Positions 1 to 64,000 are shown, counted from the stretch's first letter. The stretch is 64,000 bases of DNA from Elusimicrobia bacterium RIFOXYA2_FULL_47_53 (GCA_001800315.1 MGVE01000017.1:50684-114683), one strand, 5' to 3'. Notes: generated from the letters alone by a model not told the origin. Numbers and translations are program-made.

Positions 1-2
1 GT

Positions 3-1130
3 GCGGCAAGCGGCCTGCAGACAGTCGATGGTATTGTCGCTTCGGTTTCCGATGAGGCAAGCGCAATAAAAGCTGCAGATATATTCCGTCGCAATATTGA
101 CTTCCTAGTTGATGACAGCCTTTTAAAAAGTATACATATGGCCGGTATGTTTATTAAGATAGAAAAATCCATGGCAGACGCAGTAAAAGTTAATAATAGT
201 GCACGTGTTCAGGCACTGGATGTTTTAAAGGGTGAGGTGTTAAAGTTTGTAACGGACATGGAAGTTACAAAAATGGCTGAGCTTGAAGCAATAGGTTTTG
301 AGTCTATAGTCTCGCTCGGGGCCGGTAAAGCTATAGAAGGCGCTGCGAATGCAATGGGTGTAAACACAAGGGGTTATATTGCTCCAGATATAATTGAGAC
401 GCTTTTGCCGAGCGTATATTCAATAACCGTTTACAATGCAAATACTGAAGACGCTATGTTCGCTTCTATTTTGCGCAATTATAGAAGCGGCCAAGAGCTT
501 ATTGTTAACGGTCTTGGTATGAAAGCTGATGAGGCTCTTACGGTCGCAGCGATTGAGGGTGCTTTCCTCGATAAATGTACAAAAATAATGGCCAGATTCA
601 ATAATGCTGATATCACTCTTGAAGAGGCGCTTCTTGAGATAGAAACTGTAAAGAAGATCAAGTTTATTCTCTCGGTTGAGAACGGTGTTTCGAAATACAA
701 CGAGGTTAGAAGTGAATTGGTGGGCAAATTTGGGGACGAGCTGTCTGATATCGATCTCAAGAGTCTGCGGAAAATTGAAGCATATGCCAGCTTGACCAAG
801 GAAGTAAGGGGGATCGAAGCTGTCCAGAAAGACATCGCAACACTGGAGTTTGTCGGCAGGCTAAGGGCTGAATCGCAGAAGAAGATGGTGTCCGATATTA
901 AGGCCGGGACAGTCAATCCTTGGATGGTTTCAATCAGGACGATTAAGGGACTTGGCGAAACAATATCGGGATTTGTAGAGGGAGTCACGGGTTTTGCTCA
1001 GGGAAATAAGAAAGGTCCAGATGAACTGCTAAAAGATGCTTTGAGGAAATATGAGGGATTTGACGAGGAAAATCTCAAAGTCAAGAGGATTGATGTGCAA
1101 AAATCTATGAAGATTAAATTAGCGGCGTAA
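3..1130 (+). CDS. C-terminal part of a large protein of unknown function, truncated by the window edge
   Basis: The reading frame is open from position 3 with no stop before the ATG at 138, and that ATG has no Shine-Dalgarno in front of it. I therefore read this as the last 375 codons of a gene that begins outside the window, not a 330-aa gene. The visible chain is soluble and mostly helical, rich in Ala, Lys and Glu, with short runs such as ADEALTVAAIEG and LEEALLEIETVKKI. A Gly-rich hydrophobic stretch lies near the end (LGETISGFVEGVTGFAQG). No catalytic motif or known domain is recognised. It lies upstream of another very large gene in the same orientation and has a similar composition, so it may be the tail of a second giant protein; that is inference only. 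Confidence 0.7.
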   Translation, partial: AASGLQTVDGIVASVSDEASAIKAADIFRRNIDFLVDDSLLKSIHMAGMFIKIEKSMADAVKVNNSARVQALDVLKGEVLKFVTDMEVTKMAELEAIGFESIVSLGAGKAIEGAANAMGVNTRGYIAPDIIETLLPSVYSITVYNANTEDAMFASILRNYRSGQELIVNGLGMKADEALTVAAIEGAFLDKCTKIMARFNNADITLEEALLEIETVKKIKFILSVENGVSKYNEVRSELVGKFGDELSDIDLKSLRKIEAYASLTKEVRGIEAVQKDIATLEFVGRLRAESQKKMVSDIKAGTVNPWMVSIRTIKGLGETISGFVEGVTGFAQGNKKGPDELLKDALRKYEGFDEENLKVKRIDVQKSMKIKLAA

Positions 1131-1280
1131 ACTATCGGCCTGTGGCTGAAAAGCTAAGAGCTGGCCGGTGTGGTGAATTGAGATGGGGGCTAAGTTTTAC
1201 ATCAAATTCACAAAAGTTTTTAATCTATTTTTCATCTAAAACGGAGTATTTGAACGAGGTGTATAGTATCAAAAAAAGCA

Positions 1281-1309
1281 TTGACAACAGCGGTAAACTC
1301 GCCTATAAT
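1281..1309 (+). promoter_or_regulatory. Consensus sigma-70 promoter
   Basis: TTGACA at 1281-1286 and TATAAT at 1304-1309 are separated by exactly 17 bases, a perfect match to the housekeeping consensus. Initiation would fall near 1316, giving a leader of about 47 bases before the ATG at 1363. It is the only strong promoter between the first gene and the giant gene. Confidence 0.8.
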
Positions 1310-1362
1310 TGTACCGGGTACGGATTTGAGAATTGTTTGAAACTCTTGTTCAATTTTATTCT

Positions 1363-1872
1363 ATGAAAAAAGCGCTTGTGCTTATCATTTTAGCGGCGAT
1401 GGTCGCCAACTTCCTGGTTCCGAGGTTTTCTCTGAGCCGGCAGGATAGCTTTACGCTCACGCAGATAATTAAAACGCAGTCCACTCTGCTTTACTTCTTT
1501 TCTCTGACGACGCTCCCGATGAAAATGGTAAACGACCTGTTTCACCGCTCGCAGAGCGCCCCTCTTACTTCTCAGGATAAACAGGATGGCAAGCCGCATA
1601 ATGCTTCGGATACTTCGGCGGATTTCACCATTCTCTCCGCGAATAAAACAGTGGCTTCCGAGAGAAATGATCTCGGGAGCGCCTGGGTTCCGTTTGCTCT
1701 TGCTGAGGGGATAGAGCTTGTCGCCGGCAGGTTGTATAAACTATTTGGTACGGCTCAGGGGTCCGGTGTCCCTCTGATATGCATGCTTATGTTTTTTTTC
1801 CTTCGTCCAAGAAGCGCGATTGACGACATAATTTTTTCCTATACAAATAATAAAACCCAGCTTATAAACTAA
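1363..1872 (+). CDS. Small membrane-anchored protein of unknown function
   Basis: This 169-aa protein is not recognised. I start it at ATG 1363 because the following residues (MKKALVLIILAAMVANF) form an ordinary basic, hydrophobic signal or anchor, and because this ATG lies about 47 bases after a consensus promoter. An in-frame upstream ATG at 1333 would place a hydrophilic extension before the signal. No clear Shine-Dalgarno is visible. The middle is Ser/Thr/Asp rich and probably extra-cytoplasmic. A second hydrophobic stretch (GVPLICMLMFFFL) near residues 140-152 is followed by basic residues and could be a second membrane segment. The stop codon sits inside a terminator-like hairpin, which makes this gene a candidate leader for the giant gene 44 bases downstream. 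Confidence 0.6.
   Translation: MKKALVLIILAAMVANFLVPRFSLSRQDSFTLTQIIKTQSTLLYFFSLTTLPMKMVNDLFHRSQSAPLTSQDKQDGKPHNASDTSADFTILSANKTVASERNDLGSAWVPFALAEGIELVAGRLYKLFGTAQGSGVPLICMLMFFFLRPRSAIDDIIFSYTNNKTQLIN
1820..1847 (+). promoter_or_regulatory. Weak candidate promoter for the giant gene
   Basis: TTGACG (1820-1825) and TACAAA (1842-1847) are 16 bases apart, matching 5/6 and 4/6 consensus positions. Initiation would fall near 1854, inside the left arm of the hairpin at 1852-1882. Such a transcript would lack the complete terminator stem and could run into the giant gene. AT-rich sequence gives such matches by chance. Confidence 0.25.
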
Positions 1873-1888
1873 GCTGGGTTTTTTCTTT
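1852..1888 (+). terminator. Terminator-like hairpin overlapping a stop codon
   Basis: A perfect 12-base inverted repeat (AAAACCCAGCTT at 1852-1863, AAGCTGGGTTTT at 1871-1882) encloses a 7-base loop, and the right arm runs into a T-rich tail (TTTTTTCTTT). The TAA stop of the upstream gene (1870-1872) straddles the loop and right arm. The start codon of the giant gene lies only 35 bases past the stem. Confidence 0.75.
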
Positions 1889-1916
1889 GCTTAATTCTTA
1901 CTTTTGAGAGGGTAAA

Positions 1917-4900
1917 ATGAACATTCAAAAACTTAAGCGGAAGCTGATGGAAGGCGTTGCCCGGCCGGTCTGGGGAACTCTTAACGCTCCGGTGCCGGTT
2001 CTTCTGGAAACGGCCTCGGAGTATTTTAGCTTTATCCGCGCGGTAGCTATTGTCACGGTCACATGCTTTATCGTCTCCTCAATAGCGGGGCCGGCCATTG
2101 CCCAGGTTTCGCAGGTGGCGGAGGAAAACAGAAAATACGCGCAGGTTTTTGATGATTTCGTTCTTCCCTATACGGCCGCCCGCATTACAGGAGCAAGCTA
2201 TTCCGCCAGCCCCAGGGTTGTAATTCAGATACAGGACCTTCACTGTCACGGCGAAGTTCAGCGCAATATAAACAGGGTTTTAAGCCTTGTAAACGAGAAG
2301 TATCCGGTCTCAAAGATCTATCTTGAGGGCGCCTATGGTTCTGTTGACACCTCCTGGCTTAATGCCATATCTGATAAAGAAATGCGGCAGGCTGTCGTTG
2401 AATCCCTCGTGGATCAGGGCAAGCTGACCGGCGTTGAATATTTCTCCGCTTCAGGAAACTCAGTTCCGGTTATGGGGCTTGAGGATAAGGATATATATAA
2501 CGCAAACCTTTTGCGTCTTGGCAGGATACTTGATAGCCAAGCGGATGTGGATAAGGCGCTTTCAGGAATTGAGTTGGAGCTTGCAAGGCTTAAAGCCAGG
2601 TACTACAACCCTAAACAAAAGGCGCTTGACATTCTATCTGCCAAATACAGAAAGGAAGAGGTAAAAACCAACGATTTCTACCGCGAGCTTAAAAAATTAG
2701 GCGATAAAAACGGACTTGACATATACGAGTACAGGAATATGACGGCATTTCTCGGGCTTATGGAGCTTGAGAAAGAGCTCAACTACAAGAGGATAAGCCG
2801 CCAGCTGCAGGAGTTTATAATAACACTCAAACAGCGCCTTCCCTACGACGCCTACAAGGTGCTTCTTGAAAAAATGAACGATTTCTCGCGTTTAGACGAG
2901 CTCTATGTTTACCTTATTAAACTTGACCGCGATTTTAAGTTGGGACTTTCTAATACATTCCCGAATCTGAGCACTTTTTTCGCTTATATTGACGCAAGCC
3001 AGAAGGTAAATCCAGTTAATCTCGTTAATGAAGAGAGAAGGTTTGTGCGGGAACTGCAGAAAAAGCTTTCCGCCAATGCCACCGAGAAAGAAGTGGTTTT
3101 TATAGCGGATTTCTATTCAACACTTGCGGAATACTATACAAACCGCCTGACAGCGGAAGATTATGAATACTATTTGAAAAATGAAAGAGAATTTAAGGTA
3201 TTGTGGTCCAAGTATTCGGATTCCTACTATTTGTCCGGATTAGAACCCTTTAACGCCATTCTTAACGACTACTATGTCGCCAACATTGAGCGCAACAGGC
3301 GTTTTGTCAAGAATATTCTATCGGCCTCGGATACCCCGGCTGGAACAGAGGCGTCGCCTTATGTTAATAGTGTTTCTGAAACGCTGAAATCACTGAAAAA
3401 TGCGACTGAAATTGACATTGTAGTAACCGGAGGTTTCCATACTTTAGGGTTGAGCGAACTGCTTGCGGAAAAGAATATTTCGTACCTTGTAATAACCCCT
3501 AATGTCACAAAGGACACAAAGTATGCCAGCGATGTCTATAACGCTCTGGCTAAACAACAGTTCAAAGTTCTATTAGGAGAGGAGAGGCCTTCAACCTCGG
3601 CCCAAATCCAGGGCCAAACGACCGATCGTTTTGCTAAGAACACGCCGCAGAAAGGCGCGTTAGCGTTGCCGGTTATTTCTGGAGATGAATGGGATGCGGG
3701 TTACATCCATTCCGCCACCTTGGCTCAAGGTGGTTTAGGGGCACTTGTCAAAGCGAACAGCGATCCGAATTCAGTCGTAGGCCAAATCAACCGTGAAATT
3801 TTAAAGGACGGCAGAATTAAGATGTCTTACAATGGCGAAAATGAGTATTCACTCCGCGACGGCAGTTACGGTAAAATAATACAAAAATACACCGTTACTC
3901 CGGAAGGTAATGTGGAGATCGTTGGTTCAAGCGAATTCTCGTCAAAGCCCCAGGCGTTTGGCCTGACCAGCAAAACCCAGCTGATTAGCGAAGTCTATAT
4001 TTCCATGCTTTCGGTAGGCGTGTCAGCCGTTCCTTTTATGAAATTAGCCGAGTACACCTTGGCTTTTCAGAATATGTCGGTAAAGGCGCTTGATAACTTA
4101 GTCGGCAAGTCAAGAAGTTATGACGGCAAAACTTTCAAAATAGTTAATGATAGCAGGCTTGAACCCGCCAGTCAAAAGGCTCTTGCCGCGCTAAAGACAA
4201 AATTGTTGGAGAGAAGAACTGAGTTAAGGCAAATTACCGAGAAATTCGCCCCGGAAAACACAAACGGTAGAATGCCGGTCACTATCAATGTTGTAGAGGG
4301 CGATGTGCTGCCTATTGACGATGATTCTCTCGCTTTTGCTACCGTTAAACTGGATAACGGCACGCTTGTTTTATATATCACGGAAGGGCTTTTGAAGAGT
4401 ATTTCCAGGATTCCGGCCGGCGACAAGAAGGAAAGGATTATTAAGTCGCTGTTGCAGTGGGAATTGTCCGAGTATATTTATCTTAACGTGGCGGATAACG
4501 CGCTTGAAACAAAGGACGGGCTCGGCCGTGTGGTAAGCCTGACTTATCGCGATTTCTACAATAAAGAGATGAAAGAAGCGCAGGTTAAAGGGGATAAGTG
4601 GGAGTTCGCGGAACTCTTTGCTTTTGCAGATAGGGAAAGGGCCAAACTGCAAAAGCTGGTCTATGAAGAAGCCAAGCGGGTTACATTGGTTCCGTCCACC
4701 AGAAACTCAATAGATAAAATTTCCGATCCGGTTGAAAAGAGGCAGGCTTACGCGGCAGCAATAAGGTCTGCGGTTAGAGCATGGACAATCTCGTATTTGA
4801 ACGAATACAAGAAGGAGCGCGCGGGTGATTTAGTCGCGTTAGTTGGAGAAATTACTCCTTCAAGTTTCTACAGGAACGCCGAGAGCGATGAATATGTGTT

Positions 4901-7900
4901 CGCGGTTGAAGAAAATGCCAGGGCGTTATCTTTAGATGACTTGATTGCGGGGATAAGAGAAAAACTTGTCAATGATCAGCTTTTGGGGCTTGGTATCGCG
5001 AAGGGCAGTCAGGAGGAGAAGGATTTCTTTAGATTGGAAGCGAGAATACCTGAAGCTTTTTATTCTATAAGCAATGAGTTTAATAATCTTATGCCCGTTA
5101 AGGCGGTTTTAACAAAATTAGAGGGGCCGCAGGATGCATTGACGGCTGCCGAGTTAAAGAATACGGACTTAGCGCGTAGCATTCAGGTCAAAGTTGTAAT
5201 GAATGAGTTGAGTGACAAGGCCAATAAAATCAAGGCCGATCTTGTCCAAAAAGTGCTTCCGGCACAGATATACCGAAATATTCCAACAGCTTCCATTTTG
5301 GATCCTCTTATTAACAGGCTGAATATTAGCCAGTCGTTTGCCAAATTCTTTACGGTTATTCTTGCCCCGGGCTGGGAAACCATTGCCCTGTATTTCGCGT
5401 TTAACGCGTTTGGCTTTGGATGGGCGGTTCTTGGTTTTGCTTTTGCTCATACCATAGTGGACTGGGTTGTAAGAACCAATCAGGATGGATTGGCAAAGGC
5501 ATTCAGCATTAATAATCTGAAAAGCGATATAAGTAAGTTCTCTGTTCGGTTGCTCCTCGCGGGCGCTTTTGTGGTTCCTTTTGAATTTTTCTCTCCTATA
5601 GCGGCCGGAGTAATAAGCTTTATTACTCACGCGGTATACAATTATGCCGTTCTCAGTAGAGGGTGGTCGCTGCCCCTGGCCTCTTTGACAACCCCAGCTT
5701 TTGATCTCAATAAAGAAAATAGAAAATTGCGGATATATAGATTCCTTGACGAAAAATGTGGCATCAGAACGGATAAGTTGAACTCTAAAGAAGTTTTCTG
5801 GAAGGACGGTGTTAGAACTAATTTATATACCTGGATAGCTCGCAGGAGACTGCTTCCGGAAAGCACATTAACTGTCGCTTGGGGCGCTGCCCTTTCTGAT
5901 GCGGCCTATATAAAGAGTCTTGATAAATCTAAATTAAGAGATTTTGCGGCCCAACAGGGTATTGATATTACAAATAGCAGGCAACCATGGGCTGATGTGA
6001 CAAACTTATATCAGGAAAAATCAAGATTCTTTTCTTTGCTGCGTTCGGAATTATTTGGCTCAAAAAATATGACTTTTGACGAACTTAAATTTATTCCTGT
6101 CAGGGTAAACGATAAAGGCGAGTTTGAAATCATAGAATACCTGCTTGAAACAACAGATAAGAACGGTAACGATAAAACCTGGGTCTCTCGTGAGTTTGGA
6201 TTAACTCCGTCAAAATATTATTACGATAAGAAGCTTATGAAAGTGTCAATTAGACAGTATATTGACGGCTATTCGGCTGTTAAACAAGAATTGGATGAGA
6301 AAAATTTGTTCTATGAAGAAGAGCTTGACAGGCTGATTGAAACCGGCGAAATAAGTAATATTGGAAGATTCGGCAATATTATAAAGCCCGCTGTGATAGC
6401 GGTAGGTACATTCTTCTCAACAATGTTTTTAAGCGGCACGAGCTATGCGGCACAGGTTATTCAAAAAGGGGACAGCCTGTGGAAAATAGCTAAAAATCAA
6501 TTGATAAATTCGGGCATTTCGTCTCCCAGAAATGCCCAGATTTCTGAAATGGTAGACAAAATAAAGGAAGTAAATCCAGCCATTAATCCTAATCTGCTAA
6601 GAATTGGCCAGGAAATAAATGTTGATGTGGCGGAAAAAGTTCAGCCGAGTGTTCAGCCGCTTGTTGAAGCTGTAGCGAATACTCCGCAGGCCGCTGAAAC
6701 TGCAGCCCAGGCAGTCACAAATGTTTCAGCTAACGCAGCGCCGGCGGCTGATGTCGTTTCTCAGGCACTTCCGCAGGTAGCCGATGCCGCATCAAAACTT
6801 GCCGATTTTTATCAGGCTGTAGAGCCGGGCGCAAGGCAAGGCGCTGAAATTGCATATCCTGTCGTAAATGCAGTTCAGAATGCCGTGCCAGCCGTCAATA
6901 CAGCCGTGCCTTCCGTTAACATGTTTGATTCACTGGTAACATCAATGCAATCCACAATTTTAGATGCTTTTACATACATTCAATCTATCGGTCAGTCATA
7001 TCCGTCAATTGCGGCGACAGTGGGAATAATAGCGATCGCGGTCGGAGTAGTCTTTTTGGGATACAAGGCATTCTTGCGAAATAAGGCAGTTGAAACTCTT
7101 GTTTTTAGGACAAAAGATGAGGGGCTGAGAAGTAAGAACTTAACTTGGCTGTATGAATCTAATAGGCCAATAGCCTTAAATACTGCTGCAAAAGACTACA
7201 CATTAAATAATGTCAGGGAAATAATAAAAATAAACAGGCAGAGTAAAAATGGTGTTGAAGGGTTAAGCGGTGGGAAGATAAAAGTTGATTACAGCGACTC
7301 AGTGTTGAAGCAATATTCTATTTATGAACTCTCAAGGCTTGTTGAGGAGATAATAAGGCCCCAGCTAAGCACAGGATCAAAAATCAGGCTTAGTGTGATA
7401 AACGACTTAAAGCGCGCGCCCGGAGTTTCAATCAGTCTGCTTTACAGAGTTACAAACGGAGCATTTGGAAGTGTCTCGCTTAATCTTGCGGGCCATCCCG
7501 AGGCACGGTTGTTGTACGAGCAGGCCGGCATTTTCTTTGATTCCGGTTTAATAGTTCCGTTGTTAGCCATTGGAAAAGAGCTTTATGGCGCATCTTACGA
7601 GTTCCCCGAACCTAAAGATGTCGGACAAGAAGAAAGTATGAAAGAACAGGAATCCGTTCTTGCAAAGTCTCTGGAGACGGCCAGAAGAGTAGCCGCTCAG
7701 GAAAAAAAGATAGAGAAGCCTAATGAAATGGATGCTCTCGCCTCTGAGGTTGTGACCTATATGCACGAAAAGGCGCGCTCCGGAATTCTGCTTCCTTGGC
7801 CGGTGTTTTCATTCCTATATAAACGCGGTTTTTTCAAAAAGTCGGCAGAAAAGTTCAGGTACGCCGCCGAGGGCCAGCGCAGGTTTACAATGCCGGAGTT

Positions 7901-10900
7901 GTTGGTAAGCGGCAGGGTAGCTAAGCTCGCCTCAGTTAGGCTTGCGGCTATGGGAAAGGGTGACGCTGAAACTAAGAAAAAAGAGCTTGAGATTGAGCGC
8001 GCCAAGGCTGAGCCTGATGCCGCAATAATCAATGAACTTGAGCGTTCAATTGACATGATTGAAGCCAATGGGAAAATTGAAGCTTTAAGAAAAGAATTAG
8101 ATTCTATAAACGCCGACATTAAAAAACAGGCCAAACAGGGAGTTGACAATCCGCTGAAGGGCAATGCGCGCAAGGGTGCTATAGAGTTTGAGATTGAAAG
8201 GAGTGAATTCAATCTGCTTAATATGAAGTATCAAGTTCAGAGCGAAATTAGAAACGAGTTTATTGCTAAGTACCAGGCGCTTGCGAAAAAAGAAGTCGGC
8301 GATATGGATTTCTCTTCCTATGACAAGCTGTTTAATAATATAGTTGACAAGATTAATATAGTTGTTAAAGCCGCCGGCAATGATAAGGATATAGCCGATT
8401 TAAGCGAGATGCTCGGCCTTCCGTTAGAGGTGGTTGTGGGAGCCATTGAAGGGCACCGTATCGGCAGCGATAAACTTTATTTGGTAAACAGGTTAATAAA
8501 AGAACTGAATAGATACGGAAGCAAATACTCCTCCGCGCTTGAGATGCTTAACTACTACAAGTACGATGTTGAGGCAAGGGACTTTGTGGCTGGCCTTGTG
8601 AAAAACGCGGACACCATAATACCGGATTCGTTTGTAAAGTCAAATCCCGCGTATTTCTATGAATGGTTTAGAATTTCCTTGCAGGCTTTCATGGGCCTCG
8701 GCATCTATGTGCTTCCGGCCTTAATATTTTACGGCACAGCTTTTGTGTTTATGCCCATTCCGATTATTTTCGGGGTAATATTCGGATTGATAACCTATTA
8801 TGTCGCATGGGCTCCGGCGCACAAGTTCTCTCTTCATGTGACGGGTGTTTTTGTAAAATGGTTCGGCAGGGGCGTAAGGGGTCACGAGAGAATAAAATAT
8901 ATTGACAGATATATTGACGACAAATATACGGCAGATGTTCCTTTGAGGGTTTCCAATGTAATCTCAAAGATTAGTGCGAGCGAGGATGATTTTGATGTTG
9001 CAATAAAATATCTCAGGCAGACTCTTGAAAGGGATATAGCGTTACTTAAAAGGCATCCTAATAATCTTGAATTTAACATAATAATCAGGTCTGATACCAA
9101 TCCGTATAAGAGCGCGAGAAACAAGGAGATTGTTGACTATGAAATGAAGGTTATGCGGGAACTTATTGAGGAATACCGTGAGGAACTTCCCAATCTCAAT
9201 ATAGGCTATTTTAATATGGGCGCAAGGGAATGGGTTAATAACACTAATGGCAAACTAGGTCAGGGCGGTTTTGGAATGAAAGCGGGTGGTATTGCCCTTC
9301 AGATGCAGTTGTTTGAAGAGGGATATACCAAATCAAGAATATATGTTGATGAGTCACACGAACATTCCATGCGTGACAACCCAGTCTTCTGTGCGGTTGT
9401 TGCAACAGATCTTGCTAAGATGCTGGGGCATGAAAAATCCCATGACACGAGAGATAAAGCGGCAAGGGGTGAACTCAATGAGAGTATTCATAGAGATATT
9501 CTTGCCGGTAATGACTTAAAGCTGACAAAAGATTACGGTTACAGAGATACGCTTTCATTGCTTTCTGATGATAAGAATATAGTGCTTGAGGTTGGAGAAA
9601 CTGACAAAATGCTCGCCATAATGCTTCATCCGGCTAACAAACATATAGTTATGACAACTCCTCACATTGTGGTAACGCCGCCATATATAGATGGTGTTCC
9701 GCAATCAAGCTGGTGGTGGAAACTTATGAAGGTCTCGCGGGATATTCATAACGAATTTAACGCCCGCCTGATGGCTAGTATTTACGGCAATGGATCTGCT
9801 TTCTTCGGGAAGGGGGTCGTAAGACAGGGTAAGTATTATCAAAATGTCTTCAAAAGAGAGACGCTTTCTATAGCCAGAATACTTTCTCATGATTGGCAGG
9901 AATCAATATTCAGTGTTTACACTGAAGCGCTCTACGGGTCACTGAATTATAGCGTTGAGATTCTGCAAAAGTCTGAAGATGAAATGCTTCTGCAGGTGAA
10001 TCTTAACGACGATACCAGATTTGTTAAGATAGTTTTTGACAGAAAAAAAGGCCAGGTAGAGGTTTATGAAGAGGATTACGCAGGCGGGGATGGTAAATTT
10101 ACTCTTGCGAAGGTCTTTTTGCTGAAAGATATATGCGTAAGTACCGAGTTTAACGATCTGGCCGGCATATTAAAGCTTTCGCCGGAGGCGGCCAAAGATT
10201 TTAAAGAGCTCCAGAGTAAGGAAGTTCTTAGAGTTTACGATTTAGTGTCATCTGGAGAATTGAAGAAAGTGAAAGATGAGAAGGATAAGAAAGAGTTTAT
10301 AAGTAAAAAGTTGTCTGAATTTGAAAATCTGAGAGGTGTATCTAATCTCAGTGCTGCTGAAAAAGAAAAAGCGGTAGAGAATTACAAAAATGATTTGCTC
10401 GCGGCTTTTGATAAGAAACATATTTTGGACAAGAAAATCGGGGCTCATATGGCGGAACTGGCCGAAAGAGCGGAGATTAAATTTAATGGCGACGCCCGCA
10501 AAATCGCGGAGTATATGTTGAGAAGAGGGAACGCTTATCAAAATCAACTGCTTGCCGAACTTAAATCGGCGGAACTGGCGAGGAATATCCCTATAATAAA
10601 AGCTCGTATGATTGATGAATTTGGCCACTTAATGACGATTGATCATGTGTCCAAGATTGTTACAAACTCTTACGGCAATTCTTACAGCATGGGAGAGCGC
10701 GATCAGCTAAATCCGCTGACCTATCTTATGAGAGATGCCAGATGGCTCCTGGGCGATATTCAGATGGCCAGGACAGAGCTTCCATATAAAGCATTTCTAC
10801 CGCCTGCCCATCAAACGCATACTGAGGGAATTATGCGGCGTTTGCTTGGGAATTCATTTTTCCTTGCTTTTGTCGTGCTAAGCAATTTGATATGGATCTT

Positions 10901-13900
10901 TCCTACGGTATTAGCTTTGCCCGCCGTGGTGCCTATTCAGGTTGCTCTAATATTAATTACTGCGTTCGGGATTTTATATAAAGACAGGATAGGTGACCCG
11001 TTCTCGTATGCCGTAAATATGGCAAAAGCAGAAGGAAGGGAGCTTTCGTTAGTGGGTAGGGTTGTAACATATATACCTCTGTTTTTTCAAGGTATTTTTG
11101 AGATCGTTGTAACAACACTTGTTTCTTTGCTGCTGGTTGTCATTAGTCCGCTTATTACTTTCGCGATGTATTTGTACGAAAAAAGCGGAAAAAGCCCGTC
11201 GTGGACACCTTCCTCGGTTGTTTCAACAATGGAACTTAAAAAACCTATTTCCAGAAAAGAATTTGCCGATATGTCCGCGCGGCTTGAACTTGAAGGTCTT
11301 TCAAAGGATGAGATTCAAATGTTGAGGGATTCATTAAGTAAGGAAGGTAACGAGAAATCAGAGATAATTTCGTACATATTGCAAAGCGCGCAAAATCAGG
11401 GGTTGGATATTAAAGCGATGCAAAAAGATATTAAGAGGATAGCCGGCGGAATAAGCCAAAAGGAATACAAAGATGTGCTTTTGTTTAAAGCGGTTAAGAT
11501 TGGTATTTTTGCCGTTCTGACTTTCGGTGTGTTTATATGGCTTGGCGTAACCCCGGTAACGGCATTTTCGGTTTATGGCATTTTGCCACTTTCATTTTCT
11601 TTGCTTGGGGGTATGCTGGCAATGAGATGGGCTGGACAGGTAAGAGCGTATTCTTCTTCCAGTACTCCGCTTTGGAAAAAAGGAGTAGCTTCAGCGGTTT
11701 TGGTTTCCATAATGGCTGGTAGTGTAGCCGGAGTTATGACGGCAAGGTCTGTGCCCACTTACGATAAAAGCATGATTGAAAGAGCTTTGCCGCTGCTTTC
11801 AGAGAGCCCGGAAAGATATGGGTATAGCGAAGAGGTAAAAAAAGCCTTTGACCAAGTGAAGGAAAGCCAGGCCAGGGCAAATGCTTATGTGCCGAAAAGT
11901 ACCGTGCCGGGCATGGCGCTCTCCGGGAAGATTAGCGATGTAGCGGCAGCTCAGGTACCGCTGACAAAAGTTGAGGCCAAACCCGGGGTAGTAATGACCA
12001 AGCCTGCCGCCAGTGTTGATGTGGTCCTTCCGCCTATAAATGCCAAGGCCGGAAGAATCAATACTGTTAGGGAAGTTTTTAGTGCTGATCTTTTGAAATT
12101 CATGAAGTATGCTAAAGTGAGAGCTGAAAGAAAGCCTCTCTCGGAAATATCGCTTCCTGATGAAGAAATAAAAAGAGGCGGCGGTGGCGAGTTGATTAAG
12201 ACAGGCGCTGCGCTTGGTTTTAAAAGAACTCAAAAAAGTATTGCGTGGGCTGCCGTTCAAACCGTGGCAGCTTCGTTCTCGTCTTATATTGGTATTGGAA
12301 TAAACCTGATTTCTAAGGTGGAAGCTATTGCTGTTATATGGGAGTACGGCGATAAATATCCATGGCTTTCTCTGACCGGCGATATCTCGTCAACTGTTTT
12401 CTGGTCTGAATCGCGGTTGTATGCCGACAGGAGTATGGAGGATTTTGCCAGAATATACAGGTGGGATGATATTGCCGCCATGTGGAAAGCTGGGGTGGCG
12501 GAAGATATCCCGGGTTATGAACGATATGAATACCTTCAGACAGCCGTTGTGACATTGCATTACGCCGGACTGCCTGTTACCGAACAAAATGTGAATAAGT
12601 TTCTGGGCCATTTTACAAAAGAAAATATAAATAAATTGGTCGCAAAATATCCTGCTTTGGAGAACTCATTAAGGCCGTATCAACTGCTTCCGGAAAAAGC
12701 CAGGACAGGCATTAAACTTTTCGGTATACTGAACCTGCTTCTTCCTCCGGGTATGGGCGTCCAGTTGCCGACTGATCTGCCGGTAATTACTTTAGCGCAG
12801 GTGGCACACCAGGTTATTTCCGGGGACTCGGGCACCGTGGAGGTATTGACGGCGCTGGCAATAGCAAATGATATGACGCTTGAGTCGCTGCTTGATAGAA
12901 TGGGTTTTGGGTATGTAAACGAGGCTATTGATAAGAAATGGGCTGTCAATGAAAAGGTTTTTGCCGAGTATGTAAACAGGTTCCAATCAGATATGAAGAT
13001 GCAGGGTCTGGAAAAACCCGAAGATTTCATGAAACCTGAATCCGTCACATTGTCTGCACATATGGCGAATTATCAGATGGTTGAGGCTGTTTGGGACACT
13101 CTTGTAAATGAAGGTTTGCGTTCGGGCCGTCCGTCTAACAACGAAATAAGGGAAATAGGCGAAAAACTGAATAATAATATGGTTGAGATGTGGGATATTT
13201 TCAGTGTCTGGGAAAGAGGGGGTAAGGAAAAGTATCCAAAAATATTTAAGCAGGCAATGATCTCTAAGGGTGTTGCTGATCAATATGCGATGAACATGTA
13301 TCTGGCGATGGAGTTAGCAGGCAAGGATAAGACGGTTCAGGAAAAGGCAAAGCAAGATTATCTTATGCTGTTGAAAAAACTTCAGTTTGATCCCGCGCTT
13401 GCTGTTTATAATCAATATGGTTTTGTTGAAGAAGGTATTGTTAATGATTTGATGTTTATGAATGAAGTGGGCCGTAGAAAGCTTTCTTATGACCCGCGGA
13501 GTGACGAGGCGAATAATAAGGATTTGATTGAGAATATAAATAAAACTATAAATGGGCAGCGGTTTGAGGCCAAACAGCTTACGGCCTTGTTGTGGCTGGC
13601 TTCTCTTGATGAGGAGCTTAGGGCGAATGGCTTTGTTCATACTGATGAAAATGGCAATAAAAAATACGCGGAATATGAGGTTAAAACTTCTGACAGGGGG
13701 AATGTGCTGATAAAAGTTACGCCCTTAAATGCCGCTAAGACATATTTGGAATTGTATGGTCAGGGTGTGAGGTCTTATCCGGATATTCCATGGTCAAAGG
13801 TTGTGGGAAGCTATCTCATGCTTTTTTACCACGGTCATTTTGGAAAAGTTAGTGACCTGATGAATCATTCCAAGGATGATTTTTCCGATGCGCAAAAATG

Positions 13901-16900
13901 GTTTACTCAGGGCTATTTAATGCAAGAGTATTCTATGTCTAAAGAAGAACACGCGAAGTTAAGGTCGGAGGTGAATAGTGCTTTTGATGAATACCAGAGA
14001 CTTGTGTCAAAGGATAAGTCGGCTTTGAATCAGCGGGACAGAGATTCTATCGCTGATTATGAAAATAAAGAACTGACCCTCGCCAAAAAGGATCTTATTG
14101 AAGTCGTTATGAAGGACAAATATACAAAGATTGGTATCACGGATGAAGAAGAAATAGAAATGATGCACAGGAGGTCCGAAGATAAGGAGAATCTTTTCGG
14201 TGTGTATACATTTATCTCTAATATGATTATTTCGGCCAGGGTAAATAATATTGATGCTGAGGAAAATGAGCTTATCAGGGTTTTTATGAAAGCCTATAAT
14301 TTCGGCACAAAAAGTATGGATTTTTCTGAAAAGAATATGGTCCCATGGCTGGATGTGTCACTTTTTATCGTAATAAACTATTTTAAGACAGATTTTGCCG
14401 CGCAGTTCAATGAGAAGGATATCAGGTCGCCTGACTCTAAGATAAAAATATTGTTTGAAAAACTCAATGCTCCGATGCGTTATTCCAATAGGTGGCTTTT
14501 TAATAAGTATGACCCGGCCGGCAGTGGGGAAGCTCCCGAAATTACGGATAAACAGATTGAGCTGATTGCCCGTAAGATGTATGAGAGGATGGGCTATGTT
14601 GACCAGCAGATTGATATTCTTATTTCTATATTAAATACTGACCAGGCCGGAATAATAAAACTATATACCGCGTATATGTTTGTAGGTACCCTGCTGGAAG
14701 ACTATGAGAAGAACAGAGTTAAGCAGATTGATGCGGATAAGGACCCTGTTAAAGACCTCGGCGAAGTTGACAAAGCGTCAAAACTGGCGGAGATGTATTT
14801 TAAATTATACCTGAAAGGCAAGGGTGGAGACTATCAAAACATACCCTGGTGGGATATCACCAGGTTCATGCTTCAGGCGGAGATACTGGCAGGATTTAAA
14901 TCGGAGGAAGAAGTTTTTGAGTATTATAAGAAAAGCTTTGGGTATGTGAATGCCTGGCTTGCGGATAAAAATTTTAAGGTGCCGGAAGATTTTGTTATTA
15001 CGGTTGTAAAAAAGCCATATGGGGATTTGAATTACCCTGAAAGTAAAATAGATGTTATTGTGAGAGAAACCTTGCCGCAGCTGAAACTATACACGGCATA
15101 TATGTTCGCGGCTAAAATCATTGAGAGCCTTGATTATAATGGCGTTAAAGTTGACCCCCAGGAAGTTATCGCGGACTTTATGGAACTTTACAAATATGGC
15201 ATTGCCGAGCAGAAAGACAAGCTGGGTGCTATACCATGGTTTGATTTTGCGAGTTATGCCGTTGTTGAATATCATGTTAATAAAGCCGACAAAGGCTGGA
15301 AAAATGTGAAGGAATATATTAACTCGGATTATTATAAGGGAACGCTTCCGTTAGTTCAGCGGTACATTACTGACTCCACGAAGCTTCCTGATGGCTTTGC
15401 GTACGAGAATGCCTTTAGAACCGAGCTGGTCATAAAGAATAAAAACACCGATCCGCGAAACGACCTTAGTAAGGAAGAAAACAGAAAGCAGTTATTGGAG
15501 ATAAATGCCGTTCTCGGAGATCAAAGCGATGCTGTTAAGAATTTTAACGGTTACCTCGTCTTGGCCTCGCTTAAATTAAAGTATGAGGCAAGGTTTGGAG
15601 CGATAGCTGACAGGGATGAAAGGGCATGGTTGGAAACTGCCGCGTCCAGGCTTTTAAACGCGTGGAAGACCTATCCCGGCAAGTATCCGAATCTGCCGAT
15701 GATGAAGTCCGGTGTGTTGGAAAGCATAGTAATGGATTCCATGGTTTTCAGCGATCCTCTTGAAATAGAAAGAGCTCTTGGTTTGGATGAAGCAAATAGG
15801 CTAATGAGTGCGGATAATAATCTAGGGGTTTCTCAGGCCGTAAAAGATGACATCGCGAAAGAATTTACTCTTAGAACCAAAGTTGAGATAAAAGATGAGG
15901 CGGTCAAGGAGTATATGGCGGTGCTGACGGCTGTCAATCTTCTGAAAGTAAACTTTATGGATGTAAGTAACGAAAATATTAATAAAGTGCTGGAAACGCG
16001 CTTGGCTATAAGGAATTTAAGCGCAAAATATCCCAGGCTTAAAATTAGCGAAAAGAGGGGTAATGCCGAGACTTGGACAATCTTTGCCATTGAGAACGGA
16101 ATTGCTGTCGGCGACCTTGAAACAAAATATTTTGAGGTTATTTCCGCTAATTTTGACAAAATAAAGAGTTCTTTTACAGATGATGAAATGGCGATAAAGT
16201 TAAATAAAGGCTTGATTTCAGCTTTGATTGACCGTCGTACCGCGGCGGCGGAGTTCGGCGCCGAAGAGGACATGCTCGCGGATCCCGATATTGATGCTGA
16301 CGATATAGTAGTAGAATTGGGAAGGTATCAGGTATCTAAAAGTATCGCATTGGGGCAGGATGTTGCTGATTTAGCTGTTTTCTTTGAGCTTTCAGGCAAG
16401 GTTAAGGCTGCGAACAAACCCCAGCTTGATGCGATGACAAATTCTTATAATAATGTTTTATCAAAACTGGATCTGAAGAATAGAGTGGAATCCAGTGATG
16501 ATCTTAAGGAACTGATATCATATATTGTGCTTACGGAAAAAATTCAGGGAAAGTGTGATTCGTTTGCTTCATCCATTGTCGCGTTAAAAAATGCTGTTTA
16601 TGGCCCGGCAGCAACTCCTGAAATACGGGAAGCTTTCAGCCAATTTAAAGGCTTTGATGAGCTTAGTGCCGGTATAGTTAAGAACCTGACAGCGATAAAC
16701 AATAGCACGCCGGTCCTTGGAAAAATTGAATCCGTGCGAAAAGATAATGAAAGGTTGGCGGCATCTCTTGAATTTTCCTGGGCATTGTGGATGACTTTAA
16801 AAAATGTCCCTATCGGTGCTCTTGAGGAAATTATTGGCAATATTGAGTATGTTGAGGAAAAATACAGAGATGTAATCGGATTTATACCTTCGGATGAATC

Positions 16901-19900
16901 CGGTGTTACATTTACAGACGCTCTTGGAGTATATATCAGGGGCGATTACTGGAAGCCAATGTATTGGCTTAACGCGGAGTATAAAAAAATACAGCCTGAA
17001 TGGTGGGTAAATAATATTGTTAAAGAGAGTTATCAGAGGCTTTTTGATAAAGTTTTGGACGACTCCGATCCTGATGGGAATGACGCGAAACTGCTGAAAG
17101 CATTTTATAAGAAGTATGAGCGTAAGCGGCCGTTGGGAGACGGAAAGGGTTTATTTGACGAAATTGTAGATGACCTGGCCAACAACGGAGCCTATGAGTT
17201 AAACAAATCAGGCGAATTGGTGAGAGCTGACAAAAATACTTATAAGTTGCGAATTGAATTGGCTCAGGAGCTTTACAATGCGAAAAACGAGATTTTAAAT
17301 GATATTCAAAAGCAAAGGCGTTCAGATACTTTTATTAGGGAGGATGTGTCCGCGGCTTCAAAGTTGCTTAATGAGTTGCTGGATTCTCCTTCCCAGATGA
17401 AGGCGGAAGCCGCAAATATTGAAAATATACTTAATAGAAATCTTTATATGAATAAGAAAATGGCTTTGTTGATTTCGGTTGCGATGGCCGGATTGCTGTA
17501 TGTTTTATGGAAAGTGTTGGATTTCTTTGGTAGGTCGCGCCCGCTGCCGGCGTCTTCGGTAGGCTTAGGATTTACAAAGGATGAAGTTCTTTCCAGAGTT
17601 GCAATGGGGAGCGCCGAAGGGTCGCAGGTTCACAATCTTGCGGTATCCTTGGTTGACCGTATGTTCGCTGACAGCGATAAGAGGACAGTTCTTAGTAAGG
17701 GAGAAGCGCGTTTAAGACATTCTGAAAGCTTAGACTTGCTGTCTGCGGCTATTTCATCAAATACAGATCTGCTGAAGAGCGTAGGAGTAAACAAAAACAA
17801 TATTGAGGTTCTGGTATCGGATCAAATGCTGACAAAAGAAAATTCGCTCAGCTTTGGTTTAGTTCAGGTGCGAGATGGGAAGCTCTATTTTATTGTTTCC
17901 GAGATATTCTTAAACAGGCTGACTGACAGCGATAAAGAGATGCGTATAGGTCAATTTGTCAATTATTCTCTTAGAGAGTACGCTGCTATCAATGCGAAGA
18001 ATTCGGATGAATATAACAAATTTGTCTATTCCCTTGATTCAAAGGTCGATGAGAAGGATAGGACAAGGAGTGCTGTGAATTACAGGAAATATGCCATGGC
18101 AGGCACTAATGAAGATTTGATAGATATATTGAGTTTTGCAAAAAATAATATCCCCATTGATATAACTTATAAAAAAGCTGTTGGTGGCTTGCTTGCTGCG
18201 AATAAAGATGTCAAGGGCAAAAAAGCGGCGATAAAAGCGCTACTTACGGTTGCTAAACTTGGAGAAGATAGTACTGTTAAACGGCTTTTGCAAAACAATA
18301 TGTCGCAAAGTGTTTCTGCCATGATAGAGGCTTCAGCTCAGGCAGCTATAAGTGTACTCAATGATATGGTCGCAAATGATGTGCCGGCAGTTAAACTTGC
18401 TGCTGCTGTGGCATTAGGCAGGCTAAGCCCGCAGCAGGGTGTCAGTGCGCTTTCCGGCTACCTGGTTTCAACTGACGGCACTGATATAAATGTTAGTGAA
18501 AATATGCCCCTTTTAATCGGGAGTGTTGCTGATGGTATAAAAAACATATGGGATGATATGCTCAAGCCTGACAATAACGAAGGGATCTCTTCAATAAACT
18601 CTAAAATTGTGGCAATGGATGAGCTTGCCTCTTATGTGGGGCCGTCGGAAGAGGTAAGAGATGCTATCAGACCGCTTCTTTTTTCTGATAATATCAATAT
18701 TAAATTGGTTGCGCTAGATGCCCTTTCTAGACTTGGCGATAAACAATCTCTGGATATCGTGAAGACGATCCTTGTGAATAATGCTTATTCTAAGGAAGTT
18801 AGAATGGCAGCAGCCGCATTCATAGGGAGATTAGGCTCAATAGAAGATCTAGATCTTATGGTTTCAGCGTATAAAGTTTCAATATATCCAGCACTAAAAA
18901 TAGCTATTTTAAACGCGATTGGTTCTATCGGAAAACAGGAAGTTGCGCATTCTGTGTCATTGAGTGTATTGAGAGATATTATAAATAATGAGAAAGGAAT
19001 TACCCCAAGGAAACAGGCGGTATCGGTTTATGTTTCTTTGTTTAGTTCGGTTGATAAAATTGATCTCATAAACAGATTGCTTGAAAAAGAGGAAATGACC
19101 GATGTTAGGATATTGCTCGCGCAGGTTTTAAAAGATGAAATAGCAAAAATCAATGAAGCTAAGAAAAAGACTAAGGCATTTGAGGCATTGAAAATTAAGG
19201 GGAATAACAGCTTGTTGGGAAGCATAGAAAAACTTCTTGCCTCAAAAAATAAGTTTGAAGCTGTCAAAGGCGCTCCGATGCCGAATGACAGTGAATTATT
19301 TAAGATGCCGCGGGCCGAGAGCATGGAACTTGTCAATGCCTTTAAGGATGCCGGAGTGCCATTAAGCGGCGGTTCCATAGGCGCGCTGATCACAAAGGCT
19401 TATGACTCAATAGCCGCCGGACTTAAGGCGCAGGGCAAGGACAAGGAGTTAGCAACCCTTAACGGCAAAAATGAAATAAAAATCGTTCTTATTGAAAAAG
19501 ATCAGTCACAACACCTCTTTGAAAACCATCTCAACGATGGATTCATCGGAATAAACAGAACTTTCCTGGAAATCATAGCACAAAATCCCAAAATTGCGCA
19601 GGCCCTTTTCATTGCTGGAATCGCCCACGAGCTGCGCCACGAAGCCGGAATTCCCGATGAAGATCTAACGGTTGACGCGAATCTTATGGCGTCTCTAATG
19701 CCGTTGTATAATGTGACTTCAGAAGAACTGGAGAATAGTTATCTCGCGGATATCCTTGAGTCGCCTGAGTTTGTCCTTGAGACACTGAGGGCCGTTCTTG
19801 AAATACATGAAAGCGCTATATCCCGTATCACAAAGGCTTTCGGTAAACTGCTTGGCAAAGGCAGGGAGAAGACAAGAAAATCTGATATTGTAAATAACTC

Positions 19901-22900
19901 CCTTCTGGCTGAAAAGGCTATAGCCGTTCTTTCAGAGCACGCAAAAGAGCTGATGGGTAAAACTGAAGCTGAGCTGGCAGCGCTGCTGAAAAATCCGGAG
20001 CGGTTTGAGAACGGCGAACTATCCAGGGTTGTCTCCGAAATAAAAGATTATTCCGGTTCAATTGACCGCAAACCGTTAAATTTGAATATTACTGTTAATG
20101 CCCTTGATGTCGGAGCTGAAGTTAACGGTAAAAAAATAGAAATCAATAACAGTATTAAAAAGATGATGCTGCTTATTCCTGTCATCGCATCTCTCGGTGG
20201 GCAGGTGTATATAAACGGCATTTTCGGAACCAGCGAATTATCAAAGCGTTTTCATTCCAGGAGCGGCGACGGTTCATCTATTACGCGGGTCGGAAACGCC
20301 GTCGTGCGCGGCGGATATCAGGTTAAGGAGGAACGGCTTCAGGACGGAACGGTTCTTAAAGACGAATTTGGCAATGTCTTTTCGCCCGCGAAAGATGTTG
20401 AAACCTGGGACGAAAATTACAAACACCTCTTTGAGGTGGCTAATAAATTCGGTGTTGATGTTACGGTTGATATGTTCGGCTGGCTCTCTCCCGATGCTGT
20501 AACAGCTGAAAATTACAAAAGGCTAATTTACAGGGAAGTGCCTGAGGATTTGATAAAGAGCATGAAGCTGGGTGTCTCGGACAGGGATATGGAAAGGCTT
20601 CAAAATGTAGGATGGGTGATAAATGATAACTATGGAGTAGTAAGGATAAAAGAAAATGGCGCTGAGCGATTGATACTCTGTAAGCATCTCGGAGTTGGAC
20701 GCGACCAGTTTGCGTTAAATATTCTTTCAAACGAAGGAAGAAGCTACCTGTCCCGCGCGATGAAGAAACTGGTTTATGCCGGCGTCAAAGGTTTCCGATT
20801 TGATCTTCCTCACGAGGCTTCGCTTGATTATATGGGTGGTTATCTCGCAGATCCAAGCCTTTTCAACGCTGAAGAAAGGGAATACTTTCAGCAGTGCCGC
20901 AAAACCAACCGCGAACCGTGGCAGGATGTATTAGACGAGGTAAACAGCGACAGGAAGGTACAGGCTGTTTTATCTGGCGGCAAAATTGATTTGGTCGGCG
21001 AAACTTATCCGTTCTTCGGCGAAATCCAGAATAAGTTAAGGGTTGCGGGCATGGATTACCTTTACGACAAGGGCCTCTATGATGTGTTTAAGTTATACGC
21101 GAATAACCCGGGCATGGTTCTGGAAAAATTAAGGCCCGAAGTGGAAAACGCTCTGACTAAGCTGTCTAAAGGCGAAAAACTCTATATTTCGGCTTCAAAT
21201 TTTGACGAACAGTCGTTAAAAAATATCTCAGGGCCCGTTGAACAGTTTGTTTCGCTCTGCCTGTTCCTTTCAATGCGCAAAGACGCCAGGGTACACCTTG
21301 GTATGAGAGAAGTGGCTTACCAGTGCGGAGATGTGTGTTCCATCCCTGGCGGGTCTAATAAACAGCTTCAGCATGGCGGCGCGTTTGAGCATCCGGTGAT
21401 TCCTTTTGAGGAATTGCTCAGCAGGGATAATTTCACTGAATACCTCAACAATGTGCTTGCCAATTCACCGATAGTTAAAATAGTGTCCAGGTTTGCGGAA
21501 CTTAAGGAAAAAGCAAAGGGTCCGGCGGTTGAGGTCAGCAATTCTTTCTACAACAGATATTTTACTTTTGTTTCCGAGCAGACTGACGGTTCTTACGCTG
21601 TTGCGGTTATTGACTTTATGCCGCAGGATCTTTCAAAAGGCATACTTGAGATTGATATGCCGCATCAGTTAGACGAAGTTATCAGAGGCAAAATTGCGAA
21701 TCGCGCAGGCATAGACATCAATCAGTTAAGAGACGATTTAATAAAAGACAATCTCGTTGAGGACGCGCTTAAGGATGTGGCGAATGAATATGTGGTGAAC
21801 GGAGGGCAGGAAAACCTAGATTTAGGGTTTACTCGCGACCGTGGTTCAAGAAAACTTTATTTTCATGTCAAGGTGGGCTTAGACGAAATATCCAAAGAGC
21901 GGCGCCTGGGTGTTCCGGAGATTCTGACTATTTCAAAAAGAACCTGGAAAGAACAGGTGGCCGACGCCATATATCAGAATAATCCGGATTATATATTGAA
22001 TGAACTTTTGAAATGCAAGGATCAGAGGGGAAGTTTTGATAGGGAAAAAGTCATTAATCTCATCGGCGCCTGCAGCGGCCCCGTTGAAGAGTTGTACGAA
22101 AAGTATACTTCTCAGGCAACCTGGCGGGTAACCAAGGCGCAGAGACAGCTTTCAGCGCGGGATCAGAAGGCTTTGCTTGATATCCTTGATGAACATTATG
22201 GCGGACAGGATAAGGCTGTTCCCAAGCTAATCCTGTCAATGTTTCTGCTGGATGCCGCCGATGCCGAAGAAGCGGCTGAGGATAAAGCCGGAGCCTCCGG
22301 TAAAGGAACAAAAAATATTGATTTAAACCTTTTCGCGAAATACAGGATATTTAAAGATATGGCAAAGCAGGTATGGGCGCTTCGCGGCAGGGCAAGCTAT
22401 ATAGTTTCTGCGGAGATTTCGTACTGGGGCGGTGGGCTGGGTGCGGTTATGGTATTTTTGTTGAAGGGCGAGACCAGGCTGATAAAATACCTAAATGTTA
22501 AGGATGCCTCAGCTGCTTCAATTGAACTGTTTTACAAGAATAACACCAAGGGTGAACCGCTGGATTACGCGAAGGAATGCGGCGTGGACCTTGAAATAGA
22601 CAAGTTGACAGGCACTCCAAAGGTGATTGATTATTATATTGCGCTCGGGAACTCCTCAAGAAGAGCCAGAGCCTATGTCGGAAAAGATAAATACGGATGC
22701 ACAAGGTACCTGATAGAGGATGTGGACGGCAATGACGGCAGAGGATATCAGAGCTCATCCAATGTTCTGTACAGCTACAGGGAAGGCGACAAAAACCCTC
22801 AGAACGCGACTAAATATGAGAGCATGGCTTTTCTGAGCGTGGCTTCCGCGGAGTTGATACGCATATTGGAGGCCCAGCGCAAAGACAGGCTCGGAGCAAA

Positions 22901-25900
22901 TTGGAAACCGGCTTTTGTGCACGCCAACGACGGACAGTGCGGATTCCTTGCGGCAGTAATAAAGAGTAAATACAGAAATGACCCGGTGATGAATAAGATG
23001 CTCCACTATTTTACAACTCACACTTACGCGAACCGGGGGTACTGGTGGAATGGCGGTAAAGACAGCGTCGCTGTGGGTTCCGAACAAATGAATCTGGAGC
23101 GATATATGCAGTATCTGGGTATATCTCCAAAGTACTGGACGGCTGCATTCCGCATGGAAGACGGCCAGTGGGTTGGTGATGACTCTTCTCTTGGTGTGCG
23201 CCTGAGCGACGGTTCCAACGCGGTTGCGGCAGATCACAGGGATGACCAGAGCGCGATTGACAGGTTATGGACCAGGCTTGTTGGAACACCCAACGGCGCC
23301 GACCCGAATCTGCTTGGCCAGTACCTTAAGGAATCATATGCTGAGGCTTATAAGCAGTTGTCCAATGACCCTGATAACGAAGAGCAGCTGGACTTAAGGC
23401 ATCCCGGCCCCAAACTTTTCTGGGCCGCGAAAGCAAAGGCGCGCGAGAAATTAAATCGTTCGGGAATAATAACATCCACCGGAAGAAGGATTGTACTTAA
23501 TGTTCCGGAGGAACAATATGGAAAACCCGGGAGCTCTGCCTGGCTTTCACAACTACAGCAGGTTATTACCAATGTTGGGCGCGCTGTGCCTGAGAAAGTC
23601 GGCCGCGGGCTTGTTTCATACGACTCCGTTGATCCTGAAGGCCGTGGCGGCCCGGCAAGCAATGAAAACATAATAGCCGCAGTAAAAGCGGGCAGACAGG
23701 TGGTTTTAGTGGGTGTTGAACAGGGGTACGACCTGAGCAAGCAGATAGTCGCCCGTTTCAGGGATTTGGAGCAGTTAATCGCTGACCGCAAAGCCGGTAA
23801 GCGACTGGCGCCCGGTGAAACTAAAGAGCAGTATTCGGGAGATTTCTTCTTTGTCAATAAGGTCACGGCGGACGAAAAGATGCTTGTTTTTGCCGCCAGT
23901 AATATGCACATACACTGGCCGTATGGCCCATATACTCACAGGAAAGAGCGGTTGTATCCATCAAAACCGTTGTCGGCATTGCTGAGCTCTCTTTCAAGGG
24001 CGGGCGGTTCACTTGCCATGGCGATAGGCAGAACCAAAAAGGGAACCGGTGCGAACGAGTATACCGAATCGCCGGCGCTTGACGCAATAGTTGCAGGGCC
24101 CTGGTCGGAGGAAGGCGGGGTAGGCGGTATCATTGACCAGGGTACGGAGATATCCGAAAACGGCAACGGCAATACCTACAGATTTGAATATTCGGAACAG
24201 GGTTTCCGTGACCTGCTGACGACCGCGGGACATCTCTGGGACACAGATAAAGAAATGTATGCCAGGCATTCGCTTAACACAAGGCCGCTGAACAGCGTAA
24301 TGCACTACCTGAATTCCGGCTTCCTTGGTTATCTCCTGCCAATGTGCAGAATTGCCGATGAAAAAGCCAGGCAGGAAACCGTTGACGCGGAGCTGATAAA
24401 ATCCGTGCGTGCCAGCATTAACGGCATCAAAGACAATAAAATGAAAATAGAAAAGATTTCAAATATGCTTTTCGGCGCTCATGCGGACGGTACACGCTTA
24501 AGCGAGCAGGAAGCGGTCATGTATAATTTTGTTTTTAAACCTGAGATATCACAGATGAATTTTGGTTTCCGCTCGGGCAGTTACGCCTCGGGCCTGGATG
24601 AATTTCTCAACATGAAACTTAGATTTGATGAAAATGACAAGGCCATTCTTATTGACCTTAAACATCTTCAGAGCGGGCATTATACCGGACTCATGTCAAA
24701 AATATTTAATGACCTTGATTGCCTTGACGAAGTAAATAACTGGAGCAAAAACTTTATGTCGGGGTTGGACAACGATAACGCTGAGATTATGAAGAAAGAC
24801 CGCCGTATTACCGTGCTGTTTGAGAATCTCGCGGCTATGATGTATTCGGAACTTCTGGCGGCAAGGCTTGATTCCTCTGATTCCAAAGTCGTCTCAATCA
24901 GAAAAAAACTGGACAGGGTCATCCAACACATAAACGGCGACAAGGAAGTCATCAGGAAAATATTGACTGATCCGGTTAATCCTTACGGCCTCTCATCTGG
25001 AAATAGAGTCTACGGGCTTAAGGGGCTTGCTGAAAGCATGAATGAAATTGATGTGGTTAATTTTAAGAAATATGTCGCTTTTCTTTTTGAAGGCCTTAAG
25101 TGCCAGGGTGATATAGTTGAATTATTCGCTACTGTGCATACCGCCGATGATTTTAAGGCAACGCTTCAGAGCCTGATCGTAGCGCTCCAAAGCACCCCTA
25201 ATGCTGAGCATAACCTTATGAATGGTGTGATTGAGCAAGAGAATGCCGTGTCTGCCGCGACGAACCTGCTTGCGAAAATTACTTTTGTCAGTGATTTAGA
25301 ACAGGTGTTCGCGCAGAATCCGTTTATAGCGGCTCCGCAATACGGCTACGAAACTACGGTTCCTTCTAAAACTCAGGAAGTTGCTTCGGCCGAGGCTCCG
25401 GTCGCGGCGCCGCAGCTCCCCGAGACACAGAAAACCTCTCCAGCCGTTATCGCCGCGGAGGAGGTAAAACCAGTTGCCGCGGCTCCCGTTGCCCCTTCCA
25501 GTAAGAAGAGGCAGCGCGTTAGAGCAAAAGAGTCAAAGAAAAACACGGGAATACCCGTTGGAAATATTGTGGCTAATGTGCGTGAATCATCTCCGAGGAC
25601 TATGGCCGAGAAAACAGCTCTCGCGCTTGTCCAGCCGTGGCTTGCGATTGAGGGTATGAACGATTTAGTCGGGAGAACCATGTATTTTATCGGCGAGGTA
25701 AATGCGACTCTCCTTATAAATGTGATGAAGCTTGGCATGAAACCGGTTCAGGTAACACTGTTAAACGACACTCTGCTGAACAATGAGCTGTTAACCGAGA
25801 TAAATGCCGCGAATGTTATCATTGGTAACGATAAGGTTGTTCAATTAACTTTCTTTAAGCCCGTCAGCGGAAAAGGCAATGCTTCGCCGGTTATTATTGC

Positions 25901-28313
25901 TCTTTCGGTTCCGGGCATAACCGATAACCTTCGGAATGTAGAAGAGCTTAACGGCGAACAGAAGCAGCTGCTTTCTGCAGGTTCCGCCCAGGTAATGAGA
26001 GCTATCGCCGAAACTCCCGTATTGAGAAGGCAGATAGCCGAGGCCTACAATATTGATTTTGACAATGCCGTTATGCCGGATATTGTTCAAATATCAGACG
26101 GCCAGGCAGTAAGCCTCGCCGAGGAAATAAACAGTAATAGTGAATTTTTCGGCAACACGCTTCTTGAGGTTGTGCTGAGAGATTCTTCTGCTGAAGGGCT
26201 TGTGAGGCTTGCCAAAGAGCCCGAGGTTCTTGTTAAGGCGGCGGATGGCGTCAAAGAAATATATCCCTGGGCGGAAAATAAAATAGTCCGCTCAATAGCG
26301 CCTGCGGACGATCTTGAGGCTTTGAAAGCCGATATGCGGATTTATGAGCCTGCTATAAAAGTCAGGCAGAGCGGCCAGTCGCCGGTTGCTTCAGGCATTA
26401 TCTTTAAGTACACCATAGGACAGCTTCGCAATCCAAGGATAGATTATGGAATAGGAAAGATTGACAATTACCTTGCGGAAACCGTTGTCAGCAATAAAGA
26501 CTACTATTCCGACACCGCCCTGTTAGCGGATATCCTGAACGCGAAAGGGCATATAAATGTCGGCCTTGTTGATCTGCCCGGGTTAGAGGCCAATCGGCAG
26601 GACGGCGGTAACGCGGTTGATGATAATGCCGAGAAGAGTGTGCTCGCGGCGGCGAGAAACCGCTCTCTTGGGGATACCTCTTATAATGAGTTTAGAAATG
26701 ACATAAATAATAAGAAATATTTTGAAGGTGAAGCCGATGAATATGTTTATGCTCAGTATGCTGCCGAGCAGGCCCTTAAAAAGCATATTTTCAACAACCC
26801 CGGCCTTGCCGACACAAAATTCATGTTTAAAATTGATGCTTCGCGTATGTCTCCGGAAAAGCTTGAGGCGTCCGTTAACCGCTTGTTCGCGCTCGGTTTT
26901 GCCGGAGCCAATATTGACTTTGACGATATCTCTAATGATCAGGTGGAGGCTTTTACCGCGGTGCTCAATAAACTGCAGTCAAAGGCTCAGGACTCAGGCG
27001 CTATCCTGATGGCTTCCGGAAAAGTAAAGGCCAGAGGTGTCATGGTTGCCAAAAAGGCCGATCCGGCCAATGGCGCCGCCGAGATTGATATGCTTACCAG
27101 CGCCGGCAAGGATATTTACATAGAAATGAAAGAAGGTAAAATATTTAAGAAAAAAGATGAGGCCAAAATTGTTGAGTTCCTTGACGCCTGGAATCAGTCG
27201 GGAGCCGGATTTATCATTGACAACTCGCTGAAGCAAGGTGTTTTAGACAGAAAATTCAGGTTGAATGGGGATGTTTCGGGGTTTGATATAACCGATGTGC
27301 TCAATAGAATAGCCCTCGGCAATATTTCCCGGCCGGCCTCAAGGCAGGAATTGTTAGCCAAGGCAAGGCTTCAGGGCCAGAACCTTAGCGGCAAGGCTGC
27401 CGTTAACTACACTTCCTGGGAAGAAAATCCGGCTAAAAAACAGCTGCACGGACTGCTTGAAGCCTTCGCGTCCGCAAAGTCCGACGCAAACGCGGAGCTC
27501 ATGAAAGGGTTTGAAGGTAAAATTGTTTCAGCTCTTGATAGCGCGGGACTGAGTTCTCCTGCGGTGTCAGTTGCTTTATCAGGCCTGGTAAAGCAGATAG
27601 AGGCCTCTAAGGACAGCCCGGAGGCGCAGGCGGTGCACTACGAGCGCCTCGCGGCTTTTGCCAGAGGGGCCATGGAAGGCGCCCTTGAAAATATATATTA
27701 CAAAGAGCTTGGCTATACTGAAGAGCCGTTTGTGAATGATTCGGACAGGTCAAAATTCCTTGCCCTGTTGTTTGCGGCGGACGCGAATCCCGACGGCCTC
27801 GCTGTAGTAGTATCAGTTAAAAAGAATATGAAGAATGTCAGTACAATTGACGAGGAAAGCGCCCGCAAAGCTATGGCATATATCAATGCCAACTTGACTG
27901 AGCTCGGTTCTGCGGCAGGAATACTAAATAAGAGCGTGGACTTCCTTCAAGGTTCGGCCGGCGCTTTCAGCGTTGTGCAGCTGCGCTCCTCTGTTTCTCA
28001 GCTCGCGACCCACGAGGGGCTTGTCAGCCTGTGGCCTCAGATCCTTCTTGTTATGTCAACAATAGCCGAGTCTCAGAACTCATTGTCAGCTGCCGAAATG
28101 AACGCGAGGATTCTGGCTGATATCACGCCATTTGTCGGTAGAATAAATAACACGGGAATGCTGCCGAGCGCCGATAAGTCCGGCGTGCGGCCTGTTGCCA
28201 TCACACTCGTCATATTTGATGTTGTTTCTCAGCGCAGGCAGAAAGAGATCGTTAAGAAGACATCCGAATCAATCAATATAGCCGCGCTGAACCTGTTCCA
28301 GGCAGCTCAATAA
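1917..28313 (+). CDS. Giant multi-domain membrane protein (8,798 aa) with GT2/GT84-like, GH13-like and GT5-like modules
   Basis: One uninterrupted frame of 26.4 kb, with GAGAGGG four bases before ATG 1917. Order of what I can see: hydrophobic export/TM segment at residues 39-61 with a possible AIA|Q cleavage site at 62; TIKI/ChaN-like fold about 98-540; hydrophobic segments about 1152-1247; TM about 1492-1511 followed by LysM about 1514-1571; TM about 1697-1720; coiled-coil-rich stretch about 2015-2105; membrane-embedded OpgH/GT84-like glycosyltransferase about 2249-3280; I/V-P-W repeat array about 3460-4750; TM about 5180-5203; HEAT-like repeats about 5420-5714; HELRH zinc-protease-like module near 5904; GH13-like barrel about 6072-6592; GT5-like module about 6822-7472; Ala/Pro/Lys linker near 7820-7880; unassigned C-terminus with a barrel-like stretch near 8295-8470. 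Giant proteins are known in Omnitrophota. The combination suggests extracytoplasmic or membrane glucan metabolism, but several catalytic motifs are altered, so activity is uncertain. No frameshift or internal start is evident. Confidence 0.85.
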   Translation: MNIQKLKRKLMEGVARPVWGTLNAPVPVLLETASEYFSFIRAVAIVTVTCFIVSSIAGPAIAQVSQVAEENRKYAQVFDDFVLPYTAARITGASYSASPRVVIQIQDLHCHGEVQRNINRVLSLVNEKYPVSKIYLEGAYGSVDTSWLNAISDKEMRQAVVESLVDQGKLTGVEYFSASGNSVPVMGLEDKDIYNANLLRLGRILDSQADVDKALSGIELELARLKARYYNPKQKALDILSAKYRKEEVKTNDFYRELKKLGDKNGLDIYEYRNMTAFLGLMELEKELNYKRISRQLQEFIITLKQRLPYDAYKVLLEKMNDFSRLDELYVYLIKLDRDFKLGLSNTFPNLSTFFAYIDASQKVNPVNLVNEERRFVRELQKKLSANATEKEVVFIADFYSTLAEYYTNRLTAEDYEYYLKNEREFKVLWSKYSDSYYLSGLEPFNAILNDYYVANIERNRRFVKNILSASDTPAGTEASPYVNSVSETLKSLKNATEIDIVVTGGFHTLGLSELLAEKNISYLVITPNVTKDTKYASDVYNALAKQQFKVLLGEERPSTSAQIQGQTTDRFAKNTPQKGALALPVISGDEWDAGYIHSATLAQGGLGALVKANSDPNSVVGQINREILKDGRIKMSYNGENEYSLRDGSYGKIIQKYTVTPEGNVEIVGSSEFSSKPQAFGLTSKTQLISEVYISMLSVGVSAVPFMKLAEYTLAFQNMSVKALDNLVGKSRSYDGKTFKIVNDSRLEPASQKALAALKTKLLERRTELRQITEKFAPENTNGRMPVTINVVEGDVLPIDDDSLAFATVKLDNGTLVLYITEGLLKSISRIPAGDKKERIIKSLLQWELSEYIYLNVADNALETKDGLGRVVSLTYRDFYNKEMKEAQVKGDKWEFAELFAFADRERAKLQKLVYEEAKRVTLVPSTRNSIDKISDPVEKRQAYAAAIRSAVRAWTISYLNEYKKERAGDLVALVGEITPSSFYRNAESDEYVFAVEENARALSLDDLIAGIREKLVNDQLLGLGIAKGSQEEKDFFRLEARIPEAFYSISNEFNNLMPVKAVLTKLEGPQDALTAAELKNTDLARSIQVKVVMNELSDKANKIKADLVQKVLPAQIYRNIPTASILDPLINRLNISQSFAKFFTVILAPGWETIALYFAFNAFGFGWAVLGFAFAHTIVDWVVRTNQDGLAKAFSINNLKSDISKFSVRLLLAGAFVVPFEFFSPIAAGVISFITHAVYNYAVLSRGWSLPLASLTTPAFDLNKENRKLRIYRFLDEKCGIRTDKLNSKEVFWKDGVRTNLYTWIARRRLLPESTLTVAWGAALSDAAYIKSLDKSKLRDFAAQQGIDITNSRQPWADVTNLYQEKSRFFSLLRSELFGSKNMTFDELKFIPVRVNDKGEFEIIEYLLETTDKNGNDKTWVSREFGLTPSKYYYDKKLMKVSIRQYIDGYSAVKQELDEKNLFYEEELDRLIETGEISNIGRFGNIIKPAVIAVGTFFSTMFLSGTSYAAQVIQKGDSLWKIAKNQLINSGISSPRNAQISEMVDKIKEVNPAINPNLLRIGQEINVDVAEKVQPSVQPLVEAVANTPQAAETAAQAVTNVSANAAPAADVVSQALPQVADAASKLADFYQAVEPGARQGAEIAYPVVNAVQNAVPAVNTAVPSVNMFDSLVTSMQSTILDAFTYIQSIGQSYPSIAATVGIIAIAVGVVFLGYKAFLRNKAVETLVFRTKDEGLRSKNLTWLYESNRPIALNTAAKDYTLNNVREIIKINRQSKNGVEGLSGGKIKVDYSDSVLKQYSIYELSRLVEEIIRPQLSTGSKIRLSVINDLKRAPGVSISLLYRVTNGAFGSVSLNLAGHPEARLLYEQAGIFFDSGLIVPLLAIGKELYGASYEFPEPKDVGQEESMKEQESVLAKSLETARRVAAQEKKIEKPNEMDALASEVVTYMHEKARSGILLPWPVFSFLYKRGFFKKSAEKFRYAAEGQRRFTMPELLVSGRVAKLASVRLAAMGKGDAETKKKELEIERAKAEPDAAIINELERSIDMIEANGKIEALRKELDSINADIKKQAKQGVDNPLKGNARKGAIEFEIERSEFNLLNMKYQVQSEIRNEFIAKYQALAKKEVGDMDFSSYDKLFNNIVDKINIVVKAAGNDKDIADLSEMLGLPLEVVVGAIEGHRIGSDKLYLVNRLIKELNRYGSKYSSALEMLNYYKYDVEARDFVAGLVKNADTIIPDSFVKSNPAYFYEWFRISLQAFMGLGIYVLPALIFYGTAFVFMPIPIIFGVIFGLITYYVAWAPAHKFSLHVTGVFVKWFGRGVRGHERIKYIDRYIDDKYTADVPLRVSNVISKISASEDDFDVAIKYLRQTLERDIALLKRHPNNLEFNIIIRSDTNPYKSARNKEIVDYEMKVMRELIEEYREELPNLNIGYFNMGAREWVNNTNGKLGQGGFGMKAGGIALQMQLFEEGYTKSRIYVDESHEHSMRDNPVFCAVVATDLAKMLGHEKSHDTRDKAARGELNESIHRDILAGNDLKLTKDYGYRDTLSLLSDDKNIVLEVGETDKMLAIMLHPANKHIVMTTPHIVVTPPYIDGVPQSSWWWKLMKVSRDIHNEFNARLMASIYGNGSAFFGKGVVRQGKYYQNVFKRETLSIARILSHDWQESIFSVYTEALYGSLNYSVEILQKSEDEMLLQVNLNDDTRFVKIVFDRKKGQVEVYEEDYAGGDGKFTLAKVFLLKDICVSTEFNDLAGILKLSPEAAKDFKELQSKEVLRVYDLVSSGELKKVKDEKDKKEFISKKLSEFENLRGVSNLSAAEKEKAVENYKNDLLAAFDKKHILDKKIGAHMAELAERAEIKFNGDARKIAEYMLRRGNAYQNQLLAELKSAELARNIPIIKARMIDEFGHLMTIDHVSKIVTNSYGNSYSMGERDQLNPLTYLMRDARWLLGDIQMARTELPYKAFLPPAHQTHTEGIMRRLLGNSFFLAFVVLSNLIWIFPTVLALPAVVPIQVALILITAFGILYKDRIGDPFSYAVNMAKAEGRELSLVGRVVTYIPLFFQGIFEIVVTTLVSLLLVVISPLITFAMYLYEKSGKSPSWTPSSVVSTMELKKPISRKEFADMSARLELEGLSKDEIQMLRDSLSKEGNEKSEIISYILQSAQNQGLDIKAMQKDIKRIAGGISQKEYKDVLLFKAVKIGIFAVLTFGVFIWLGVTPVTAFSVYGILPLSFSLLGGMLAMRWAGQVRAYSSSSTPLWKKGVASAVLVSIMAGSVAGVMTARSVPTYDKSMIERALPLLSESPERYGYSEEVKKAFDQVKESQARANAYVPKSTVPGMALSGKISDVAAAQVPLTKVEAKPGVVMTKPAASVDVVLPPINAKAGRINTVREVFSADLLKFMKYAKVRAERKPLSEISLPDEEIKRGGGGELIKTGAALGFKRTQKSIAWAAVQTVAASFSSYIGIGINLISKVEAIAVIWEYGDKYPWLSLTGDISSTVFWSESRLYADRSMEDFARIYRWDDIAAMWKAGVAEDIPGYERYEYLQTAVVTLHYAGLPVTEQNVNKFLGHFTKENINKLVAKYPALENSLRPYQLLPEKARTGIKLFGILNLLLPPGMGVQLPTDLPVITLAQVAHQVISGDSGTVEVLTALAIANDMTLESLLDRMGFGYVNEAIDKKWAVNEKVFAEYVNRFQSDMKMQGLEKPEDFMKPESVTLSAHMANYQMVEAVWDTLVNEGLRSGRPSNNEIREIGEKLNNNMVEMWDIFSVWERGGKEKYPKIFKQAMISKGVADQYAMNMYLAMELAGKDKTVQEKAKQDYLMLLKKLQFDPALAVYNQYGFVEEGIVNDLMFMNEVGRRKLSYDPRSDEANNKDLIENINKTINGQRFEAKQLTALLWLASLDEELRANGFVHTDENGNKKYAEYEVKTSDRGNVLIKVTPLNAAKTYLELYGQGVRSYPDIPWSKVVGSYLMLFYHGHFGKVSDLMNHSKDDFSDAQKWFTQGYLMQEYSMSKEEHAKLRSEVNSAFDEYQRLVSKDKSALNQRDRDSIADYENKELTLAKKDLIEVVMKDKYTKIGITDEEEIEMMHRRSEDKENLFGVYTFISNMIISARVNNIDAEENELIRVFMKAYNFGTKSMDFSEKNMVPWLDVSLFIVINYFKTDFAAQFNEKDIRSPDSKIKILFEKLNAPMRYSNRWLFNKYDPAGSGEAPEITDKQIELIARKMYERMGYVDQQIDILISILNTDQAGIIKLYTAYMFVGTLLEDYEKNRVKQIDADKDPVKDLGEVDKASKLAEMYFKLYLKGKGGDYQNIPWWDITRFMLQAEILAGFKSEEEVFEYYKKSFGYVNAWLADKNFKVPEDFVITVVKKPYGDLNYPESKIDVIVRETLPQLKLYTAYMFAAKIIESLDYNGVKVDPQEVIADFMELYKYGIAEQKDKLGAIPWFDFASYAVVEYHVNKADKGWKNVKEYINSDYYKGTLPLVQRYITDSTKLPDGFAYENAFRTELVIKNKNTDPRNDLSKEENRKQLLEINAVLGDQSDAVKNFNGYLVLASLKLKYEARFGAIADRDERAWLETAASRLLNAWKTYPGKYPNLPMMKSGVLESIVMDSMVFSDPLEIERALGLDEANRLMSADNNLGVSQAVKDDIAKEFTLRTKVEIKDEAVKEYMAVLTAVNLLKVNFMDVSNENINKVLETRLAIRNLSAKYPRLKISEKRGNAETWTIFAIENGIAVGDLETKYFEVISANFDKIKSSFTDDEMAIKLNKGLISALIDRRTAAAEFGAEEDMLADPDIDADDIVVELGRYQVSKSIALGQDVADLAVFFELSGKVKAANKPQLDAMTNSYNNVLSKLDLKNRVESSDDLKELISYIVLTEKIQGKCDSFASSIVALKNAVYGPAATPEIREAFSQFKGFDELSAGIVKNLTAINNSTPVLGKIESVRKDNERLAASLEFSWALWMTLKNVPIGALEEIIGNIEYVEEKYRDVIGFIPSDESGVTFTDALGVYIRGDYWKPMYWLNAEYKKIQPEWWVNNIVKESYQRLFDKVLDDSDPDGNDAKLLKAFYKKYERKRPLGDGKGLFDEIVDDLANNGAYELNKSGELVRADKNTYKLRIELAQELYNAKNEILNDIQKQRRSDTFIREDVSAASKLLNELLDSPSQMKAEAANIENILNRNLYMNKKMALLISVAMAGLLYVLWKVLDFFGRSRPLPASSVGLGFTKDEVLSRVAMGSAEGSQVHNLAVSLVDRMFADSDKRTVLSKGEARLRHSESLDLLSAAISSNTDLLKSVGVNKNNIEVLVSDQMLTKENSLSFGLVQVRDGKLYFIVSEIFLNRLTDSDKEMRIGQFVNYSLREYAAINAKNSDEYNKFVYSLDSKVDEKDRTRSAVNYRKYAMAGTNEDLIDILSFAKNNIPIDITYKKAVGGLLAANKDVKGKKAAIKALLTVAKLGEDSTVKRLLQNNMSQSVSAMIEASAQAAISVLNDMVANDVPAVKLAAAVALGRLSPQQGVSALSGYLVSTDGTDINVSENMPLLIGSVADGIKNIWDDMLKPDNNEGISSINSKIVAMDELASYVGPSEEVRDAIRPLLFSDNINIKLVALDALSRLGDKQSLDIVKTILVNNAYSKEVRMAAAAFIGRLGSIEDLDLMVSAYKVSIYPALKIAILNAIGSIGKQEVAHSVSLSVLRDIINNEKGITPRKQAVSVYVSLFSSVDKIDLINRLLEKEEMTDVRILLAQVLKDEIAKINEAKKKTKAFEALKIKGNNSLLGSIEKLLASKNKFEAVKGAPMPNDSELFKMPRAESMELVNAFKDAGVPLSGGSIGALITKAYDSIAAGLKAQGKDKELATLNGKNEIKIVLIEKDQSQHLFENHLNDGFIGINRTFLEIIAQNPKIAQALFIAGIAHELRHEAGIPDEDLTVDANLMASLMPLYNVTSEELENSYLADILESPEFVLETLRAVLEIHESAISRITKAFGKLLGKGREKTRKSDIVNNSLLAEKAIAVLSEHAKELMGKTEAELAALLKNPERFENGELSRVVSEIKDYSGSIDRKPLNLNITVNALDVGAEVNGKKIEINNSIKKMMLLIPVIASLGGQVYINGIFGTSELSKRFHSRSGDGSSITRVGNAVVRGGYQVKEERLQDGTVLKDEFGNVFSPAKDVETWDENYKHLFEVANKFGVDVTVDMFGWLSPDAVTAENYKRLIYREVPEDLIKSMKLGVSDRDMERLQNVGWVINDNYGVVRIKENGAERLILCKHLGVGRDQFALNILSNEGRSYLSRAMKKLVYAGVKGFRFDLPHEASLDYMGGYLADPSLFNAEEREYFQQCRKTNREPWQDVLDEVNSDRKVQAVLSGGKIDLVGETYPFFGEIQNKLRVAGMDYLYDKGLYDVFKLYANNPGMVLEKLRPEVENALTKLSKGEKLYISASNFDEQSLKNISGPVEQFVSLCLFLSMRKDARVHLGMREVAYQCGDVCSIPGGSNKQLQHGGAFEHPVIPFEELLSRDNFTEYLNNVLANSPIVKIVSRFAELKEKAKGPAVEVSNSFYNRYFTFVSEQTDGSYAVAVIDFMPQDLSKGILEIDMPHQLDEVIRGKIANRAGIDINQLRDDLIKDNLVEDALKDVANEYVVNGGQENLDLGFTRDRGSRKLYFHVKVGLDEISKERRLGVPEILTISKRTWKEQVADAIYQNNPDYILNELLKCKDQRGSFDREKVINLIGACSGPVEELYEKYTSQATWRVTKAQRQLSARDQKALLDILDEHYGGQDKAVPKLILSMFLLDAADAEEAAEDKAGASGKGTKNIDLNLFAKYRIFKDMAKQVWALRGRASYIVSAEISYWGGGLGAVMVFLLKGETRLIKYLNVKDASAASIELFYKNNTKGEPLDYAKECGVDLEIDKLTGTPKVIDYYIALGNSSRRARAYVGKDKYGCTRYLIEDVDGNDGRGYQSSSNVLYSYREGDKNPQNATKYESMAFLSVASAELIRILEAQRKDRLGANWKPAFVHANDGQCGFLAAVIKSKYRNDPVMNKMLHYFTTHTYANRGYWWNGGKDSVAVGSEQMNLERYMQYLGISPKYWTAAFRMEDGQWVGDDSSLGVRLSDGSNAVAADHRDDQSAIDRLWTRLVGTPNGADPNLLGQYLKESYAEAYKQLSNDPDNEEQLDLRHPGPKLFWAAKAKAREKLNRSGIITSTGRRIVLNVPEEQYGKPGSSAWLSQLQQVITNVGRAVPEKVGRGLVSYDSVDPEGRGGPASNENIIAAVKAGRQVVLVGVEQGYDLSKQIVARFRDLEQLIADRKAGKRLAPGETKEQYSGDFFFVNKVTADEKMLVFAASNMHIHWPYGPYTHRKERLYPSKPLSALLSSLSRAGGSLAMAIGRTKKGTGANEYTESPALDAIVAGPWSEEGGVGGIIDQGTEISENGNGNTYRFEYSEQGFRDLLTTAGHLWDTDKEMYARHSLNTRPLNSVMHYLNSGFLGYLLPMCRIADEKARQETVDAELIKSVRASINGIKDNKMKIEKISNMLFGAHADGTRLSEQEAVMYNFVFKPEISQMNFGFRSGSYASGLDEFLNMKLRFDENDKAILIDLKHLQSGHYTGLMSKIFNDLDCLDEVNNWSKNFMSGLDNDNAEIMKKDRRITVLFENLAAMMYSELLAARLDSSDSKVVSIRKKLDRVIQHINGDKEVIRKILTDPVNPYGLSSGNRVYGLKGLAESMNEIDVVNFKKYVAFLFEGLKCQGDIVELFATVHTADDFKATLQSLIVALQSTPNAEHNLMNGVIEQENAVSAATNLLAKITFVSDLEQVFAQNPFIAAPQYGYETTVPSKTQEVASAEAPVAAPQLPETQKTSPAVIAAEEVKPVAAAPVAPSSKKRQRVRAKESKKNTGIPVGNIVANVRESSPRTMAEKTALALVQPWLAIEGMNDLVGRTMYFIGEVNATLLINVMKLGMKPVQVTLLNDTLLNNELLTEINAANVIIGNDKVVQLTFFKPVSGKGNASPVIIALSVPGITDNLRNVEELNGEQKQLLSAGSAQVMRAIAETPVLRRQIAEAYNIDFDNAVMPDIVQISDGQAVSLAEEINSNSEFFGNTLLEVVLRDSSAEGLVRLAKEPEVLVKAADGVKEIYPWAENKIVRSIAPADDLEALKADMRIYEPAIKVRQSGQSPVASGIIFKYTIGQLRNPRIDYGIGKIDNYLAETVVSNKDYYSDTALLADILNAKGHINVGLVDLPGLEANRQDGGNAVDDNAEKSVLAAARNRSLGDTSYNEFRNDINNKKYFEGEADEYVYAQYAAEQALKKHIFNNPGLADTKFMFKIDASRMSPEKLEASVNRLFALGFAGANIDFDDISNDQVEAFTAVLNKLQSKAQDSGAILMASGKVKARGVMVAKKADPANGAAEIDMLTSAGKDIYIEMKEGKIFKKKDEAKIVEFLDAWNQSGAGFIIDNSLKQGVLDRKFRLNGDVSGFDITDVLNRIALGNISRPASRQELLAKARLQGQNLSGKAAVNYTSWEENPAKKQLHGLLEAFASAKSDANAELMKGFEGKIVSALDSAGLSSPAVSVALSGLVKQIEASKDSPEAQAVHYERLAAFARGAMEGALENIYYKELGYTEEPFVNDSDRSKFLALLFAADANPDGLAVVVSVKKNMKNVSTIDEESARKAMAYINANLTELGSAAGILNKSVDFLQGSAGAFSVVQLRSSVSQLATHEGLVSLWPQILLVMSTIAESQNSLSAAEMNARILADITPFVGRINNTGMLPSADKSGVRPVAITLVIFDVVSQRRQKEIVKKTSESINIAALNLFQAAQ
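2208..3536 (+). other. Giant protein: TIKI/EreA/ChaN-like module
   Basis: The module starts with a beta strand leading into IQDLHCHGEVQ (His109, His111, Gln115), then IYLEGAYG with Glu137-Gly138. It ends with VVTGGFHTLG, where His508 sits in a GxxH motif. Two GxxH-type motifs enclosing a conserved Glu is the signature of the TraB/TIKI, EreA and ChaN superfamily; here the first Gly is replaced by Gln. The intervening part is long and helical. It follows directly after the export segment, so it would be extracytoplasmic. The assignment is at fold level only. Confidence 0.4.
6456..6629 (+). other. Giant protein: LysM peptidoglycan-binding module
   Basis: VIQKGDSLWKIAKNQL opens a classical LysM: a V-x-KGDSLWKIA start, a helix, then EVNPAINPNLLRIGQEINV with the N-P-x-L-x-x-G-Q-x-I closing motif. 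It follows a hydrophobic segment ending in SYAAQ at about residue 1513, which resembles a signal peptide and would place LysM outside the inner membrane. An Ala/Val/Pro/Gln-rich linker follows. LysM binds N-acetylglucosamine polymers, so this part probably tethers the chain to the cell wall. Confidence 0.8.
8661..11760 (+). other. Giant protein: membrane-embedded glycosyltransferase resembling OpgH/GT84 glucan synthases
   Basis: Hydrophobic helices (residues about 2249-2303) precede a GT-A-like domain. About six more hydrophobic helices (2977-3090 and 3190-3280) follow it. OpgH-like motifs in order: IIIRSDTNPY near 2388 (OpgH has LSDT); MTTPHIV after the acceptor-aspartate region; FFGKGVVR where OpgH has WGHNAIIR; ILSHDWQES at 2655-2663, matching the OpgH signature LSHDFVEA; and MRDARWLLGDIQ with Arg2942-Trp2943, matching the RW-x-x-G-x-x-Q signature of OpgH and GT84 enzymes. 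The DxD position carries Glu-Val-Gly-Glu (2558-2561). The known families make periplasmic beta-glucans; substrate here is inferred. Confidence 0.6.
12300..16150 (+). repeat. Giant protein: degenerate helical repeat array with I/V-P-W signature
   Basis: A recurring pattern of a helix with Tyr/Ala, then a short turn of type (K/S)YP or (I/V)PW, then a hydrophobic helix. The clearest copies are KYPWLSLTGDISSTVFW (Trp at residue 3483), YPDIPWSKVVGSYLMLFY (3959), MVPWLDVSLFIVINYF (4144), NIPWWDITRFMLQAE (4311) and AIPWFDFASYAVVEYH (4441). Weaker copies include KYPKIFKQAM, KYPNLPMMKSG and KYPRLKISEK. The four clear consecutive copies are 185, 167 and 130 residues apart. The helix before several copies also recurs (LYTAYMF twice). 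I know no named family that this matches. Confidence 0.5.
18174..19056 (+). other. Giant protein: HEAT-like repeats
   Basis: Paired helices with the HEAT pattern of Ala/Leu-rich second helices: VPAVKLAAAVALGRL, INIKLVALDALSRLGD, KEVRMAAAAFIGRLGS and PALKIAILNAIGSIGK. Spacing is about 35-45 residues. HEAT repeats build a curved scaffold for protein contacts. They follow a single hydrophobic helix at residues about 5180-5203 and precede the HELRH module. Confidence 0.65.
19440..19830 (+). other. Giant protein: HExxH metalloprotease-like module
   Basis: The segment FIAGIAHELRHEAG carries an intact His-Glu-x-x-His zinc motif (His5904, Glu5905, His5908) in a hydrophobic helix. It is preceded by a beta strand of type IKIVLIE and by GFIGINRTFLEII. 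A third zinc ligand is not certain; Asp or Glu residues follow in PDEDLTVDANLMA. Two similar but degenerate modules occur elsewhere in the same protein (near residues 848 and 5350), where the motif reads WELSE and YSLRE. Zincin fold is inferred. Confidence 0.5.
20130..21690 (+). other. Giant protein: GH13-like (alpha-amylase family) barrel
   Basis: Motifs in GH13 order: VDVTVDMFGWLSP (strand 3 region), VKGFRFDLPHEAS with the nucleophile-position Asp6296 and its Arg two residues before, DLVGETYPFF with the acid/base-position Glu6362, and ISASNFDEQS with Asp6430 where active members have N-H-D. All three carboxylates are present, but the usual His before the last Asp is Phe. A C-terminal beta domain may follow (FTFVSEQTDGSYAVAVIDF). 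Activity on alpha-glucans is plausible but not shown. Confidence 0.65.
22380..24330 (+). other. Giant protein: GT5-like (glycogen/starch synthase family) module, probably altered
   Basis: YIVSAEISYWGGGLGAV resembles the N-terminal S-E-x-x-P-x-x-K-x-G-G-L motif of GlgA, but the position of the ADP-glucose-binding Lys is Trp6837. FVHANDGQCGF (His7002) matches the HAHDW-x-x-G motif and YFTTHTYANRGY matches the T-I-H-N motif. The C-terminal GT-B half is recognisable only in part: VVLVGVEQGYDL matches the R-L-x-x-Q-K-G-x-D-L region. The P-S-x-F-E-P-C-G-L loop appears as ASNMHIHWPYGPY. It sits 230 residues after the GH13-like barrel. I expect changed specificity or loss of synthase activity. Confidence 0.6.
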
Positions 28314-28327
28314 AAAGGTGGTATAAA

Positions 28328-28738
28328 ATGGTTTTAAAAGAAATTGAAGCTAAGAAAAAAGTCCTTGTCCTGGATGACGACAAAACAATGGTGGACCTTA
28401 TTTCCGACATCCTTCTTGAGATGACGGTGATAGGAGATGTTCACGGGGTTTCCGATATAGATCACGCCCTGTCGCTTTTGAAAAGCGAGGACTACAACGC
28501 CATATTAAGCGATATTCACCTCAATTCCTTTGACGGCGCGAGCGGTATTGATTTTATTAAAAAGGTGATTTCTCTGTACGGAAACAAGTACAATAAAAGA
28601 ATAATTGTATTGACCGGCGACAGGGAAAAAGTGGATGAGGCGCTGAGAAACGGCGCGTTCATCGCCATGGTTAAGCCGTTTGATGTTGAAGAGCTAAAGG
28701 AAAAAATAAACAATGTTGTCGTGAAAGAAACTAAATAA
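28328..28738 (+). CDS. Stand-alone response regulator receiver protein
   Basis: A 136-aa single REC domain with no output domain. KVLVLDDDKTM provides the acidic pocket (Asp16-18), AILSDIHL the phospho-acceptor Asp62, VLTGD the switch Thr96 and MVKPFD the conserved Lys116. AAAAAGGTGG lies before the ATG. It begins 14 bases after the giant gene, so it is probably in the same transcript. CheY-like proteins act by binding a partner, and the partner is not evident here; the two-component genes at 41-44 kb are the nearest possible phosphate source. The loop after the phospho-acceptor (NSFDGASG) is longer than in CheY, as in several adaptor-type receivers. Confidence 0.9.
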   Translation: MVLKEIEAKKKVLVLDDDKTMVDLISDILLEMTVIGDVHGVSDIDHALSLLKSEDYNAILSDIHLNSFDGASGIDFIKKVISLYGNKYNKRIIVLTGDREKVDEALRNGAFIAMVKPFDVEELKEKINNVVVKETK

Positions 28739-29118
28739 TATTGTACAATGAGCCTCAAGGGGCAGTCATAAGTTATAAGTCTATGCACAAAGGCTGTCAT
28801 AGACCGGTCATTCCAGTTGCAGAGCTTGCTCTGCGGCTAAGGTAGCTGCGCAGCTTGCTGCGCGTTCCGTAAAGTTTGTCATTCCTGCGAAAGCAGGAAT
28901 CCAGAAAACCACTGGATACCAGCTTCCGCTGGTATGACTTCTCAGAAAAAAGTCCGTCTTATATAGCGTCTCCGAAGGGAAACACCTGCACGCCAAGGGT
29001 TCAGTGGCGGGGCAATCCCGTGGTCGTTGCTTTAAGCGGGATTGCTTAAATTTTTGTAACAGTTTTTGATGCCGAACGCGCCGAGTTTTTAAAATCTGAC
29101 AAAGGGATCTTATAATAA
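28739..29118 (+). repeat. Intergenic block of small palindromic repeats (380 bases, no gene)
   Basis: No coding sequence is supported. The block holds a string of short hairpins: GCAGAG-CTT-GCTCTGC type near 28820; GCGCAGC-TT-GCTGCGC within 28848-28864; ATTCCTGC-GAAA-GCAGGAAT at 28880-28899; ATACCAGC-TTCC-GCTGGTAT near 28916-28935; and GCAATCCCG (29012-29020) paired with CGGGATTGC (29037-29045), followed by TTAAATTTTT. The stretch 28842-28874 recurs with one mismatch at 58641-58673. These are REP-like mobile intergenic palindromes. The last hairpin may act as a terminator before the protease gene. Confidence 0.7.
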
Positions 29119-30765
29119 ATGAGAAAATTAAAAATATTCTTTATTAACAACTGGATAACTATTGTAATCGTGCTTGTCAGTATTGCACTCATTGTTCTTA
29201 CTATAGTGGGCCTCGGCACTCTTGAATCTTTCTACCGCAACATGACCCTGGCCACAATTCCACTGCAGCTTCTGCTTACCGGCCTGAACGCTTTTATTTT
29301 TGTTTACTTTTACATGACGCTGTTTCGCGGCGGTTTTTCCGGCATGAAAAAGAAGGCTATTAAGTCGGAAGACATTAAGGTCCGCTTTAAACAAGTTGTG
29401 GGTCTTGAATCCGCGAAAAAAGAGGCTATGGAAGTCGTTCAGCTTTTAAAAGACAGAACTAAAGTTAAGAAAATCGGCGGGCGAATAATTAAAGGAATTC
29501 TGTTTGTCGGGCCTCCGGGCTGCGGAAAAACCATGCTCGCCAAGGCTATAGCCACTGAGGCTAATATCCCTTTTCTTGCCACATCCGGAAGCGAGTTTGT
29601 TGAAATTTTCGTAGGTGTCGGCGCGAGCCGGGTAAGAAAACTCTTTTCAAAAGCCAGGCAGCTTGCCTACGCCCAGGGTTCCTGCATAGTGTTTATTGAC
29701 GAATTGGAAGTTATCGGCAGAGGCAGGACCTTCTCGTTTATGGGTGCGGGAGAGGAAACTAATTCAACTCAGAACCAACTGCTTGTGGAGATGGACGGCT
29801 TGGAGAGCAGCAAGGAGAATGTGGTCGTTATAGCCGCCACGAACGCCTCTGAGGATGTGCTGGATAAAGCCCTGCTCAGGCCGGGCAGGTTTGACAGGAA
29901 AATTTACATAGCCAAACCGAATTTAAAGGAAAGAAAAGAACTTTTTGAATATTACCTTACCAAAGTAAAGCGTTCCGCTACTATAGACTTAGAAAGGCTT
30001 GCAAAAAAGACCGTGACCAAATCTCCTGCCGATATTGAGAATATTATCAGGGAAGCTGCGCTTATCGCTACGCGCAACTCTAAAGAAGAAATAGATTATT
30101 CCGATATTTCCGCCGCCATGGACAGAATAGAGCTCGGCATGGCCTACAGGCTGGATGTAACGCCTCAGGAAAAAGAGCAGACTGCCTATCATGAGGCCGG
30201 ACACACGGCTGTGCTTTATTTTCTTCATCCGAGCGACGATGTTTTTAAGGCCACAATAATTCCGCGGCGCGATTCCCTGGGTATGGTGAGCCATCATCCG
30301 AGAGAGGAGCTTTACACCGCTAACCGCGAAAAGCTTGTCGCCGATATTAAGGTCCTGCTGGCCGGTTACGCCGCTGAGAAAATAAAATACAATACGACTT
30401 CCACCGGCGTGGTTTCGGATTTTCAGAAGGCCACCCAGATAGCGCACGCCATGGTCTGGCGCATGGGTATGGGCGGGCAGTTTGTCGGAGATTTTACCAA
30501 TATCCCGGAGAACGAGATATCCAACGAGCTTAAAGAAAGCCTTAATCAGGAAAGCATAAAGATTATCAACGATTCGCTCGCCAGGGTTATGGAGTTCTTG
30601 AAATCCAACTGGAATATCGTTGAATCCTTCGCTCAGGAGCTGTTAAGAAAAGAAGAGATGGATTATGATGAGATTGATACTATGTTTAAAGCTCTTAAGG
30701 CCGAGGGCGCGCCTACCGTGGTTCCGACATCGCTGAATCCGTCCGAAAACAAACCTCAAGAGTGA
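29119..30765 (+). CDS. FtsH-like membrane AAA+ zinc protease with minimal periplasmic loop
   Basis: A 548-aa protein with FtsH order: two TM helices (about 14-36 and 44-66), AAA domain with Walker A GPPGCGKT (131-138), pore loop [14 protein letters not shown] (160-173), Walker B CIVFIDE (189-195), second region of homology [20 protein letters not shown] (241-260), then the protease domain with YHEAGH (His358, His362) and the third-ligand Asp434 in SDFQKAT. All catalytic residues are intact, so ATP-dependent degradation of membrane or cytoplasmic proteins is expected. It is shorter than typical FtsH (about 600-650 aa). The periplasmic part between the TM helices is reduced to roughly ten residues where FtsH has about 70. 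Walker B continues as LEVIG instead of IDAVG. AAAGGGA precedes the start. I do not call it ftsH because a second, canonical copy may exist elsewhere. Confidence 0.85.
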
Positions 30766-30769
30766 TTCC

Positions 30770-31579
30770 ATGCTGATAAAGTCAACTGTAAATCTCACTA
30801 AATTAATTGTTTTCTCCGGCTTGTTTTTTTTTAGCGCCTGCTCCAAAACGACTTATCCAAGAGAGACTATTGAAAACGATGTGGTGCGGATCGTTGAAAG
30901 GGAAACCGGCCTTTCAAGTTCTGCCTCCCTGGTCGGCAGCACATTTTATTTAAAAGTTGCCCTGCCTGATCTTATAAATACGCAGGCGGATATCCAGAAA
31001 GAGGTAATGAAAAATCTTCAAAAGGTTAATCTTGCGATAATACGCGTATCGCTTAGCACCAACGCTAAAATAGATTACCTCGTTATGATAGTTGACCTCC
31101 CCGGATGGAAAACAAATTTTTCAATTACTCAGAGGCTTGAAGACCTCAAAGGGTTCCTTTACCACCGTATATCCAAGGCGGATTACGAGGAGCGAGTTAT
31201 CTATGACCTCAAGGATCCCAAGGGGTACGATACCGAGCCGTTTAAGGATATCAGCAGGAATGAATTTATCGTAAAGCTCATTCTTTCCAAGGTAAACTGG
31301 ATTAAGATGTCAAACCCTTTTGTTAATGCCGCGCTTGGGCTCAAACTTGACCTGGTAAATTACACTGACAGCAGTATTGTTTTAAAGACATCGGTTATGA
31401 GAGAAGGTAATGAGTTGGCTTCCGGTTATATTGAAAAAACTCTTTCCGAGTGGGCCAATAAGGTTGTCGCAAAATACAAAGCCTATAATTTTAAGGAACT
31501 CAAGGTAGTTGACGAGAAGGGGAAACCTATTATTGATATTAAGATAAGCAGTTCTGCCGCGAACTCAAAAAACCGTTAA
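30770..31579 (+). CDS. Putative lipoprotein of unknown function
   Basis: A 269-aa protein starting four bases after the protease stop, so almost certainly co-translated. The N-terminus is a lipoprotein signal: basic start, hydrophobic run, then FFFSAC with the lipid-accepting Cys24 (Phe at -3 is slightly unusual). The mature part mixes beta strands and helices, for example YLKVALPDL, IRVSLSTNAKIDYLVMIV and LKLDLVNYTDSSIVLKTSV, with no catalytic motif. Pairing with an FtsH-like protease suggests a periplasmic or envelope partner, but nothing in the sequence shows contact. A strong terminator follows, closing this transcript. Confidence 0.7.
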   Translation: MLIKSTVNLTKLIVFSGLFFFSACSKTTYPRETIENDVVRIVERETGLSSSASLVGSTFYLKVALPDLINTQADIQKEVMKNLQKVNLAIIRVSLSTNAKIDYLVMIVDLPGWKTNFSITQRLEDLKGFLYHRISKADYEERVIYDLKDPKGYDTEPFKDISRNEFIVKLILSKVNWIKMSNPFVNAALGLKLDLVNYTDSSIVLKTSVMREGNELASGYIEKTLSEWANKVVAKYKAYNFKELKVVDEKGKPIIDIKISSSAANSKNR

Positions 31580-31617
31580 AACTGTCCTGTCGGATACTTT
31601 CGGCCATCTATGCATTG

Positions 31618-31648
31618 AAAAAACCGCGCATTTCGCGGTTTTTTTTAT
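31618..31648 (+). terminator. Rho-independent terminator
   Basis: AAAAAACCGCG (31618-31628), a five-base loop and CGCGGTTTTTT (31634-31644) form an 11-bp stem that runs into an uninterrupted T tract. The A-rich left flank makes it potentially bidirectional, but no opposing gene exists. Confidence 0.85.
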
Positions 31649-31698
31649 TTTCACATATATTTTTTTAAAAAACTATTTATTTTTCATATAAAGTGATG

Positions 31699-31704
31699 TA
31701 TAAT
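31699..31704 (+). promoter_or_regulatory. Candidate -10 element of a nearly leaderless promoter
   Basis: TATAAT at 31699-31704, preceded directly by TG, lies only nine bases before the ATG at 31714. Initiation would fall near 31711. No good -35 box is seen 17 bases upstream. No Shine-Dalgarno precedes the ATG, which fits a near-leaderless message, but the region is AT-rich. Confidence 0.35.
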
Positions 31705-31713
31705 TAACTTGAA

Positions 31714-33123
31714 ATGCAAAAAATATTATTTAAAAATGCAGCAAAAACCTTGTTTTTTGCCGTATCGGCGCTTCTACTGCTAAACACCGATGGTTTTTGC
31801 ATTACAGATAATTTTTTGAAGGCTTGTCTTGATTTTGCCCAGGCGCACGATAAAAGGCTTGCTATTGCAAAAGAACAGCTCTCCCTTTCAAACCTCAGGG
31901 TAAACCGTTCCGGAAGATCCTTTTTCCCCGGCATTTATCTCCAGAAAAGATCGTCCCGCGGCACGACGATTACCGATGAATACGAGTCCGAGGAGCTGGG
32001 CATAAGGGCGTCTCAGCCTATTTATGACGGCGGCAGGCTGGTATCTTCCTACAAATATGACAAGTTTTTTCTGGAAAGCGCAAAACTGAATGTCACTAAA
32101 ACAAGGGAAGATCTCTTTTACAGAGTTAAAACCACATACTATGAGATGCTCAATGCCCGGGCAGAACTACAGAGGATAAAAAACACATTTAACGAGATTA
32201 ATAAACTTTACGAGAAGACGAAGCTTGAATACCAGGCAAAGGCCATATCGGAGTTGGATCTTTTTGAGTCAAAGAATTTCAGGGATAAAGTTGAGAACAT
32301 GTATCGTTCTTCCGAAATGAACGCGGCCTTCGCGGAGAAAAAACTTTTAGCCGTCCTGGATATCAAGTCCCTTGATCACATAGTCGCGACCATGGAAGAC
32401 CCTCTGCTCGTATTCCCTGACAATATAGCTTTCACGCTTGACGAATGCCGGCGCTTCGTTCTTTCTAATAATATTGATTCCAGGATCGCGAAGCTCTATA
32501 TAGACATGAGCAACCTGAAAAAAAAGATCATCAGGGCCAGGGTTATCCCGAAAATTTATGCCGAGGGTTTTTACGGCCAGAGCGGCGAGGCGTTTGTCAC
32601 CGAGCCATTAAAGCTGGCCACGGTGTGGAATGTTTCTGGTAAGTTGTCCTGGGGCCTTTGGGGCAACACGCTGGAAGCCAGCCAGACCCAGGAAAAAGCT
32701 ATTCCCAGAGAAGTTATGGATGTTTCCACGCGCCTTGACAGCACAAGCACTGATATAAGGCTTTCTCTGTTTGACGATATGGGCTATTTCGTTGAGTCAA
32801 AAGAGGGTGATATAGGCGTGTTGCAGTCCGCGGTGGATTACAAAGACGCGATAAATAAGGCTCTGCTTGAACTTGAAAAGTTCTATAATGATTATCAGCA
32901 GTCGTTGTGGAGCGTTTTGTCGTCTAAAGACGACATGGAGCTGAAACAGCGAAAGCTCGGAGTGCTTCGCAAAAGAAACGAAGTTTACGAGGCTTCAACG
33001 ATAGAAGTTATGGACGGGGTGTATAAATACGCAGATTCCGTAATAGTTTATACGCGGGTGCTCTCGGCAAATTATATCGCGGTTTGCGAGCTTGAGAGGC
33101 TTACGCTTATGCCGTTAAGATGA
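31714..33123 (+). CDS. TolC-like outer-membrane efflux channel protein
   Basis: A 469-aa protein with a signal peptide ending near residue 30 (LLLLNTDGFC), followed by long helical segments and two short strand regions, as in the outer-membrane factor family. Typical cues are ACLDFAQAHDKRLAIAKEQL near the start, GIRASQPIYDGGRL before the first long helix pair, and a repeat of the same layout in the second half (LSWGLWGNTLEASQTQ). TolC-type proteins trimerise into an outer-membrane channel plus a periplasmic tunnel. It heads an operon with an adaptor and two RND pumps, so it is the exit duct of that system. It starts just after a terminator; the ATG is chosen because the signal peptide begins there. 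Confidence 0.8.
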   Translation: MQKILFKNAAKTLFFAVSALLLLNTDGFCITDNFLKACLDFAQAHDKRLAIAKEQLSLSNLRVNRSGRSFFPGIYLQKRSSRGTTITDEYESEELGIRASQPIYDGGRLVSSYKYDKFFLESAKLNVTKTREDLFYRVKTTYYEMLNARAELQRIKNTFNEINKLYEKTKLEYQAKAISELDLFESKNFRDKVENMYRSSEMNAAFAEKKLLAVLDIKSLDHIVATMEDPLLVFPDNIAFTLDECRRFVLSNNIDSRIAKLYIDMSNLKKKIIRARVIPKIYAEGFYGQSGEAFVTEPLKLATVWNVSGKLSWGLWGNTLEASQTQEKAIPREVMDVSTRLDSTSTDIRLSLFDDMGYFVESKEGDIGVLQSAVDYKDAINKALLELEKFYNDYQQSLWSVLSSKDDMELKQRKLGVLRKRNEVYEASTIEVMDGVYKYADSVIVYTRVLSANYIAVCELERLTLMPLR

Positions 33124-33136
33124 TCCGGAGGGTAAA

Positions 33137-34372
33137 TTGAAAATTGTTTCCGCCGCAACAGGCTTTTTAATGAGGATATTTGATTCGGTTATAAATGTTT
33201 ATTTGAGATTAGAGGAAAAAGTTCCCGAAAACATTCCGATAAGAAAAATAACCATAATCGGCGGGTCGGTTATACTTCTGACCATTGGTTTTTTTGTTGC
33301 ACGGGGAATCTTTGGAAAGGACGCTAAAGAAAGCAAAGAAGCTCCCGTAGCCCAGGTGAAAGTTAAAAAAGCCAAAAAAGAGATGCTTTCGGATAAGTAT
33401 TCCGTTCTCGGAACCATCAGGGGAACGATTGAAAACGACCTGAAATTTGAAATTGAGGGGACGATAGCCAGATATAATTTTGCCGAGGGCGCGAGGGTAA
33501 GAAAAGGCGAGATCATCTGCTCTCTTGACCCCAAGGACGCCATTTCGCGTTCAGCCTACGCCAGAAGCAAATTTAACGCCGAGCGGTCTTCCTATTATTC
33601 ATCGGCGCAGAGAATGAAAGTTTACGGCGACCTCTATAAGATGAAGGCAATCTCTGAGACAAAATATAACGAGGCGCGCTACGAGACCGACGCGGCAAAG
33701 GAAAGAATGGACGCGGCTTCCTCGGAACTTGAACTGGCCCAGTCTAATATGGAGAAAACCAATCTTTCGGCTCCGGGTACCGGCGTGCTCGCGGAAAGAA
33801 TTATTCAGTCCGGCGAGTTTGTGACCCCTCATGATGTTGTCGCGAAATTTATAAGCGGCGGCGACATTAATTTTGAAGTGGATGTCCCCGAAAAAGATGT
33901 TGAAAAAATTAAGGTGGGAATGAAAGTTAAGGTGCTTTGCGATGCCTATAAGGATGTTGAATTCTCAGGGAAGGTCAAAGAAGTCGCTCCGACCGTAAAG
34001 GAGAAGACCAGAACTACCGTCGTAAAAATTGAGATCCCTAATGATGAGGGTAAACTGCGCTCGGGCATGTTTGCCAGAGGCGATATAATATTTACCGAGA
34101 TTGAAGACGCCATTGCCGTGCCTCAGGATACTGTAATTGCTCTCGGCGCCGAGACAAAGCTTGTCCCTCTGTTAAAGCCTGATCCTACTTCGCCAAATCA
34201 CGGCATAATAGAATTGAGGCAGGTTACGGTTGGCCCTACGATTGGCAAGCAGGTTGTTGTTTTAGACGGTATCAATCCCGACGAAATGATTGTGGTTGAG
34301 ACTCAGGCTCAGTTGTCCGACGGCCTTCAGGTGCAGTTTCAGGAGGTTTTAGACGACATGCCTAAAATGTAA
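33137..34372 (+). CDS. RND efflux periplasmic adaptor (HlyD/AcrA family)
   Basis: A 411-aa membrane-fusion protein. The start is TTG 33137, supported by the strong CCGGAGGG four bases upstream and by the following basic, membrane-anchored N-terminus with a TM helix about residues 47-68. Order: lipoyl-like half (FEIEGTIARYNFAEGARVRKG), short alpha-hairpin with Ala/Glu/Lys-rich helices, second lipoyl half (LSAPGTGVLAERIIQSGEFV), then the beta-barrel (VDVPEKDVEKIKVGMKVKV) and membrane-proximal domain. It couples the channel 13 bases upstream to the RND permeases downstream. Being anchored by a TM helix, not a lipid, it resembles the HlyD/MacA style of attachment. Confidence 0.88.
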   Translation: MKIVSAATGFLMRIFDSVINVYLRLEEKVPENIPIRKITIIGGSVILLTIGFFVARGIFGKDAKESKEAPVAQVKVKKAKKEMLSDKYSVLGTIRGTIENDLKFEIEGTIARYNFAEGARVRKGEIICSLDPKDAISRSAYARSKFNAERSSYYSSAQRMKVYGDLYKMKAISETKYNEARYETDAAKERMDAASSELELAQSNMEKTNLSAPGTGVLAERIIQSGEFVTPHDVVAKFISGGDINFEVDVPEKDVEKIKVGMKVKVLCDAYKDVEFSGKVKEVAPTVKEKTRTTVVKIEIPNDEGKLRSGMFARGDIIFTEIEDAIAVPQDTVIALGAETKLVPLLKPDPTSPNHGIIELRQVTVGPTIGKQVVVLDGINPDEMIVVETQAQLSDGLQVQFQEVLDDMPKM

Positions 34373-34417
34373 TAATCCGCACAGCGCCGTAACAACTCCT
34401 CACCCTCAGGCAAAATA

Positions 34418-37400
34418 ATGATAAAGCTTGGCATTAGAAAACCCGTCACTACATTGATGCTTATCATAGCCATCATTATTTTCGCCGTAGTAAGCTTTCC
34501 CAGAGTCCCCGTAGAACTTTATCCAAACTTTTCATTCGGAGAGATCAGCGTTATCACCCGCCTCAGGGGCGGTATTCCGGCCACGGAAGTGGAAAAGGCC
34601 GTTACCAGGCCCATGGAAGAGGTTTTTTCCGAGGTAAACGGTTTAAAGCAGGTGACCTCCGCCTCCCGTGAGTCTGAATCGGTCATAGTCCTGTCTTTTC
34701 ATCCCGCGGTAAACCTCAATTTTGCCGTATTAGACATCAGGGAAAAACTTGCCACAATTAAGCACCGCCTCCCGCGTGAAGTGGAAAAACCGGTAATTGC
34801 CAAGTTTCAGCAGTTTGATGTTCCTGTGCTTATCATGGCGCTGAGTTCCGAGACTTTAAGCCCGGAACAGCTGCGCGCTATTTCCGAAGACAAGATCAAG
34901 GAAAGAATAATGCGCGTCGGCGGGGTGGCCAATATTGAGGTTGGCGGCGGGCAGGAACGCAAGATTCTTATAGATATTGACAACGGCAGGCTCTTATCCT
35001 ACAACCTCCCGATTACCAGCGTCGTTCAGCTTATCAATACAACTAATATTTCTGTTTCGGCCGGCAGTGTTGAAAAAATGGGCGACCGCTATATTGTAAG
35101 AGCCACCGGGGAATATTCCAGTGTTAAGGAGATAGAGAATACCGGTATAGGCATAACCCCTCAGGGTTCAATCATAAGGCTCAAGGATATCGCCAAGGTC
35201 AGGGATTCATTCTATGAACCTTCTTCTTTCGCGAGGCTCAATGTCCGCCCCGTGGTATCTCTGTATATCCAGAAAGAATCCGCTGCCAACACGATAACGG
35301 TGGGCAAGAAAGTTTTGGAACAGGTGGAACTGCTCAGAAAAGAGTTTGCCAGGGACATGACTATAACCGTTGTAAAAAATGACGCCGAGTTCATTCAAAA
35401 CGCCATATCTTCCCTTGAGGTTTCCGTCATAGAGGGCGGTTTGCTTGTCATGGCTATCCTTTTCATATTTTTAAGAAATCCCAGAACCATAGGAATAATA
35501 GTAACGACGCTTCCCATAAGCCTTTTGCTTTCCGTTGTCCTGATGTATTTTGGCGGGTTGTCCTTTAATATCATGACAATGTCGGGGCTTGCCATGGGGC
35601 TGGGCAACCTTATGGATAACGCCATAGTGATTCTTGAAAATCTGGGTTACCATCACAGAAAGAAAACATTTAAAGACCACGAGACCATGGTCATTGAAGG
35701 AACCAGCGAGCTGGTGATGCCCATAACGGCCTCAACTATTTCAACGGTAATAGTCTTTCTCCCGCTGGTGTTTTTAGACCCGGAGATAAGGCGGCTTTAT
35801 GTGCCGTTTGGCATGGCGATTGGGTTGTCTCTTTTCGCCGCTCTTGTCGGAACCCTGATTTTTGTGCCTCCTCTGTGCGTAAAGATAAAGGGAGCTTTTA
35901 CCTTTTCAGAGCCTGCCTGGTACAAACCCGTCGTAAAAAAATATATCAAGATTTTGAAGTTTGTGCTAAGGCAGAAGCTGCTGGTTTTTGCGGCTGTGAT
36001 CGCGCTTTTTGCCGGCGGGGTAATGATATTTATGACAAGAAGCTCCGAGTTCATGGAGCCGGGCGAGGCTAACACTTTCAGGCTCGGAATTCAATTTCCG
36101 CCCGGAACCAGGATAGAGCGCTCTAATGAAATGGTCAGGCAGATAGAGAAAGCCCTGCTTCTGGTCCCTAATGTGGAACGCGTGTCGTCCAGGATAGAGA
36201 AACTTCACACCTTCGTGGAGGTAAAGGTTAAACTTGATAAGTCCAGAGTTATGGAAGAATTCAGAAAAAAATTCAAGGATTACGCCCCGGCGTTTTTGTA
36301 TTATCAGGAATCGGCGGAAAGCTCGTCGCGGGAAGTTTTTGTTGAATTTTACGGATATGACTACGGCGTGCTCAAGCAGATAGCCTATGCCGTTTCAGGG
36401 AAACTTCAGCAGGTTAAAGGGATAACTGACATTAAGATAAGGATGAGGGAAGATGAGCCCGAGATAAATATAGTTGCCGACCAGAACAGGCTCGCGCATT
36501 TTTCCATTTCCACCTATTACCTTTCTAACAGCCTGCACAACATGCTGCGTGGCCTCGTGGCTACTTATTACAGAAGCGAGGGTAAGGAAGTGGAAACGAT
36601 AGCCAGACTTGAGCCGGGAACGGTCAGGAATTCGGAAGATCTTCCGTATTTAAGGCTGGTCACTCCCCGCGGAGAGATAGCCGCCGTTAACCAGCTTTCT
36701 GATATACGCCAGGTCACGACTACTCAGGAAATATGGCACAAAAACAAAAAAAGGTTTATTCAGATCAGCGTCAACAGAAATAAAATGGGCCTTACGGAAT
36801 GCGTGGAAAAAATGACAAAGGTTCTGGGCGGGTTGAAGTTTCCGAAAGATTACACATTCAGTTTTTCCGGCGATTACGAAAAAACAGTTAAGAGCAGGAA
36901 GGACTTCGCTTTGGCGCTTACATTGACCGTTATTCTTATCTATATGACGCTCGCTTCGCTGTATGAATCTTATTCTCAGCCGTTTTTGATTATGCTGTCC
37001 CTTCCGCTTTCCGTAATGGGGGTTGCGTACATTTTGAAAATATTCGGGATGTCCATAAGCCTCGGCGTCTGGATAGGCATGATGATCCTGGGCGGTATCG
37101 TTGTAAATTCTGCTATTCTGATAGTGGAAAAGATAAACCTTGTCCGCGATACGGGCAGAGGTATTAATTACGCCGTGCTGGAAGCCAGCAGGGAAAGATT
37201 TAAATCCGTTTTAATGACCTCTCTTAACAACATCATAGGACTTCTGCCGCTGGTGTTAAACCGCGATGAGGCGGCTTCCATGTGGCGTTCACTCGGGATG
37301 ACTGTTATAGGCGGAATGTTTTCCGGCACACTTCTGACTCTTTTTGTAATCCCCGCGGCCTACATGCTTCTTCATCAGATCAGCGAGGGCTCCGGTGACA

Positions 37401-37507
37401 TCTTGCCGTATATTAAAAAACTGGCGTCCGGACAATATAATAAATTAAAAAATCGGATAGACTCCGCGAGAACGCTCAGAAACCAGGCCCAGAATAAACC
37501 AACCTGA
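34418..37507 (+). CDS. RND efflux permease, first of a tandem pair
   Basis: A 1,029-aa protein of the AcrB/HAE-type RND family at usual length. TM1 (LMLIIAIIIFAVVSFPRVPV) is followed by the large periplasmic porter loop with the start motif AVTRPMEE. TM4 carries GLGNLMDNAIVILEN, with the proton-relay Asp400 followed by Asn where AcrB has a second Asp. The second half repeats the layout, ending with GGIVVNSAILIVEKINLVRD and SVLMTSLNNIIGLLPLV. The pump exports lipophilic or amphiphilic compounds using proton flux; substrate cannot be read from sequence. Only 21 bases separate it from a second permease, which suggests a mixed trimer as in MdtBC. Confidence 0.9.
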   Translation: MIKLGIRKPVTTLMLIIAIIIFAVVSFPRVPVELYPNFSFGEISVITRLRGGIPATEVEKAVTRPMEEVFSEVNGLKQVTSASRESESVIVLSFHPAVNLNFAVLDIREKLATIKHRLPREVEKPVIAKFQQFDVPVLIMALSSETLSPEQLRAISEDKIKERIMRVGGVANIEVGGGQERKILIDIDNGRLLSYNLPITSVVQLINTTNISVSAGSVEKMGDRYIVRATGEYSSVKEIENTGIGITPQGSIIRLKDIAKVRDSFYEPSSFARLNVRPVVSLYIQKESAANTITVGKKVLEQVELLRKEFARDMTITVVKNDAEFIQNAISSLEVSVIEGGLLVMAILFIFLRNPRTIGIIVTTLPISLLLSVVLMYFGGLSFNIMTMSGLAMGLGNLMDNAIVILENLGYHHRKKTFKDHETMVIEGTSELVMPITASTISTVIVFLPLVFLDPEIRRLYVPFGMAIGLSLFAALVGTLIFVPPLCVKIKGAFTFSEPAWYKPVVKKYIKILKFVLRQKLLVFAAVIALFAGGVMIFMTRSSEFMEPGEANTFRLGIQFPPGTRIERSNEMVRQIEKALLLVPNVERVSSRIEKLHTFVEVKVKLDKSRVMEEFRKKFKDYAPAFLYYQESAESSSREVFVEFYGYDYGVLKQIAYAVSGKLQQVKGITDIKIRMREDEPEINIVADQNRLAHFSISTYYLSNSLHNMLRGLVATYYRSEGKEVETIARLEPGTVRNSEDLPYLRLVTPRGEIAAVNQLSDIRQVTTTQEIWHKNKKRFIQISVNRNKMGLTECVEKMTKVLGGLKFPKDYTFSFSGDYEKTVKSRKDFALALTLTVILIYMTLASLYESYSQPFLIMLSLPLSVMGVAYILKIFGMSISLGVWIGMMILGGIVVNSAILIVEKINLVRDTGRGINYAVLEASRERFKSVLMTSLNNIIGLLPLVLNRDEAASMWRSLGMTVIGGMFSGTLLTLFVIPAAYMLLHQISEGSGDILPYIKKLASGQYNKLKNRIDSARTLRNQAQNKPT

Positions 37508-37528
37508 GCCTTATAGGATGATATTATT

Positions 37529-40500
37529 ATGTCAATGATCAATTTCCCCGTAGAAAAACCTGTTACGACTACGATGATTTTCCTGGCGGTATTCCTGCTG
37601 GGAATGATATCCTGGTCCAGGCTTCCCCAGGAGCTTTTCCCGTCGCTTGAGTTTCCTCAGATTTCCATTGTAACCAGATACGAGGGCGCCGGCCCTGAGG
37701 AGGCGGAAAAACTCATCAGCAAGATGATTGAGGAATCCGTCGGCACCGTCAGAAATGTAAAAAGAGTGAGTTCTATTTCAAAAGAAGGAATGTCCCTGGT
37801 TATTATAGAGTTCCGCTGGGGCACGGATATGAATTTTGCCGCCCTTGAAGTCCGCGAGAAAGTTGACCTTGTAAAAGAGCGGCTTCCCAGGGATTCTCAG
37901 GAACCCGTTGTTTTGAAATTCAATCCCTTTAAATCTGAGGCTATGGTTTTGTCCGCGAGTTATAACCGCGATGAGGACGACCCCTGGAAGCTTGTTGAGC
38001 TGAGGCAGTTCTGCAAGAAAAATATCAAAGACGAGCTTGAGAGGATAGAGGGAGTCGCTAAAGTTGAATTAAGGGGCGGAGAGCAGAAAGAAATACTTGT
38101 TGAAGTTGATAAGGGCAGGATTCTTGCCAATCAGCTGTCTTTGCTGGATATCATAAAAACTCTGAGGGAAACAAATATCACCTATCCCGCCGGCATGGTT
38201 AAAGAGGAAAATTATGAATATATGGTCAAAACAGTCGGCGAATTTAAGAATATTTCAGAAATAGGCGATGTGTTGTTGATAAAAGAAGAGACCCAGGCTG
38301 ACCAGCAGCGTTCCGAGCGGCAGCGGCGTAACGCGAGGCAGGGTAGTGTAATTTACTTAAGGGATGTGGCGAGCATTTCCGAGGCCATCAAGGATCCAAC
38401 CGGCTATTCAAGGTTCAATCAGAGGGGAAATGTCTCGCTTTCCATATTTCCGCAGTCGGGTTCAAATCTGCTTAATGTGTCAAAACTTGTCAGAAAAAAA
38501 ATAAAAGAACTGGAGTTAAAGATTCCAAAAGATGTGAATGTTGAGATAATCTACGACCAATCCGACTTTATTAAGGCGTCACTGCAGAATATTTATAATG
38601 ACGCCATGGCCGGAGGCATAATTTCTTTTATCATCATTCTGATATTTCTTAAAGACATTGTGGCCTCAGCCATTATTCTTGTGGCGCTTCCGATTTCTAT
38701 CCTGTTTGCCCTTTCCTTTATGTATTTCGCCGATATTTCCATTAATACCATGTCGCTCGGCGGGCTTGCCCTGGGTGTCGGCATGGTTATTGACAACTCC
38801 AATATTGTGCTGGAAAGCATAATGGCGTATCTAAAACAGCATCCCGATATGCCGAAGAAAGAGCTCATTAAGGAGGCTGCAAAACGAGAAGTCGGCGCGG
38901 TGGTAGGGGGCACATTTACTACGGTCGCGATATTTCTTCCGTTTATTTTTGTCTCCGGTGTGGCCGGACAGTTGTTCAAGCAGATGGCTCTGACAATCAC
39001 ATTTTCCATGATAGCTTCCGCCATGGTGGCTCTTTTTCTTGTTCCAAGGCTGGCGCTGTTTATGAGGTTTGAAAAATATAAAAAAATGGATTTCAGCATG
39101 AGGATACTTGATTATATTCCTCCAAAATTGGAGAAATTTCTCAGTCTTCCCAGGAAAGTCACCTGGAGGTATCTGTTTATCTACCTGTTTGTGGGGCTCG
39201 TGATGCTGTATTTCATTCCCAAGGAGTTTATGCCAAAGCTGGATGAAAGGCGTTTTACGCTGAACCTTACGCTTCCGCCTCAGACAACGCTGAGCGTCAC
39301 GAATAACCTGGTACGGAGAATAGAGACTTATCTTTTTTCTGTCCCCGAGGTTGAAAGCGTGGTTTCAAATGTTGGCTCGTCCGGAGAAGGCGTGGGGGAC
39401 GCTATTGAGTCTTTGGGCGTCAACCAGGCGAGGATAATCGCGAAATTGGCAAAACGCGGCAGGCCTTCAACCGCGGTGGTGGTTGAACTTAACGATGAAA
39501 TAAAAAAATGGCAGGTGGAGGGGCTTGAAGCCGAATTTGTGACCCAGCAGGGAATGTTCGGGTCCGCCATGGGTTCTTCTTCGGGATTAATGATAGAGCT
39601 TAAAGGCATGAACCTTGCGGCTCTCAAGAAAAAATCAGATGAAATAAAAGCCGATCTGGCCAAAATGCCTCAACTATACGGTTTAAAAACGATCCCTGCC
39701 GATCTGGTTCCCGAGCTTAAGCTGAACATTGACAGGGAAAAGGCCTCAATATTCGGATTGAATGTCCAGGACATTAGCGCCACGCTGCTTGCCGCCATAA
39801 AAGGCTACGAGGCCACAAAGTTCAAGTTAAAAGACGAGGAATATCCTATAAGAGTCCGCCTTCGGCCCGAGGACAGAAGCGACCTTTCCCGCATAGGAGA
39901 GTTGACTGTCTATTCTCCTTTCGGAAGGAATATCCAGCTTTTACAGATCAGCGAACTTGTTTTTGTAAAAACCATGCCCGAGATACGGAGGATTGAAGGG
40001 CAGAGAACTTATCTTATGATGGCGAATGTAAGAGGCAGTTTTGATTCCGCCGTAAAAGATATTCGCGAATTGCTTGATGATGTCATCGCGCCCTCTGACG
40101 ATATGGCCTACAATATAGCCGGCGAGACGCTGGCGCTGCAGGAGTCAATGAGTTCTGCGGTATTTGCCGTTGTCCTGGCTATTGTTATTATATACATGAT
40201 CCTCGCTTCTCAGTTTGAGTCGCTGCTGCAGCCGCTCATTATTATGGTGACCATACCGATGGGTTTAACCGGCGCTGTTTACGCGCTATTCCTGAGTTTT
40301 AAAACGCTGAATTCCGTTTCAATGCAGGGCATGATAATACTGATAGGGCTTGTGGTAAACGGCGCTATCGTGCTGGTTGAAACTTATAATCAAATGAGAA
40401 AGGCCGAACCGCACAGGGATTTAAGAGAGCTTGTATTTGAAGGTACGGTTGATCGGGTCAGGCCCATCTTGATGACAACTCTGACAACGATACTTGGCAT

Positions 40501-40660
40501 ATTCCCGCTTGTTTTCGGAGGCAGTACGAACGCGACCTCTTCTATGGCTGTGGCTATATGCGGAGGGGAAACGCTCAGGATGGCGCTGACCATCCTTTTT
40601 GTGCCGTCCGCTTATCTGTTCGTGGAGGAATGGCTTGAAAGCAGAAGAAGGGCAAAATAA
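37529..40660 (+). CDS. RND efflux permease, second of a tandem pair
   Basis: A 1,043-aa RND permease with FPVEKPVTTTMIFLAVFLLG at TM1, porter subdomains containing EKLISKMIEESVGTV, TM4 motif GVGMVIDNSNIVLES with Asp422, and the C-terminal half with IILIGLVVNGAIVLVETYNQ and RVRPILMTTLTTILGIFPLV. AGGATG precedes the start. Compared with its upstream neighbour it has a hydrophilic insertion in the first porter loop (about residues 253-272, rich in Gln and Arg). The two permeases are clearly diverged from one another, so the pair is an old duplication. Together with the channel and adaptor they form a four-gene tripartite pump operon. Confidence 0.9.
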   Translation: MSMINFPVEKPVTTTMIFLAVFLLGMISWSRLPQELFPSLEFPQISIVTRYEGAGPEEAEKLISKMIEESVGTVRNVKRVSSISKEGMSLVIIEFRWGTDMNFAALEVREKVDLVKERLPRDSQEPVVLKFNPFKSEAMVLSASYNRDEDDPWKLVELRQFCKKNIKDELERIEGVAKVELRGGEQKEILVEVDKGRILANQLSLLDIIKTLRETNITYPAGMVKEENYEYMVKTVGEFKNISEIGDVLLIKEETQADQQRSERQRRNARQGSVIYLRDVASISEAIKDPTGYSRFNQRGNVSLSIFPQSGSNLLNVSKLVRKKIKELELKIPKDVNVEIIYDQSDFIKASLQNIYNDAMAGGIISFIIILIFLKDIVASAIILVALPISILFALSFMYFADISINTMSLGGLALGVGMVIDNSNIVLESIMAYLKQHPDMPKKELIKEAAKREVGAVVGGTFTTVAIFLPFIFVSGVAGQLFKQMALTITFSMIASAMVALFLVPRLALFMRFEKYKKMDFSMRILDYIPPKLEKFLSLPRKVTWRYLFIYLFVGLVMLYFIPKEFMPKLDERRFTLNLTLPPQTTLSVTNNLVRRIETYLFSVPEVESVVSNVGSSGEGVGDAIESLGVNQARIIAKLAKRGRPSTAVVVELNDEIKKWQVEGLEAEFVTQQGMFGSAMGSSSGLMIELKGMNLAALKKKSDEIKADLAKMPQLYGLKTIPADLVPELKLNIDREKASIFGLNVQDISATLLAAIKGYEATKFKLKDEEYPIRVRLRPEDRSDLSRIGELTVYSPFGRNIQLLQISELVFVKTMPEIRRIEGQRTYLMMANVRGSFDSAVKDIRELLDDVIAPSDDMAYNIAGETLALQESMSSAVFAVVLAIVIIYMILASQFESLLQPLIIMVTIPMGLTGAVYALFLSFKTLNSVSMQGMIILIGLVVNGAIVLVETYNQMRKAEPHRDLRELVFEGTVDRVRPILMTTLTTILGIFPLVFGGSTNATSSMAVAICGGETLRMALTILFVPSAYLFVEEWLESRRRAK

Positions 40661-40686
40661 GCCGGAATATATTTTATAAAAAGCAC

Positions 40687-40715
40687 TTGAAATAAATTGT
40701 ATTTTTAGTTATCAT
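40687..40715 (+). promoter_or_regulatory. Sigma-70 promoter candidate
   Basis: TTGAAA (40687-40692) and TATCAT (40710-40715) are 17 bases apart, each matching five of six consensus positions. The leader to the ATG at 40829 would be about 107 bases. It contains two GGAGG-like runs (near 40741 and 40764) before the true ribosome site AAAGGAGGAAGC. Confidence 0.55.
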
Positions 40716-40828
40716 TACATTGCGGTATAGTTAATTTGCGGAGGTTTCAGCTCAAATTGTCCGGGAGGTGAGATTTTTCAGCGTTGTATCTAAAGTGTTT
40801 GTCACTACAATAAATAAAGGAGGAAGCA

Positions 40829-41116
40829 ATGGCTGTTTATCAGTTGAAAAAAGTAGTGCTCGGTTCGTTGGTTAAGAGTTTGCCGGTGGTTTTTGTGGTA
40901 GTAGGTGCCTTGATCGGTCTTTTTACTTTCTTTATTTTTCCGACTGAGGTCGCAAGAAACCTTACAATCGGAGCCAGGTTCCTCTCATGGCTTATTTTCG
41001 TCGTTCTTTATGCCATTCTTATGGTTGCCGGAGTATTCGTGATTTCCTTCCTTTACAACTGGATAGCCGGAGTAATGGGCGGAGTCAAGGCTGAAATTGA
41101 AGAGGTGCAGGAATAA
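40829..41116 (+). CDS. Small two-helix membrane protein (DUF3566-like)
   Basis: A 95-aa protein with an excellent ribosome site (AAAGGAGGAAGC). The first TM helix spans about residues 18-38 (LPVVFVVVGALIGLFTFFIF) and the second about 50-75. The end is FLYNWIAGVMGGVKAEIEEV. The pattern of Lys-Ser before the first helix and a final L-Y-N-x-x-A-x-x-x-G-G-x-x-x-x-x-E resembles the DUF3566 family of small transmembrane proteins, whose function is not established. It has its own promoter and terminator, so it is expressed as a single gene. The strong translation signals suggest an abundant product. Confidence 0.65.
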   Translation: MAVYQLKKVVLGSLVKSLPVVFVVVGALIGLFTFFIFPTEVARNLTIGARFLSWLIFVVLYAILMVAGVFVISFLYNWIAGVMGGVKAEIEEVQE

Positions 41117-41133
41117 TATTTTTTAAATTTAAA

Positions 41134-41192
41134 CCGAAGCCCTGCGCCCGGACGCTCTGTGTCCCGGAACGGGGCTTCGGCTGATTTTTTTT
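41134..41192 (+). terminator. Terminator hairpin after the small membrane protein
   Basis: CCGAAGCCC (41134-41142) pairs with GGGCTTCGG (41172-41180), with a GC-rich 29-base loop that can fold further. The arms are followed closely by CTGA and eight T residues (41185-41192). It lies upstream of the preferred kinase start at 41240. Confidence 0.7.
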
Positions 41193-41239
41193 CGGCAAGC
41201 CCGTTACCGTGCCCCACATCCTCGTTTTATCGGCTTTCT

Positions 41240-42658
41240 ATGTCTCTTAGAATTAAATTTACTCTTCTTATCACCTTCCTTCTGGCAATTATTATCGCCG
41301 GTATTTCCGTGAGCCTTTTTTTTACTTACAAACAGCTGTACCGGGCTCAGCTGGAGCAGAACCGGCAGAAAATATTTAAGGATTTTAATTATACCTGCAC
41401 GGAGGCCGTTACCGTCAGGGACGAAATACTTATAGTAAACACAATTCGTTCTCTCATTGAAACCCATCGGCCCTCTATCGTTTACGCCGGCTATGTTTCT
41501 CCCACCGGTATAATCCTTTCTTCCATACGCGATAACCTCAGGCAGGATTCGTTTAATTACAGGATTTTTAAACTATCCAGGCCGGCCGACGATAATTTTA
41601 TGTCCGAAAGAAGCGAAGAGATTTTTGAAATGGGCCTGCCGATAATGGTCAAAGGCGAGTACGGCGGAACCGTAAAAGTGGGTTTTTCTCAGGATTATCT
41701 CAATAAACAGATTGAAGATACGGTGGTTTTGTTAGCAAAAAAAATAGGCATTGTTTCGGCGGCCGCTCTTTTGGTCGGAATACTATTCGCGTTTATTCTC
41801 TCGGCTCATCTCAATAAGCCGATTAAGATACTCAGTCAGGCCGCCGTAAAGCTTGGCGAAGGCGACCTGACTGTTCAGGTCGCGGTGGATAGAAATGACG
41901 AGTTGGGCAAGCTTTCAAACACCTTTAACGAAATGGCAAGAAGAGTCAAGGAGATTGATGAATTAAAAGACAGTTTTGTCTCCAGTGTTTCTCATGAGCT
42001 CCGTTCTCCGCTTGCCGCCATTGACGGCTACTGCGACTTTTTGCTTGACGGCCTGGATAAAAACATGACGCCGGACAAGCAGAAAAAAGCCCTGGAGATA
42101 ATCAGGGATTCAACCGTCAGGCTCACGAATTTTATAAACAATATACTTGATCTTGCCAAAATTAAGGCCGGCCGCCTGGAAATTAAACCAATACCTACGG
42201 ACATGAAGGATATAGCCGAGGAAATAATGCAGCTGTTTGTACCGCTTGCCGCCAGAGAATCAAAAAAGCTTGTCGTGGACATAGCTCCTGACCTGCCCAG
42301 AATTTATGTTGACCCGGAAAGAGTGAAGCAGGTGATAACAAACCTGCTGGGCAATTCACTGAAATTTACTCCCAGTGAAGCGGTAATTACGATTAGCGCG
42401 GTACAGGTCAATGATCGGATTATTGAAATATCGCTTTCTGACACAGGGGTCGGGATTCCTCAGGCCGACCTGCCAAAGGTCTTTGAAAAATTCTATCAGG
42501 TCAAAGAAGGAGCCAATAAAAAGCCCAAGGGCACGGGACTTGGCCTTGCCATTGTGGCTGAGATCGTTAAGCTGCATGGCGGCAATATCACGGTGGAAAG
42601 CACGGTTGGCAAGGGTACGACATTCCGTTTTACAATGCCGGTATGGAGACAGGTATAA
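41240..42658 (+). CDS. Membrane sensor histidine kinase
   Basis: A 472-aa kinase starting at ATG 41240. An upstream in-frame GTG at 41159 is rejected because it lies inside a terminator hairpin and would put a Ser/Pro-rich tail before the signal anchor. Order: TM1 about 8-30, a Cache-like extracytoplasmic sensor about 31-165 (IVYAGYVSPTGIILSSIRDN), TM2 about 167-189, HAMP about 190-242, HisKA with SSVSHELRSPLAAIDGY (phospho-acceptor His252), and the ATPase domain with NLLGNSLKFTP, DTGVGIP, FEKFYQV and GTGLGLAIV. All kinase boxes are intact. The ligand is unknown. The stop overlaps the start of the next gene by one base, giving translational coupling to its likely partner regulator. Confidence 0.92.
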   Translation: MSLRIKFTLLITFLLAIIIAGISVSLFFTYKQLYRAQLEQNRQKIFKDFNYTCTEAVTVRDEILIVNTIRSLIETHRPSIVYAGYVSPTGIILSSIRDNLRQDSFNYRIFKLSRPADDNFMSERSEEIFEMGLPIMVKGEYGGTVKVGFSQDYLNKQIEDTVVLLAKKIGIVSAAALLVGILFAFILSAHLNKPIKILSQAAVKLGEGDLTVQVAVDRNDELGKLSNTFNEMARRVKEIDELKDSFVSSVSHELRSPLAAIDGYCDFLLDGLDKNMTPDKQKKALEIIRDSTVRLTNFINNILDLAKIKAGRLEIKPIPTDMKDIAEEIMQLFVPLAARESKKLVVDIAPDLPRIYVDPERVKQVITNLLGNSLKFTPSEAVITISAVQVNDRIIEISLSDTGVGIPQADLPKVFEKFYQVKEGANKKPKGTGLGLAIVAEIVKLHGGNITVESTVGKGTTFRFTMPVWRQV

Positions 42659-43608
42659 TGCAAGGCGATTATCTTGTTGAGGGAAAGAAAATATTAATAG
42701 TTGACGACGAGAAAAATCTTCAGGAGATGGTAAGCGATATTCTTACCGCCGCCAACTTCCAGACGATTACCGCCGACGACGGCCTGGAGGGGCTCCAGAA
42801 GATCTATTCCGAGTCGCCGGATCTTATTTTGCTTGACTGCGAGATGCCCCGCCTTGACGGCTATGAGCTGCTTGCTAAAATGAGGGCCGATCCTCTTATG
42901 GTAAACAAGCCCGTAATAATGCTTACCGTGCGAAACTCGGAAAACGACGAGATTAAAGGCTTAAGGCTCGGAATTGACGATTATATTACAAAACCCTTTA
43001 AGCCGAGCGTGCTTCTGGCAAGAATTAAAACCGTGCTTGAGAGAAAGGCCATGAGCCTCGGGGCCAATCCCCTGACGATGCTCGCCGGCAATGTGACCAT
43101 AACCGTTGAGATAGAAAAGCGCATAGCCGCGAAGGACGATTTTGCCGTTCTCTATGTGGATATTAATAATTTTAAAAGCTTTAACGATAAATACGGTTTC
43201 CCGCGGGGCGACAAGATAATTAAACATGTGGCAAGCGTCCTGACCAGGGCCGTGAGAGAAACCGGAAACTCAAGCGATTTCGTCGGGCATATAGGCGGAG
43301 ACGATTTTATAGTTATAGTCGGCAATGATAAATACATAAAAATTGCCGAGAGGATTATTCAGCTGTTTGACGAAACCATCGGGGATTTTTACGATATTGA
43401 AGACAAGGTAAAAGGTTTTATCGTTACCGAGGACAGGCAGCACAACATAAGGGAGTTCCCGATAATGGGGGTATCCATAGCCATTGTTACCACTCTGCAT
43501 ACGAAACTAACGCACTACGCGCAGCTTGGCGAAATAACGGCCGGCTTAAAGAAACTGGCCAAGCAGTATACCAGAAGCGCATATGTCGTGGAAAGGCGGA
43601 AAGAATGA
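42658..43608 (+). CDS. Response regulator with GGDEF-like (GGDDF) output domain
   Basis: A 316-aa protein started at ATG 42658, which overlaps the kinase stop as TAATG; an ATG at 42643 in the same frame is less likely. The REC domain has Asp16-Asp17, phospho-acceptor Asp60, Thr90 and Lys112. The output domain follows the diguanylate-cyclase layout: FAVLYVDINNFKSFNDKYG with metal-site Asp168, then GHIGGDDFIVIV (213-217), where active enzymes read R-x-G-G-(D/E)-E-F. The Arg is missing, the fourth residue is Asp not Glu, and no RxxD inhibitory site is visible. It may make cyclic di-GMP, bind nucleotide only, or act as a scaffold. Confidence 0.85.
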   Translation: MQGDYLVEGKKILIVDDEKNLQEMVSDILTAANFQTITADDGLEGLQKIYSESPDLILLDCEMPRLDGYELLAKMRADPLMVNKPVIMLTVRNSENDEIKGLRLGIDDYITKPFKPSVLLARIKTVLERKAMSLGANPLTMLAGNVTITVEIEKRIAAKDDFAVLYVDINNFKSFNDKYGFPRGDKIIKHVASVLTRAVRETGNSSDFVGHIGGDDFIVIVGNDKYIKIAERIIQLFDETIGDFYDIEDKVKGFIVTEDRQHNIREFPIMGVSIAIVTTLHTKLTHYAQLGEITAGLKKLAKQYTRSAYVVERRKE

Positions 43609-44288
43609 TATCAAAAAAAATCCTGATAATTGACGACGAGGATAATATCCGGTCTCTTGTAACCGATGTTCTGGAACGGGAGAATTACATGGTGATTTCA
43701 AGCCCGGATACCGACGACGGTTATGCCAGGGTGCTTAAGTCCAAGCCCGACCTGCTGATTTTGGATGTCAAAGTCCCAAGGATAGGCGGCATAGAACTTT
43801 GCAGGCTGCTTCGGGAGAATCAGGATACGAAACACATACCAATTATTATGCTCACGGTTGAATCAACTGAAACCGATAAGGTTATCGGACTGGAAGCGGG
43901 AGCCGATGATTATGTGACAAAACCTTTCAGTAATAAAGAGCTGCTGGCGAGGGTCGCCTCTCTTTTGCGTCGGGTAAAACGCTCCGGAGAAGGGGATGAT
44001 GTAATTAAATCCGCGAATATTGAGGTAAATATCAAATCTCATTCGGTGACGCTTGACGGAAGGGATTTAAAGCTCAGGCCCAAGGAATTTGACCTGCTTG
44101 TGCTTTTTCTGCGCAATCCCAATGTGGTTTTTGACAGAACCTATATTCTGGAAAATGTTTTTGGCTATAAGATACCGGTCAGCACCAGGACCATTGATAC
44201 TCACATAAAGAACCTCAGGCACAGCCTGGGGAGTTTCGGAGAAAAGATTCAGACGATTTTCGGCAGGGGTTTTAAGTTCGTTCCGTAA
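43605..44288 (+). CDS. OmpR/PhoB-family response regulator
   Basis: A 227-aa transcription regulator. REC domain residues 1-120 with Asp10-Asp11, phospho-acceptor Asp54 (LLILDVKVP), Thr84 and Lys106 (YVTKPFS). A winged-helix DNA-binding domain follows at about 132-227, with LRPKEFDLLVLFLRNPNVVF and TRTIDTHIKNLRHSLG leading to GRGFKFVP, the usual end of this family. ATG 43605 overlaps the stop of the previous gene (ATGA). With the kinase and the GGDDF regulator it forms a three-gene set in which one kinase could feed a DNA-binding and a second-messenger-type output. Confidence 0.93.
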   Translation: MISKKILIIDDEDNIRSLVTDVLERENYMVISSPDTDDGYARVLKSKPDLLILDVKVPRIGGIELCRLLRENQDTKHIPIIMLTVESTETDKVIGLEAGADDYVTKPFSNKELLARVASLLRRVKRSGEGDDVIKSANIEVNIKSHSVTLDGRDLKLRPKEFDLLVLFLRNPNVVFDRTYILENVFGYKIPVSTRTIDTHIKNLRHSLGSFGEKIQTIFGRGFKFVP

Positions 44289-44293
44289 TTATT

Positions 44294-45112
44294 ATGAATA
44301 ATAAAAGGCCCTATATTCAAATTAAGCCTATGCAGGCTGTCAGACTCTCAAAGGAAGAAGAGGCGGAGCTTGTCGCCCGCTGCCGCGCCGGTGAAGAGGA
44401 CGCCAAGGACAGGCTCCTTAAAGTATATTTTCCTTTTGTGGCCAGCCTCGCCAAAAAATATAAAAACTATTTTCCGCGGATAGAGTTTGAGGAGCTGCTT
44501 GAAGAGGGAAACCTTGGGCTTTTGGAAGCTCTGGAGCATTATGATTCATCCAGGCAAGTTAAATTTTCAAGCTACGCCTGGTTCTGGATAGTGCGTTCCA
44601 TTCAGGATTACATTACCGAGACGCTTGCTTTCATGAAAATTCCAGCCGGTGTCGCGTCAAATTTGAAGAAAATAACTAAAATGATTGAGTCCGGCCTGGC
44701 TGAAAACAGGGATATTACGATAGAGGATATCACAAGCGGTATGGATTTAGAGCTTGAGAAAGTCAAGGAGCTGCTTGTAAATCAGGCCAGTATGTCGGCC
44801 CCCGTCTCTCTTGACAGTTATATTGACGGCGACGATCAGAAAAATACGCTCAAGGATGTTGTTGACTCCGGCGAGAAAAACTCCGAAGATACCCTGGAGG
44901 GGATAGAAAAAGACGAGAAGCTGGAAAAATATCTGTCTTGTCTCGGTGAGCATGAGGCTGAAGTGATAAAGTGGCGTTTTGGTTTCAATGATTATAAATA
45001 CCATACTCTGAAAGATATAGCGGAAAAACTCGGCATAGCGCCGCAAAAAGTGCGCGATATAGAAACTATAGCGATTGCTAAATTAAAGATAATGATGAAG
45101 GAGGGGGCTTGA
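44294..45112 (+). CDS. Alternative sigma factor of the sigma-70 family
   Basis: A 272-aa protein with sigma regions 2, 3 and 4 and no region 1.1. Region 2 (about 42-108) reads FPFVASLAKKYKN then ELLEEGNLGLLEALEHYD and KFSSYAWFWIVRSIQDYI, very close to RpoD/RpoS region 2.3-2.4. Region 4 (about 214-268) has LSCLGEHEAEVIKWRFG and the helix-turn-helix TLKDIAEKLGIAPQKVRDIE. The size suits a group 2/3 factor such as RpoS-like or RpoH-like ones; the regulon cannot be told. It follows the response regulator by five bases without a clear Shine-Dalgarno, so translation is probably coupled. The -35 box of the next promoter overlaps its stop codon. Confidence 0.88.
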   Translation: MNNKRPYIQIKPMQAVRLSKEEEAELVARCRAGEEDAKDRLLKVYFPFVASLAKKYKNYFPRIEFEELLEEGNLGLLEALEHYDSSRQVKFSSYAWFWIVRSIQDYITETLAFMKIPAGVASNLKKITKMIESGLAENRDITIEDITSGMDLELEKVKELLVNQASMSAPVSLDSYIDGDDQKNTLKDVVDSGEKNSEDTLEGIEKDEKLEKYLSCLGEHEAEVIKWRFGFNDYKYHTLKDIAEKLGIAPQKVRDIETIAIAKLKIMMKEGA

Positions 45113-45164
45113 CAGGAATTTTTTTTTATAATATAATCACTACTAAACAAGTAGACTAAGTAGT
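45109..45164 (+). promoter_or_regulatory. Consensus promoter with palindromic operator for the sulfur operon
   Basis: TTGACA (45109-45114) and TATAAT (45132-45137) are 17 bases apart, a perfect consensus. Directly after the -10 box, ACTACT (45139-45144) and AGTAGT (45159-45164) form an inverted repeat with a 14-base spacer that contains an extra GTAG. The predicted start (about 45144) lies inside the palindrome, so a bound repressor would block initiation. The next gene encodes an Rrf2-family repressor, which makes autorepression likely. Confidence 0.7.
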
Positions 45165-45178
45165 AAATAGGTGGTTTT

Positions 45179-45610
45179 ATGAGAATATCAACAAAAACAA
45201 GGTACGGCGTGAGGTTAATGCTTAATTTGGCGCTTGCTTACGGCAAAGGCCCCAAATTTTTAAATGAGATAGCAAAGAAAGAGGCCATCTCAGAAAAGTA
45301 CCTCGGCCACATTGTGGCTGTCTTGAAATCAGCAGGCCTTATTACATCTTTTCGTGGCGCAAAGGGCGGTTACGCGCTGTCAAGAAACCCCGCGAAAATA
45401 TCTTTAAGGGAAATCGTAGAGCCTTTGGAGGGCGATATGTCAATAATTGAGCGTCATGGAACCGGCGATGGCAAAATTTCGCAGAGAGTTTCAAACACGG
45501 TTTGGGCCGAACTCTCTAATGTGATACAAAAGACCCTTGAGAGCCATAATCTGGAGGATTTGACGCGAATGTGTAGTGAAGAATATAATTTAATAATGTA
45601 TAATATATAA
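45179..45610 (+). CDS. Rrf2-family transcriptional repressor, CymR-like (no Fe-S cysteines)
   Basis: A 143-aa regulator preceded by AGGTGG. The N-terminal winged helix-turn-helix is typical of Rrf2: MRISTKTRYGVRLMLNLA, IAKKEAISEKYLGHIVAVLK, LITSFRGAKGGYALSR. The loop that carries three cysteines in IscR and NsrR (after EPLEGDMS) has none; the only Cys is 132, near the C-terminus. This is the pattern of CymR, the cysteine-metabolism repressor of Firmicutes, which works as a complex with CysK. The gene heads an operon containing cysteine synthase and homocysteine synthesis genes, so control of sulfur assimilation is the natural inference. A palindromic operator lies over its own transcription start. 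Confidence 0.85.
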   Translation: MRISTKTRYGVRLMLNLALAYGKGPKFLNEIAKKEAISEKYLGHIVAVLKSAGLITSFRGAKGGYALSRNPAKISLREIVEPLEGDMSIIERHGTGDGKISQRVSNTVWAELSNVIQKTLESHNLEDLTRMCSEEYNLIMYNI

Positions 45611-45647
45611 AATTTGCTTTTTAATATGAAATCCGGAGGAAACTAAT

Positions 45648-46940
45648 ATGACAAAAATTGATTCAAAGTTAAGGCCTGAAACACTGGCGCTCCATGGCGG
45701 ACAGGAAGCCGACCCCGTAACGGGTTCGCGCGCCGTGCCCATTTACCAGACGACATCATACAAGTTCAAAAGCTCGGAGCACGCGGCCGCGCTTTTCGGG
45801 TTAAAAGAGTTCGGGAATATCTATACGCGGCTTATGAACCCGACTACCGATGTGCTTGAAAAAAGAATTGCTCTTTTGGATGGGGGCATAGGAGCTCTCG
45901 CTGTGGCCAGCGGCCAGTCCGCTATTTCACTGGCATTGCTCAATATCGCGCAGGCCGGCGACGAGATAGTCTCCGCGGACAATCTTTACGGAGGCACCTA
46001 TACCCTGTTTCACAACACCTTTAAAAGGTTCGGCATCACCGTGAAATTCGTTAAATCCGGAGACCTGGACGCGTTAAAGAAAGCCATAACTCCGAAAACA
46101 AAGGCGGTTTACGCCGAGTCGGTTGGCAACCCCAAGCTTGATGTGGCGGATCTGGAAGCTATTTCAAAAATTGCCCATGACAACGGCCTTCCTTTCGTGC
46201 TTGATAATACGGTTTCGCCGTACCTGTTAAGGCCTTTTGAATATGGTGTGGATATTATTGTATATTCAGCCACCAAATTTTTGGGCGGCCACGGCACTTC
46301 GCTCGGCGGAATTATAGTTGACTCCGGCAAATTTGACTGGACCAACGGCAAGTTCCCGTTAATAACCGATCCTGATCCGGGTTATCACGGCCTTAAATTT
46401 GTTGAGGCCCTGAAGCCTTTTGGTAATATAGCCTATATCACGAAGGCAAGGCTGAGCCTGCTGAGGGACCTGGGGCCGGCGATCTCTCCTTTTAACGCCT
46501 TTCTGCTTCTTCAGGGAGTTGAGACACTGCACCTAAGGCTTCCGAGACATTCAGAGAACGCGCTCGCTGTGGCCAGGCATCTTCAAAATCATCCCAAGGT
46601 GGCCTGGGTTAACTATCCGGGACTTGATTCAAGCCCGGAGAAAAAGAAAGCCGACAAGTATCTTTCAAAAGGCGCCGGCGCTATAATCGGATTTGGCATT
46701 AAAGGCGGGGCCGCGGCAGGCAAGAAGTTCATAGATTCTCTTGAGCTTGTTTCTCACCTGGCTAATATCGGCGATGCCAAGACCCTGGCGATTCATCCTG
46801 CCACTACGACCCACCAGCAGCTTTCCGCAGAGGAACAGCTGGCCACCGGCGTAACCGCGGATTTTATCAGGCTTTCTATCGGGCTTGAGCATATTGACGA
46901 TATCATCGCCGATTTTGACCAGGCTCTCGCGAAAGCCTAA
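45648..46940 (+). CDS. metY: O-acetylhomoserine sulfhydrylase
   Basis: A 430-aa PLP enzyme of the Cys/Met metabolism family, preceded by CCGGAGGAAA. It replaces the acyl group of O-acetylhomoserine with sulfide to give homocysteine in the cytoplasm. Family marks: [20 protein letters not shown] at the N-terminus, [19 protein letters not shown], the substrate loop around [11 protein letters not shown], and the PLP lysine Lys210 in [12 protein letters not shown]. The length of about 430 and the segment [20 protein letters not shown] favour sulfhydrylase over cystathionine synthase, which is nearer 380-400. It lies between the Rrf2 repressor and cysK, with metX downstream supplying its substrate. 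Confidence 0.92.
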
Positions 46941-46950
46941 GGGGATTTCC

Positions 46951-47889
46951 ATGACCAAAATATATGATGATATAACAAAAACTGTCGGCAATACCCCGAT
47001 AGTCAGGCTTAACAGGATAACGAGCGGCCTCAACGCCGACATACTGGTAAAGGTTGAATCGTTTAATCCTATGTCAAGCGTAAAAGACAGGATAGGCATC
47101 GCGATGATAGAAGACGCGGAAAGTAAAGGCCTGCTTGAAAAGGGATCGGTTGTTGTAGAACCCACCAGCGGCAATACAGGTATAGCACTGGCTTTTGTCT
47201 GCGCGGCAAAAGGCTATAAATTAATACTTACCATGCCAGACACCATGTCCATTGAACGCAGGCAGCTGCTGAAGATTTTCGGCGCGGAGCTGGTGCTGAC
47301 TCCCGGCGCCATGGGGATGAAAGGCGCCATTGAAAAGGCCGAAGAAATAACCAGGTCAACTCCAAAGAGTTTCATGCCACAGCAGTTCAATAATCCGGCT
47401 AACCCCGAGATTCACAGGAAAACAACAGCCGTTGAAATATGGAACGATACCGGCGGCAATATTGACTGTTTTGTGGCGGGGATCGGAACCGGCGGAACCA
47501 TAACGGGGATCGGCGAAGTATTGAAGGAAAAGAAGCCGTCTATCAGAATAGTAGGAGTTGAGCCAAAGGATTCGCCGGTTCTCTCGGGCGGCAAGCCCGG
47601 GTCGCACAAAATACAGGGCATAGGCGCGGGATTTGTCCCCAAAGTTCTAAATACCGCGATTCTTGACGAGATAGTGCCGGTATCAAGCGAGGATGCAGGT
47701 GTTACCGCCAGGCGGCTTTCCCTTGAAGACGGGATATTCGCCGGTATTTCTTCAGGGGCTGCTGTTTGGGCCGCCATTGAAATAGCAAAAAGGCCCGATA
47801 TGAAGGGCAAAGTGATACTGGCGCTTCTTCCCGATTCGGGCGAAAGGTACCTGACGACCTGGCTTTTTTCGGGAATAACATTCTTTTAA
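46951..47889 (+). CDS. cysK: Cysteine synthase A (O-acetylserine sulfhydrylase)
   Basis: A 312-aa fold-type II PLP enzyme that makes cysteine from O-acetylserine and sulfide. ATG 46951 is chosen over an upstream in-frame start inside metY, because AAGGGG precedes it and [20 protein letters not shown] is the standard CysK start. The PLP lysine is Lys45 in [15 protein letters not shown] (71-77) binds the substrate carboxylate and GIGTGGT (177-183) the phosphate. The end, [12 protein letters not shown], is typical. In bacteria with CymR, CysK is the co-repressor that reports O-acetylserine level; the CymR-like gene two positions upstream makes that second role likely here. Confidence 0.95.
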
Positions 47890-47898
47890 GGAGTTGAA

Positions 47899-49032
47899 AT
47901 GCTACAGTCAAACAAAGAAAGCCTCGGCATAGTTAAACCTGAATATTTCACATTCGCGCAGAGCCCCGACGAGCTTATTCTTGAATCGGGCCTTAAACTC
48001 GGCCCCATTACGCTGGCCTACGAAACCTACGGAGTTTTAAACGAGGAAAAAACAAACGCGATTCTGGCCCTACACGCGTTTTCGGGCGACGCTCATGCCG
48101 CCGGCTATCATCAGGACGAGGAAAAGCCTGGCTGGTGGAATGATATGATAGGCCCCGGAAAAGCTTTTGACACCGACAAATATTTTGTTATCTGCTCTAA
48201 TGTTCTTGGCGGCTGCAAGGGAAGCACTGGCCCCTCTTCATTAAACCCCGCGACCGGAAGGCCCTACGGCCTGGATTTTCCGATTATTACTATATCGGAT
48301 ATGGTCCGCGCGCAGAAAAAGCTTATTGATCATCTCGGAATCAAAAAACTTTTGTGCGTCGCCGGCGGCTCCATGGGGGGCATGCAGGTGCTCCAGTGGG
48401 TTGCCAACTACCCCGAGATGGTAAAAAGCGCCATACCAATAGCCACTACAATGAAACATTCGCCCCAGCAGATAGCTTTTGACGAGGTGGGGCGCCAGGC
48501 TGTCATGGCCGATCCTGCCTGGAACGGCGGAGATTATTACGGGAAAGCGCAGCCTGAAAGGGGCCTGGCTGTGGCCCGCATGATTGGGCATATAACATAT
48601 ATGTCCGATCGTTCAATGGAAGACAAGTTTTCCAGAAAACTAAAAGAAGATAACTATTCTTTCACCTTTAAGACCGATTTTGAGGTGGAAGGCTACCTGC
48701 GCTACCGCGGCGATACTTTCGTGAAGAGGTTTGACGCCAATACTTATCTCTATATCACTAAGGCCATGGATTATTTTGATGTTTCGGGCGACAAAATCAT
48801 TCCTTCCGGAAAAAAAATAGATACCAGGTTTCTTGTGATCTCGTTTAAATCGGACTGGCTCTACCCGTCGTACCAGTCCAACGAGCTGGTAAGGATCCTC
48901 AGGATGAGGCGCGCCGATGTGACATACTGCGATATTAACTCAACTTACGGACACGACGCGTTTCTGCTTGAGGTTGAGGACGAAAGCAGGCTGATAAAGC
49001 ATTTCCTTGAAAAAGTATCTTCGGTAAAATAG
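47899..49032 (+). CDS. metX: Homoserine O-acetyltransferase
   Basis: A 377-aa alpha/beta-hydrolase-fold acyltransferase that makes the O-acyl homoserine used by MetY. The catalytic triad is visible: Ser158 in [13 protein letters not shown], Asp319 in [10 protein letters not shown] and His352 in YGHDAFLLE. Other family marks are [29 protein letters not shown] and [16 protein letters not shown] precedes the start, nine bases after cysK. Sequence family alone does not separate acetyl from succinyl transfer in MetX proteins, but the neighbouring O-acetylhomoserine-type sulfhydrylase favours acetyl. The metX-metW order is common in many bacteria. Confidence 0.92.
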
Positions 49033-49045
49033 GAGCAGATAAAAA

Positions 49046-49639
49046 ATGAAAGAATCGGTACAGCTTGACTACAGGGTAATAGCATCAATCATTGAGCCTG
49101 ATTCCAGGGTTTTAGACCTTGGCTGCGGAAACGGAGAGCTGCTGAGCTATCTTGTCAAAGAAAAGAACGCGGATGCCCAGGGGATTGAGTTAGACGAAAA
49201 CGCCATTTATCAGTGCGTGGAAAAGGGTTTGAGTGTTTTTCATTCTGACATAGATTCCGGGCTTTCCGGCTACCCGGACAAATCCTTTGATTATGTCATT
49301 TTAAACCAGAGCCTTCAGGAAATAAAAAAGATTGATTATGTAATCAACGAGGCCCTGAGAGCCGGAAAAAAAGTAATAATTGGATTCCCTAATTTCGCGC
49401 ATATTGGAGCGCGGTTTATGCTTTTTTTCAGGGGTATGGCTCCAATAACGAATTCCCTGCCGTACCGCTGGAACGATACTCCAAACCTCAGGTTTTTAAG
49501 CGTTAAGGATTTTGAGTGGTACTGTTCCAAAAAGGGAATTAAGATACTGGAGTCGCATTATCTCGGCGCGAGAAATAAAATTAACTTGCTTCCGAATTTG
49601 TTCGCTTTAAATGTAATTTTTGTGATTACTAAAAACTAA
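49046..49639 (+). CDS. metW: MetW-like methyltransferase-fold protein
   Basis: A 197-aa class I SAM-dependent methyltransferase fold: motif I VLDLGCGNGELLSYL at about 27-41, acidic strand-2 end in GIELDENAI, and FDYVILNQSLQEI. The continuation KVIIGFPNFAHIGAR and LPYRWNDTPNLRFLSVKDF is characteristic of MetW. MetW is required together with MetX for homoserine acylation in several bacteria, where it stimulates the acyltransferase. It starts 13 bases after metX with AGGAG upstream, consistent with this partnership. Confidence 0.9.
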   Translation: MKESVQLDYRVIASIIEPDSRVLDLGCGNGELLSYLVKEKNADAQGIELDENAIYQCVEKGLSVFHSDIDSGLSGYPDKSFDYVILNQSLQEIKKIDYVINEALRAGKKVIIGFPNFAHIGARFMLFFRGMAPITNSLPYRWNDTPNLRFLSVKDFEWYCSKKGIKILESHYLGARNKINLLPNLFALNVIFVITKN

Positions 49640-49656
49640 GGAAAGGATAATTGATT

Positions 49657-50454
49657 ATGACAGGCACTGAGATTTACTCTATTTTACAGAAGGTCAGGTC
49701 ACAAAAGCCGGTAGTTCACCATCTTACCAACTGGGTGACGATTTATGATTGCGCCAATGTCGTTAAAGTCTTTGGCGCCTCTCCGGTGATGGCGCATGCT
49801 CCTCAGGAAGCGGCTGAAATGGCTTCTATCGCCTCGGCGCTGGTGCTCAATATAGGCACTCTCACGGTGGATTTTATTGAATCAATGAAAATAGCCGCTA
49901 AAAGCGCCAACAAAAAGGGCATACCGGTGGTTTTGGATGTCTGCGGAGCAGGAGCCACAAAGCTCCGGGACGATAAATGTTTTGAGCTGTTAAACGAGAC
50001 GCGCGTAGATATTATAAAAGGCAATGCCTCGGAGGTCGCCAGGATAGCCGGTGAGTCCGTTAATACCAAAGGCGTTGATTCCACCGAGATATCCAAAGAC
50101 CCCGCTGAGGTGGCAAAATTCCTGGCTATGGAAAGAAAGTGCGTCGTTGTTATTACCGGTAAAGAGGATGTTGTTTCCGACGGTTCCCGGGTTTTAAGAG
50201 TGCGCAACGGCAATGAAATGATGTCGCATGTCGTTGGAACGGGCTGTATGGCTACTTCGGTAATAGGCACTTTCGCCGCAGTTGAAAAAGACCTTGTAAA
50301 GGCCGCCGCGGCCGGGCTTTGCTGTTATGAGATAGCCGCCGAGATCGCCGTAACGAGCGCGGGAGGCCCCGGAACATTTAAAGATAAAATGTTTGACGCT
50401 ATTTTTACTCTCGGCGCGGATTCAGTAGAGAAAATGCGTAAGGTTGAGGGCTGA
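49657..50454 (+). CDS. thiM: Hydroxyethylthiazole kinase
   Basis: A 265-aa ribokinase-fold enzyme that phosphorylates 4-methyl-5-hydroxyethylthiazole for thiamine salvage. Marks: KPVVHHLTNWVTIYDCANV at the substrate site, GASPVMAHAPQEAAEM, VVLDVCGAGAT, VDIIKGNASEVARI, and the ATP/anion-hole motif VVGTGCMATSVIG with the catalytic-position Cys. GAAAGGA lies ten bases before ATG 49657; an in-frame TTG at 49651 is only four bases from it and is a possible alternative start. The stop overlaps the thiE start by one base. Placing thiazole salvage after sulfur-amino-acid genes may reflect shared control by the upstream repressor. Confidence 0.9.
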   Translation: MTGTEIYSILQKVRSQKPVVHHLTNWVTIYDCANVVKVFGASPVMAHAPQEAAEMASIASALVLNIGTLTVDFIESMKIAAKSANKKGIPVVLDVCGAGATKLRDDKCFELLNETRVDIIKGNASEVARIAGESVNTKGVDSTEISKDPAEVAKFLAMERKCVVVITGKEDVVSDGSRVLRVRNGNEMMSHVVGTGCMATSVIGTFAAVEKDLVKAAAAGLCCYEIAAEIAVTSAGGPGTFKDKMFDAIFTLGADSVEKMRKVEG

Positions 50455-51056
50455 TGAAGGGGTATTATTTTATCACTGATTCTGGCCTTTCAAAAGCCGG
50501 AATATTAAAAGACGCTGCTGTGGCAGCGGAATGCGGAGCCGCGGCCGTGCAATACAGAAACAAAAGCGCCGATACCGGGAGCCTGTATACGGAAGCTCTG
50601 GAGCTCAGAAAGCTCTGCGGGAATATACCTTTAATTATTAATGACAGGATAGATATAGCTTTGGCGGTTAAGGCCGACGGAGTTCATATAGGGCAGAGCG
50701 ATATGCCCTTTGAAAAAGCCAGGGAAATTCTCGGCAAAGGCAGGATTATCGGCCTTACCGTTCACAGCGAAGCTGAAGCGGTTCTGGCTGAAAAGCTTGG
50801 AGCTGACTATATCGGGCTTTCTCCGATATTTTCAACCGCGACAAAACCTGATGCCGGAAAACCTGCCGGAGCCGAGCTTATCAGAAAAGTCAAAAATTTA
50901 GTTAAGGTTCCGGTCGTGGCTATCGGCGGCATAAACCTCACAAACGCGCGGGAAGTCGTTGAGGCCGGGGCCGACGCTTTGTGCGCGATATCGGCTGTAG
51001 TCGCGGCGGACGATCCTGCCGCTGAAATAAGAAAGTTCCAGAAGTTGTTTGTCTAA
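50454..51056 (+). CDS. thiE: Thiamine-phosphate synthase
   Basis: A 200-aa TIM-barrel enzyme that joins hydroxymethylpyrimidine diphosphate to thiazole phosphate. Marks: AAVQYRNKSAD (usually VQlR-x-K), LIINDRIDIALAVKADGVH followed by IGQSDMP, GLSPIFSTATKPDAG for diphosphate and pyrimidine binding, and PVVAIGGINLTN at the end of the barrel. It is slightly shorter than many ThiE proteins (about 210-220 aa). It overlaps thiM by one base (TGATG), so the two are coupled. No thiD or pyrimidine synthesis gene is in the window, so only the salvage end of the pathway is shown. Confidence 0.92.
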   Translation: MKGYYFITDSGLSKAGILKDAAVAAECGAAAVQYRNKSADTGSLYTEALELRKLCGNIPLIINDRIDIALAVKADGVHIGQSDMPFEKAREILGKGRIIGLTVHSEAEAVLAEKLGADYIGLSPIFSTATKPDAGKPAGAELIRKVKNLVKVPVVAIGGINLTNAREVVEAGADALCAISAVVAADDPAAEIRKFQKLFV

Positions 51057-51083
51057 ACGCCCTTTTGCTGAAACGGGGAGAAC

Positions 51084-52274
51084 ATGAAAAAAACTTTTCT
51101 CATTGCCGTGGCTCTGGCAGCCTTTCCTTTTGCGGTTTGCTCGCAGGAAACCGTGACCCTTCAAACCATCATTATCTCCGCAAGACAATCAAATCCTGAA
51201 ATTAAAATGGCGCAAAAGGCCTATCTCGCCGCGAATTACGCCGTCAATGCCGAGACCGCCTGGGCCGCTCCGCTGTTTGGTTATGATTACATGAAGGATA
51301 ACGGCAGGATATACATAGCCCAGGAACTTTCTTTCCCGGGAAAGCTTTCTTTTAAAAGAAGCGCGGTTTCCAGTATGGCGCGGGCCTTAAACAGCCGATA
51401 CAGACACAAACAGCTGGAATTGGATACAAATATTAAGAAAACTTTCTGGGGTTATTGGCTCGCGCACAGAAAAATTGAGATATTTAACGAAAATATTGCC
51501 CTGGTAAGCAGGTTCCTCGGCATAGCTAAATCAAAATACATGGTTGGCAAGGTGACGGAGGCTGATGTGCTTTCCGCCTCTGCCGAACTGGGCAGGATGC
51601 AGGCGATGCTTACGGAAGCTCAGTACGAGGCCGATATCGCGCGCTCCGAGCTTAACACATATATGTCTAAAAATCCCACTGAACCGCTGGGGCCTCCCGA
51701 AAGCATTGAGCCGCCGGCCGTTGAGATAGAATACGCGCGGCTTGAGAATAAGGTTTTAAGCGGAAATTATTCCGTTGACGCCAGCAGGCAAATGCTTCGC
51801 GGAAGCCTCGCTGACACAAAGCTTTCCAAAATGGAGTGGCTGCCGGACATAATGGCCGAAGCAAGGATAAGCGATGTTTCCGACAATAATTCGTATATGG
51901 CCTCAATGCGCCTGCCGCTTTATTTTTGGAGCAGGATTTCGGAAGTAAAATCCACAGCGGCGCGCTCGGAGTATTCCGAGGCGGAACTGCGCGCCGAGAT
52001 AAATTCTGTCAGGTTATCCTTAAATAAAATGTATTTAAAATACAAAACGGATTTGAAGCTGCAGGGGATTTACCGCGCTGAAATATTGCCTTCAACGAAG
52101 CAAGCGGTTGAAATCTCCGAGTCGGGTTACCGCGCCGGCAAGGTGGATTTTCAGTATCTGCTGGATATTCAGAAAAAATATCTGGACGCCAGCGCGGAAT
52201 TCTACAGGCTTTCCGCCGAGAGCCGCATGTATTACGCCGAGCTTGAGCTCATAGCCGGAGGGGATATTAAATGA
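51084..52274 (+). CDS. Outer-membrane efflux protein of a metal pump (CusC/TolC family)
   Basis: A 396-aa TolC-family protein with a signal peptide (LIAVALAAFPFAVCS). GGGGAG precedes the start. Helical channel cues are RQSNPEIKMAQKAYLAANYAV, GRIYIAQELSFPGKLSFKR, then KYMVGKVTEADVLSASAELG and in the second repeat SGYRAGKVDFQYLLDIQKKYLDA. That YRAGKVDFxxLLD motif is typical of CusC/CzcC-type members. It overlaps the following metal-type adaptor by four bases (ATGA), so it is the outer-membrane part of that pump. It is near the short end for the family. Only 27 bases separate it from thiE, so read-through from the sulfur/thiamine genes is possible. Confidence 0.82.
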   Translation: MKKTFLIAVALAAFPFAVCSQETVTLQTIIISARQSNPEIKMAQKAYLAANYAVNAETAWAAPLFGYDYMKDNGRIYIAQELSFPGKLSFKRSAVSSMARALNSRYRHKQLELDTNIKKTFWGYWLAHRKIEIFNENIALVSRFLGIAKSKYMVGKVTEADVLSASAELGRMQAMLTEAQYEADIARSELNTYMSKNPTEPLGPPESIEPPAVEIEYARLENKVLSGNYSVDASRQMLRGSLADTKLSKMEWLPDIMAEARISDVSDNNSYMASMRLPLYFWSRISEVKSTAARSEYSEAELRAEINSVRLSLNKMYLKYKTDLKLQGIYRAEILPSTKQAVEISESGYRAGKVDFQYLLDIQKKYLDASAEFYRLSAESRMYYAELELIAGGDIK

Positions 52275-53509
52275 AACGATTATTGCTTGTTTCGCTCCTG
52301 TTTTCTGCCGCCGCTGTCTTAAGTTCCTGTTCAAGCCATTCAGGTTATGAATTACGCCCCGCCAGGTCGTCTGAAATAGGCCTTCAGGCCATATGCCCGG
52401 TTACGAACAATGTTTTTAATGTAAGCGCTGAAACGAAAGCCGTGGATTACAAGGGCAAAACATATTTCCTTTGCTGTCCGGACTGTTCCGCGGAGTTTGA
52501 AAAAAAACTGGGGGTTGTCTCAGCCCATGACGCTCACGGGGAAGCTCATGATATGAAGAGCGCGGACGAGCCCGCGGCCGGAGCTGATGGCAGACAGATA
52601 GCGTACTGGACCTGTCCCATGCATCCCCAGATTAAAGAAAAGGGCCCGGGCCAATGCCCGATATGCAATATGGACCTTGTAGCCGTATATAAAAAAGAGG
52701 GTAACAGAATAGCCGTTGAGCCGAGTACCGGCAGGCTTCTGGGCCTTAAAAGCGAGACGGCGCGGGTTATGAAGGTTTCAAAGACGGTACGGCTGCCGGC
52801 GCGGGTGGCCTACGACAACGAACTGTATCTCTCCCAGCAGGAGTATATTCTCAGCAGAAAAAACTTTCCAGCCGTACCGGAGGGCGGGAGCGGGCAAAGC
52901 GGTATTCTTGAAGCGTCAAAGTTCAGGCTCTCTCTGTTTGGGTACACCGATAATGACATTAAAGAGCTTAAAAAACAGAATACGCCCGACAAGGCTCTGC
53001 TCTATCCCTCTAAAAACGCGTGGCTTTTCGCGGATGTCTACGAGAACGACCTGCAGGCTGTTAAGCCGGGTATTGATGTCACCGCGGTTACCGATACTTT
53101 CCCTTCCGTGAAGTTCAAAGGAAAAGTGATGTTTATTGAACCGTCGCTTAACCCCGAGACGCGTTCTGCCAGGGCAAGGATACTGATTAATAACGCCTCC
53201 GGTATGCTCAAGCTTGAGATGTTTGTTAATATTGAGGTAAAAACCTCCGGAGGAGAACAGCTTGCGGTGCCTAAGTCAGCGGTTATAGATACGGGGCTGC
53301 GTAAGGTCGTATATATAGACTTCGGAAACGGAGAGTACGAGCCGCGCGATGTTCAAACCGGCTTTTCCGGAGACGAATATATAGAGATTAAATCAGGCTT
53401 AAAAGACGGTGATCTGGTTGTGACAAACGGAAACTTTATGCTTGATTCCGAAAGCCAGCTCAGGGGATCTTCGGGAGAGGGCGGCGGCGCGTCTGAGCAT
53501 AAACATTAG
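52271..53509 (+). CDS. Metal-efflux adaptor lipoprotein (CusB-like) with YHS-like and heavy-metal-binding domains
   Basis: A 412-aa periplasmic adaptor. It starts with a lipoprotein signal (lipid Cys20 in AVLSSC). Next comes a YHS/TRASH-like metal domain at about 40-82, with Cys42, Cys68, Cys69 and Cys72 (GKTYFLCCPDCSAEFEK). A His-rich linker leads to the heavy-metal-binding domain at about 111-141: YWTCPMHPQI with Cys115 and His118, and GQCPICNMDL with Cys129 and Cys132. The CusB-like body follows, with GLKSETARVMKV, the barrel segment AWLFADVYENDLQAVKPG and VPKSAVIDTG. The helical hairpin is very short. It would link the inner pump to the outer channel and capture Cu(I), Ag(I) or a similar soft metal ion. 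Confidence 0.88.
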   Translation: MKRLLLVSLLFSAAAVLSSCSSHSGYELRPARSSEIGLQAICPVTNNVFNVSAETKAVDYKGKTYFLCCPDCSAEFEKKLGVVSAHDAHGEAHDMKSADEPAAGADGRQIAYWTCPMHPQIKEKGPGQCPICNMDLVAVYKKEGNRIAVEPSTGRLLGLKSETARVMKVSKTVRLPARVAYDNELYLSQQEYILSRKNFPAVPEGGSGQSGILEASKFRLSLFGYTDNDIKELKKQNTPDKALLYPSKNAWLFADVYENDLQAVKPGIDVTAVTDTFPSVKFKGKVMFIEPSLNPETRSARARILINNASGMLKLEMFVNIEVKTSGGEQLAVPKSAVIDTGLRKVVYIDFGNGEYEPRDVQTGFSGDEYIEIKSGLKDGDLVVTNGNFMLDSESQLRGSSGEGGGASEHKH

Positions 53510-53754
53510 GCTAACCCCGGATTTTGCGATAGAGTTCAGTCATGGAACCAGCAAGCTGTCATCCCAGAAATGTTCTGTCTGGGAGGACAGAAAAGTGCCG
53601 TCATCCTGATCTCCCGAAGGGAGAGAAGGATCTCTTTTGCTGGGAAGGGGTATGACGACATAAAGAAGTCTGTCATTCACGGTATTGCAGGCGGGAATCC
53701 GGTCCCAGACGAAGCAATTTCTGTAAAGTCAAATCGCTTAAAGGGCAAAATTGT
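53510..53754 (+). repeat. Intergenic palindromic repeat patch inside the metal-efflux cluster
   Basis: This patch has no supported gene. Hairpins include CCCAGA...TCTGGG (about 53564-53584) and TCTCCC-GAA-GGGAGA within GATCTCCCGAAGGGAGAG near 53608. The latter is similar to GATCTCCCGCAGTGAGAG near 58547. A GTCAT unit recurs (GTCATCC, GTCATCC, GTCATTC), as is common in REP-like elements of uncultured bacteria. The patch separates the adaptor from its pump gene. Confidence 0.6.
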
Positions 53755-56700
53755 ATGATAGAAAAAATTGTTGACTGGTCGGCTAAGAACAAAATATTTG
53801 TGTTTTTCGGCGTTGCTTTTATGACGGTCTGGGCCCTCTGGTCAATCAAAAATATTCCTTTAGACGCCATACCCGACCTTTCCGATACCCAGGTTATTGT
53901 CTACGCGAAATGGGACAGGCCCCCTCAGGTTATTGAAGACCAGGTAACTTACCCGATAGTATCCGCCTTGCTCGGAGCTCCTAAAGTCAAGGATATCCGG
54001 GCTTTTTCGGATTACGGCTTTTCCTACATATATCTGATTTTTGAAGACGGCACCGATATTTACTGGGCGCGTTCACGGGTTATGGAATACCTTTCAAAAG
54101 TCACTCAGCAGCTGCCCAAAGAGGCGAATATTGAGCTCGGGCCTGATGCCACGGGAGTGGGCTGGGTCTATCAGTACGCGCTCGTGGATGAGTCCGGGAA
54201 ACTTTCTCTGGAGGAGTTAAGAGGTTTTCAGGACTGGCATCTTAAATACGCCCTCCAGTCGGTGAAAGGCGTCTCCGAGGTGGCCTCCATCGGCGGTTTC
54301 GTAAAACAATACCAGGTTGTCGTTGATCCTAACGCTTTGCAGCAGTATAAAATTCCGCTTTCGTCGGTTGTCAACGCCGTCAGGGGGGCAAACCTTGAGA
54401 CCGGCGCGAGGGTTTTAGAGCTTTCCGGCACCGAGTATATGCTTACTGTTAAAGGCTACGCCGCGAAAATATCCGATATTGAGCAGGCTGTCCTTAGGGT
54501 TTCTAACGGAGTTCCCGTAACGATAAAGAATGTCGCGAAAGTTGAGACGGGGCCCGAAATAAGAAGAGGCCTTGCCGAACTAAACGGCGACGGCGAGGCT
54601 GTCGGCGGAATTGTCGTGATGCGCCACGGCGAGAACGCTCTAAATACCATAAAAGCGGTAAAAGAAAAGATTTCCAGCGTCCAACTGCCGGAAGGCGTAA
54701 AACTTGTAGCGGTTTATGACCGCTCGGAACTTATCAACAGGGCCGTTGAAACGCTCAAAAAGAAGCTTATTGAAGAAATGCTTGTGGTTTCTCTGGTGAT
54801 TTTGATTTTTCTTCTGCATTTTCCTTCCGCTGTTATACCCATCATTACGCTTCCAATCGCCGTGCTTTTCGCTTTTATACCGATGCACTATATGAAACTG
54901 ACCTCAAATGTCATGTCCCTTGGCGGCATAGCGATTGCCGTGGGGGCTATGGTGGATGCCGCCATAGTCGTGGTTGAAAACGCTCATAAAGAGCTGGCGC
55001 GCTGGCAGGACGAAGGAAAAAAAGGCGATTATCATACGGTGCTTCTCAATGCCATAAAGGAAGTGGCCAGGCCGTCGTTCTTTTCTCTTATTGTTATAGC
55101 CGTGGCTTTTATTCCTATTTTCTCTCTTGAGGGAATGGAAGGCAGGCTTTTTAAACCGCTGGCTTTCACAAAAAATTTCGCCATGTTTTTCGCGGCGATT
55201 CTCGCGATAACCCTTGATCCGGCTGTCAGGATGCTTTTTACCCGTCTGGATAACTACAATTTTAAACCGCGGTGGCTTGCCGGTATCGCCAATACTTTTC
55301 TTGTCGGCAAAATTCATTCCGAGGAAAAACATCCTATATCAAAGTTTCTTTTTAAAATATACGGCCCGGTGGTTGACGCCGTGCTCAAACGGCCCTATAA
55401 AGTAATCGCGGGGGCGGTAATAGCGTTTGCTCTTACAATACCTGCCTTTTATATTTTAGGCAGGGAGTTTATGCCGCCTCTCAACGAGGGTTCTATTCTT
55501 TACATGCCGACCACTCTGCCGGGCATTTCCATTGCTCAGGCCGGGGATATCCTTACGGTGCAGGATAAACTGTTGAAGTCTTTTCCCGAGGTGGTAAGCG
55601 TTTTTGGGAAAGCCGGCAGGGCCGAGACTTCCACCGACCCCGCCCCTCTTTCCATGATGGAGACAACAGTTCTTCTTAAGCCGCAGAATCAGTGGCGCCA
55701 TAAAGACAGGTGGCACAGCTTCCTGCCCGGCTTTATAAAAGCGCCTCTTAACTTTCTCTGGCCCGAGAGGATAACCTGGGACGAACTGGTCTCCGAGATG
55801 GACTTGAAACTTAAACTGCCCGGTGTTGTAAACGCCTGGACTATGCCTATTAAAGGCAGGATAGACATGCTTACAACCGGCGTCAGAACCCCTATCGGGA
55901 TTAAAATATACGGCGACAAACTTTCGGTGATAGAAAGCATTGGCAAAGACATTGAATCCCTGCTCGTAAAGGTTGAAGGCACCAGAAGCGCTTTCGCGGA
56001 GCGTACCAGCGGCGGTTATTTTATTAATTTCAACCTCAAGAGGGAAAATATTTCCCGCTACGGGCTTTCCGTTGAAGAGGTCGGCATGAACATTATGGCG
56101 GCTATCGGCGGGGAGAATATTACCCAGACGGTAGAGGGCAGGGAGAGGTATCCGGTAAATGTTCGCTATCCAAGAGAACTTAGAAACGATGTAGGGAAAA
56201 TTGAACGGATGTATATTCCTACCCCCGCGGGCGCTCAGATACCGCTTTCCCAGCTGGCGGAGCTAAAAATTGAATCCGGCCCCGGCATGATAAGGGACGA
56301 AAACGGAAAGCTCACGGGTTATGTCTATGTGGATGTCGCCGGGCGCGACCTCGGGCGTTATGTGGACGACGCAAAAGAGGCGATAGGAAAGAATATTAAA
56401 CTGCCCGCGGGATATTTTATTGAGTTCAGCGGCCAGTTTGAGTTTATGGAGCGGGTAAAGCAGCGGATGAAAATAGTGGTGCCTTTTACACTGGTCATAA
56501 TATTTATTCTGCTTTATCTAAGCACAAAATCTTATGTTAAGACATTTATTATACTCTCGGCTGTGCCTTTTTCTCTTATAGGCGCTGTCTGGATACTGGT
56601 TTTGCTGGATTATAATCTATCCATAGGAGTCTGGTCCGGCATTATCGCCCTTTTGGGCGTTGACGCCGAGACCGGAATATTTATGCTGCTCTATCTGGAT

Positions 56701-56997
56701 CTCTCGTACGACGATATGAAGAAAAAAGGCAGGTTAAACAGCGTTGAAGACCTCAAGGCAGCTATTCACCACGGGGCGGTAAAAAGAATCAGGCCGAAGC
56801 TGATGACGGCCGCAGTCTTGTTCGCGGGCCTTCTTCCCATCATGTGGGCCCAGACTCATGAGATAGGAGCCGATGTAATGAAAAGAATAGCGGCTCCGCT
56901 GATAGGCGGCATATTCACCTCATTTTTAATGGAACTGGTAGTATATCCCGCCATATATTTTGTCTGGAAACGCAAAACAATACCCAACAAACAGTGA
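53755..56997 (+). CDS. Heavy-metal RND efflux pump (CusA/CzcA family)
   Basis: A 1,080-aa permease of the heavy-metal RND branch. CusA-type marks: NIPLDAIPDLSDTQVIVYA at the first periplasmic loop, GAMVDAAIVVVENAHKEL in TM4 with the single proton-relay Asp401, DPAPLSMMETTVLLKPQNQW, RIDMLTTGVRTPIGIKIYG, and C-terminal GVDAETGIFMLLYLDLSY and KRIRPKLMTAAVLFAGLLPI, supplying the Glu and Lys of the relay. Met634 and Met705 lie in motifs associated with the copper site of CusA. Residues about 646-680 hold an insertion (RHKDRWHSFLPG...) also seen in many environmental members. It exports a metal cation with the adaptor and channel just upstream. ATG 53755 has no clear Shine-Dalgarno. Confidence 0.92.
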   Translation: MIEKIVDWSAKNKIFVFFGVAFMTVWALWSIKNIPLDAIPDLSDTQVIVYAKWDRPPQVIEDQVTYPIVSALLGAPKVKDIRAFSDYGFSYIYLIFEDGTDIYWARSRVMEYLSKVTQQLPKEANIELGPDATGVGWVYQYALVDESGKLSLEELRGFQDWHLKYALQSVKGVSEVASIGGFVKQYQVVVDPNALQQYKIPLSSVVNAVRGANLETGARVLELSGTEYMLTVKGYAAKISDIEQAVLRVSNGVPVTIKNVAKVETGPEIRRGLAELNGDGEAVGGIVVMRHGENALNTIKAVKEKISSVQLPEGVKLVAVYDRSELINRAVETLKKKLIEEMLVVSLVILIFLLHFPSAVIPIITLPIAVLFAFIPMHYMKLTSNVMSLGGIAIAVGAMVDAAIVVVENAHKELARWQDEGKKGDYHTVLLNAIKEVARPSFFSLIVIAVAFIPIFSLEGMEGRLFKPLAFTKNFAMFFAAILAITLDPAVRMLFTRLDNYNFKPRWLAGIANTFLVGKIHSEEKHPISKFLFKIYGPVVDAVLKRPYKVIAGAVIAFALTIPAFYILGREFMPPLNEGSILYMPTTLPGISIAQAGDILTVQDKLLKSFPEVVSVFGKAGRAETSTDPAPLSMMETTVLLKPQNQWRHKDRWHSFLPGFIKAPLNFLWPERITWDELVSEMDLKLKLPGVVNAWTMPIKGRIDMLTTGVRTPIGIKIYGDKLSVIESIGKDIESLLVKVEGTRSAFAERTSGGYFINFNLKRENISRYGLSVEEVGMNIMAAIGGENITQTVEGRERYPVNVRYPRELRNDVGKIERMYIPTPAGAQIPLSQLAELKIESGPGMIRDENGKLTGYVYVDVAGRDLGRYVDDAKEAIGKNIKLPAGYFIEFSGQFEFMERVKQRMKIVVPFTLVIIFILLYLSTKSYVKTFIILSAVPFSLIGAVWILVLLDYNLSIGVWSGIIALLGVDAETGIFMLLYLDLSYDDMKKKGRLNSVEDLKAAIHHGAVKRIRPKLMTAAVLFAGLLPIMWAQTHEIGADVMKRIAAPLIGGIFTSFLMELVVYPAIYFVWKRKTIPNKQ

Positions 56998-57113
56998 TTT
57001 CCGCTGTCTCTCATTGTTTCCTTAGTTATTTAGAATCCCCTTTTCAGGCTATTTTTTTTCCAGCCCCAACTTAAAACTTATTACTTATAGCTTAAAACTG
57101 TTGACTGTTTTCC

Positions 57114-57142
57114 TTGACAAAGACAGGCCAATAAAATAGAAT
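57114..57142 (+). promoter_or_regulatory. Sigma-70 promoter
   Basis: TTGACA (57114-57119) and TAGAAT (57137-57142) are 17 bases apart, matching 6/6 and 5/6. Initiation would fall near 57149, about 48 bases before ATG 57197. This excludes the in-frame GTG at 57143 as a start. Confidence 0.75.
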
Positions 57143-57196
57143 GTGGGCATATTCATGGAGCAGGGGGATACTATCCACTCATCAAAATTGCAGCCT

Positions 57197-58477
57197 ATGA
57201 TAAAACGCCTTTTGACGGCCTTTTTTCTCTTGTTACCTGCCGCTGTTTTTTCCGCTTCCCTGACACTTGACGATTTTAATAACCGCACCTGGTTCGGCCC
57301 TACCTGGGGCAACCGGCCTATGCTTGTTTCCTGGGCCAGCCAGGACAGCCGCAATGTGGTTAAAGCCACCTCCGTCGGAACCGTAGAAAATTACATGATA
57401 ATCAGGTCCAAATCTTTTCCCGTGGAGGATTGGCAGAATGTCGTTCGCGTGAGAGCCGATATAAAGGCTGATTTCGTGGACGCAACATCGTCTCTTAAAT
57501 TTGAGATGAAAAACAATACCGGCGGCCTTATTCAGGCTGTCACATACAGCAATGTGCCCAACGGCACATGGACCGATATTGTATGGGATGTAAGCCCGGG
57601 AGCCACGCCCGTAGCGTTGCTGGATTTTGTGATGGACGGCCTCGGCGCGAACGAATGCACCTATTATTTTGACAACCTGCGCCTTGTCATGCAGAACGGA
57701 ACGACTCAATACTGGGATTATTTTGAATCCCAGCCCATGGGCTGGAGCGGCAACGGGGATGTTGTTTCTTTCAATGCAGACAGCCCCGAATTTCTCTCTC
57801 ACAATAAATCCACCGACTCGGCAAACTCCGGAGCCGGATATTTTCAGTGGCAGTTCTCGGCAGGCTACGCGGAGCTTCAAATCACCGGAAAAAACTATTC
57901 CTGGTCAAACTACAATACTCTAAAAGCTGATGTAATGACTTCCGATGTGCTCGTTCCTATGCGCTTTACGCTGTGGTACGGCGCGAAATCGGAGGGGGAA
58001 AGCGTTGACAGGTACGCTGTTTCCACTAATACCTGGACAACAATGTACTGGCCTCTGCCGCAGGGAACTACCGCGTGGAATGTCACAGAGTTTAAAGCCG
58101 GCATAGTGCCGACCGCGCTTCATTCCAACGGAACCTACTATGTGGATAATATCATTATAGGAAAGGTCAATGTAACCGTAGTTAAGAGCACAAGCGCCGC
58201 GATAGCGATGCCCGGCAGCGATGTGACGGTGACTCTAAATTATGCCAATAGCGGCGATATGGAAGCGACAAATACATATCTTACCGATGCTATCCCTTTC
58301 AACTGCTATGTACCTGAAGCCGCCGCCAATGGTTCTGCCGACAGCGTTGAATATTTCGTGGGTTCCGCCTGGCAGGGCGGACATAGTGAGGCAGCTACGA
58401 AAATACGGTTTAAAGACAGCTTTATCGCAGCAGGTGCCTCCGGCTTGAGTGTTTCTTACAAGATACGAATAAGGTAG
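57197..58477 (+). CDS. Secreted beta-sandwich protein with a C-terminal DUF11-like domain
   Basis: A 426-aa exported protein; ATG 57197 is chosen because it begins the signal peptide (IKRLLTAFFLLLPAAVFSAS) and lies after the predicted transcription start. Two consecutive carbohydrate-binding-like jelly-roll domains are visible: LTLDDFNNRTWFGPTWGN to ECTYYFDNLRLV (about 22-175), and YWDYFESQPMGWSGNGD to GTYYVDNIIIG (about 176-330). Both end in the Y-x-D-N/D-I motif of such modules. The last about 100 residues are DUF11-like: KSTSAAIAMPGSDVTVTLNY then TYLTDAIPFNCYV. That tail is closely similar to the tail of the gene at 58895. Probably a surface or extracellular protein; no enzyme motif is seen. 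Confidence 0.75.
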   Translation: MIKRLLTAFFLLLPAAVFSASLTLDDFNNRTWFGPTWGNRPMLVSWASQDSRNVVKATSVGTVENYMIIRSKSFPVEDWQNVVRVRADIKADFVDATSSLKFEMKNNTGGLIQAVTYSNVPNGTWTDIVWDVSPGATPVALLDFVMDGLGANECTYYFDNLRLVMQNGTTQYWDYFESQPMGWSGNGDVVSFNADSPEFLSHNKSTDSANSGAGYFQWQFSAGYAELQITGKNYSWSNYNTLKADVMTSDVLVPMRFTLWYGAKSEGESVDRYAVSTNTWTTMYWPLPQGTTAWNVTEFKAGIVPTALHSNGTYYVDNIIIGKVNVTVVKSTSAAIAMPGSDVTVTLNYANSGDMEATNTYLTDAIPFNCYVPEAAANGSADSVEYFVGSAWQGGHSEAATKIRFKDSFIAAGASGLSVSYKIRIR

Positions 58478-58894
58478 TTTTAAGTTGTAAGTTGTAAGTG
58501 ATAAGTTGAGTCAATTGAAAAAACCTTAAAAAGGCCCTGTTCTTGCGATCTCCCGCAGTGAGAGAAGCAATCTTGTAGTTTCGTTGCCGTCGTTGCGAGC
58601 GACTGAAAGGAGCGCGGCAATCCCACAGTAAAGTGGTTTTGTAGCTGCGCAGCTTGCTGCGCGTTTCGTAAAGCCGTCATTCCGAATTTGAGTGAAACGA
58701 AAATAAGTCCGCAAAAGGCGGACGCGACAAAATAAGGTGTCAACCGCTTAGGAAGGGGTGACAGCCCGCCTTGCGCGGGCGCCAGAAGGGGAAACCTTAG
58801 GTTTCCCATATGGGGAGTGTTCAAGCGTCAACAGCTTGAACAACTCAAAGAGTAAGCCCGAGTTTTACGAGGGCACGACAAAAGGGAGGGTAGC
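58478..58894 (+). repeat. Intergenic hairpin array (417 bases, no gene)
   Basis: No gene is supported. It begins with TAAGTTG-type heptamers (about 58484-58508), then GATCTCCCGCAGTGAGAG (58547 on), and the 33-base unit 58641-58673 shared with 28842-28874. After that comes a run of perfect hairpins: GTCCGC-AAAAG-GCGGAC (58707-58723), GCCCGC-CTTGC-GCGGGC (58764-58780), GGGAAACC-TTA-GGTTTCCC (58789-58807) and GTTCAAGC-GTCAACA-GCTTGAAC (58819-58841). None has a T tract, so they are not ordinary terminators. The last 14 bases hold the ribosome site AAGGGAGGG of the next gene. Confidence 0.7.
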
Positions 58895-60310
58895 ATGAAG
58901 TACGCAAAAATTGCTTTGGTTTTACTGCTGGGGGTATTTATACTCGCAGGCAGACTGCAGGCGGTAGAAACGCTTGTAAATGATTTCAACGGAGCAGGGG
59001 TGGGAGGGTCATCCTGGGCCATTGACGGCCAGACGGATTCTACTACAAAGCATTCTCCGGGTTCTGACAGTTCGTTCAGGATTCAGTGGAGCATTGGCGC
59101 CGGACAGTGGTCGGGCGGAGGTATCGCTAATGTGGATGTGGATGTGACAAGTTATCACTCTATGTCATTTTTCATTTATTCCGCGAACCCAAACTGCGAT
59201 ATACAGGTTCAACTCAAAGACAGCACGAGCGTGCAGGCGACTCTCAACCTTCAGGATTACCTTTTAACCGGAACTTCGGCATGGCAGTGCGTTACGGTTC
59301 CTTTTGAGGCTTTTAAAAGGGCGAATTCAACGCTTGACCTTACCCATATCATCGGGTTCAACTGGATAGCAGATTATGACAACGGAAGCGACGCCAGCGG
59401 AGTTATTTATCTTGACGATATAAGCGTTTCAGCGGCAAAAAACGCGCCGTCTAATTCAAGAGTTTACTCTGGAGCTGATAAAGGCGTTGCGGATACCGCT
59501 GATATTGCGGGCGACACGATACTCTGGTTTGACCAGGCGACATCCAGCATGACATCAAATGAGGTAAATGTAAAAATATCCACTGGTTTTGCGTCCGCTT
59601 TCGCGGCGGTGCCCTCCGACCAGAGCACGGCAAACGGCTCGGATATTTATCTTGCCTACCAGATAAGAAATGACGGAAACTCAGCCGATAAAATTGTATT
59701 TACTACATCTTCAATTAACGGTAACCAGAACTGGCCCACCACAATTTTCTGGGATAAGGATAAGAGCGGAACATTTACGGGCGGAGATGTGGATCACTGG
59801 GATTCCATCGGCCTTCTGCCGGACAGCACGCACTATTTCCTTGTTAAGGTAAGCGTTCCGTCGGGCGCTGTAGCGGGATCAAGCACAACCGTTAGAATAA
59901 CTGCCCGCGACAACGGCGGTTCCGGAGCCAATGACTCATGGCCTACCGTTGCCGACGACGATACTCTCACGGATGATTTCTCCGTGACGGCCTCGGTCGT
60001 TCAGATGACACTGGTGAAAAGTTCCAGCACCGCGATAGCGAAACCCGGCGATACCGTGACAGTCACGCTTACTTACGGAAATGCCGGAAACACTGCCGCG
60101 ACGAATGTTTACATAACCGAGGTTCTGCCGTTTAATACTTACTTAAACGCTGATCCCGGCGTAGACAGCGCGGACAGCGTTGAATACTATGTCGGAAGCG
60201 CGTGGCAGGGCGCATATAGCGCCGCAGCCACAAAGATCCGCTGGAAAGATGACTCAATTGCCGCCTCAACCTCCGGGCTGACGGTTAACTATGTCTTAAA
60301 AGTTAAATAA
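58895..60310 (+). CDS. Secreted beta-sandwich protein with DUF11-like C-terminus, paralogue of the next gene
   Basis: A 471-aa exported protein, with AAGGGAGGG before ATG 58895 and a signal peptide (LVLLLGVFILAGRLQA). Residues about 24-180 form a carbohydrate-binding-like domain ending in GVIYLDDISVS. A middle beta-sandwich (about 185-365) contains LAYQIRNDGNSADKIVF and the Asp-rich loop WDKDKSGTFTGGD, which resembles a calcium-binding EF-hand-type loop. The C-terminal DUF11-like domain (about 368-471) reads KPGDTVTVTLTYGNAGNTAA then NVYITEVLPFNTYL. The first two domains align almost throughout with the next protein, and the DUF11 tail with the previous one, so these three genes arose by duplication and domain shuffling. 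Adhesive or structural surface role inferred. Confidence 0.78.
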   Translation: MKYAKIALVLLLGVFILAGRLQAVETLVNDFNGAGVGGSSWAIDGQTDSTTKHSPGSDSSFRIQWSIGAGQWSGGGIANVDVDVTSYHSMSFFIYSANPNCDIQVQLKDSTSVQATLNLQDYLLTGTSAWQCVTVPFEAFKRANSTLDLTHIIGFNWIADYDNGSDASGVIYLDDISVSAAKNAPSNSRVYSGADKGVADTADIAGDTILWFDQATSSMTSNEVNVKISTGFASAFAAVPSDQSTANGSDIYLAYQIRNDGNSADKIVFTTSSINGNQNWPTTIFWDKDKSGTFTGGDVDHWDSIGLLPDSTHYFLVKVSVPSGAVAGSSTTVRITARDNGGSGANDSWPTVADDDTLTDDFSVTASVVQMTLVKSSSTAIAKPGDTVTVTLTYGNAGNTAATNVYITEVLPFNTYLNADPGVDSADSVEYYVGSAWQGAYSAAATKIRWKDDSIAASTSGLTVNYVLKVK

Positions 60311-60330
60311 GGATACATAAATATTGTTTA

Positions 60331-62871
60331 ATGAAGCTATTTAGGATTCTAATTACCATCGCTTTGCTTTCACTTAGCGCCTCCCGGGTTTGTGCCGTGG
60401 AAGAGACGGCTGCCGATTTTGACAGCGCCTCCAACCCCACAAACTGGGGGGGCGTTACTTGGGGCGGTGATACTTTAGGATCCGGCAGCTACGACAGCAC
60501 GCTTTACTACGGCCCCGCTTCCGGCAGTTCGTTAAGGATTGACTGGTGGGGAGTTAACTCCTCGGGCTTATGGGGCGGCGGCGGAGTAGCTGGGATGAAT
60601 GTGGATGTATCTACATACAATGCCGTTTCTTTCCATATGTATTCAGCCAATCCGGGCTGCAATGTCATGGTTCAACTGCAGGACACATCCGCGAATATCG
60701 CGAAAGTACGGTTGACGGACTATTTAACCACAGGCACTTCCGTATGGCAGAGCGTAATTATTCCAATAGACGCGTTTAAAAGGCAGAACAGATTATTTGA
60801 CGCGAGTCACTTTAAGGAGTTAAACCTTATCTCTGAGTTTGACTCCGGCAACGACTCAAGCGGCACTATTCATATAGACGATGTAAAATTTTCCTATGGG
60901 CTTCACGCTCCGGCGAGATCCTGGATCTATTCAGGCGGAGACAACGGCGTGGCAAATACGGCCGATGTTTTCGGCGACACTTTGATGTGCTATGACCAGT
61001 CCGCGGCATCTATGACAACAAACGCGGTCACCGTCTTTGTTTCCACAACCTACGCCGCGGCCTGGGTTTCCGAGCCCCAGAACATAGCCGCGACCGAGGC
61101 CATTACTTATTATGTTCCTTTCAGTTTAAAAAACAGCGGTAACTCCGCCGACAGCATAGTTGTTTCAACCGATATCACTTCCGGGTCAATTCTTGCCACA
61201 AAGCTTTACTGGGATAAAGATAAGAGCGGCACTTACACCATTGATGATGTCCTTTGTTCTGATACCTCGGGGCTTCTGCCCGAGAGCACCTTTTATTTCC
61301 TTGCGGCGGTAACCCTGACTTCCAGTATCCAGGGCGGGACATCAACCGTTATTCGCCTCACGGCAAAAGACAATAACGGAAGCGGCGCGAACGATTCCTG
61401 GCCCACGGCCGTTGACGACGACACTATTACAAGCGATTTTGTGGTGAGTATAACCTCCGGTTATGCCATAGGCTTGGGCTCTCTCCCGGCCGATAAAACT
61501 ATAGCTCCGGGAACCACGGCGTATTACGCCTATACAATCTATAATGCCGGCAAAGCCGCCGACAGTTTTACTCTTTCTGTCAGCACCATTTCTGGAATCG
61601 GATGGAATTCATGGATCGTCAGCGATGCCAATGCCAATGGGGCTCATGATTCAAATGAAAATACGGCTGTTTCCAATAGCGGCACTTTAAACTCCGGAAC
61701 TTCGTATTATTTCTTTGTAGCGGTGGGCGTTCCCTGGGGGCAGGAGGGGACTACCGGTGTAACGCTCACGGTGAAAGACCAAAACGGCTCCGGAGCCGAG
61801 GACCACTATCCTGTTGACGGCAATGATATTAGAACTCACAGCACCGTCACAACGGCTACTATGGATAAAACGCCGCCCGTAATAACGGTTCAGGTAGAGC
61901 CTCCCGCGAAGATCGGCATGATAGGCAACAGGCTTCTTTGCGAGGCTAAAATAGAGGACGCAGAAAGCAGCGTGCTTTCCGTTAAATTTATCTATTCAAA
62001 GAATTCCGGCGCCGCGCAGATAATTGAACTGCCTATTTTGAGCTCGGCTGTATATTCTTACGATCTAAACGCCGCGGCGGCCGAAAACTGCGCTATTGAA
62101 TATTCGTGGCTCGCGGAAAACTTCTACGGTTATACCACAGCCTCTTCCACAAAGACAATAGTTGTGAACAGAACCACGACATCAAACAATTTCGCCTCGG
62201 GAACGCTTTTTGTTGACGACGGCAATCCGGATGACGGACAGACAAGCATTACGGTGCCGGCCGGCGCGCTTTCAAAGCCGGTTGACTTAACCGTAACCCA
62301 GGCTGTCCGCGAGGATTCCGAAAAGGGGAACTATCCGGCCACCACACTGCTTCCTTCAACCGCGTATGATTTCGGGCCCGAGGGAACGGTGTTCAATAAG
62401 CCCGTCACGATGACGCTTTTGTACACCGACCTTGACCGCGACGGCTCCGAAGATTCCTCCGGCAAAGAAGAAAAGATGATGCGCGCCTACTGGTGGGACG
62501 GTTTTGAATGGAGGCTCCTCGGCGGCAAGGTGGATACGGACAAAAAAACCGTGACTGTTTCAGTCATGCATCTTTCCCGTTACGCGGTATTCCCGACCAA
62601 AGTACTGTCTCCTTCTGATTACCGGCCCAAAGAACGCATAATTACGCCCTGCGGTTCTATAGGCAAAAATGATTTCGTTCAGTTTGGCACCAGCGAGTAT
62701 CCTGTCAATATTTTTGACATTACCGGAGCTAAGGTGCGCACCTTAACCGACAGCATATCTATATGGAAGGGCGAGGATGAAAACGGGAATATAGTTGAGA
62801 GCGGAATATATATTTACCAGATAAAAACTACCGGCGAGGTGGTAAGCGGAACAATTCTGGTGGTTAAATAA
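60331..62871 (+). CDS. Large secreted multi-domain protein with ZU5-like and FlgD/T9SS-type C-terminal domains
   Basis: An 846-aa exported protein with a signal peptide (LITIALLSLSASRVCAVEE). Domains: carbohydrate-binding-like N-terminus ending in GTIHIDDVKFS, then two CARDB/DUF11-like beta-sandwiches with Asp-rich loops (WDKDKSGTYTIDD, DANANGAHDSNE). An Ig-like segment follows (PPVITVQVEPPAKIGMIGN) and a ZU5-like domain (TSITVPAGALSKPVDLTV to MHLSRYAVFPT). The last domain resembles FlgD-Ig or type IX sorting domains: VNIFDITGAKVRTLTDS, WKGEDENGNIVESGIYIYQI, VSGTILVVK. Its first half is a paralogue of the upstream gene. The neighbouring PorV/PorQ-like barrel makes export by a T9SS-like route conceivable. 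No good Shine-Dalgarno precedes ATG 60331. Confidence 0.8.
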   Translation: MKLFRILITIALLSLSASRVCAVEETAADFDSASNPTNWGGVTWGGDTLGSGSYDSTLYYGPASGSSLRIDWWGVNSSGLWGGGGVAGMNVDVSTYNAVSFHMYSANPGCNVMVQLQDTSANIAKVRLTDYLTTGTSVWQSVIIPIDAFKRQNRLFDASHFKELNLISEFDSGNDSSGTIHIDDVKFSYGLHAPARSWIYSGGDNGVANTADVFGDTLMCYDQSAASMTTNAVTVFVSTTYAAAWVSEPQNIAATEAITYYVPFSLKNSGNSADSIVVSTDITSGSILATKLYWDKDKSGTYTIDDVLCSDTSGLLPESTFYFLAAVTLTSSIQGGTSTVIRLTAKDNNGSGANDSWPTAVDDDTITSDFVVSITSGYAIGLGSLPADKTIAPGTTAYYAYTIYNAGKAADSFTLSVSTISGIGWNSWIVSDANANGAHDSNENTAVSNSGTLNSGTSYYFFVAVGVPWGQEGTTGVTLTVKDQNGSGAEDHYPVDGNDIRTHSTVTTATMDKTPPVITVQVEPPAKIGMIGNRLLCEAKIEDAESSVLSVKFIYSKNSGAAQIIELPILSSAVYSYDLNAAAAENCAIEYSWLAENFYGYTTASSTKTIVVNRTTTSNNFASGTLFVDDGNPDDGQTSITVPAGALSKPVDLTVTQAVREDSEKGNYPATTLLPSTAYDFGPEGTVFNKPVTMTLLYTDLDRDGSEDSSGKEEKMMRAYWWDGFEWRLLGGKVDTDKKTVTVSVMHLSRYAVFPTKVLSPSDYRPKERIITPCGSIGKNDFVQFGTSEYPVNIFDITGAKVRTLTDSISIWKGEDENGNIVESGIYIYQIKTTGEVVSGTILVVK

Positions 62872-62872
62872 T

Positions 62873-63829
62873 ATGAATATCATTAAATACATCAACTCAA
62901 TTAATGCCGGCTCCAGGCGCGTTAAGTTCGCTTTTGGCGCCTGTTTGTTCATGGTTCTGACTGCTATGGCGTTAAATCCCCTCAGGCTGGAAGCGGCTTT
63001 TAAAGACCCGGGTTATCTCGCGAGGCCCGCCGGCATGGGCGGCGCGTTTACTTCGGTGAGCGGCGATATTTCAAGCGCCTGGTATAATCCTGCGGCAGTA
63101 ACCGATATTGAACAGGCGGCGGCCATATTTACCTATTCAAAACCTTATCTTAGCCTGAGCGAAGTTGATATCAGCATGTCCTACGCCTCATATCTGCTGC
63201 CTCTTTCAAAATACGGGATAGCCGGCCTGGGCTACGCGCGGTTTGATACCGCCGGCCTTTATCAGGAAAGCACTCTTTTCCTGACCTACGCGTACGATTT
63301 TAAATATTTTTCTTCGGGGTTTAACCTTAAATACCTCGGCCGCGCCGTTACTACCGATATACGCACGGTAGACGACAGCGTCTTTGCAAACGGGACCTCA
63401 AGATCCGCGGTGACTATGGACCTGGGTTTTTACAGAGACATGGGCCAGGGGTTTGGCGCGGGACTTTGCGCCAAAAATCTGACTCAGCCGGATGTGGGAT
63501 ATTATATAAACGACCCGGTGCCCATGGAATTAAGGGGAGGGGTTTCTTATTTCTTCGGGCCTGAGGATATAGATTTCCTCGTTTCCATGGACATAGCTTC
63601 GCGCAACAACGAATACAACGCCTATCTGGGCGGTGAGGCGTTTTTCAACAAACGAACTCTGGGCGCCAGGCTTGGCGGCAATAAAAACGAGGTTTCACTT
63701 GGCGGCTCCTATATTTACAGGATAGAAAAAAGCAAATTTGACATATCCGCGGACTATTCCTTCTCCTGGCCCTTCTTCGTTGAAGCAACCTCCGGCTCCC
63801 ATCGTTTAAGCCTCGGCCTGAAATTCTAA
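62873..63829 (+). CDS. PorV/PorQ-family outer-membrane beta-barrel protein
   Basis: A 318-aa barrel, starting one base after the previous stop, so translationally coupled to the secreted protein. A signal peptide covers about residues 18-42, ending near RLEA. The mature start, YLARPAGMGGAFTSVSGDISSAWYNPAAV, is the hallmark of the PorV/PorQ/UPF0164 family: A-x-G-M-G-G-A-F then W/Y-Y-N-P-A. Alternating amphipathic strands follow through to the last residues, SHRLSLGLKF, which end in the terminal Phe expected of Bam substrates. PorV shuttles cargo in type IX secretion; related proteins occur in many phyla without a proven T9SS. The gene pairing suggests that it handles the adjacent secreted proteins. 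Confidence 0.8.
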   Translation: MNIIKYINSINAGSRRVKFAFGACLFMVLTAMALNPLRLEAAFKDPGYLARPAGMGGAFTSVSGDISSAWYNPAAVTDIEQAAAIFTYSKPYLSLSEVDISMSYASYLLPLSKYGIAGLGYARFDTAGLYQESTLFLTYAYDFKYFSSGFNLKYLGRAVTTDIRTVDDSVFANGTSRSAVTMDLGFYRDMGQGFGAGLCAKNLTQPDVGYYINDPVPMELRGGVSYFFGPEDIDFLVSMDIASRNNEYNAYLGGEAFFNKRTLGARLGGNKNEVSLGGSYIYRIEKSKFDISADYSFSWPFFVEATSGSHRLSLGLKF

Positions 63830-63961
63830 TGTTGTTTTGTGTTTTTGAGCAGAAATTGATATGCTGATGATGCTGTAAATAAAGAGCGATAGATGGGGGA
63901 TAAAAGCGTGGGGTGCAAGGCGTTGGCAAGTTCCCTTAAGAAACTCAAAGCAATGGTTTAT

Positions 63962-63999
63962 CCTGTAAAGCGCGCGAAAAAGCTTTACGGGTTTTTTTT
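63962..63999 (+). terminator. Terminator-like hairpin at the window edge
   Basis: CCTGTAAAGC (63962-63971) pairs with GCTTTACGGG (63982-63991) over ten positions, one of them G-T, with a ten-base loop and then eight T residues. It lies 133 bases after the barrel gene and probably ends its transcript. Confidence 0.75.
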
Positions 64000-64000
64000 A

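What the first reader, a model, noticed from the sequence alone, without database searches (positions are those of the whole stretch)
1917..28313. Single 8,798-aa protein joining glucan-synthase-like, amylase-like, glycogen-synthase-like, LysM, HEAT and HExxH modules
The frame is open for 26.4 kb with a plausible ribosome site and ordered domain motifs from end to end, so it is not a random ORF. Giant proteins are known from Omnitrophota, but I know of no described system in which OpgH/GT84-like, GH13-like and GT5-like modules sit in one membrane-anchored chain with a cell-wall-binding LysM. It could be a self-contained machine for making or remodelling a surface glucan, or a scaffold built from enzyme folds that have lost catalysis. 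This is my first candidate for an undescribed system.
Basis: partly seen in the sequence, partly recalled or inferred. Interest (0 to 1): 0.9.

Follow-up and report, generated by a model that had tools for sequence, protein, structure and literature searches.

The report
Tiki-headed giant mosaic enzyme protein
One bacterial gene encodes a real 8,798-residue exported protein that strings three sugar-polymer-enzyme-like modules behind a conserved head, and that head turns out to start a large, apparently undescribed family of giant mosaic proteins in Elusimicrobiota and neighbouring candidate phyla.

Summary
The 8,798-aa frame is real: open, with uniform codon usage from end to end and its own start site after a terminator. 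Pfam confirms LysM, HEAT and GT5 (starch-synthase-like) modules, and a conserved HExxH module is present. The OpgH/GT84-like and GH13-like modules rest on diagnostic motifs and weak profile matches; a structure model for GH13 failed. The genome is Elusimicrobiota (Endomicrobiales-like), not Omnitrophota.

Residues ~72-566 form a conserved head with a confident model (pLDDT 93) resembling the Tiki/EreA/ChaN hydrolase superfamily. Asp-x-His, Glu and His are invariant in 77 heads from five candidate phyla. The head starts at least five giant proteins in this genome and occurs in 69 of 340 genomes of the phylum. Behind it sit different bodies, often with intact cytosol-type enzyme motifs, under purifying selection in relatives (dN/dS ~0.2). 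This chain's module set was found nowhere else.

My best reading is an exported, surface-anchored mosaic effector whose glucan modules act outside the cell or in a partner cell. A dedicated glucan-making machine or a dead scaffold is not excluded. Giant genes in these phyla are known. The shared Tiki-type head and mosaic logic appear new.

The parts
1852..1882 (+). Intrinsic terminator-like hairpin ending the upstream unit
   Evidence: 13-pair stem, T-rich tail
1906..1912 (+). Ribosome-binding-site-like GAGAGGG, 4 nt before the ATG
   Evidence: sequence
1917..28313 (+). 8,798-aa giant mosaic protein gene
2031..2087 (+). N-terminal signal/anchor helix (aa 39-57), basic N-terminus, A-x-A-like end
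   Evidence: conserved hydrophobic start in other heads
2130..3614 (+). Head domain (aa 72-566), Tiki/EreA/ChaN-like alpha/beta hydrolase core with large helical insertion
2235..2243 (+). Invariant D107-x-H109 of the head
2325..2327 (+). Invariant E137 of the head
3432..3440 (+). Invariant G506 and H508 of the head (TGGFH)
4275..4487 (+). Short module aa 787-857, shared with other giants
5349..5699 (+). Multi-helix membrane module aa 1145-1261, shared by giants of many families of the phylum
   Evidence: no Pfam family
6378..6434 (+). TM / signal-like segment aa 1488-1506 directly before LysM
6456..6623 (+). LysM domain aa 1514-1569
   Evidence: PF01476 above gathering score
7005..7061 (+). 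TM segment aa 1697-1715
8688..11213 (+). OpgH/GT84-like glucosyltransferase module aa 2258-3099 with flanking TM segments; LSHDWQES and RDARWLLGDIQM
11493..11738 (+). TM segments aa 3193-3274
11814..17456 (+). Unassigned region aa 3300-5180
   Evidence: no Pfam family; one partial relative of aa 4586-4808
17463..17519 (+). TM segment aa 5183-5201
18363..19133 (+). HEAT repeats aa ~5483-5739
   Evidence: HEAT_2 1.9e-9
19353..19706 (+). HExxH peptidase-like module aa 5813-5930 (HELRHE at aa 5904)
20094..21626 (+). GH13-like module aa ~6060-6570 (VTVD, GFRFD, VGET, SNFD)
   Evidence: weak
22344..24416 (+). GT5-like (starch/glycogen synthase) module aa ~6810-7500
25596..28247 (+). C-terminal region aa ~7894-8777, colinear in G001

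Best explanation
The gene encodes one member of a family of Sec-exported, membrane-anchored mosaic megaproteins of Elusimicrobiota. Shown: a signal/anchor helix, then a Tiki/EreA/ChaN-like head with an invariant Asp-x-His / Glu / His site, then a body assembled from interchangeable modules (membrane modules, LysM, OpgH/GT84-like, HEAT, HExxH, GH13-like, GT5-like). Other members carry other enzyme modules behind the same head. Inferred: the head sits outside the cytoplasmic membrane and acts as a hydrolase, probably a peptidase that processes the chain or a partner; the LysM ties the chain to peptidoglycan; and the glucan-type modules act on, or bind, alpha- and beta-glucans of the cell surface or of a partner or prey cell. 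So the chain works as a polymorphic effector or surface machine, with a constant head and variable cargo, rather than as a housekeeping glucan pathway.
For: Head: 77 heads in five candidate phyla, nine invariant residues incl. D107, H109, E137, H508; AF2 pLDDT 93.4; ChaN, EreC, HopBA1, Bcr135 and a second Tiki-family protein are the alpha/beta folds among the ten best structural matches, Z 6.1-7.7, the others being helical matches to the insertion, with EreC first in Foldseek (E 0.034). VvRRSP's 2His/2Glu site (E3900-x-H3902, E3930, H4030; PMC6254334) has the same order and the same 30-residue spacing as D107-x-H109, E137, H508. Family: 69 of 340 phylum genomes, 5 giants in this genome. Cargo: GGDEF, radical SAM CxxxCxxC, HATPase boxes, nucleotidyltransferase and HD motifs intact in the four paralogues; phosphorylase-GH77-debranching set. 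Bodies colinear between species with whole-module indels and dN/dS 0.18-0.21 along the length. HExxH within 700 aa of the head in 23 of 77 head frames with enough sequence behind the head, some of them overlapping loci. Cysteine 0.22% in the giants vs 0.56% in 24 ordinary genes of the window, as expected of exported proteins. In small-genome genus g7 many genomes lack the head, and in G027, G030, G308 it carries stops, so the function is dispensable in reduced lineages.
Against: No expression, localisation or activity data. Several cargo enzymes need ATP, nucleotide sugars or [4Fe-4S], which fits a cytosol better than a surface, and no delivery route was identified. Internal TM segments make the sidedness of each module uncertain. 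The head's Z-scores are below 8, a range in which a common arrangement alone is possible. The glucan modules lack some catalytic residues of their parents.
Confidence: 0.5

Rival explanations
1. A dedicated machine that makes and remodels one surface glucan: the GT84-like module extrudes a beta-glucan or the GT5-like module makes an alpha-glucan, the GH13-like module transfers or trims it, and LysM holds it at the wall.
For: Three glucan-type modules in one membrane chain; GH13-like precedes GT5-like as in Ags1 (PMC5753165); family-specific residues conserved in each module across distant relatives; GH13 region II Asp, region III Glu and region IV Asp align.
Against: The three modules are not inherited together: GT84-like only in G000, G281, G205; GH13-like only in G000, G007, G202; GT5-like in G000, G001, G005, G203, G043, G003. 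In G001 the space between HExxH and GT5 holds no recognisable GH13-like module. KTGGL Lys and EPCG are missing from GT5-like, DxD reads DDKN in GT84-like, the GH13 His of NHD is absent. The genome has a normal 492-aa GlgA. No multi-TM C-terminal domain as in Ags1.
Confidence: 0.18
2. A structural scaffold, coat or adhesin made of enzyme folds that have lost catalysis and now only bind glycans and proteins.
For: Lost canonical residues in all three glucan modules here; HEAT repeats and LysM; giant proteins of neighbouring phyla have been read as coats and adhesins (PMC10066038).
Against: Paralogous giants of the same genome keep complete catalytic motifs (GGDEF, CxxxCxxC, DNGPGIP, HD); the HExxH motif and the head's site are intact here; the altered residues are family-specific and conserved rather than scattered.
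Confidence: 0.2
3. A cytosolic or inner-membrane multienzyme, bodies facing the own cytoplasm, with the head as a membrane anchor.
For: Cargo enzymes of the family are cytosolic in type; OpgH-type catalytic domains face the cytoplasm (general knowledge of the family).
Against: Basic N-terminus followed by a signal-like helix predicts an exported head; LysM binds peptidoglycan; low cysteine; separate normal GlgA and GH13 genes exist; absent or broken in reduced genomes.
Confidence: 0.08
4. Assembly or annotation artefact joining separate genes.
For: No long reads or proteomics available; the exact module order is unique to this genome.
Against: Frame and codon signal uniform throughout; head, HExxH and GT5-like occur in the same order in G005, and HExxH, GT5-like and C-terminus are colinear in G001; four further giants of 4,635-9,296 aa in the same genome begin with the same head.
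Confidence: 0.02

Closest known systems
Giant proteins of Omnitrophota / Elusimicrobiota (PMC10066038; preprint of West-Roberts et al. cited in PMC12057145)
   Same: Very long single ORFs, TM helices, carbohydrate-type domains, several per genome, in candidate phyla with symbiotic or predatory habits
   Different: The papers read here describe few annotated domains, poor conservation, adhesin-type domains; no shared Tiki-type head is mentioned. The preprint itself could not be read
Tiki/EreA/ChaN superfamily (ChaN 2G5G, EreC 6XCS, HopBA1 5T09, Bcr135 3B55, VvRRSP 5W6L)
   Same: Head fold and order and spacing of the His/Glu/His site
   Different: Asp replaces the first Glu; a large helical insertion between the second and last site residues; N-terminal to giant mosaic bodies
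[quoted passage not shown]
   Same: GH13-like followed by GT5-like in one anchored chain
   Different: No C-terminal multi-TM domain; GT5 catalytic motifs altered; many extra modules; bacterial
OpgH / cyclic beta-glucan synthase (GT2/GT84)
   Same: SHD and RxxRWxxG motifs, flanking TM segments
   Different: DxD replaced by DDKN; no significant family-model match; embedded in a giant chain
Glycogen/starch synthase GlgA (GT5)
   Same: Pfam GT5 above cut-off; HxNDxQ, THTxxN, GRxVxEK-type motifs retained
   Different: No KTGGL lysine, no EPCG; TGAxEYTE instead
Polymorphic toxins and MARTX-type multifunctional proteins
   Same: Constant export part with variable enzyme cargo; a Tiki-family domain occurs in MARTX
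   Different: No RTX repeats or cysteine protease domain seen here; the conserved head is itself the Tiki-type domain

Membership tests
Tiki/EreA/ChaN superfamily (head) | Parallel beta-sheet alpha/beta core shared by ChaN, EreC, HopBA1, Bcr135 | tested here: met
   AF2 pLDDT 93.4; ChaN Z 7.7, EreC 7.4/6.8, HopBA1 7.0, Bcr135 7.0/6.7, another Tiki-family protein 6.1, spanning most of the model; Z is moderate and Foldseek's best E is 0.034
Tiki/EreA/ChaN superfamily (head) | His-Glu pair and second His of the 2His/2Glu site | tested here: met
   H109, E137, H508 invariant in 77 heads; same order and the 30-residue Glu(Asp)-to-Glu spacing as VvRRSP E3900/E3930
Tiki/EreA/ChaN superfamily (head) | First Glu of the 2His/2Glu site | tested here: not met
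   Asp (D107) in all 77 heads
Tiki/EreA/ChaN superfamily (head) | Peptidase or esterase activity | not testable with these tools
   needs purified protein
GT5 glycogen/starch synthase | Match to Glyco_transf_5 over curated cut-off | tested here: met
   34.8 bits vs 22.7;
GT5 glycogen/starch synthase | KTGGL lysine and EPCG motif | tested here: not met
   WGGGLG and TGANEYTE in the alignment with true GlgA
GH13 alpha-amylase | Four conserved regions with Asp/Glu/Asp triad | tested here: inconclusive
   Candidate regions VTVD, GFRFD, VGET, SNFD align in three proteins; profile support weak
GH13 alpha-amylase | Match to PF00128 over cut-off | tested here: not met
   best relative 14.2 bits vs 22; the giant's module is not listed
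OpgH/GT84 | SHD and R/QxxRW motifs with flanking TM helices | tested here: met
   LSHDWQES, RDARWLLGDIQM, TM segments
OpgH/GT84 | DxD (DADS) nucleotide-sugar motif | tested here: not met
   DDKN in all three members where OpgH has DADS
Fungal Ags1-type glucan synthase | GH13 then GT5 in one membrane protein | tested here: inconclusive
   order of modules fits, but the GH13 assignment is weak
Fungal Ags1-type glucan synthase | C-terminal multi-transmembrane domain | tested here: not met
   only one marginal hydrophobic segment (aa 6085-6103, inside the GH13-like module) after aa 5201
Polymorphic toxin / MARTX | Constant export region with variable effector modules | tested here: met
   one head, many bodies; export itself is inferred
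Polymorphic toxin / MARTX | Demonstrated delivery into target cells | not testable with these tools
   no secretion partner identified

The most novel reading that the evidence does not exclude
Elusimicrobiota and neighbouring candidate phyla use a previously undescribed system in which a Tiki-type hydrolase head exports and proteolytically matures giant polyproteins that carry whole sets of working cytosol-type enzymes (here a glucan set, elsewhere a complete glycogen-breakdown set) to the surface or into partner cells.
Probability: 0.25. Interest if true: 0.92.

Novelty: new variant of a known kind. Interest (0 to 1): 0.72.

Why it matters
Giant genes of candidate phyla are known mostly as long reading frames with few recognisable domains. 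A shared head with an invariant hydrolase-type site gives them a handle: they can be found by one profile, counted, placed on a tree and tested biochemically. The finding of intact radical-SAM, GGDEF, nucleotidyltransferase and glycogen-enzyme modules behind that head raises a sharp question, namely what cytosol-type enzymes do in exported megaproteins, and makes it testable.

Tried and rejected
(1) Omnitrophota origin: rejected, relatives are Endomicrobiia/Elusimicrobia. (2) phmmer of aa 1-4000 and aa 6000-8798 against PDB sequences found nothing. (3) Head profile against PDB sequences: nothing real; only the fold showed the relationship. (4) GH13 by structure: model failed (pLDDT 39), so no fold search was run on it. 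(5) A family name for the membrane module aa 1145-1261 (CPBP-like by eye): no Pfam support even through homologues, so not claimed. (6) Degenerate copies of the HExxH module at aa 787 and 5296 suspected by eye: not supported by the module's own profile. (7) The HExxH at aa 2505 inside the GT84-like module: not conserved in homologues, treated as chance. (8) First alignment of GT84-like (A2) used wrong coordinates and was discarded. (10) Literature on this head family in the held library: none found; the key preprint on giant genes is not held. (11) A comparison of head-bearing frames in family f6 (L207-L214) returned nothing usable and was not pursued.

Full report
WHAT IS THERE. The reading frame 1917-28313 (+) is open for 8,798 codons and contains no ambiguous bases. 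At the window's base composition the chance of such a frame is about 10^-225, and in every block of 400 codons the codon usage of the neighbouring genes fits this frame better than the five others. It starts 34 nt after an intrinsic terminator-like hairpin and 4 nt after GAGAGGG. Downstream are a response regulator, an FtsH-like AAA/M41 protease and an RND efflux operon. Directly upstream ends another giant gene of 5,882 aa.

MODULES. Pfam gives LysM (aa 1514-1569), HEAT repeats (about aa 5483-5739) and Glyco_transf_5 (aa 6949-7064), all above the curated cut-offs. A HExxH unit (aa 5813-5930, HELRHE) is conserved in many relatives with a surrounding pattern close to LFEDHxxNGFIGxN. The OpgH/GT84-like unit (about aa 2258-3099) has only two clear homologues in the 340 phylum genomes searched with its sequence; the three share SHDWQES, RDxRWLxGDIQM and DDKN, and profile-profile comparison aligns them to OpgH at LSHD and RDxRW with E 6e-4, against 0.24 for a GH13 control. 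The GH13-like unit (about aa 6060-6570) also has two clear homologues. The four GH13 regions can be read in the alignment, but profile support is weak and the AF2 model failed for want of sequences. I therefore call GT5 firm, OpgH/GT84 likely, GH13 plausible.

CATALYTIC STATE OF THE GLUCAN MODULES. Aligned with true GlgA sequences of the same phylum, the GT5-like family keeps HxNDxQ-, THTxxN- and GRxVxEK-type motifs but lacks the KTGGL lysine and EPCG; it has instead TGAxEYTE or similar. The GT84-like family has DDKN where OpgH has DADS. The GH13-like family keeps Asp, Glu and Asp at the triad positions but not the His of NHD. These changes are shared by distant members, which speaks for a changed but selected function rather than decay; whether it is catalysis or binding is open. 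The genome has an ordinary 492-aa GlgA elsewhere and a 644-aa GH13 protein, so the giant is not the cell's only glycogen enzyme.

THE HEAD. Searching the first 2,800 residues against the own genome found four further giants (9,296, 5,410, 4,635 and 4,774 aa) that share only the N-terminal ~540 residues. A profile of these heads (A1) matches 69 of 340 genomes of the phylum, with open frames up to 11,894 aa. A genome-collection scan names them: Endomicrobiia and other Elusimicrobia from termite gut, rumen and other sources, with single or few hits in Omnitrophota, Goldiibacteriota, Firestonebacteria and FCPU426. The window is therefore from Elusimicrobiota, in the same order as genomes labelled Endomicrobiales. 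In 77 aligned heads nine residues are invariant: Q106, D107, H109, E137, R459, G505, G506, H508, P528 in this protein's numbering. The AF2 model has pLDDT 93.4 and pTM 0.91. Foldseek's first hits are EreC (E 0.034) and Bcr135; VIA-align puts ChaN (Z 7.7), EreC (7.4), HopBA1 (7.0), Bcr135 (7.0) and a further Tiki-family protein (6.1) in the top ten, the rest being helical matches to the insertion. These belong to the Tiki superfamily, whose 2His/2Glu site in VvRRSP is E3900-x-H3902, E3930, H4030 (PMC6254334). The head has D107-x-H109, E137, H508, that is the same order and the same 30-residue spacing, with Asp for the first Glu. Individual Z-scores are moderate, but the agreement of fold neighbours and invariant residues makes the assignment convincing to me.

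BODIES. Behind the same head lie different modules. In this genome: TPR + CofD + B12/radical SAM + HATPase; two nucleotidyltransferases + kinase-like domains; GGDEF + HEAT; GT5 + HD + HEAT + RAP. Their diagnostic motifs are intact in most cases (GGDEF, CPFNCAIC, DNGPGIP, LHDYGK, GSGARGEAGRLSDAD). Elsewhere: glycogen phosphorylase + GH77 + debranching enzyme in one 3,236-aa chain and again in a 3,502-aa chain, PPDK, phosphoglucomutase, UDPGP, Maf, cytidylate kinase, dynein-type AAA, GH26 and AMPK-type glycogen-binding domains. Orthologous giants of different Endomicrobia are colinear over thousands of residues with whole-module gains and losses, and dN/dS is 0.18-0.21 overall and no higher than about 0.3 in any block of roughly 500 codons (synonymous distances are large, so these are rough). 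The family is therefore translated and selected along its length. Heads form several old subfamilies; the five of this genome sit in three separate places of the tree.

THIS CHAIN'S ARCHITECTURE. Head, HExxH and GT5-like also occur together in G005; HExxH, GT5-like and the C-terminus are colinear in a contig-end fragment of G001, where no GH13-like module was found between HExxH and GT5; head + GT5-like occur in a 10,958-aa frame of G003; a diverged head + GH13-like in G202; GT84-like in G281 and G205. No genome searched has the full set. The architecture is thus one outcome of module shuffling rather than a conserved glucan operon in one chain.

HOW IT MOST LIKELY WORKS. Shown: anchor helix, head with an invariant site, LysM, module shuffling, selection. 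Inferred from general knowledge: a basic N-terminus plus a signal-like helix places the head outside; LysM binds peptidoglycan; low cysteine (0.22% against 0.56% in 24 ordinary genes of the window) fits export. HExxH follows the head within 700 aa in 23 of 77 suitable head frames, some from overlapping loci, which suggests proteolytic maturation as a common step. The head is absent from many small-genome members of genus g7 and broken by stops in G027, G030 and G308, which argues against a housekeeping role. I therefore favour an exported polymorphic effector or surface machine whose cargo here is glucan-directed (0.5), over a dedicated glucan-making machine (0.18), a dead scaffold (0.2) or an inward-facing multienzyme (0.08). 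The main difficulty is that several cargo enzymes need cytosolic cofactors, which would require delivery into another cell; no delivery route was found.

NOVELTY. Giant genes in Omnitrophota and Elusimicrobia are on record (PMC10066038, PMC12057145), and GH13 + GT5 in one membrane chain is known from fungal Ags1 (PMC5753165). I found no description of the Tiki-type head or of the head-plus-shuffled-enzyme design in the held literature; the key preprint could not be read. I rate it a new variant of a known kind.

Noticed in passing
G000 C17:34165 to window 1130 (L013:3482-20000 and window 1-1130), + strand: A second giant gene (5,882 aa) ends 786 bp before this one. It lacks the Tiki-type head but has an N-terminal TM helix, Peptidase_C39-like domains (two stretches pass in Pfam, a third seen by eye), an Ala/Gly-rich hydrophobic stretch, a beta-rich middle (by eye) and a SecA/DEAD-helicase-like region near aa 4371-4870.
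   Followed up: partly
L143:9983-19690 and L152:9980-20485: Two head-bearing chains of 3,236 and 3,502 aa carry glycogen phosphorylase, GH77 and glycogen-debranching domains in a row: a near-complete glycogen breakdown pathway in one polypeptide.
   Followed up: partly
L162:9677-11374: An Omnitrophota contig encodes the head as a stand-alone 566-aa protein, possibly the ancestral single-domain form.
   Followed up: no
G027 C18:71495-73091, G030 C20:17195-18730, G308 C12:32633-33463: In small-genome relatives the head gene is broken by several stop codons, and many genomes of that genus lack it: loss during genome reduction.
   Followed up: no
window 31714-40660: An OEP, HlyD/CusB-type adaptor and two adjacent complete RND pump genes in one apparent operon.
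   Followed up: no
window 11814-17456 (aa 3300-5180) and 25596-28247: Long stretches without any recognised family; aa 3300-5180 has one partial relative (G046), the C-terminal 900 aa one (G001).
   Followed up: no
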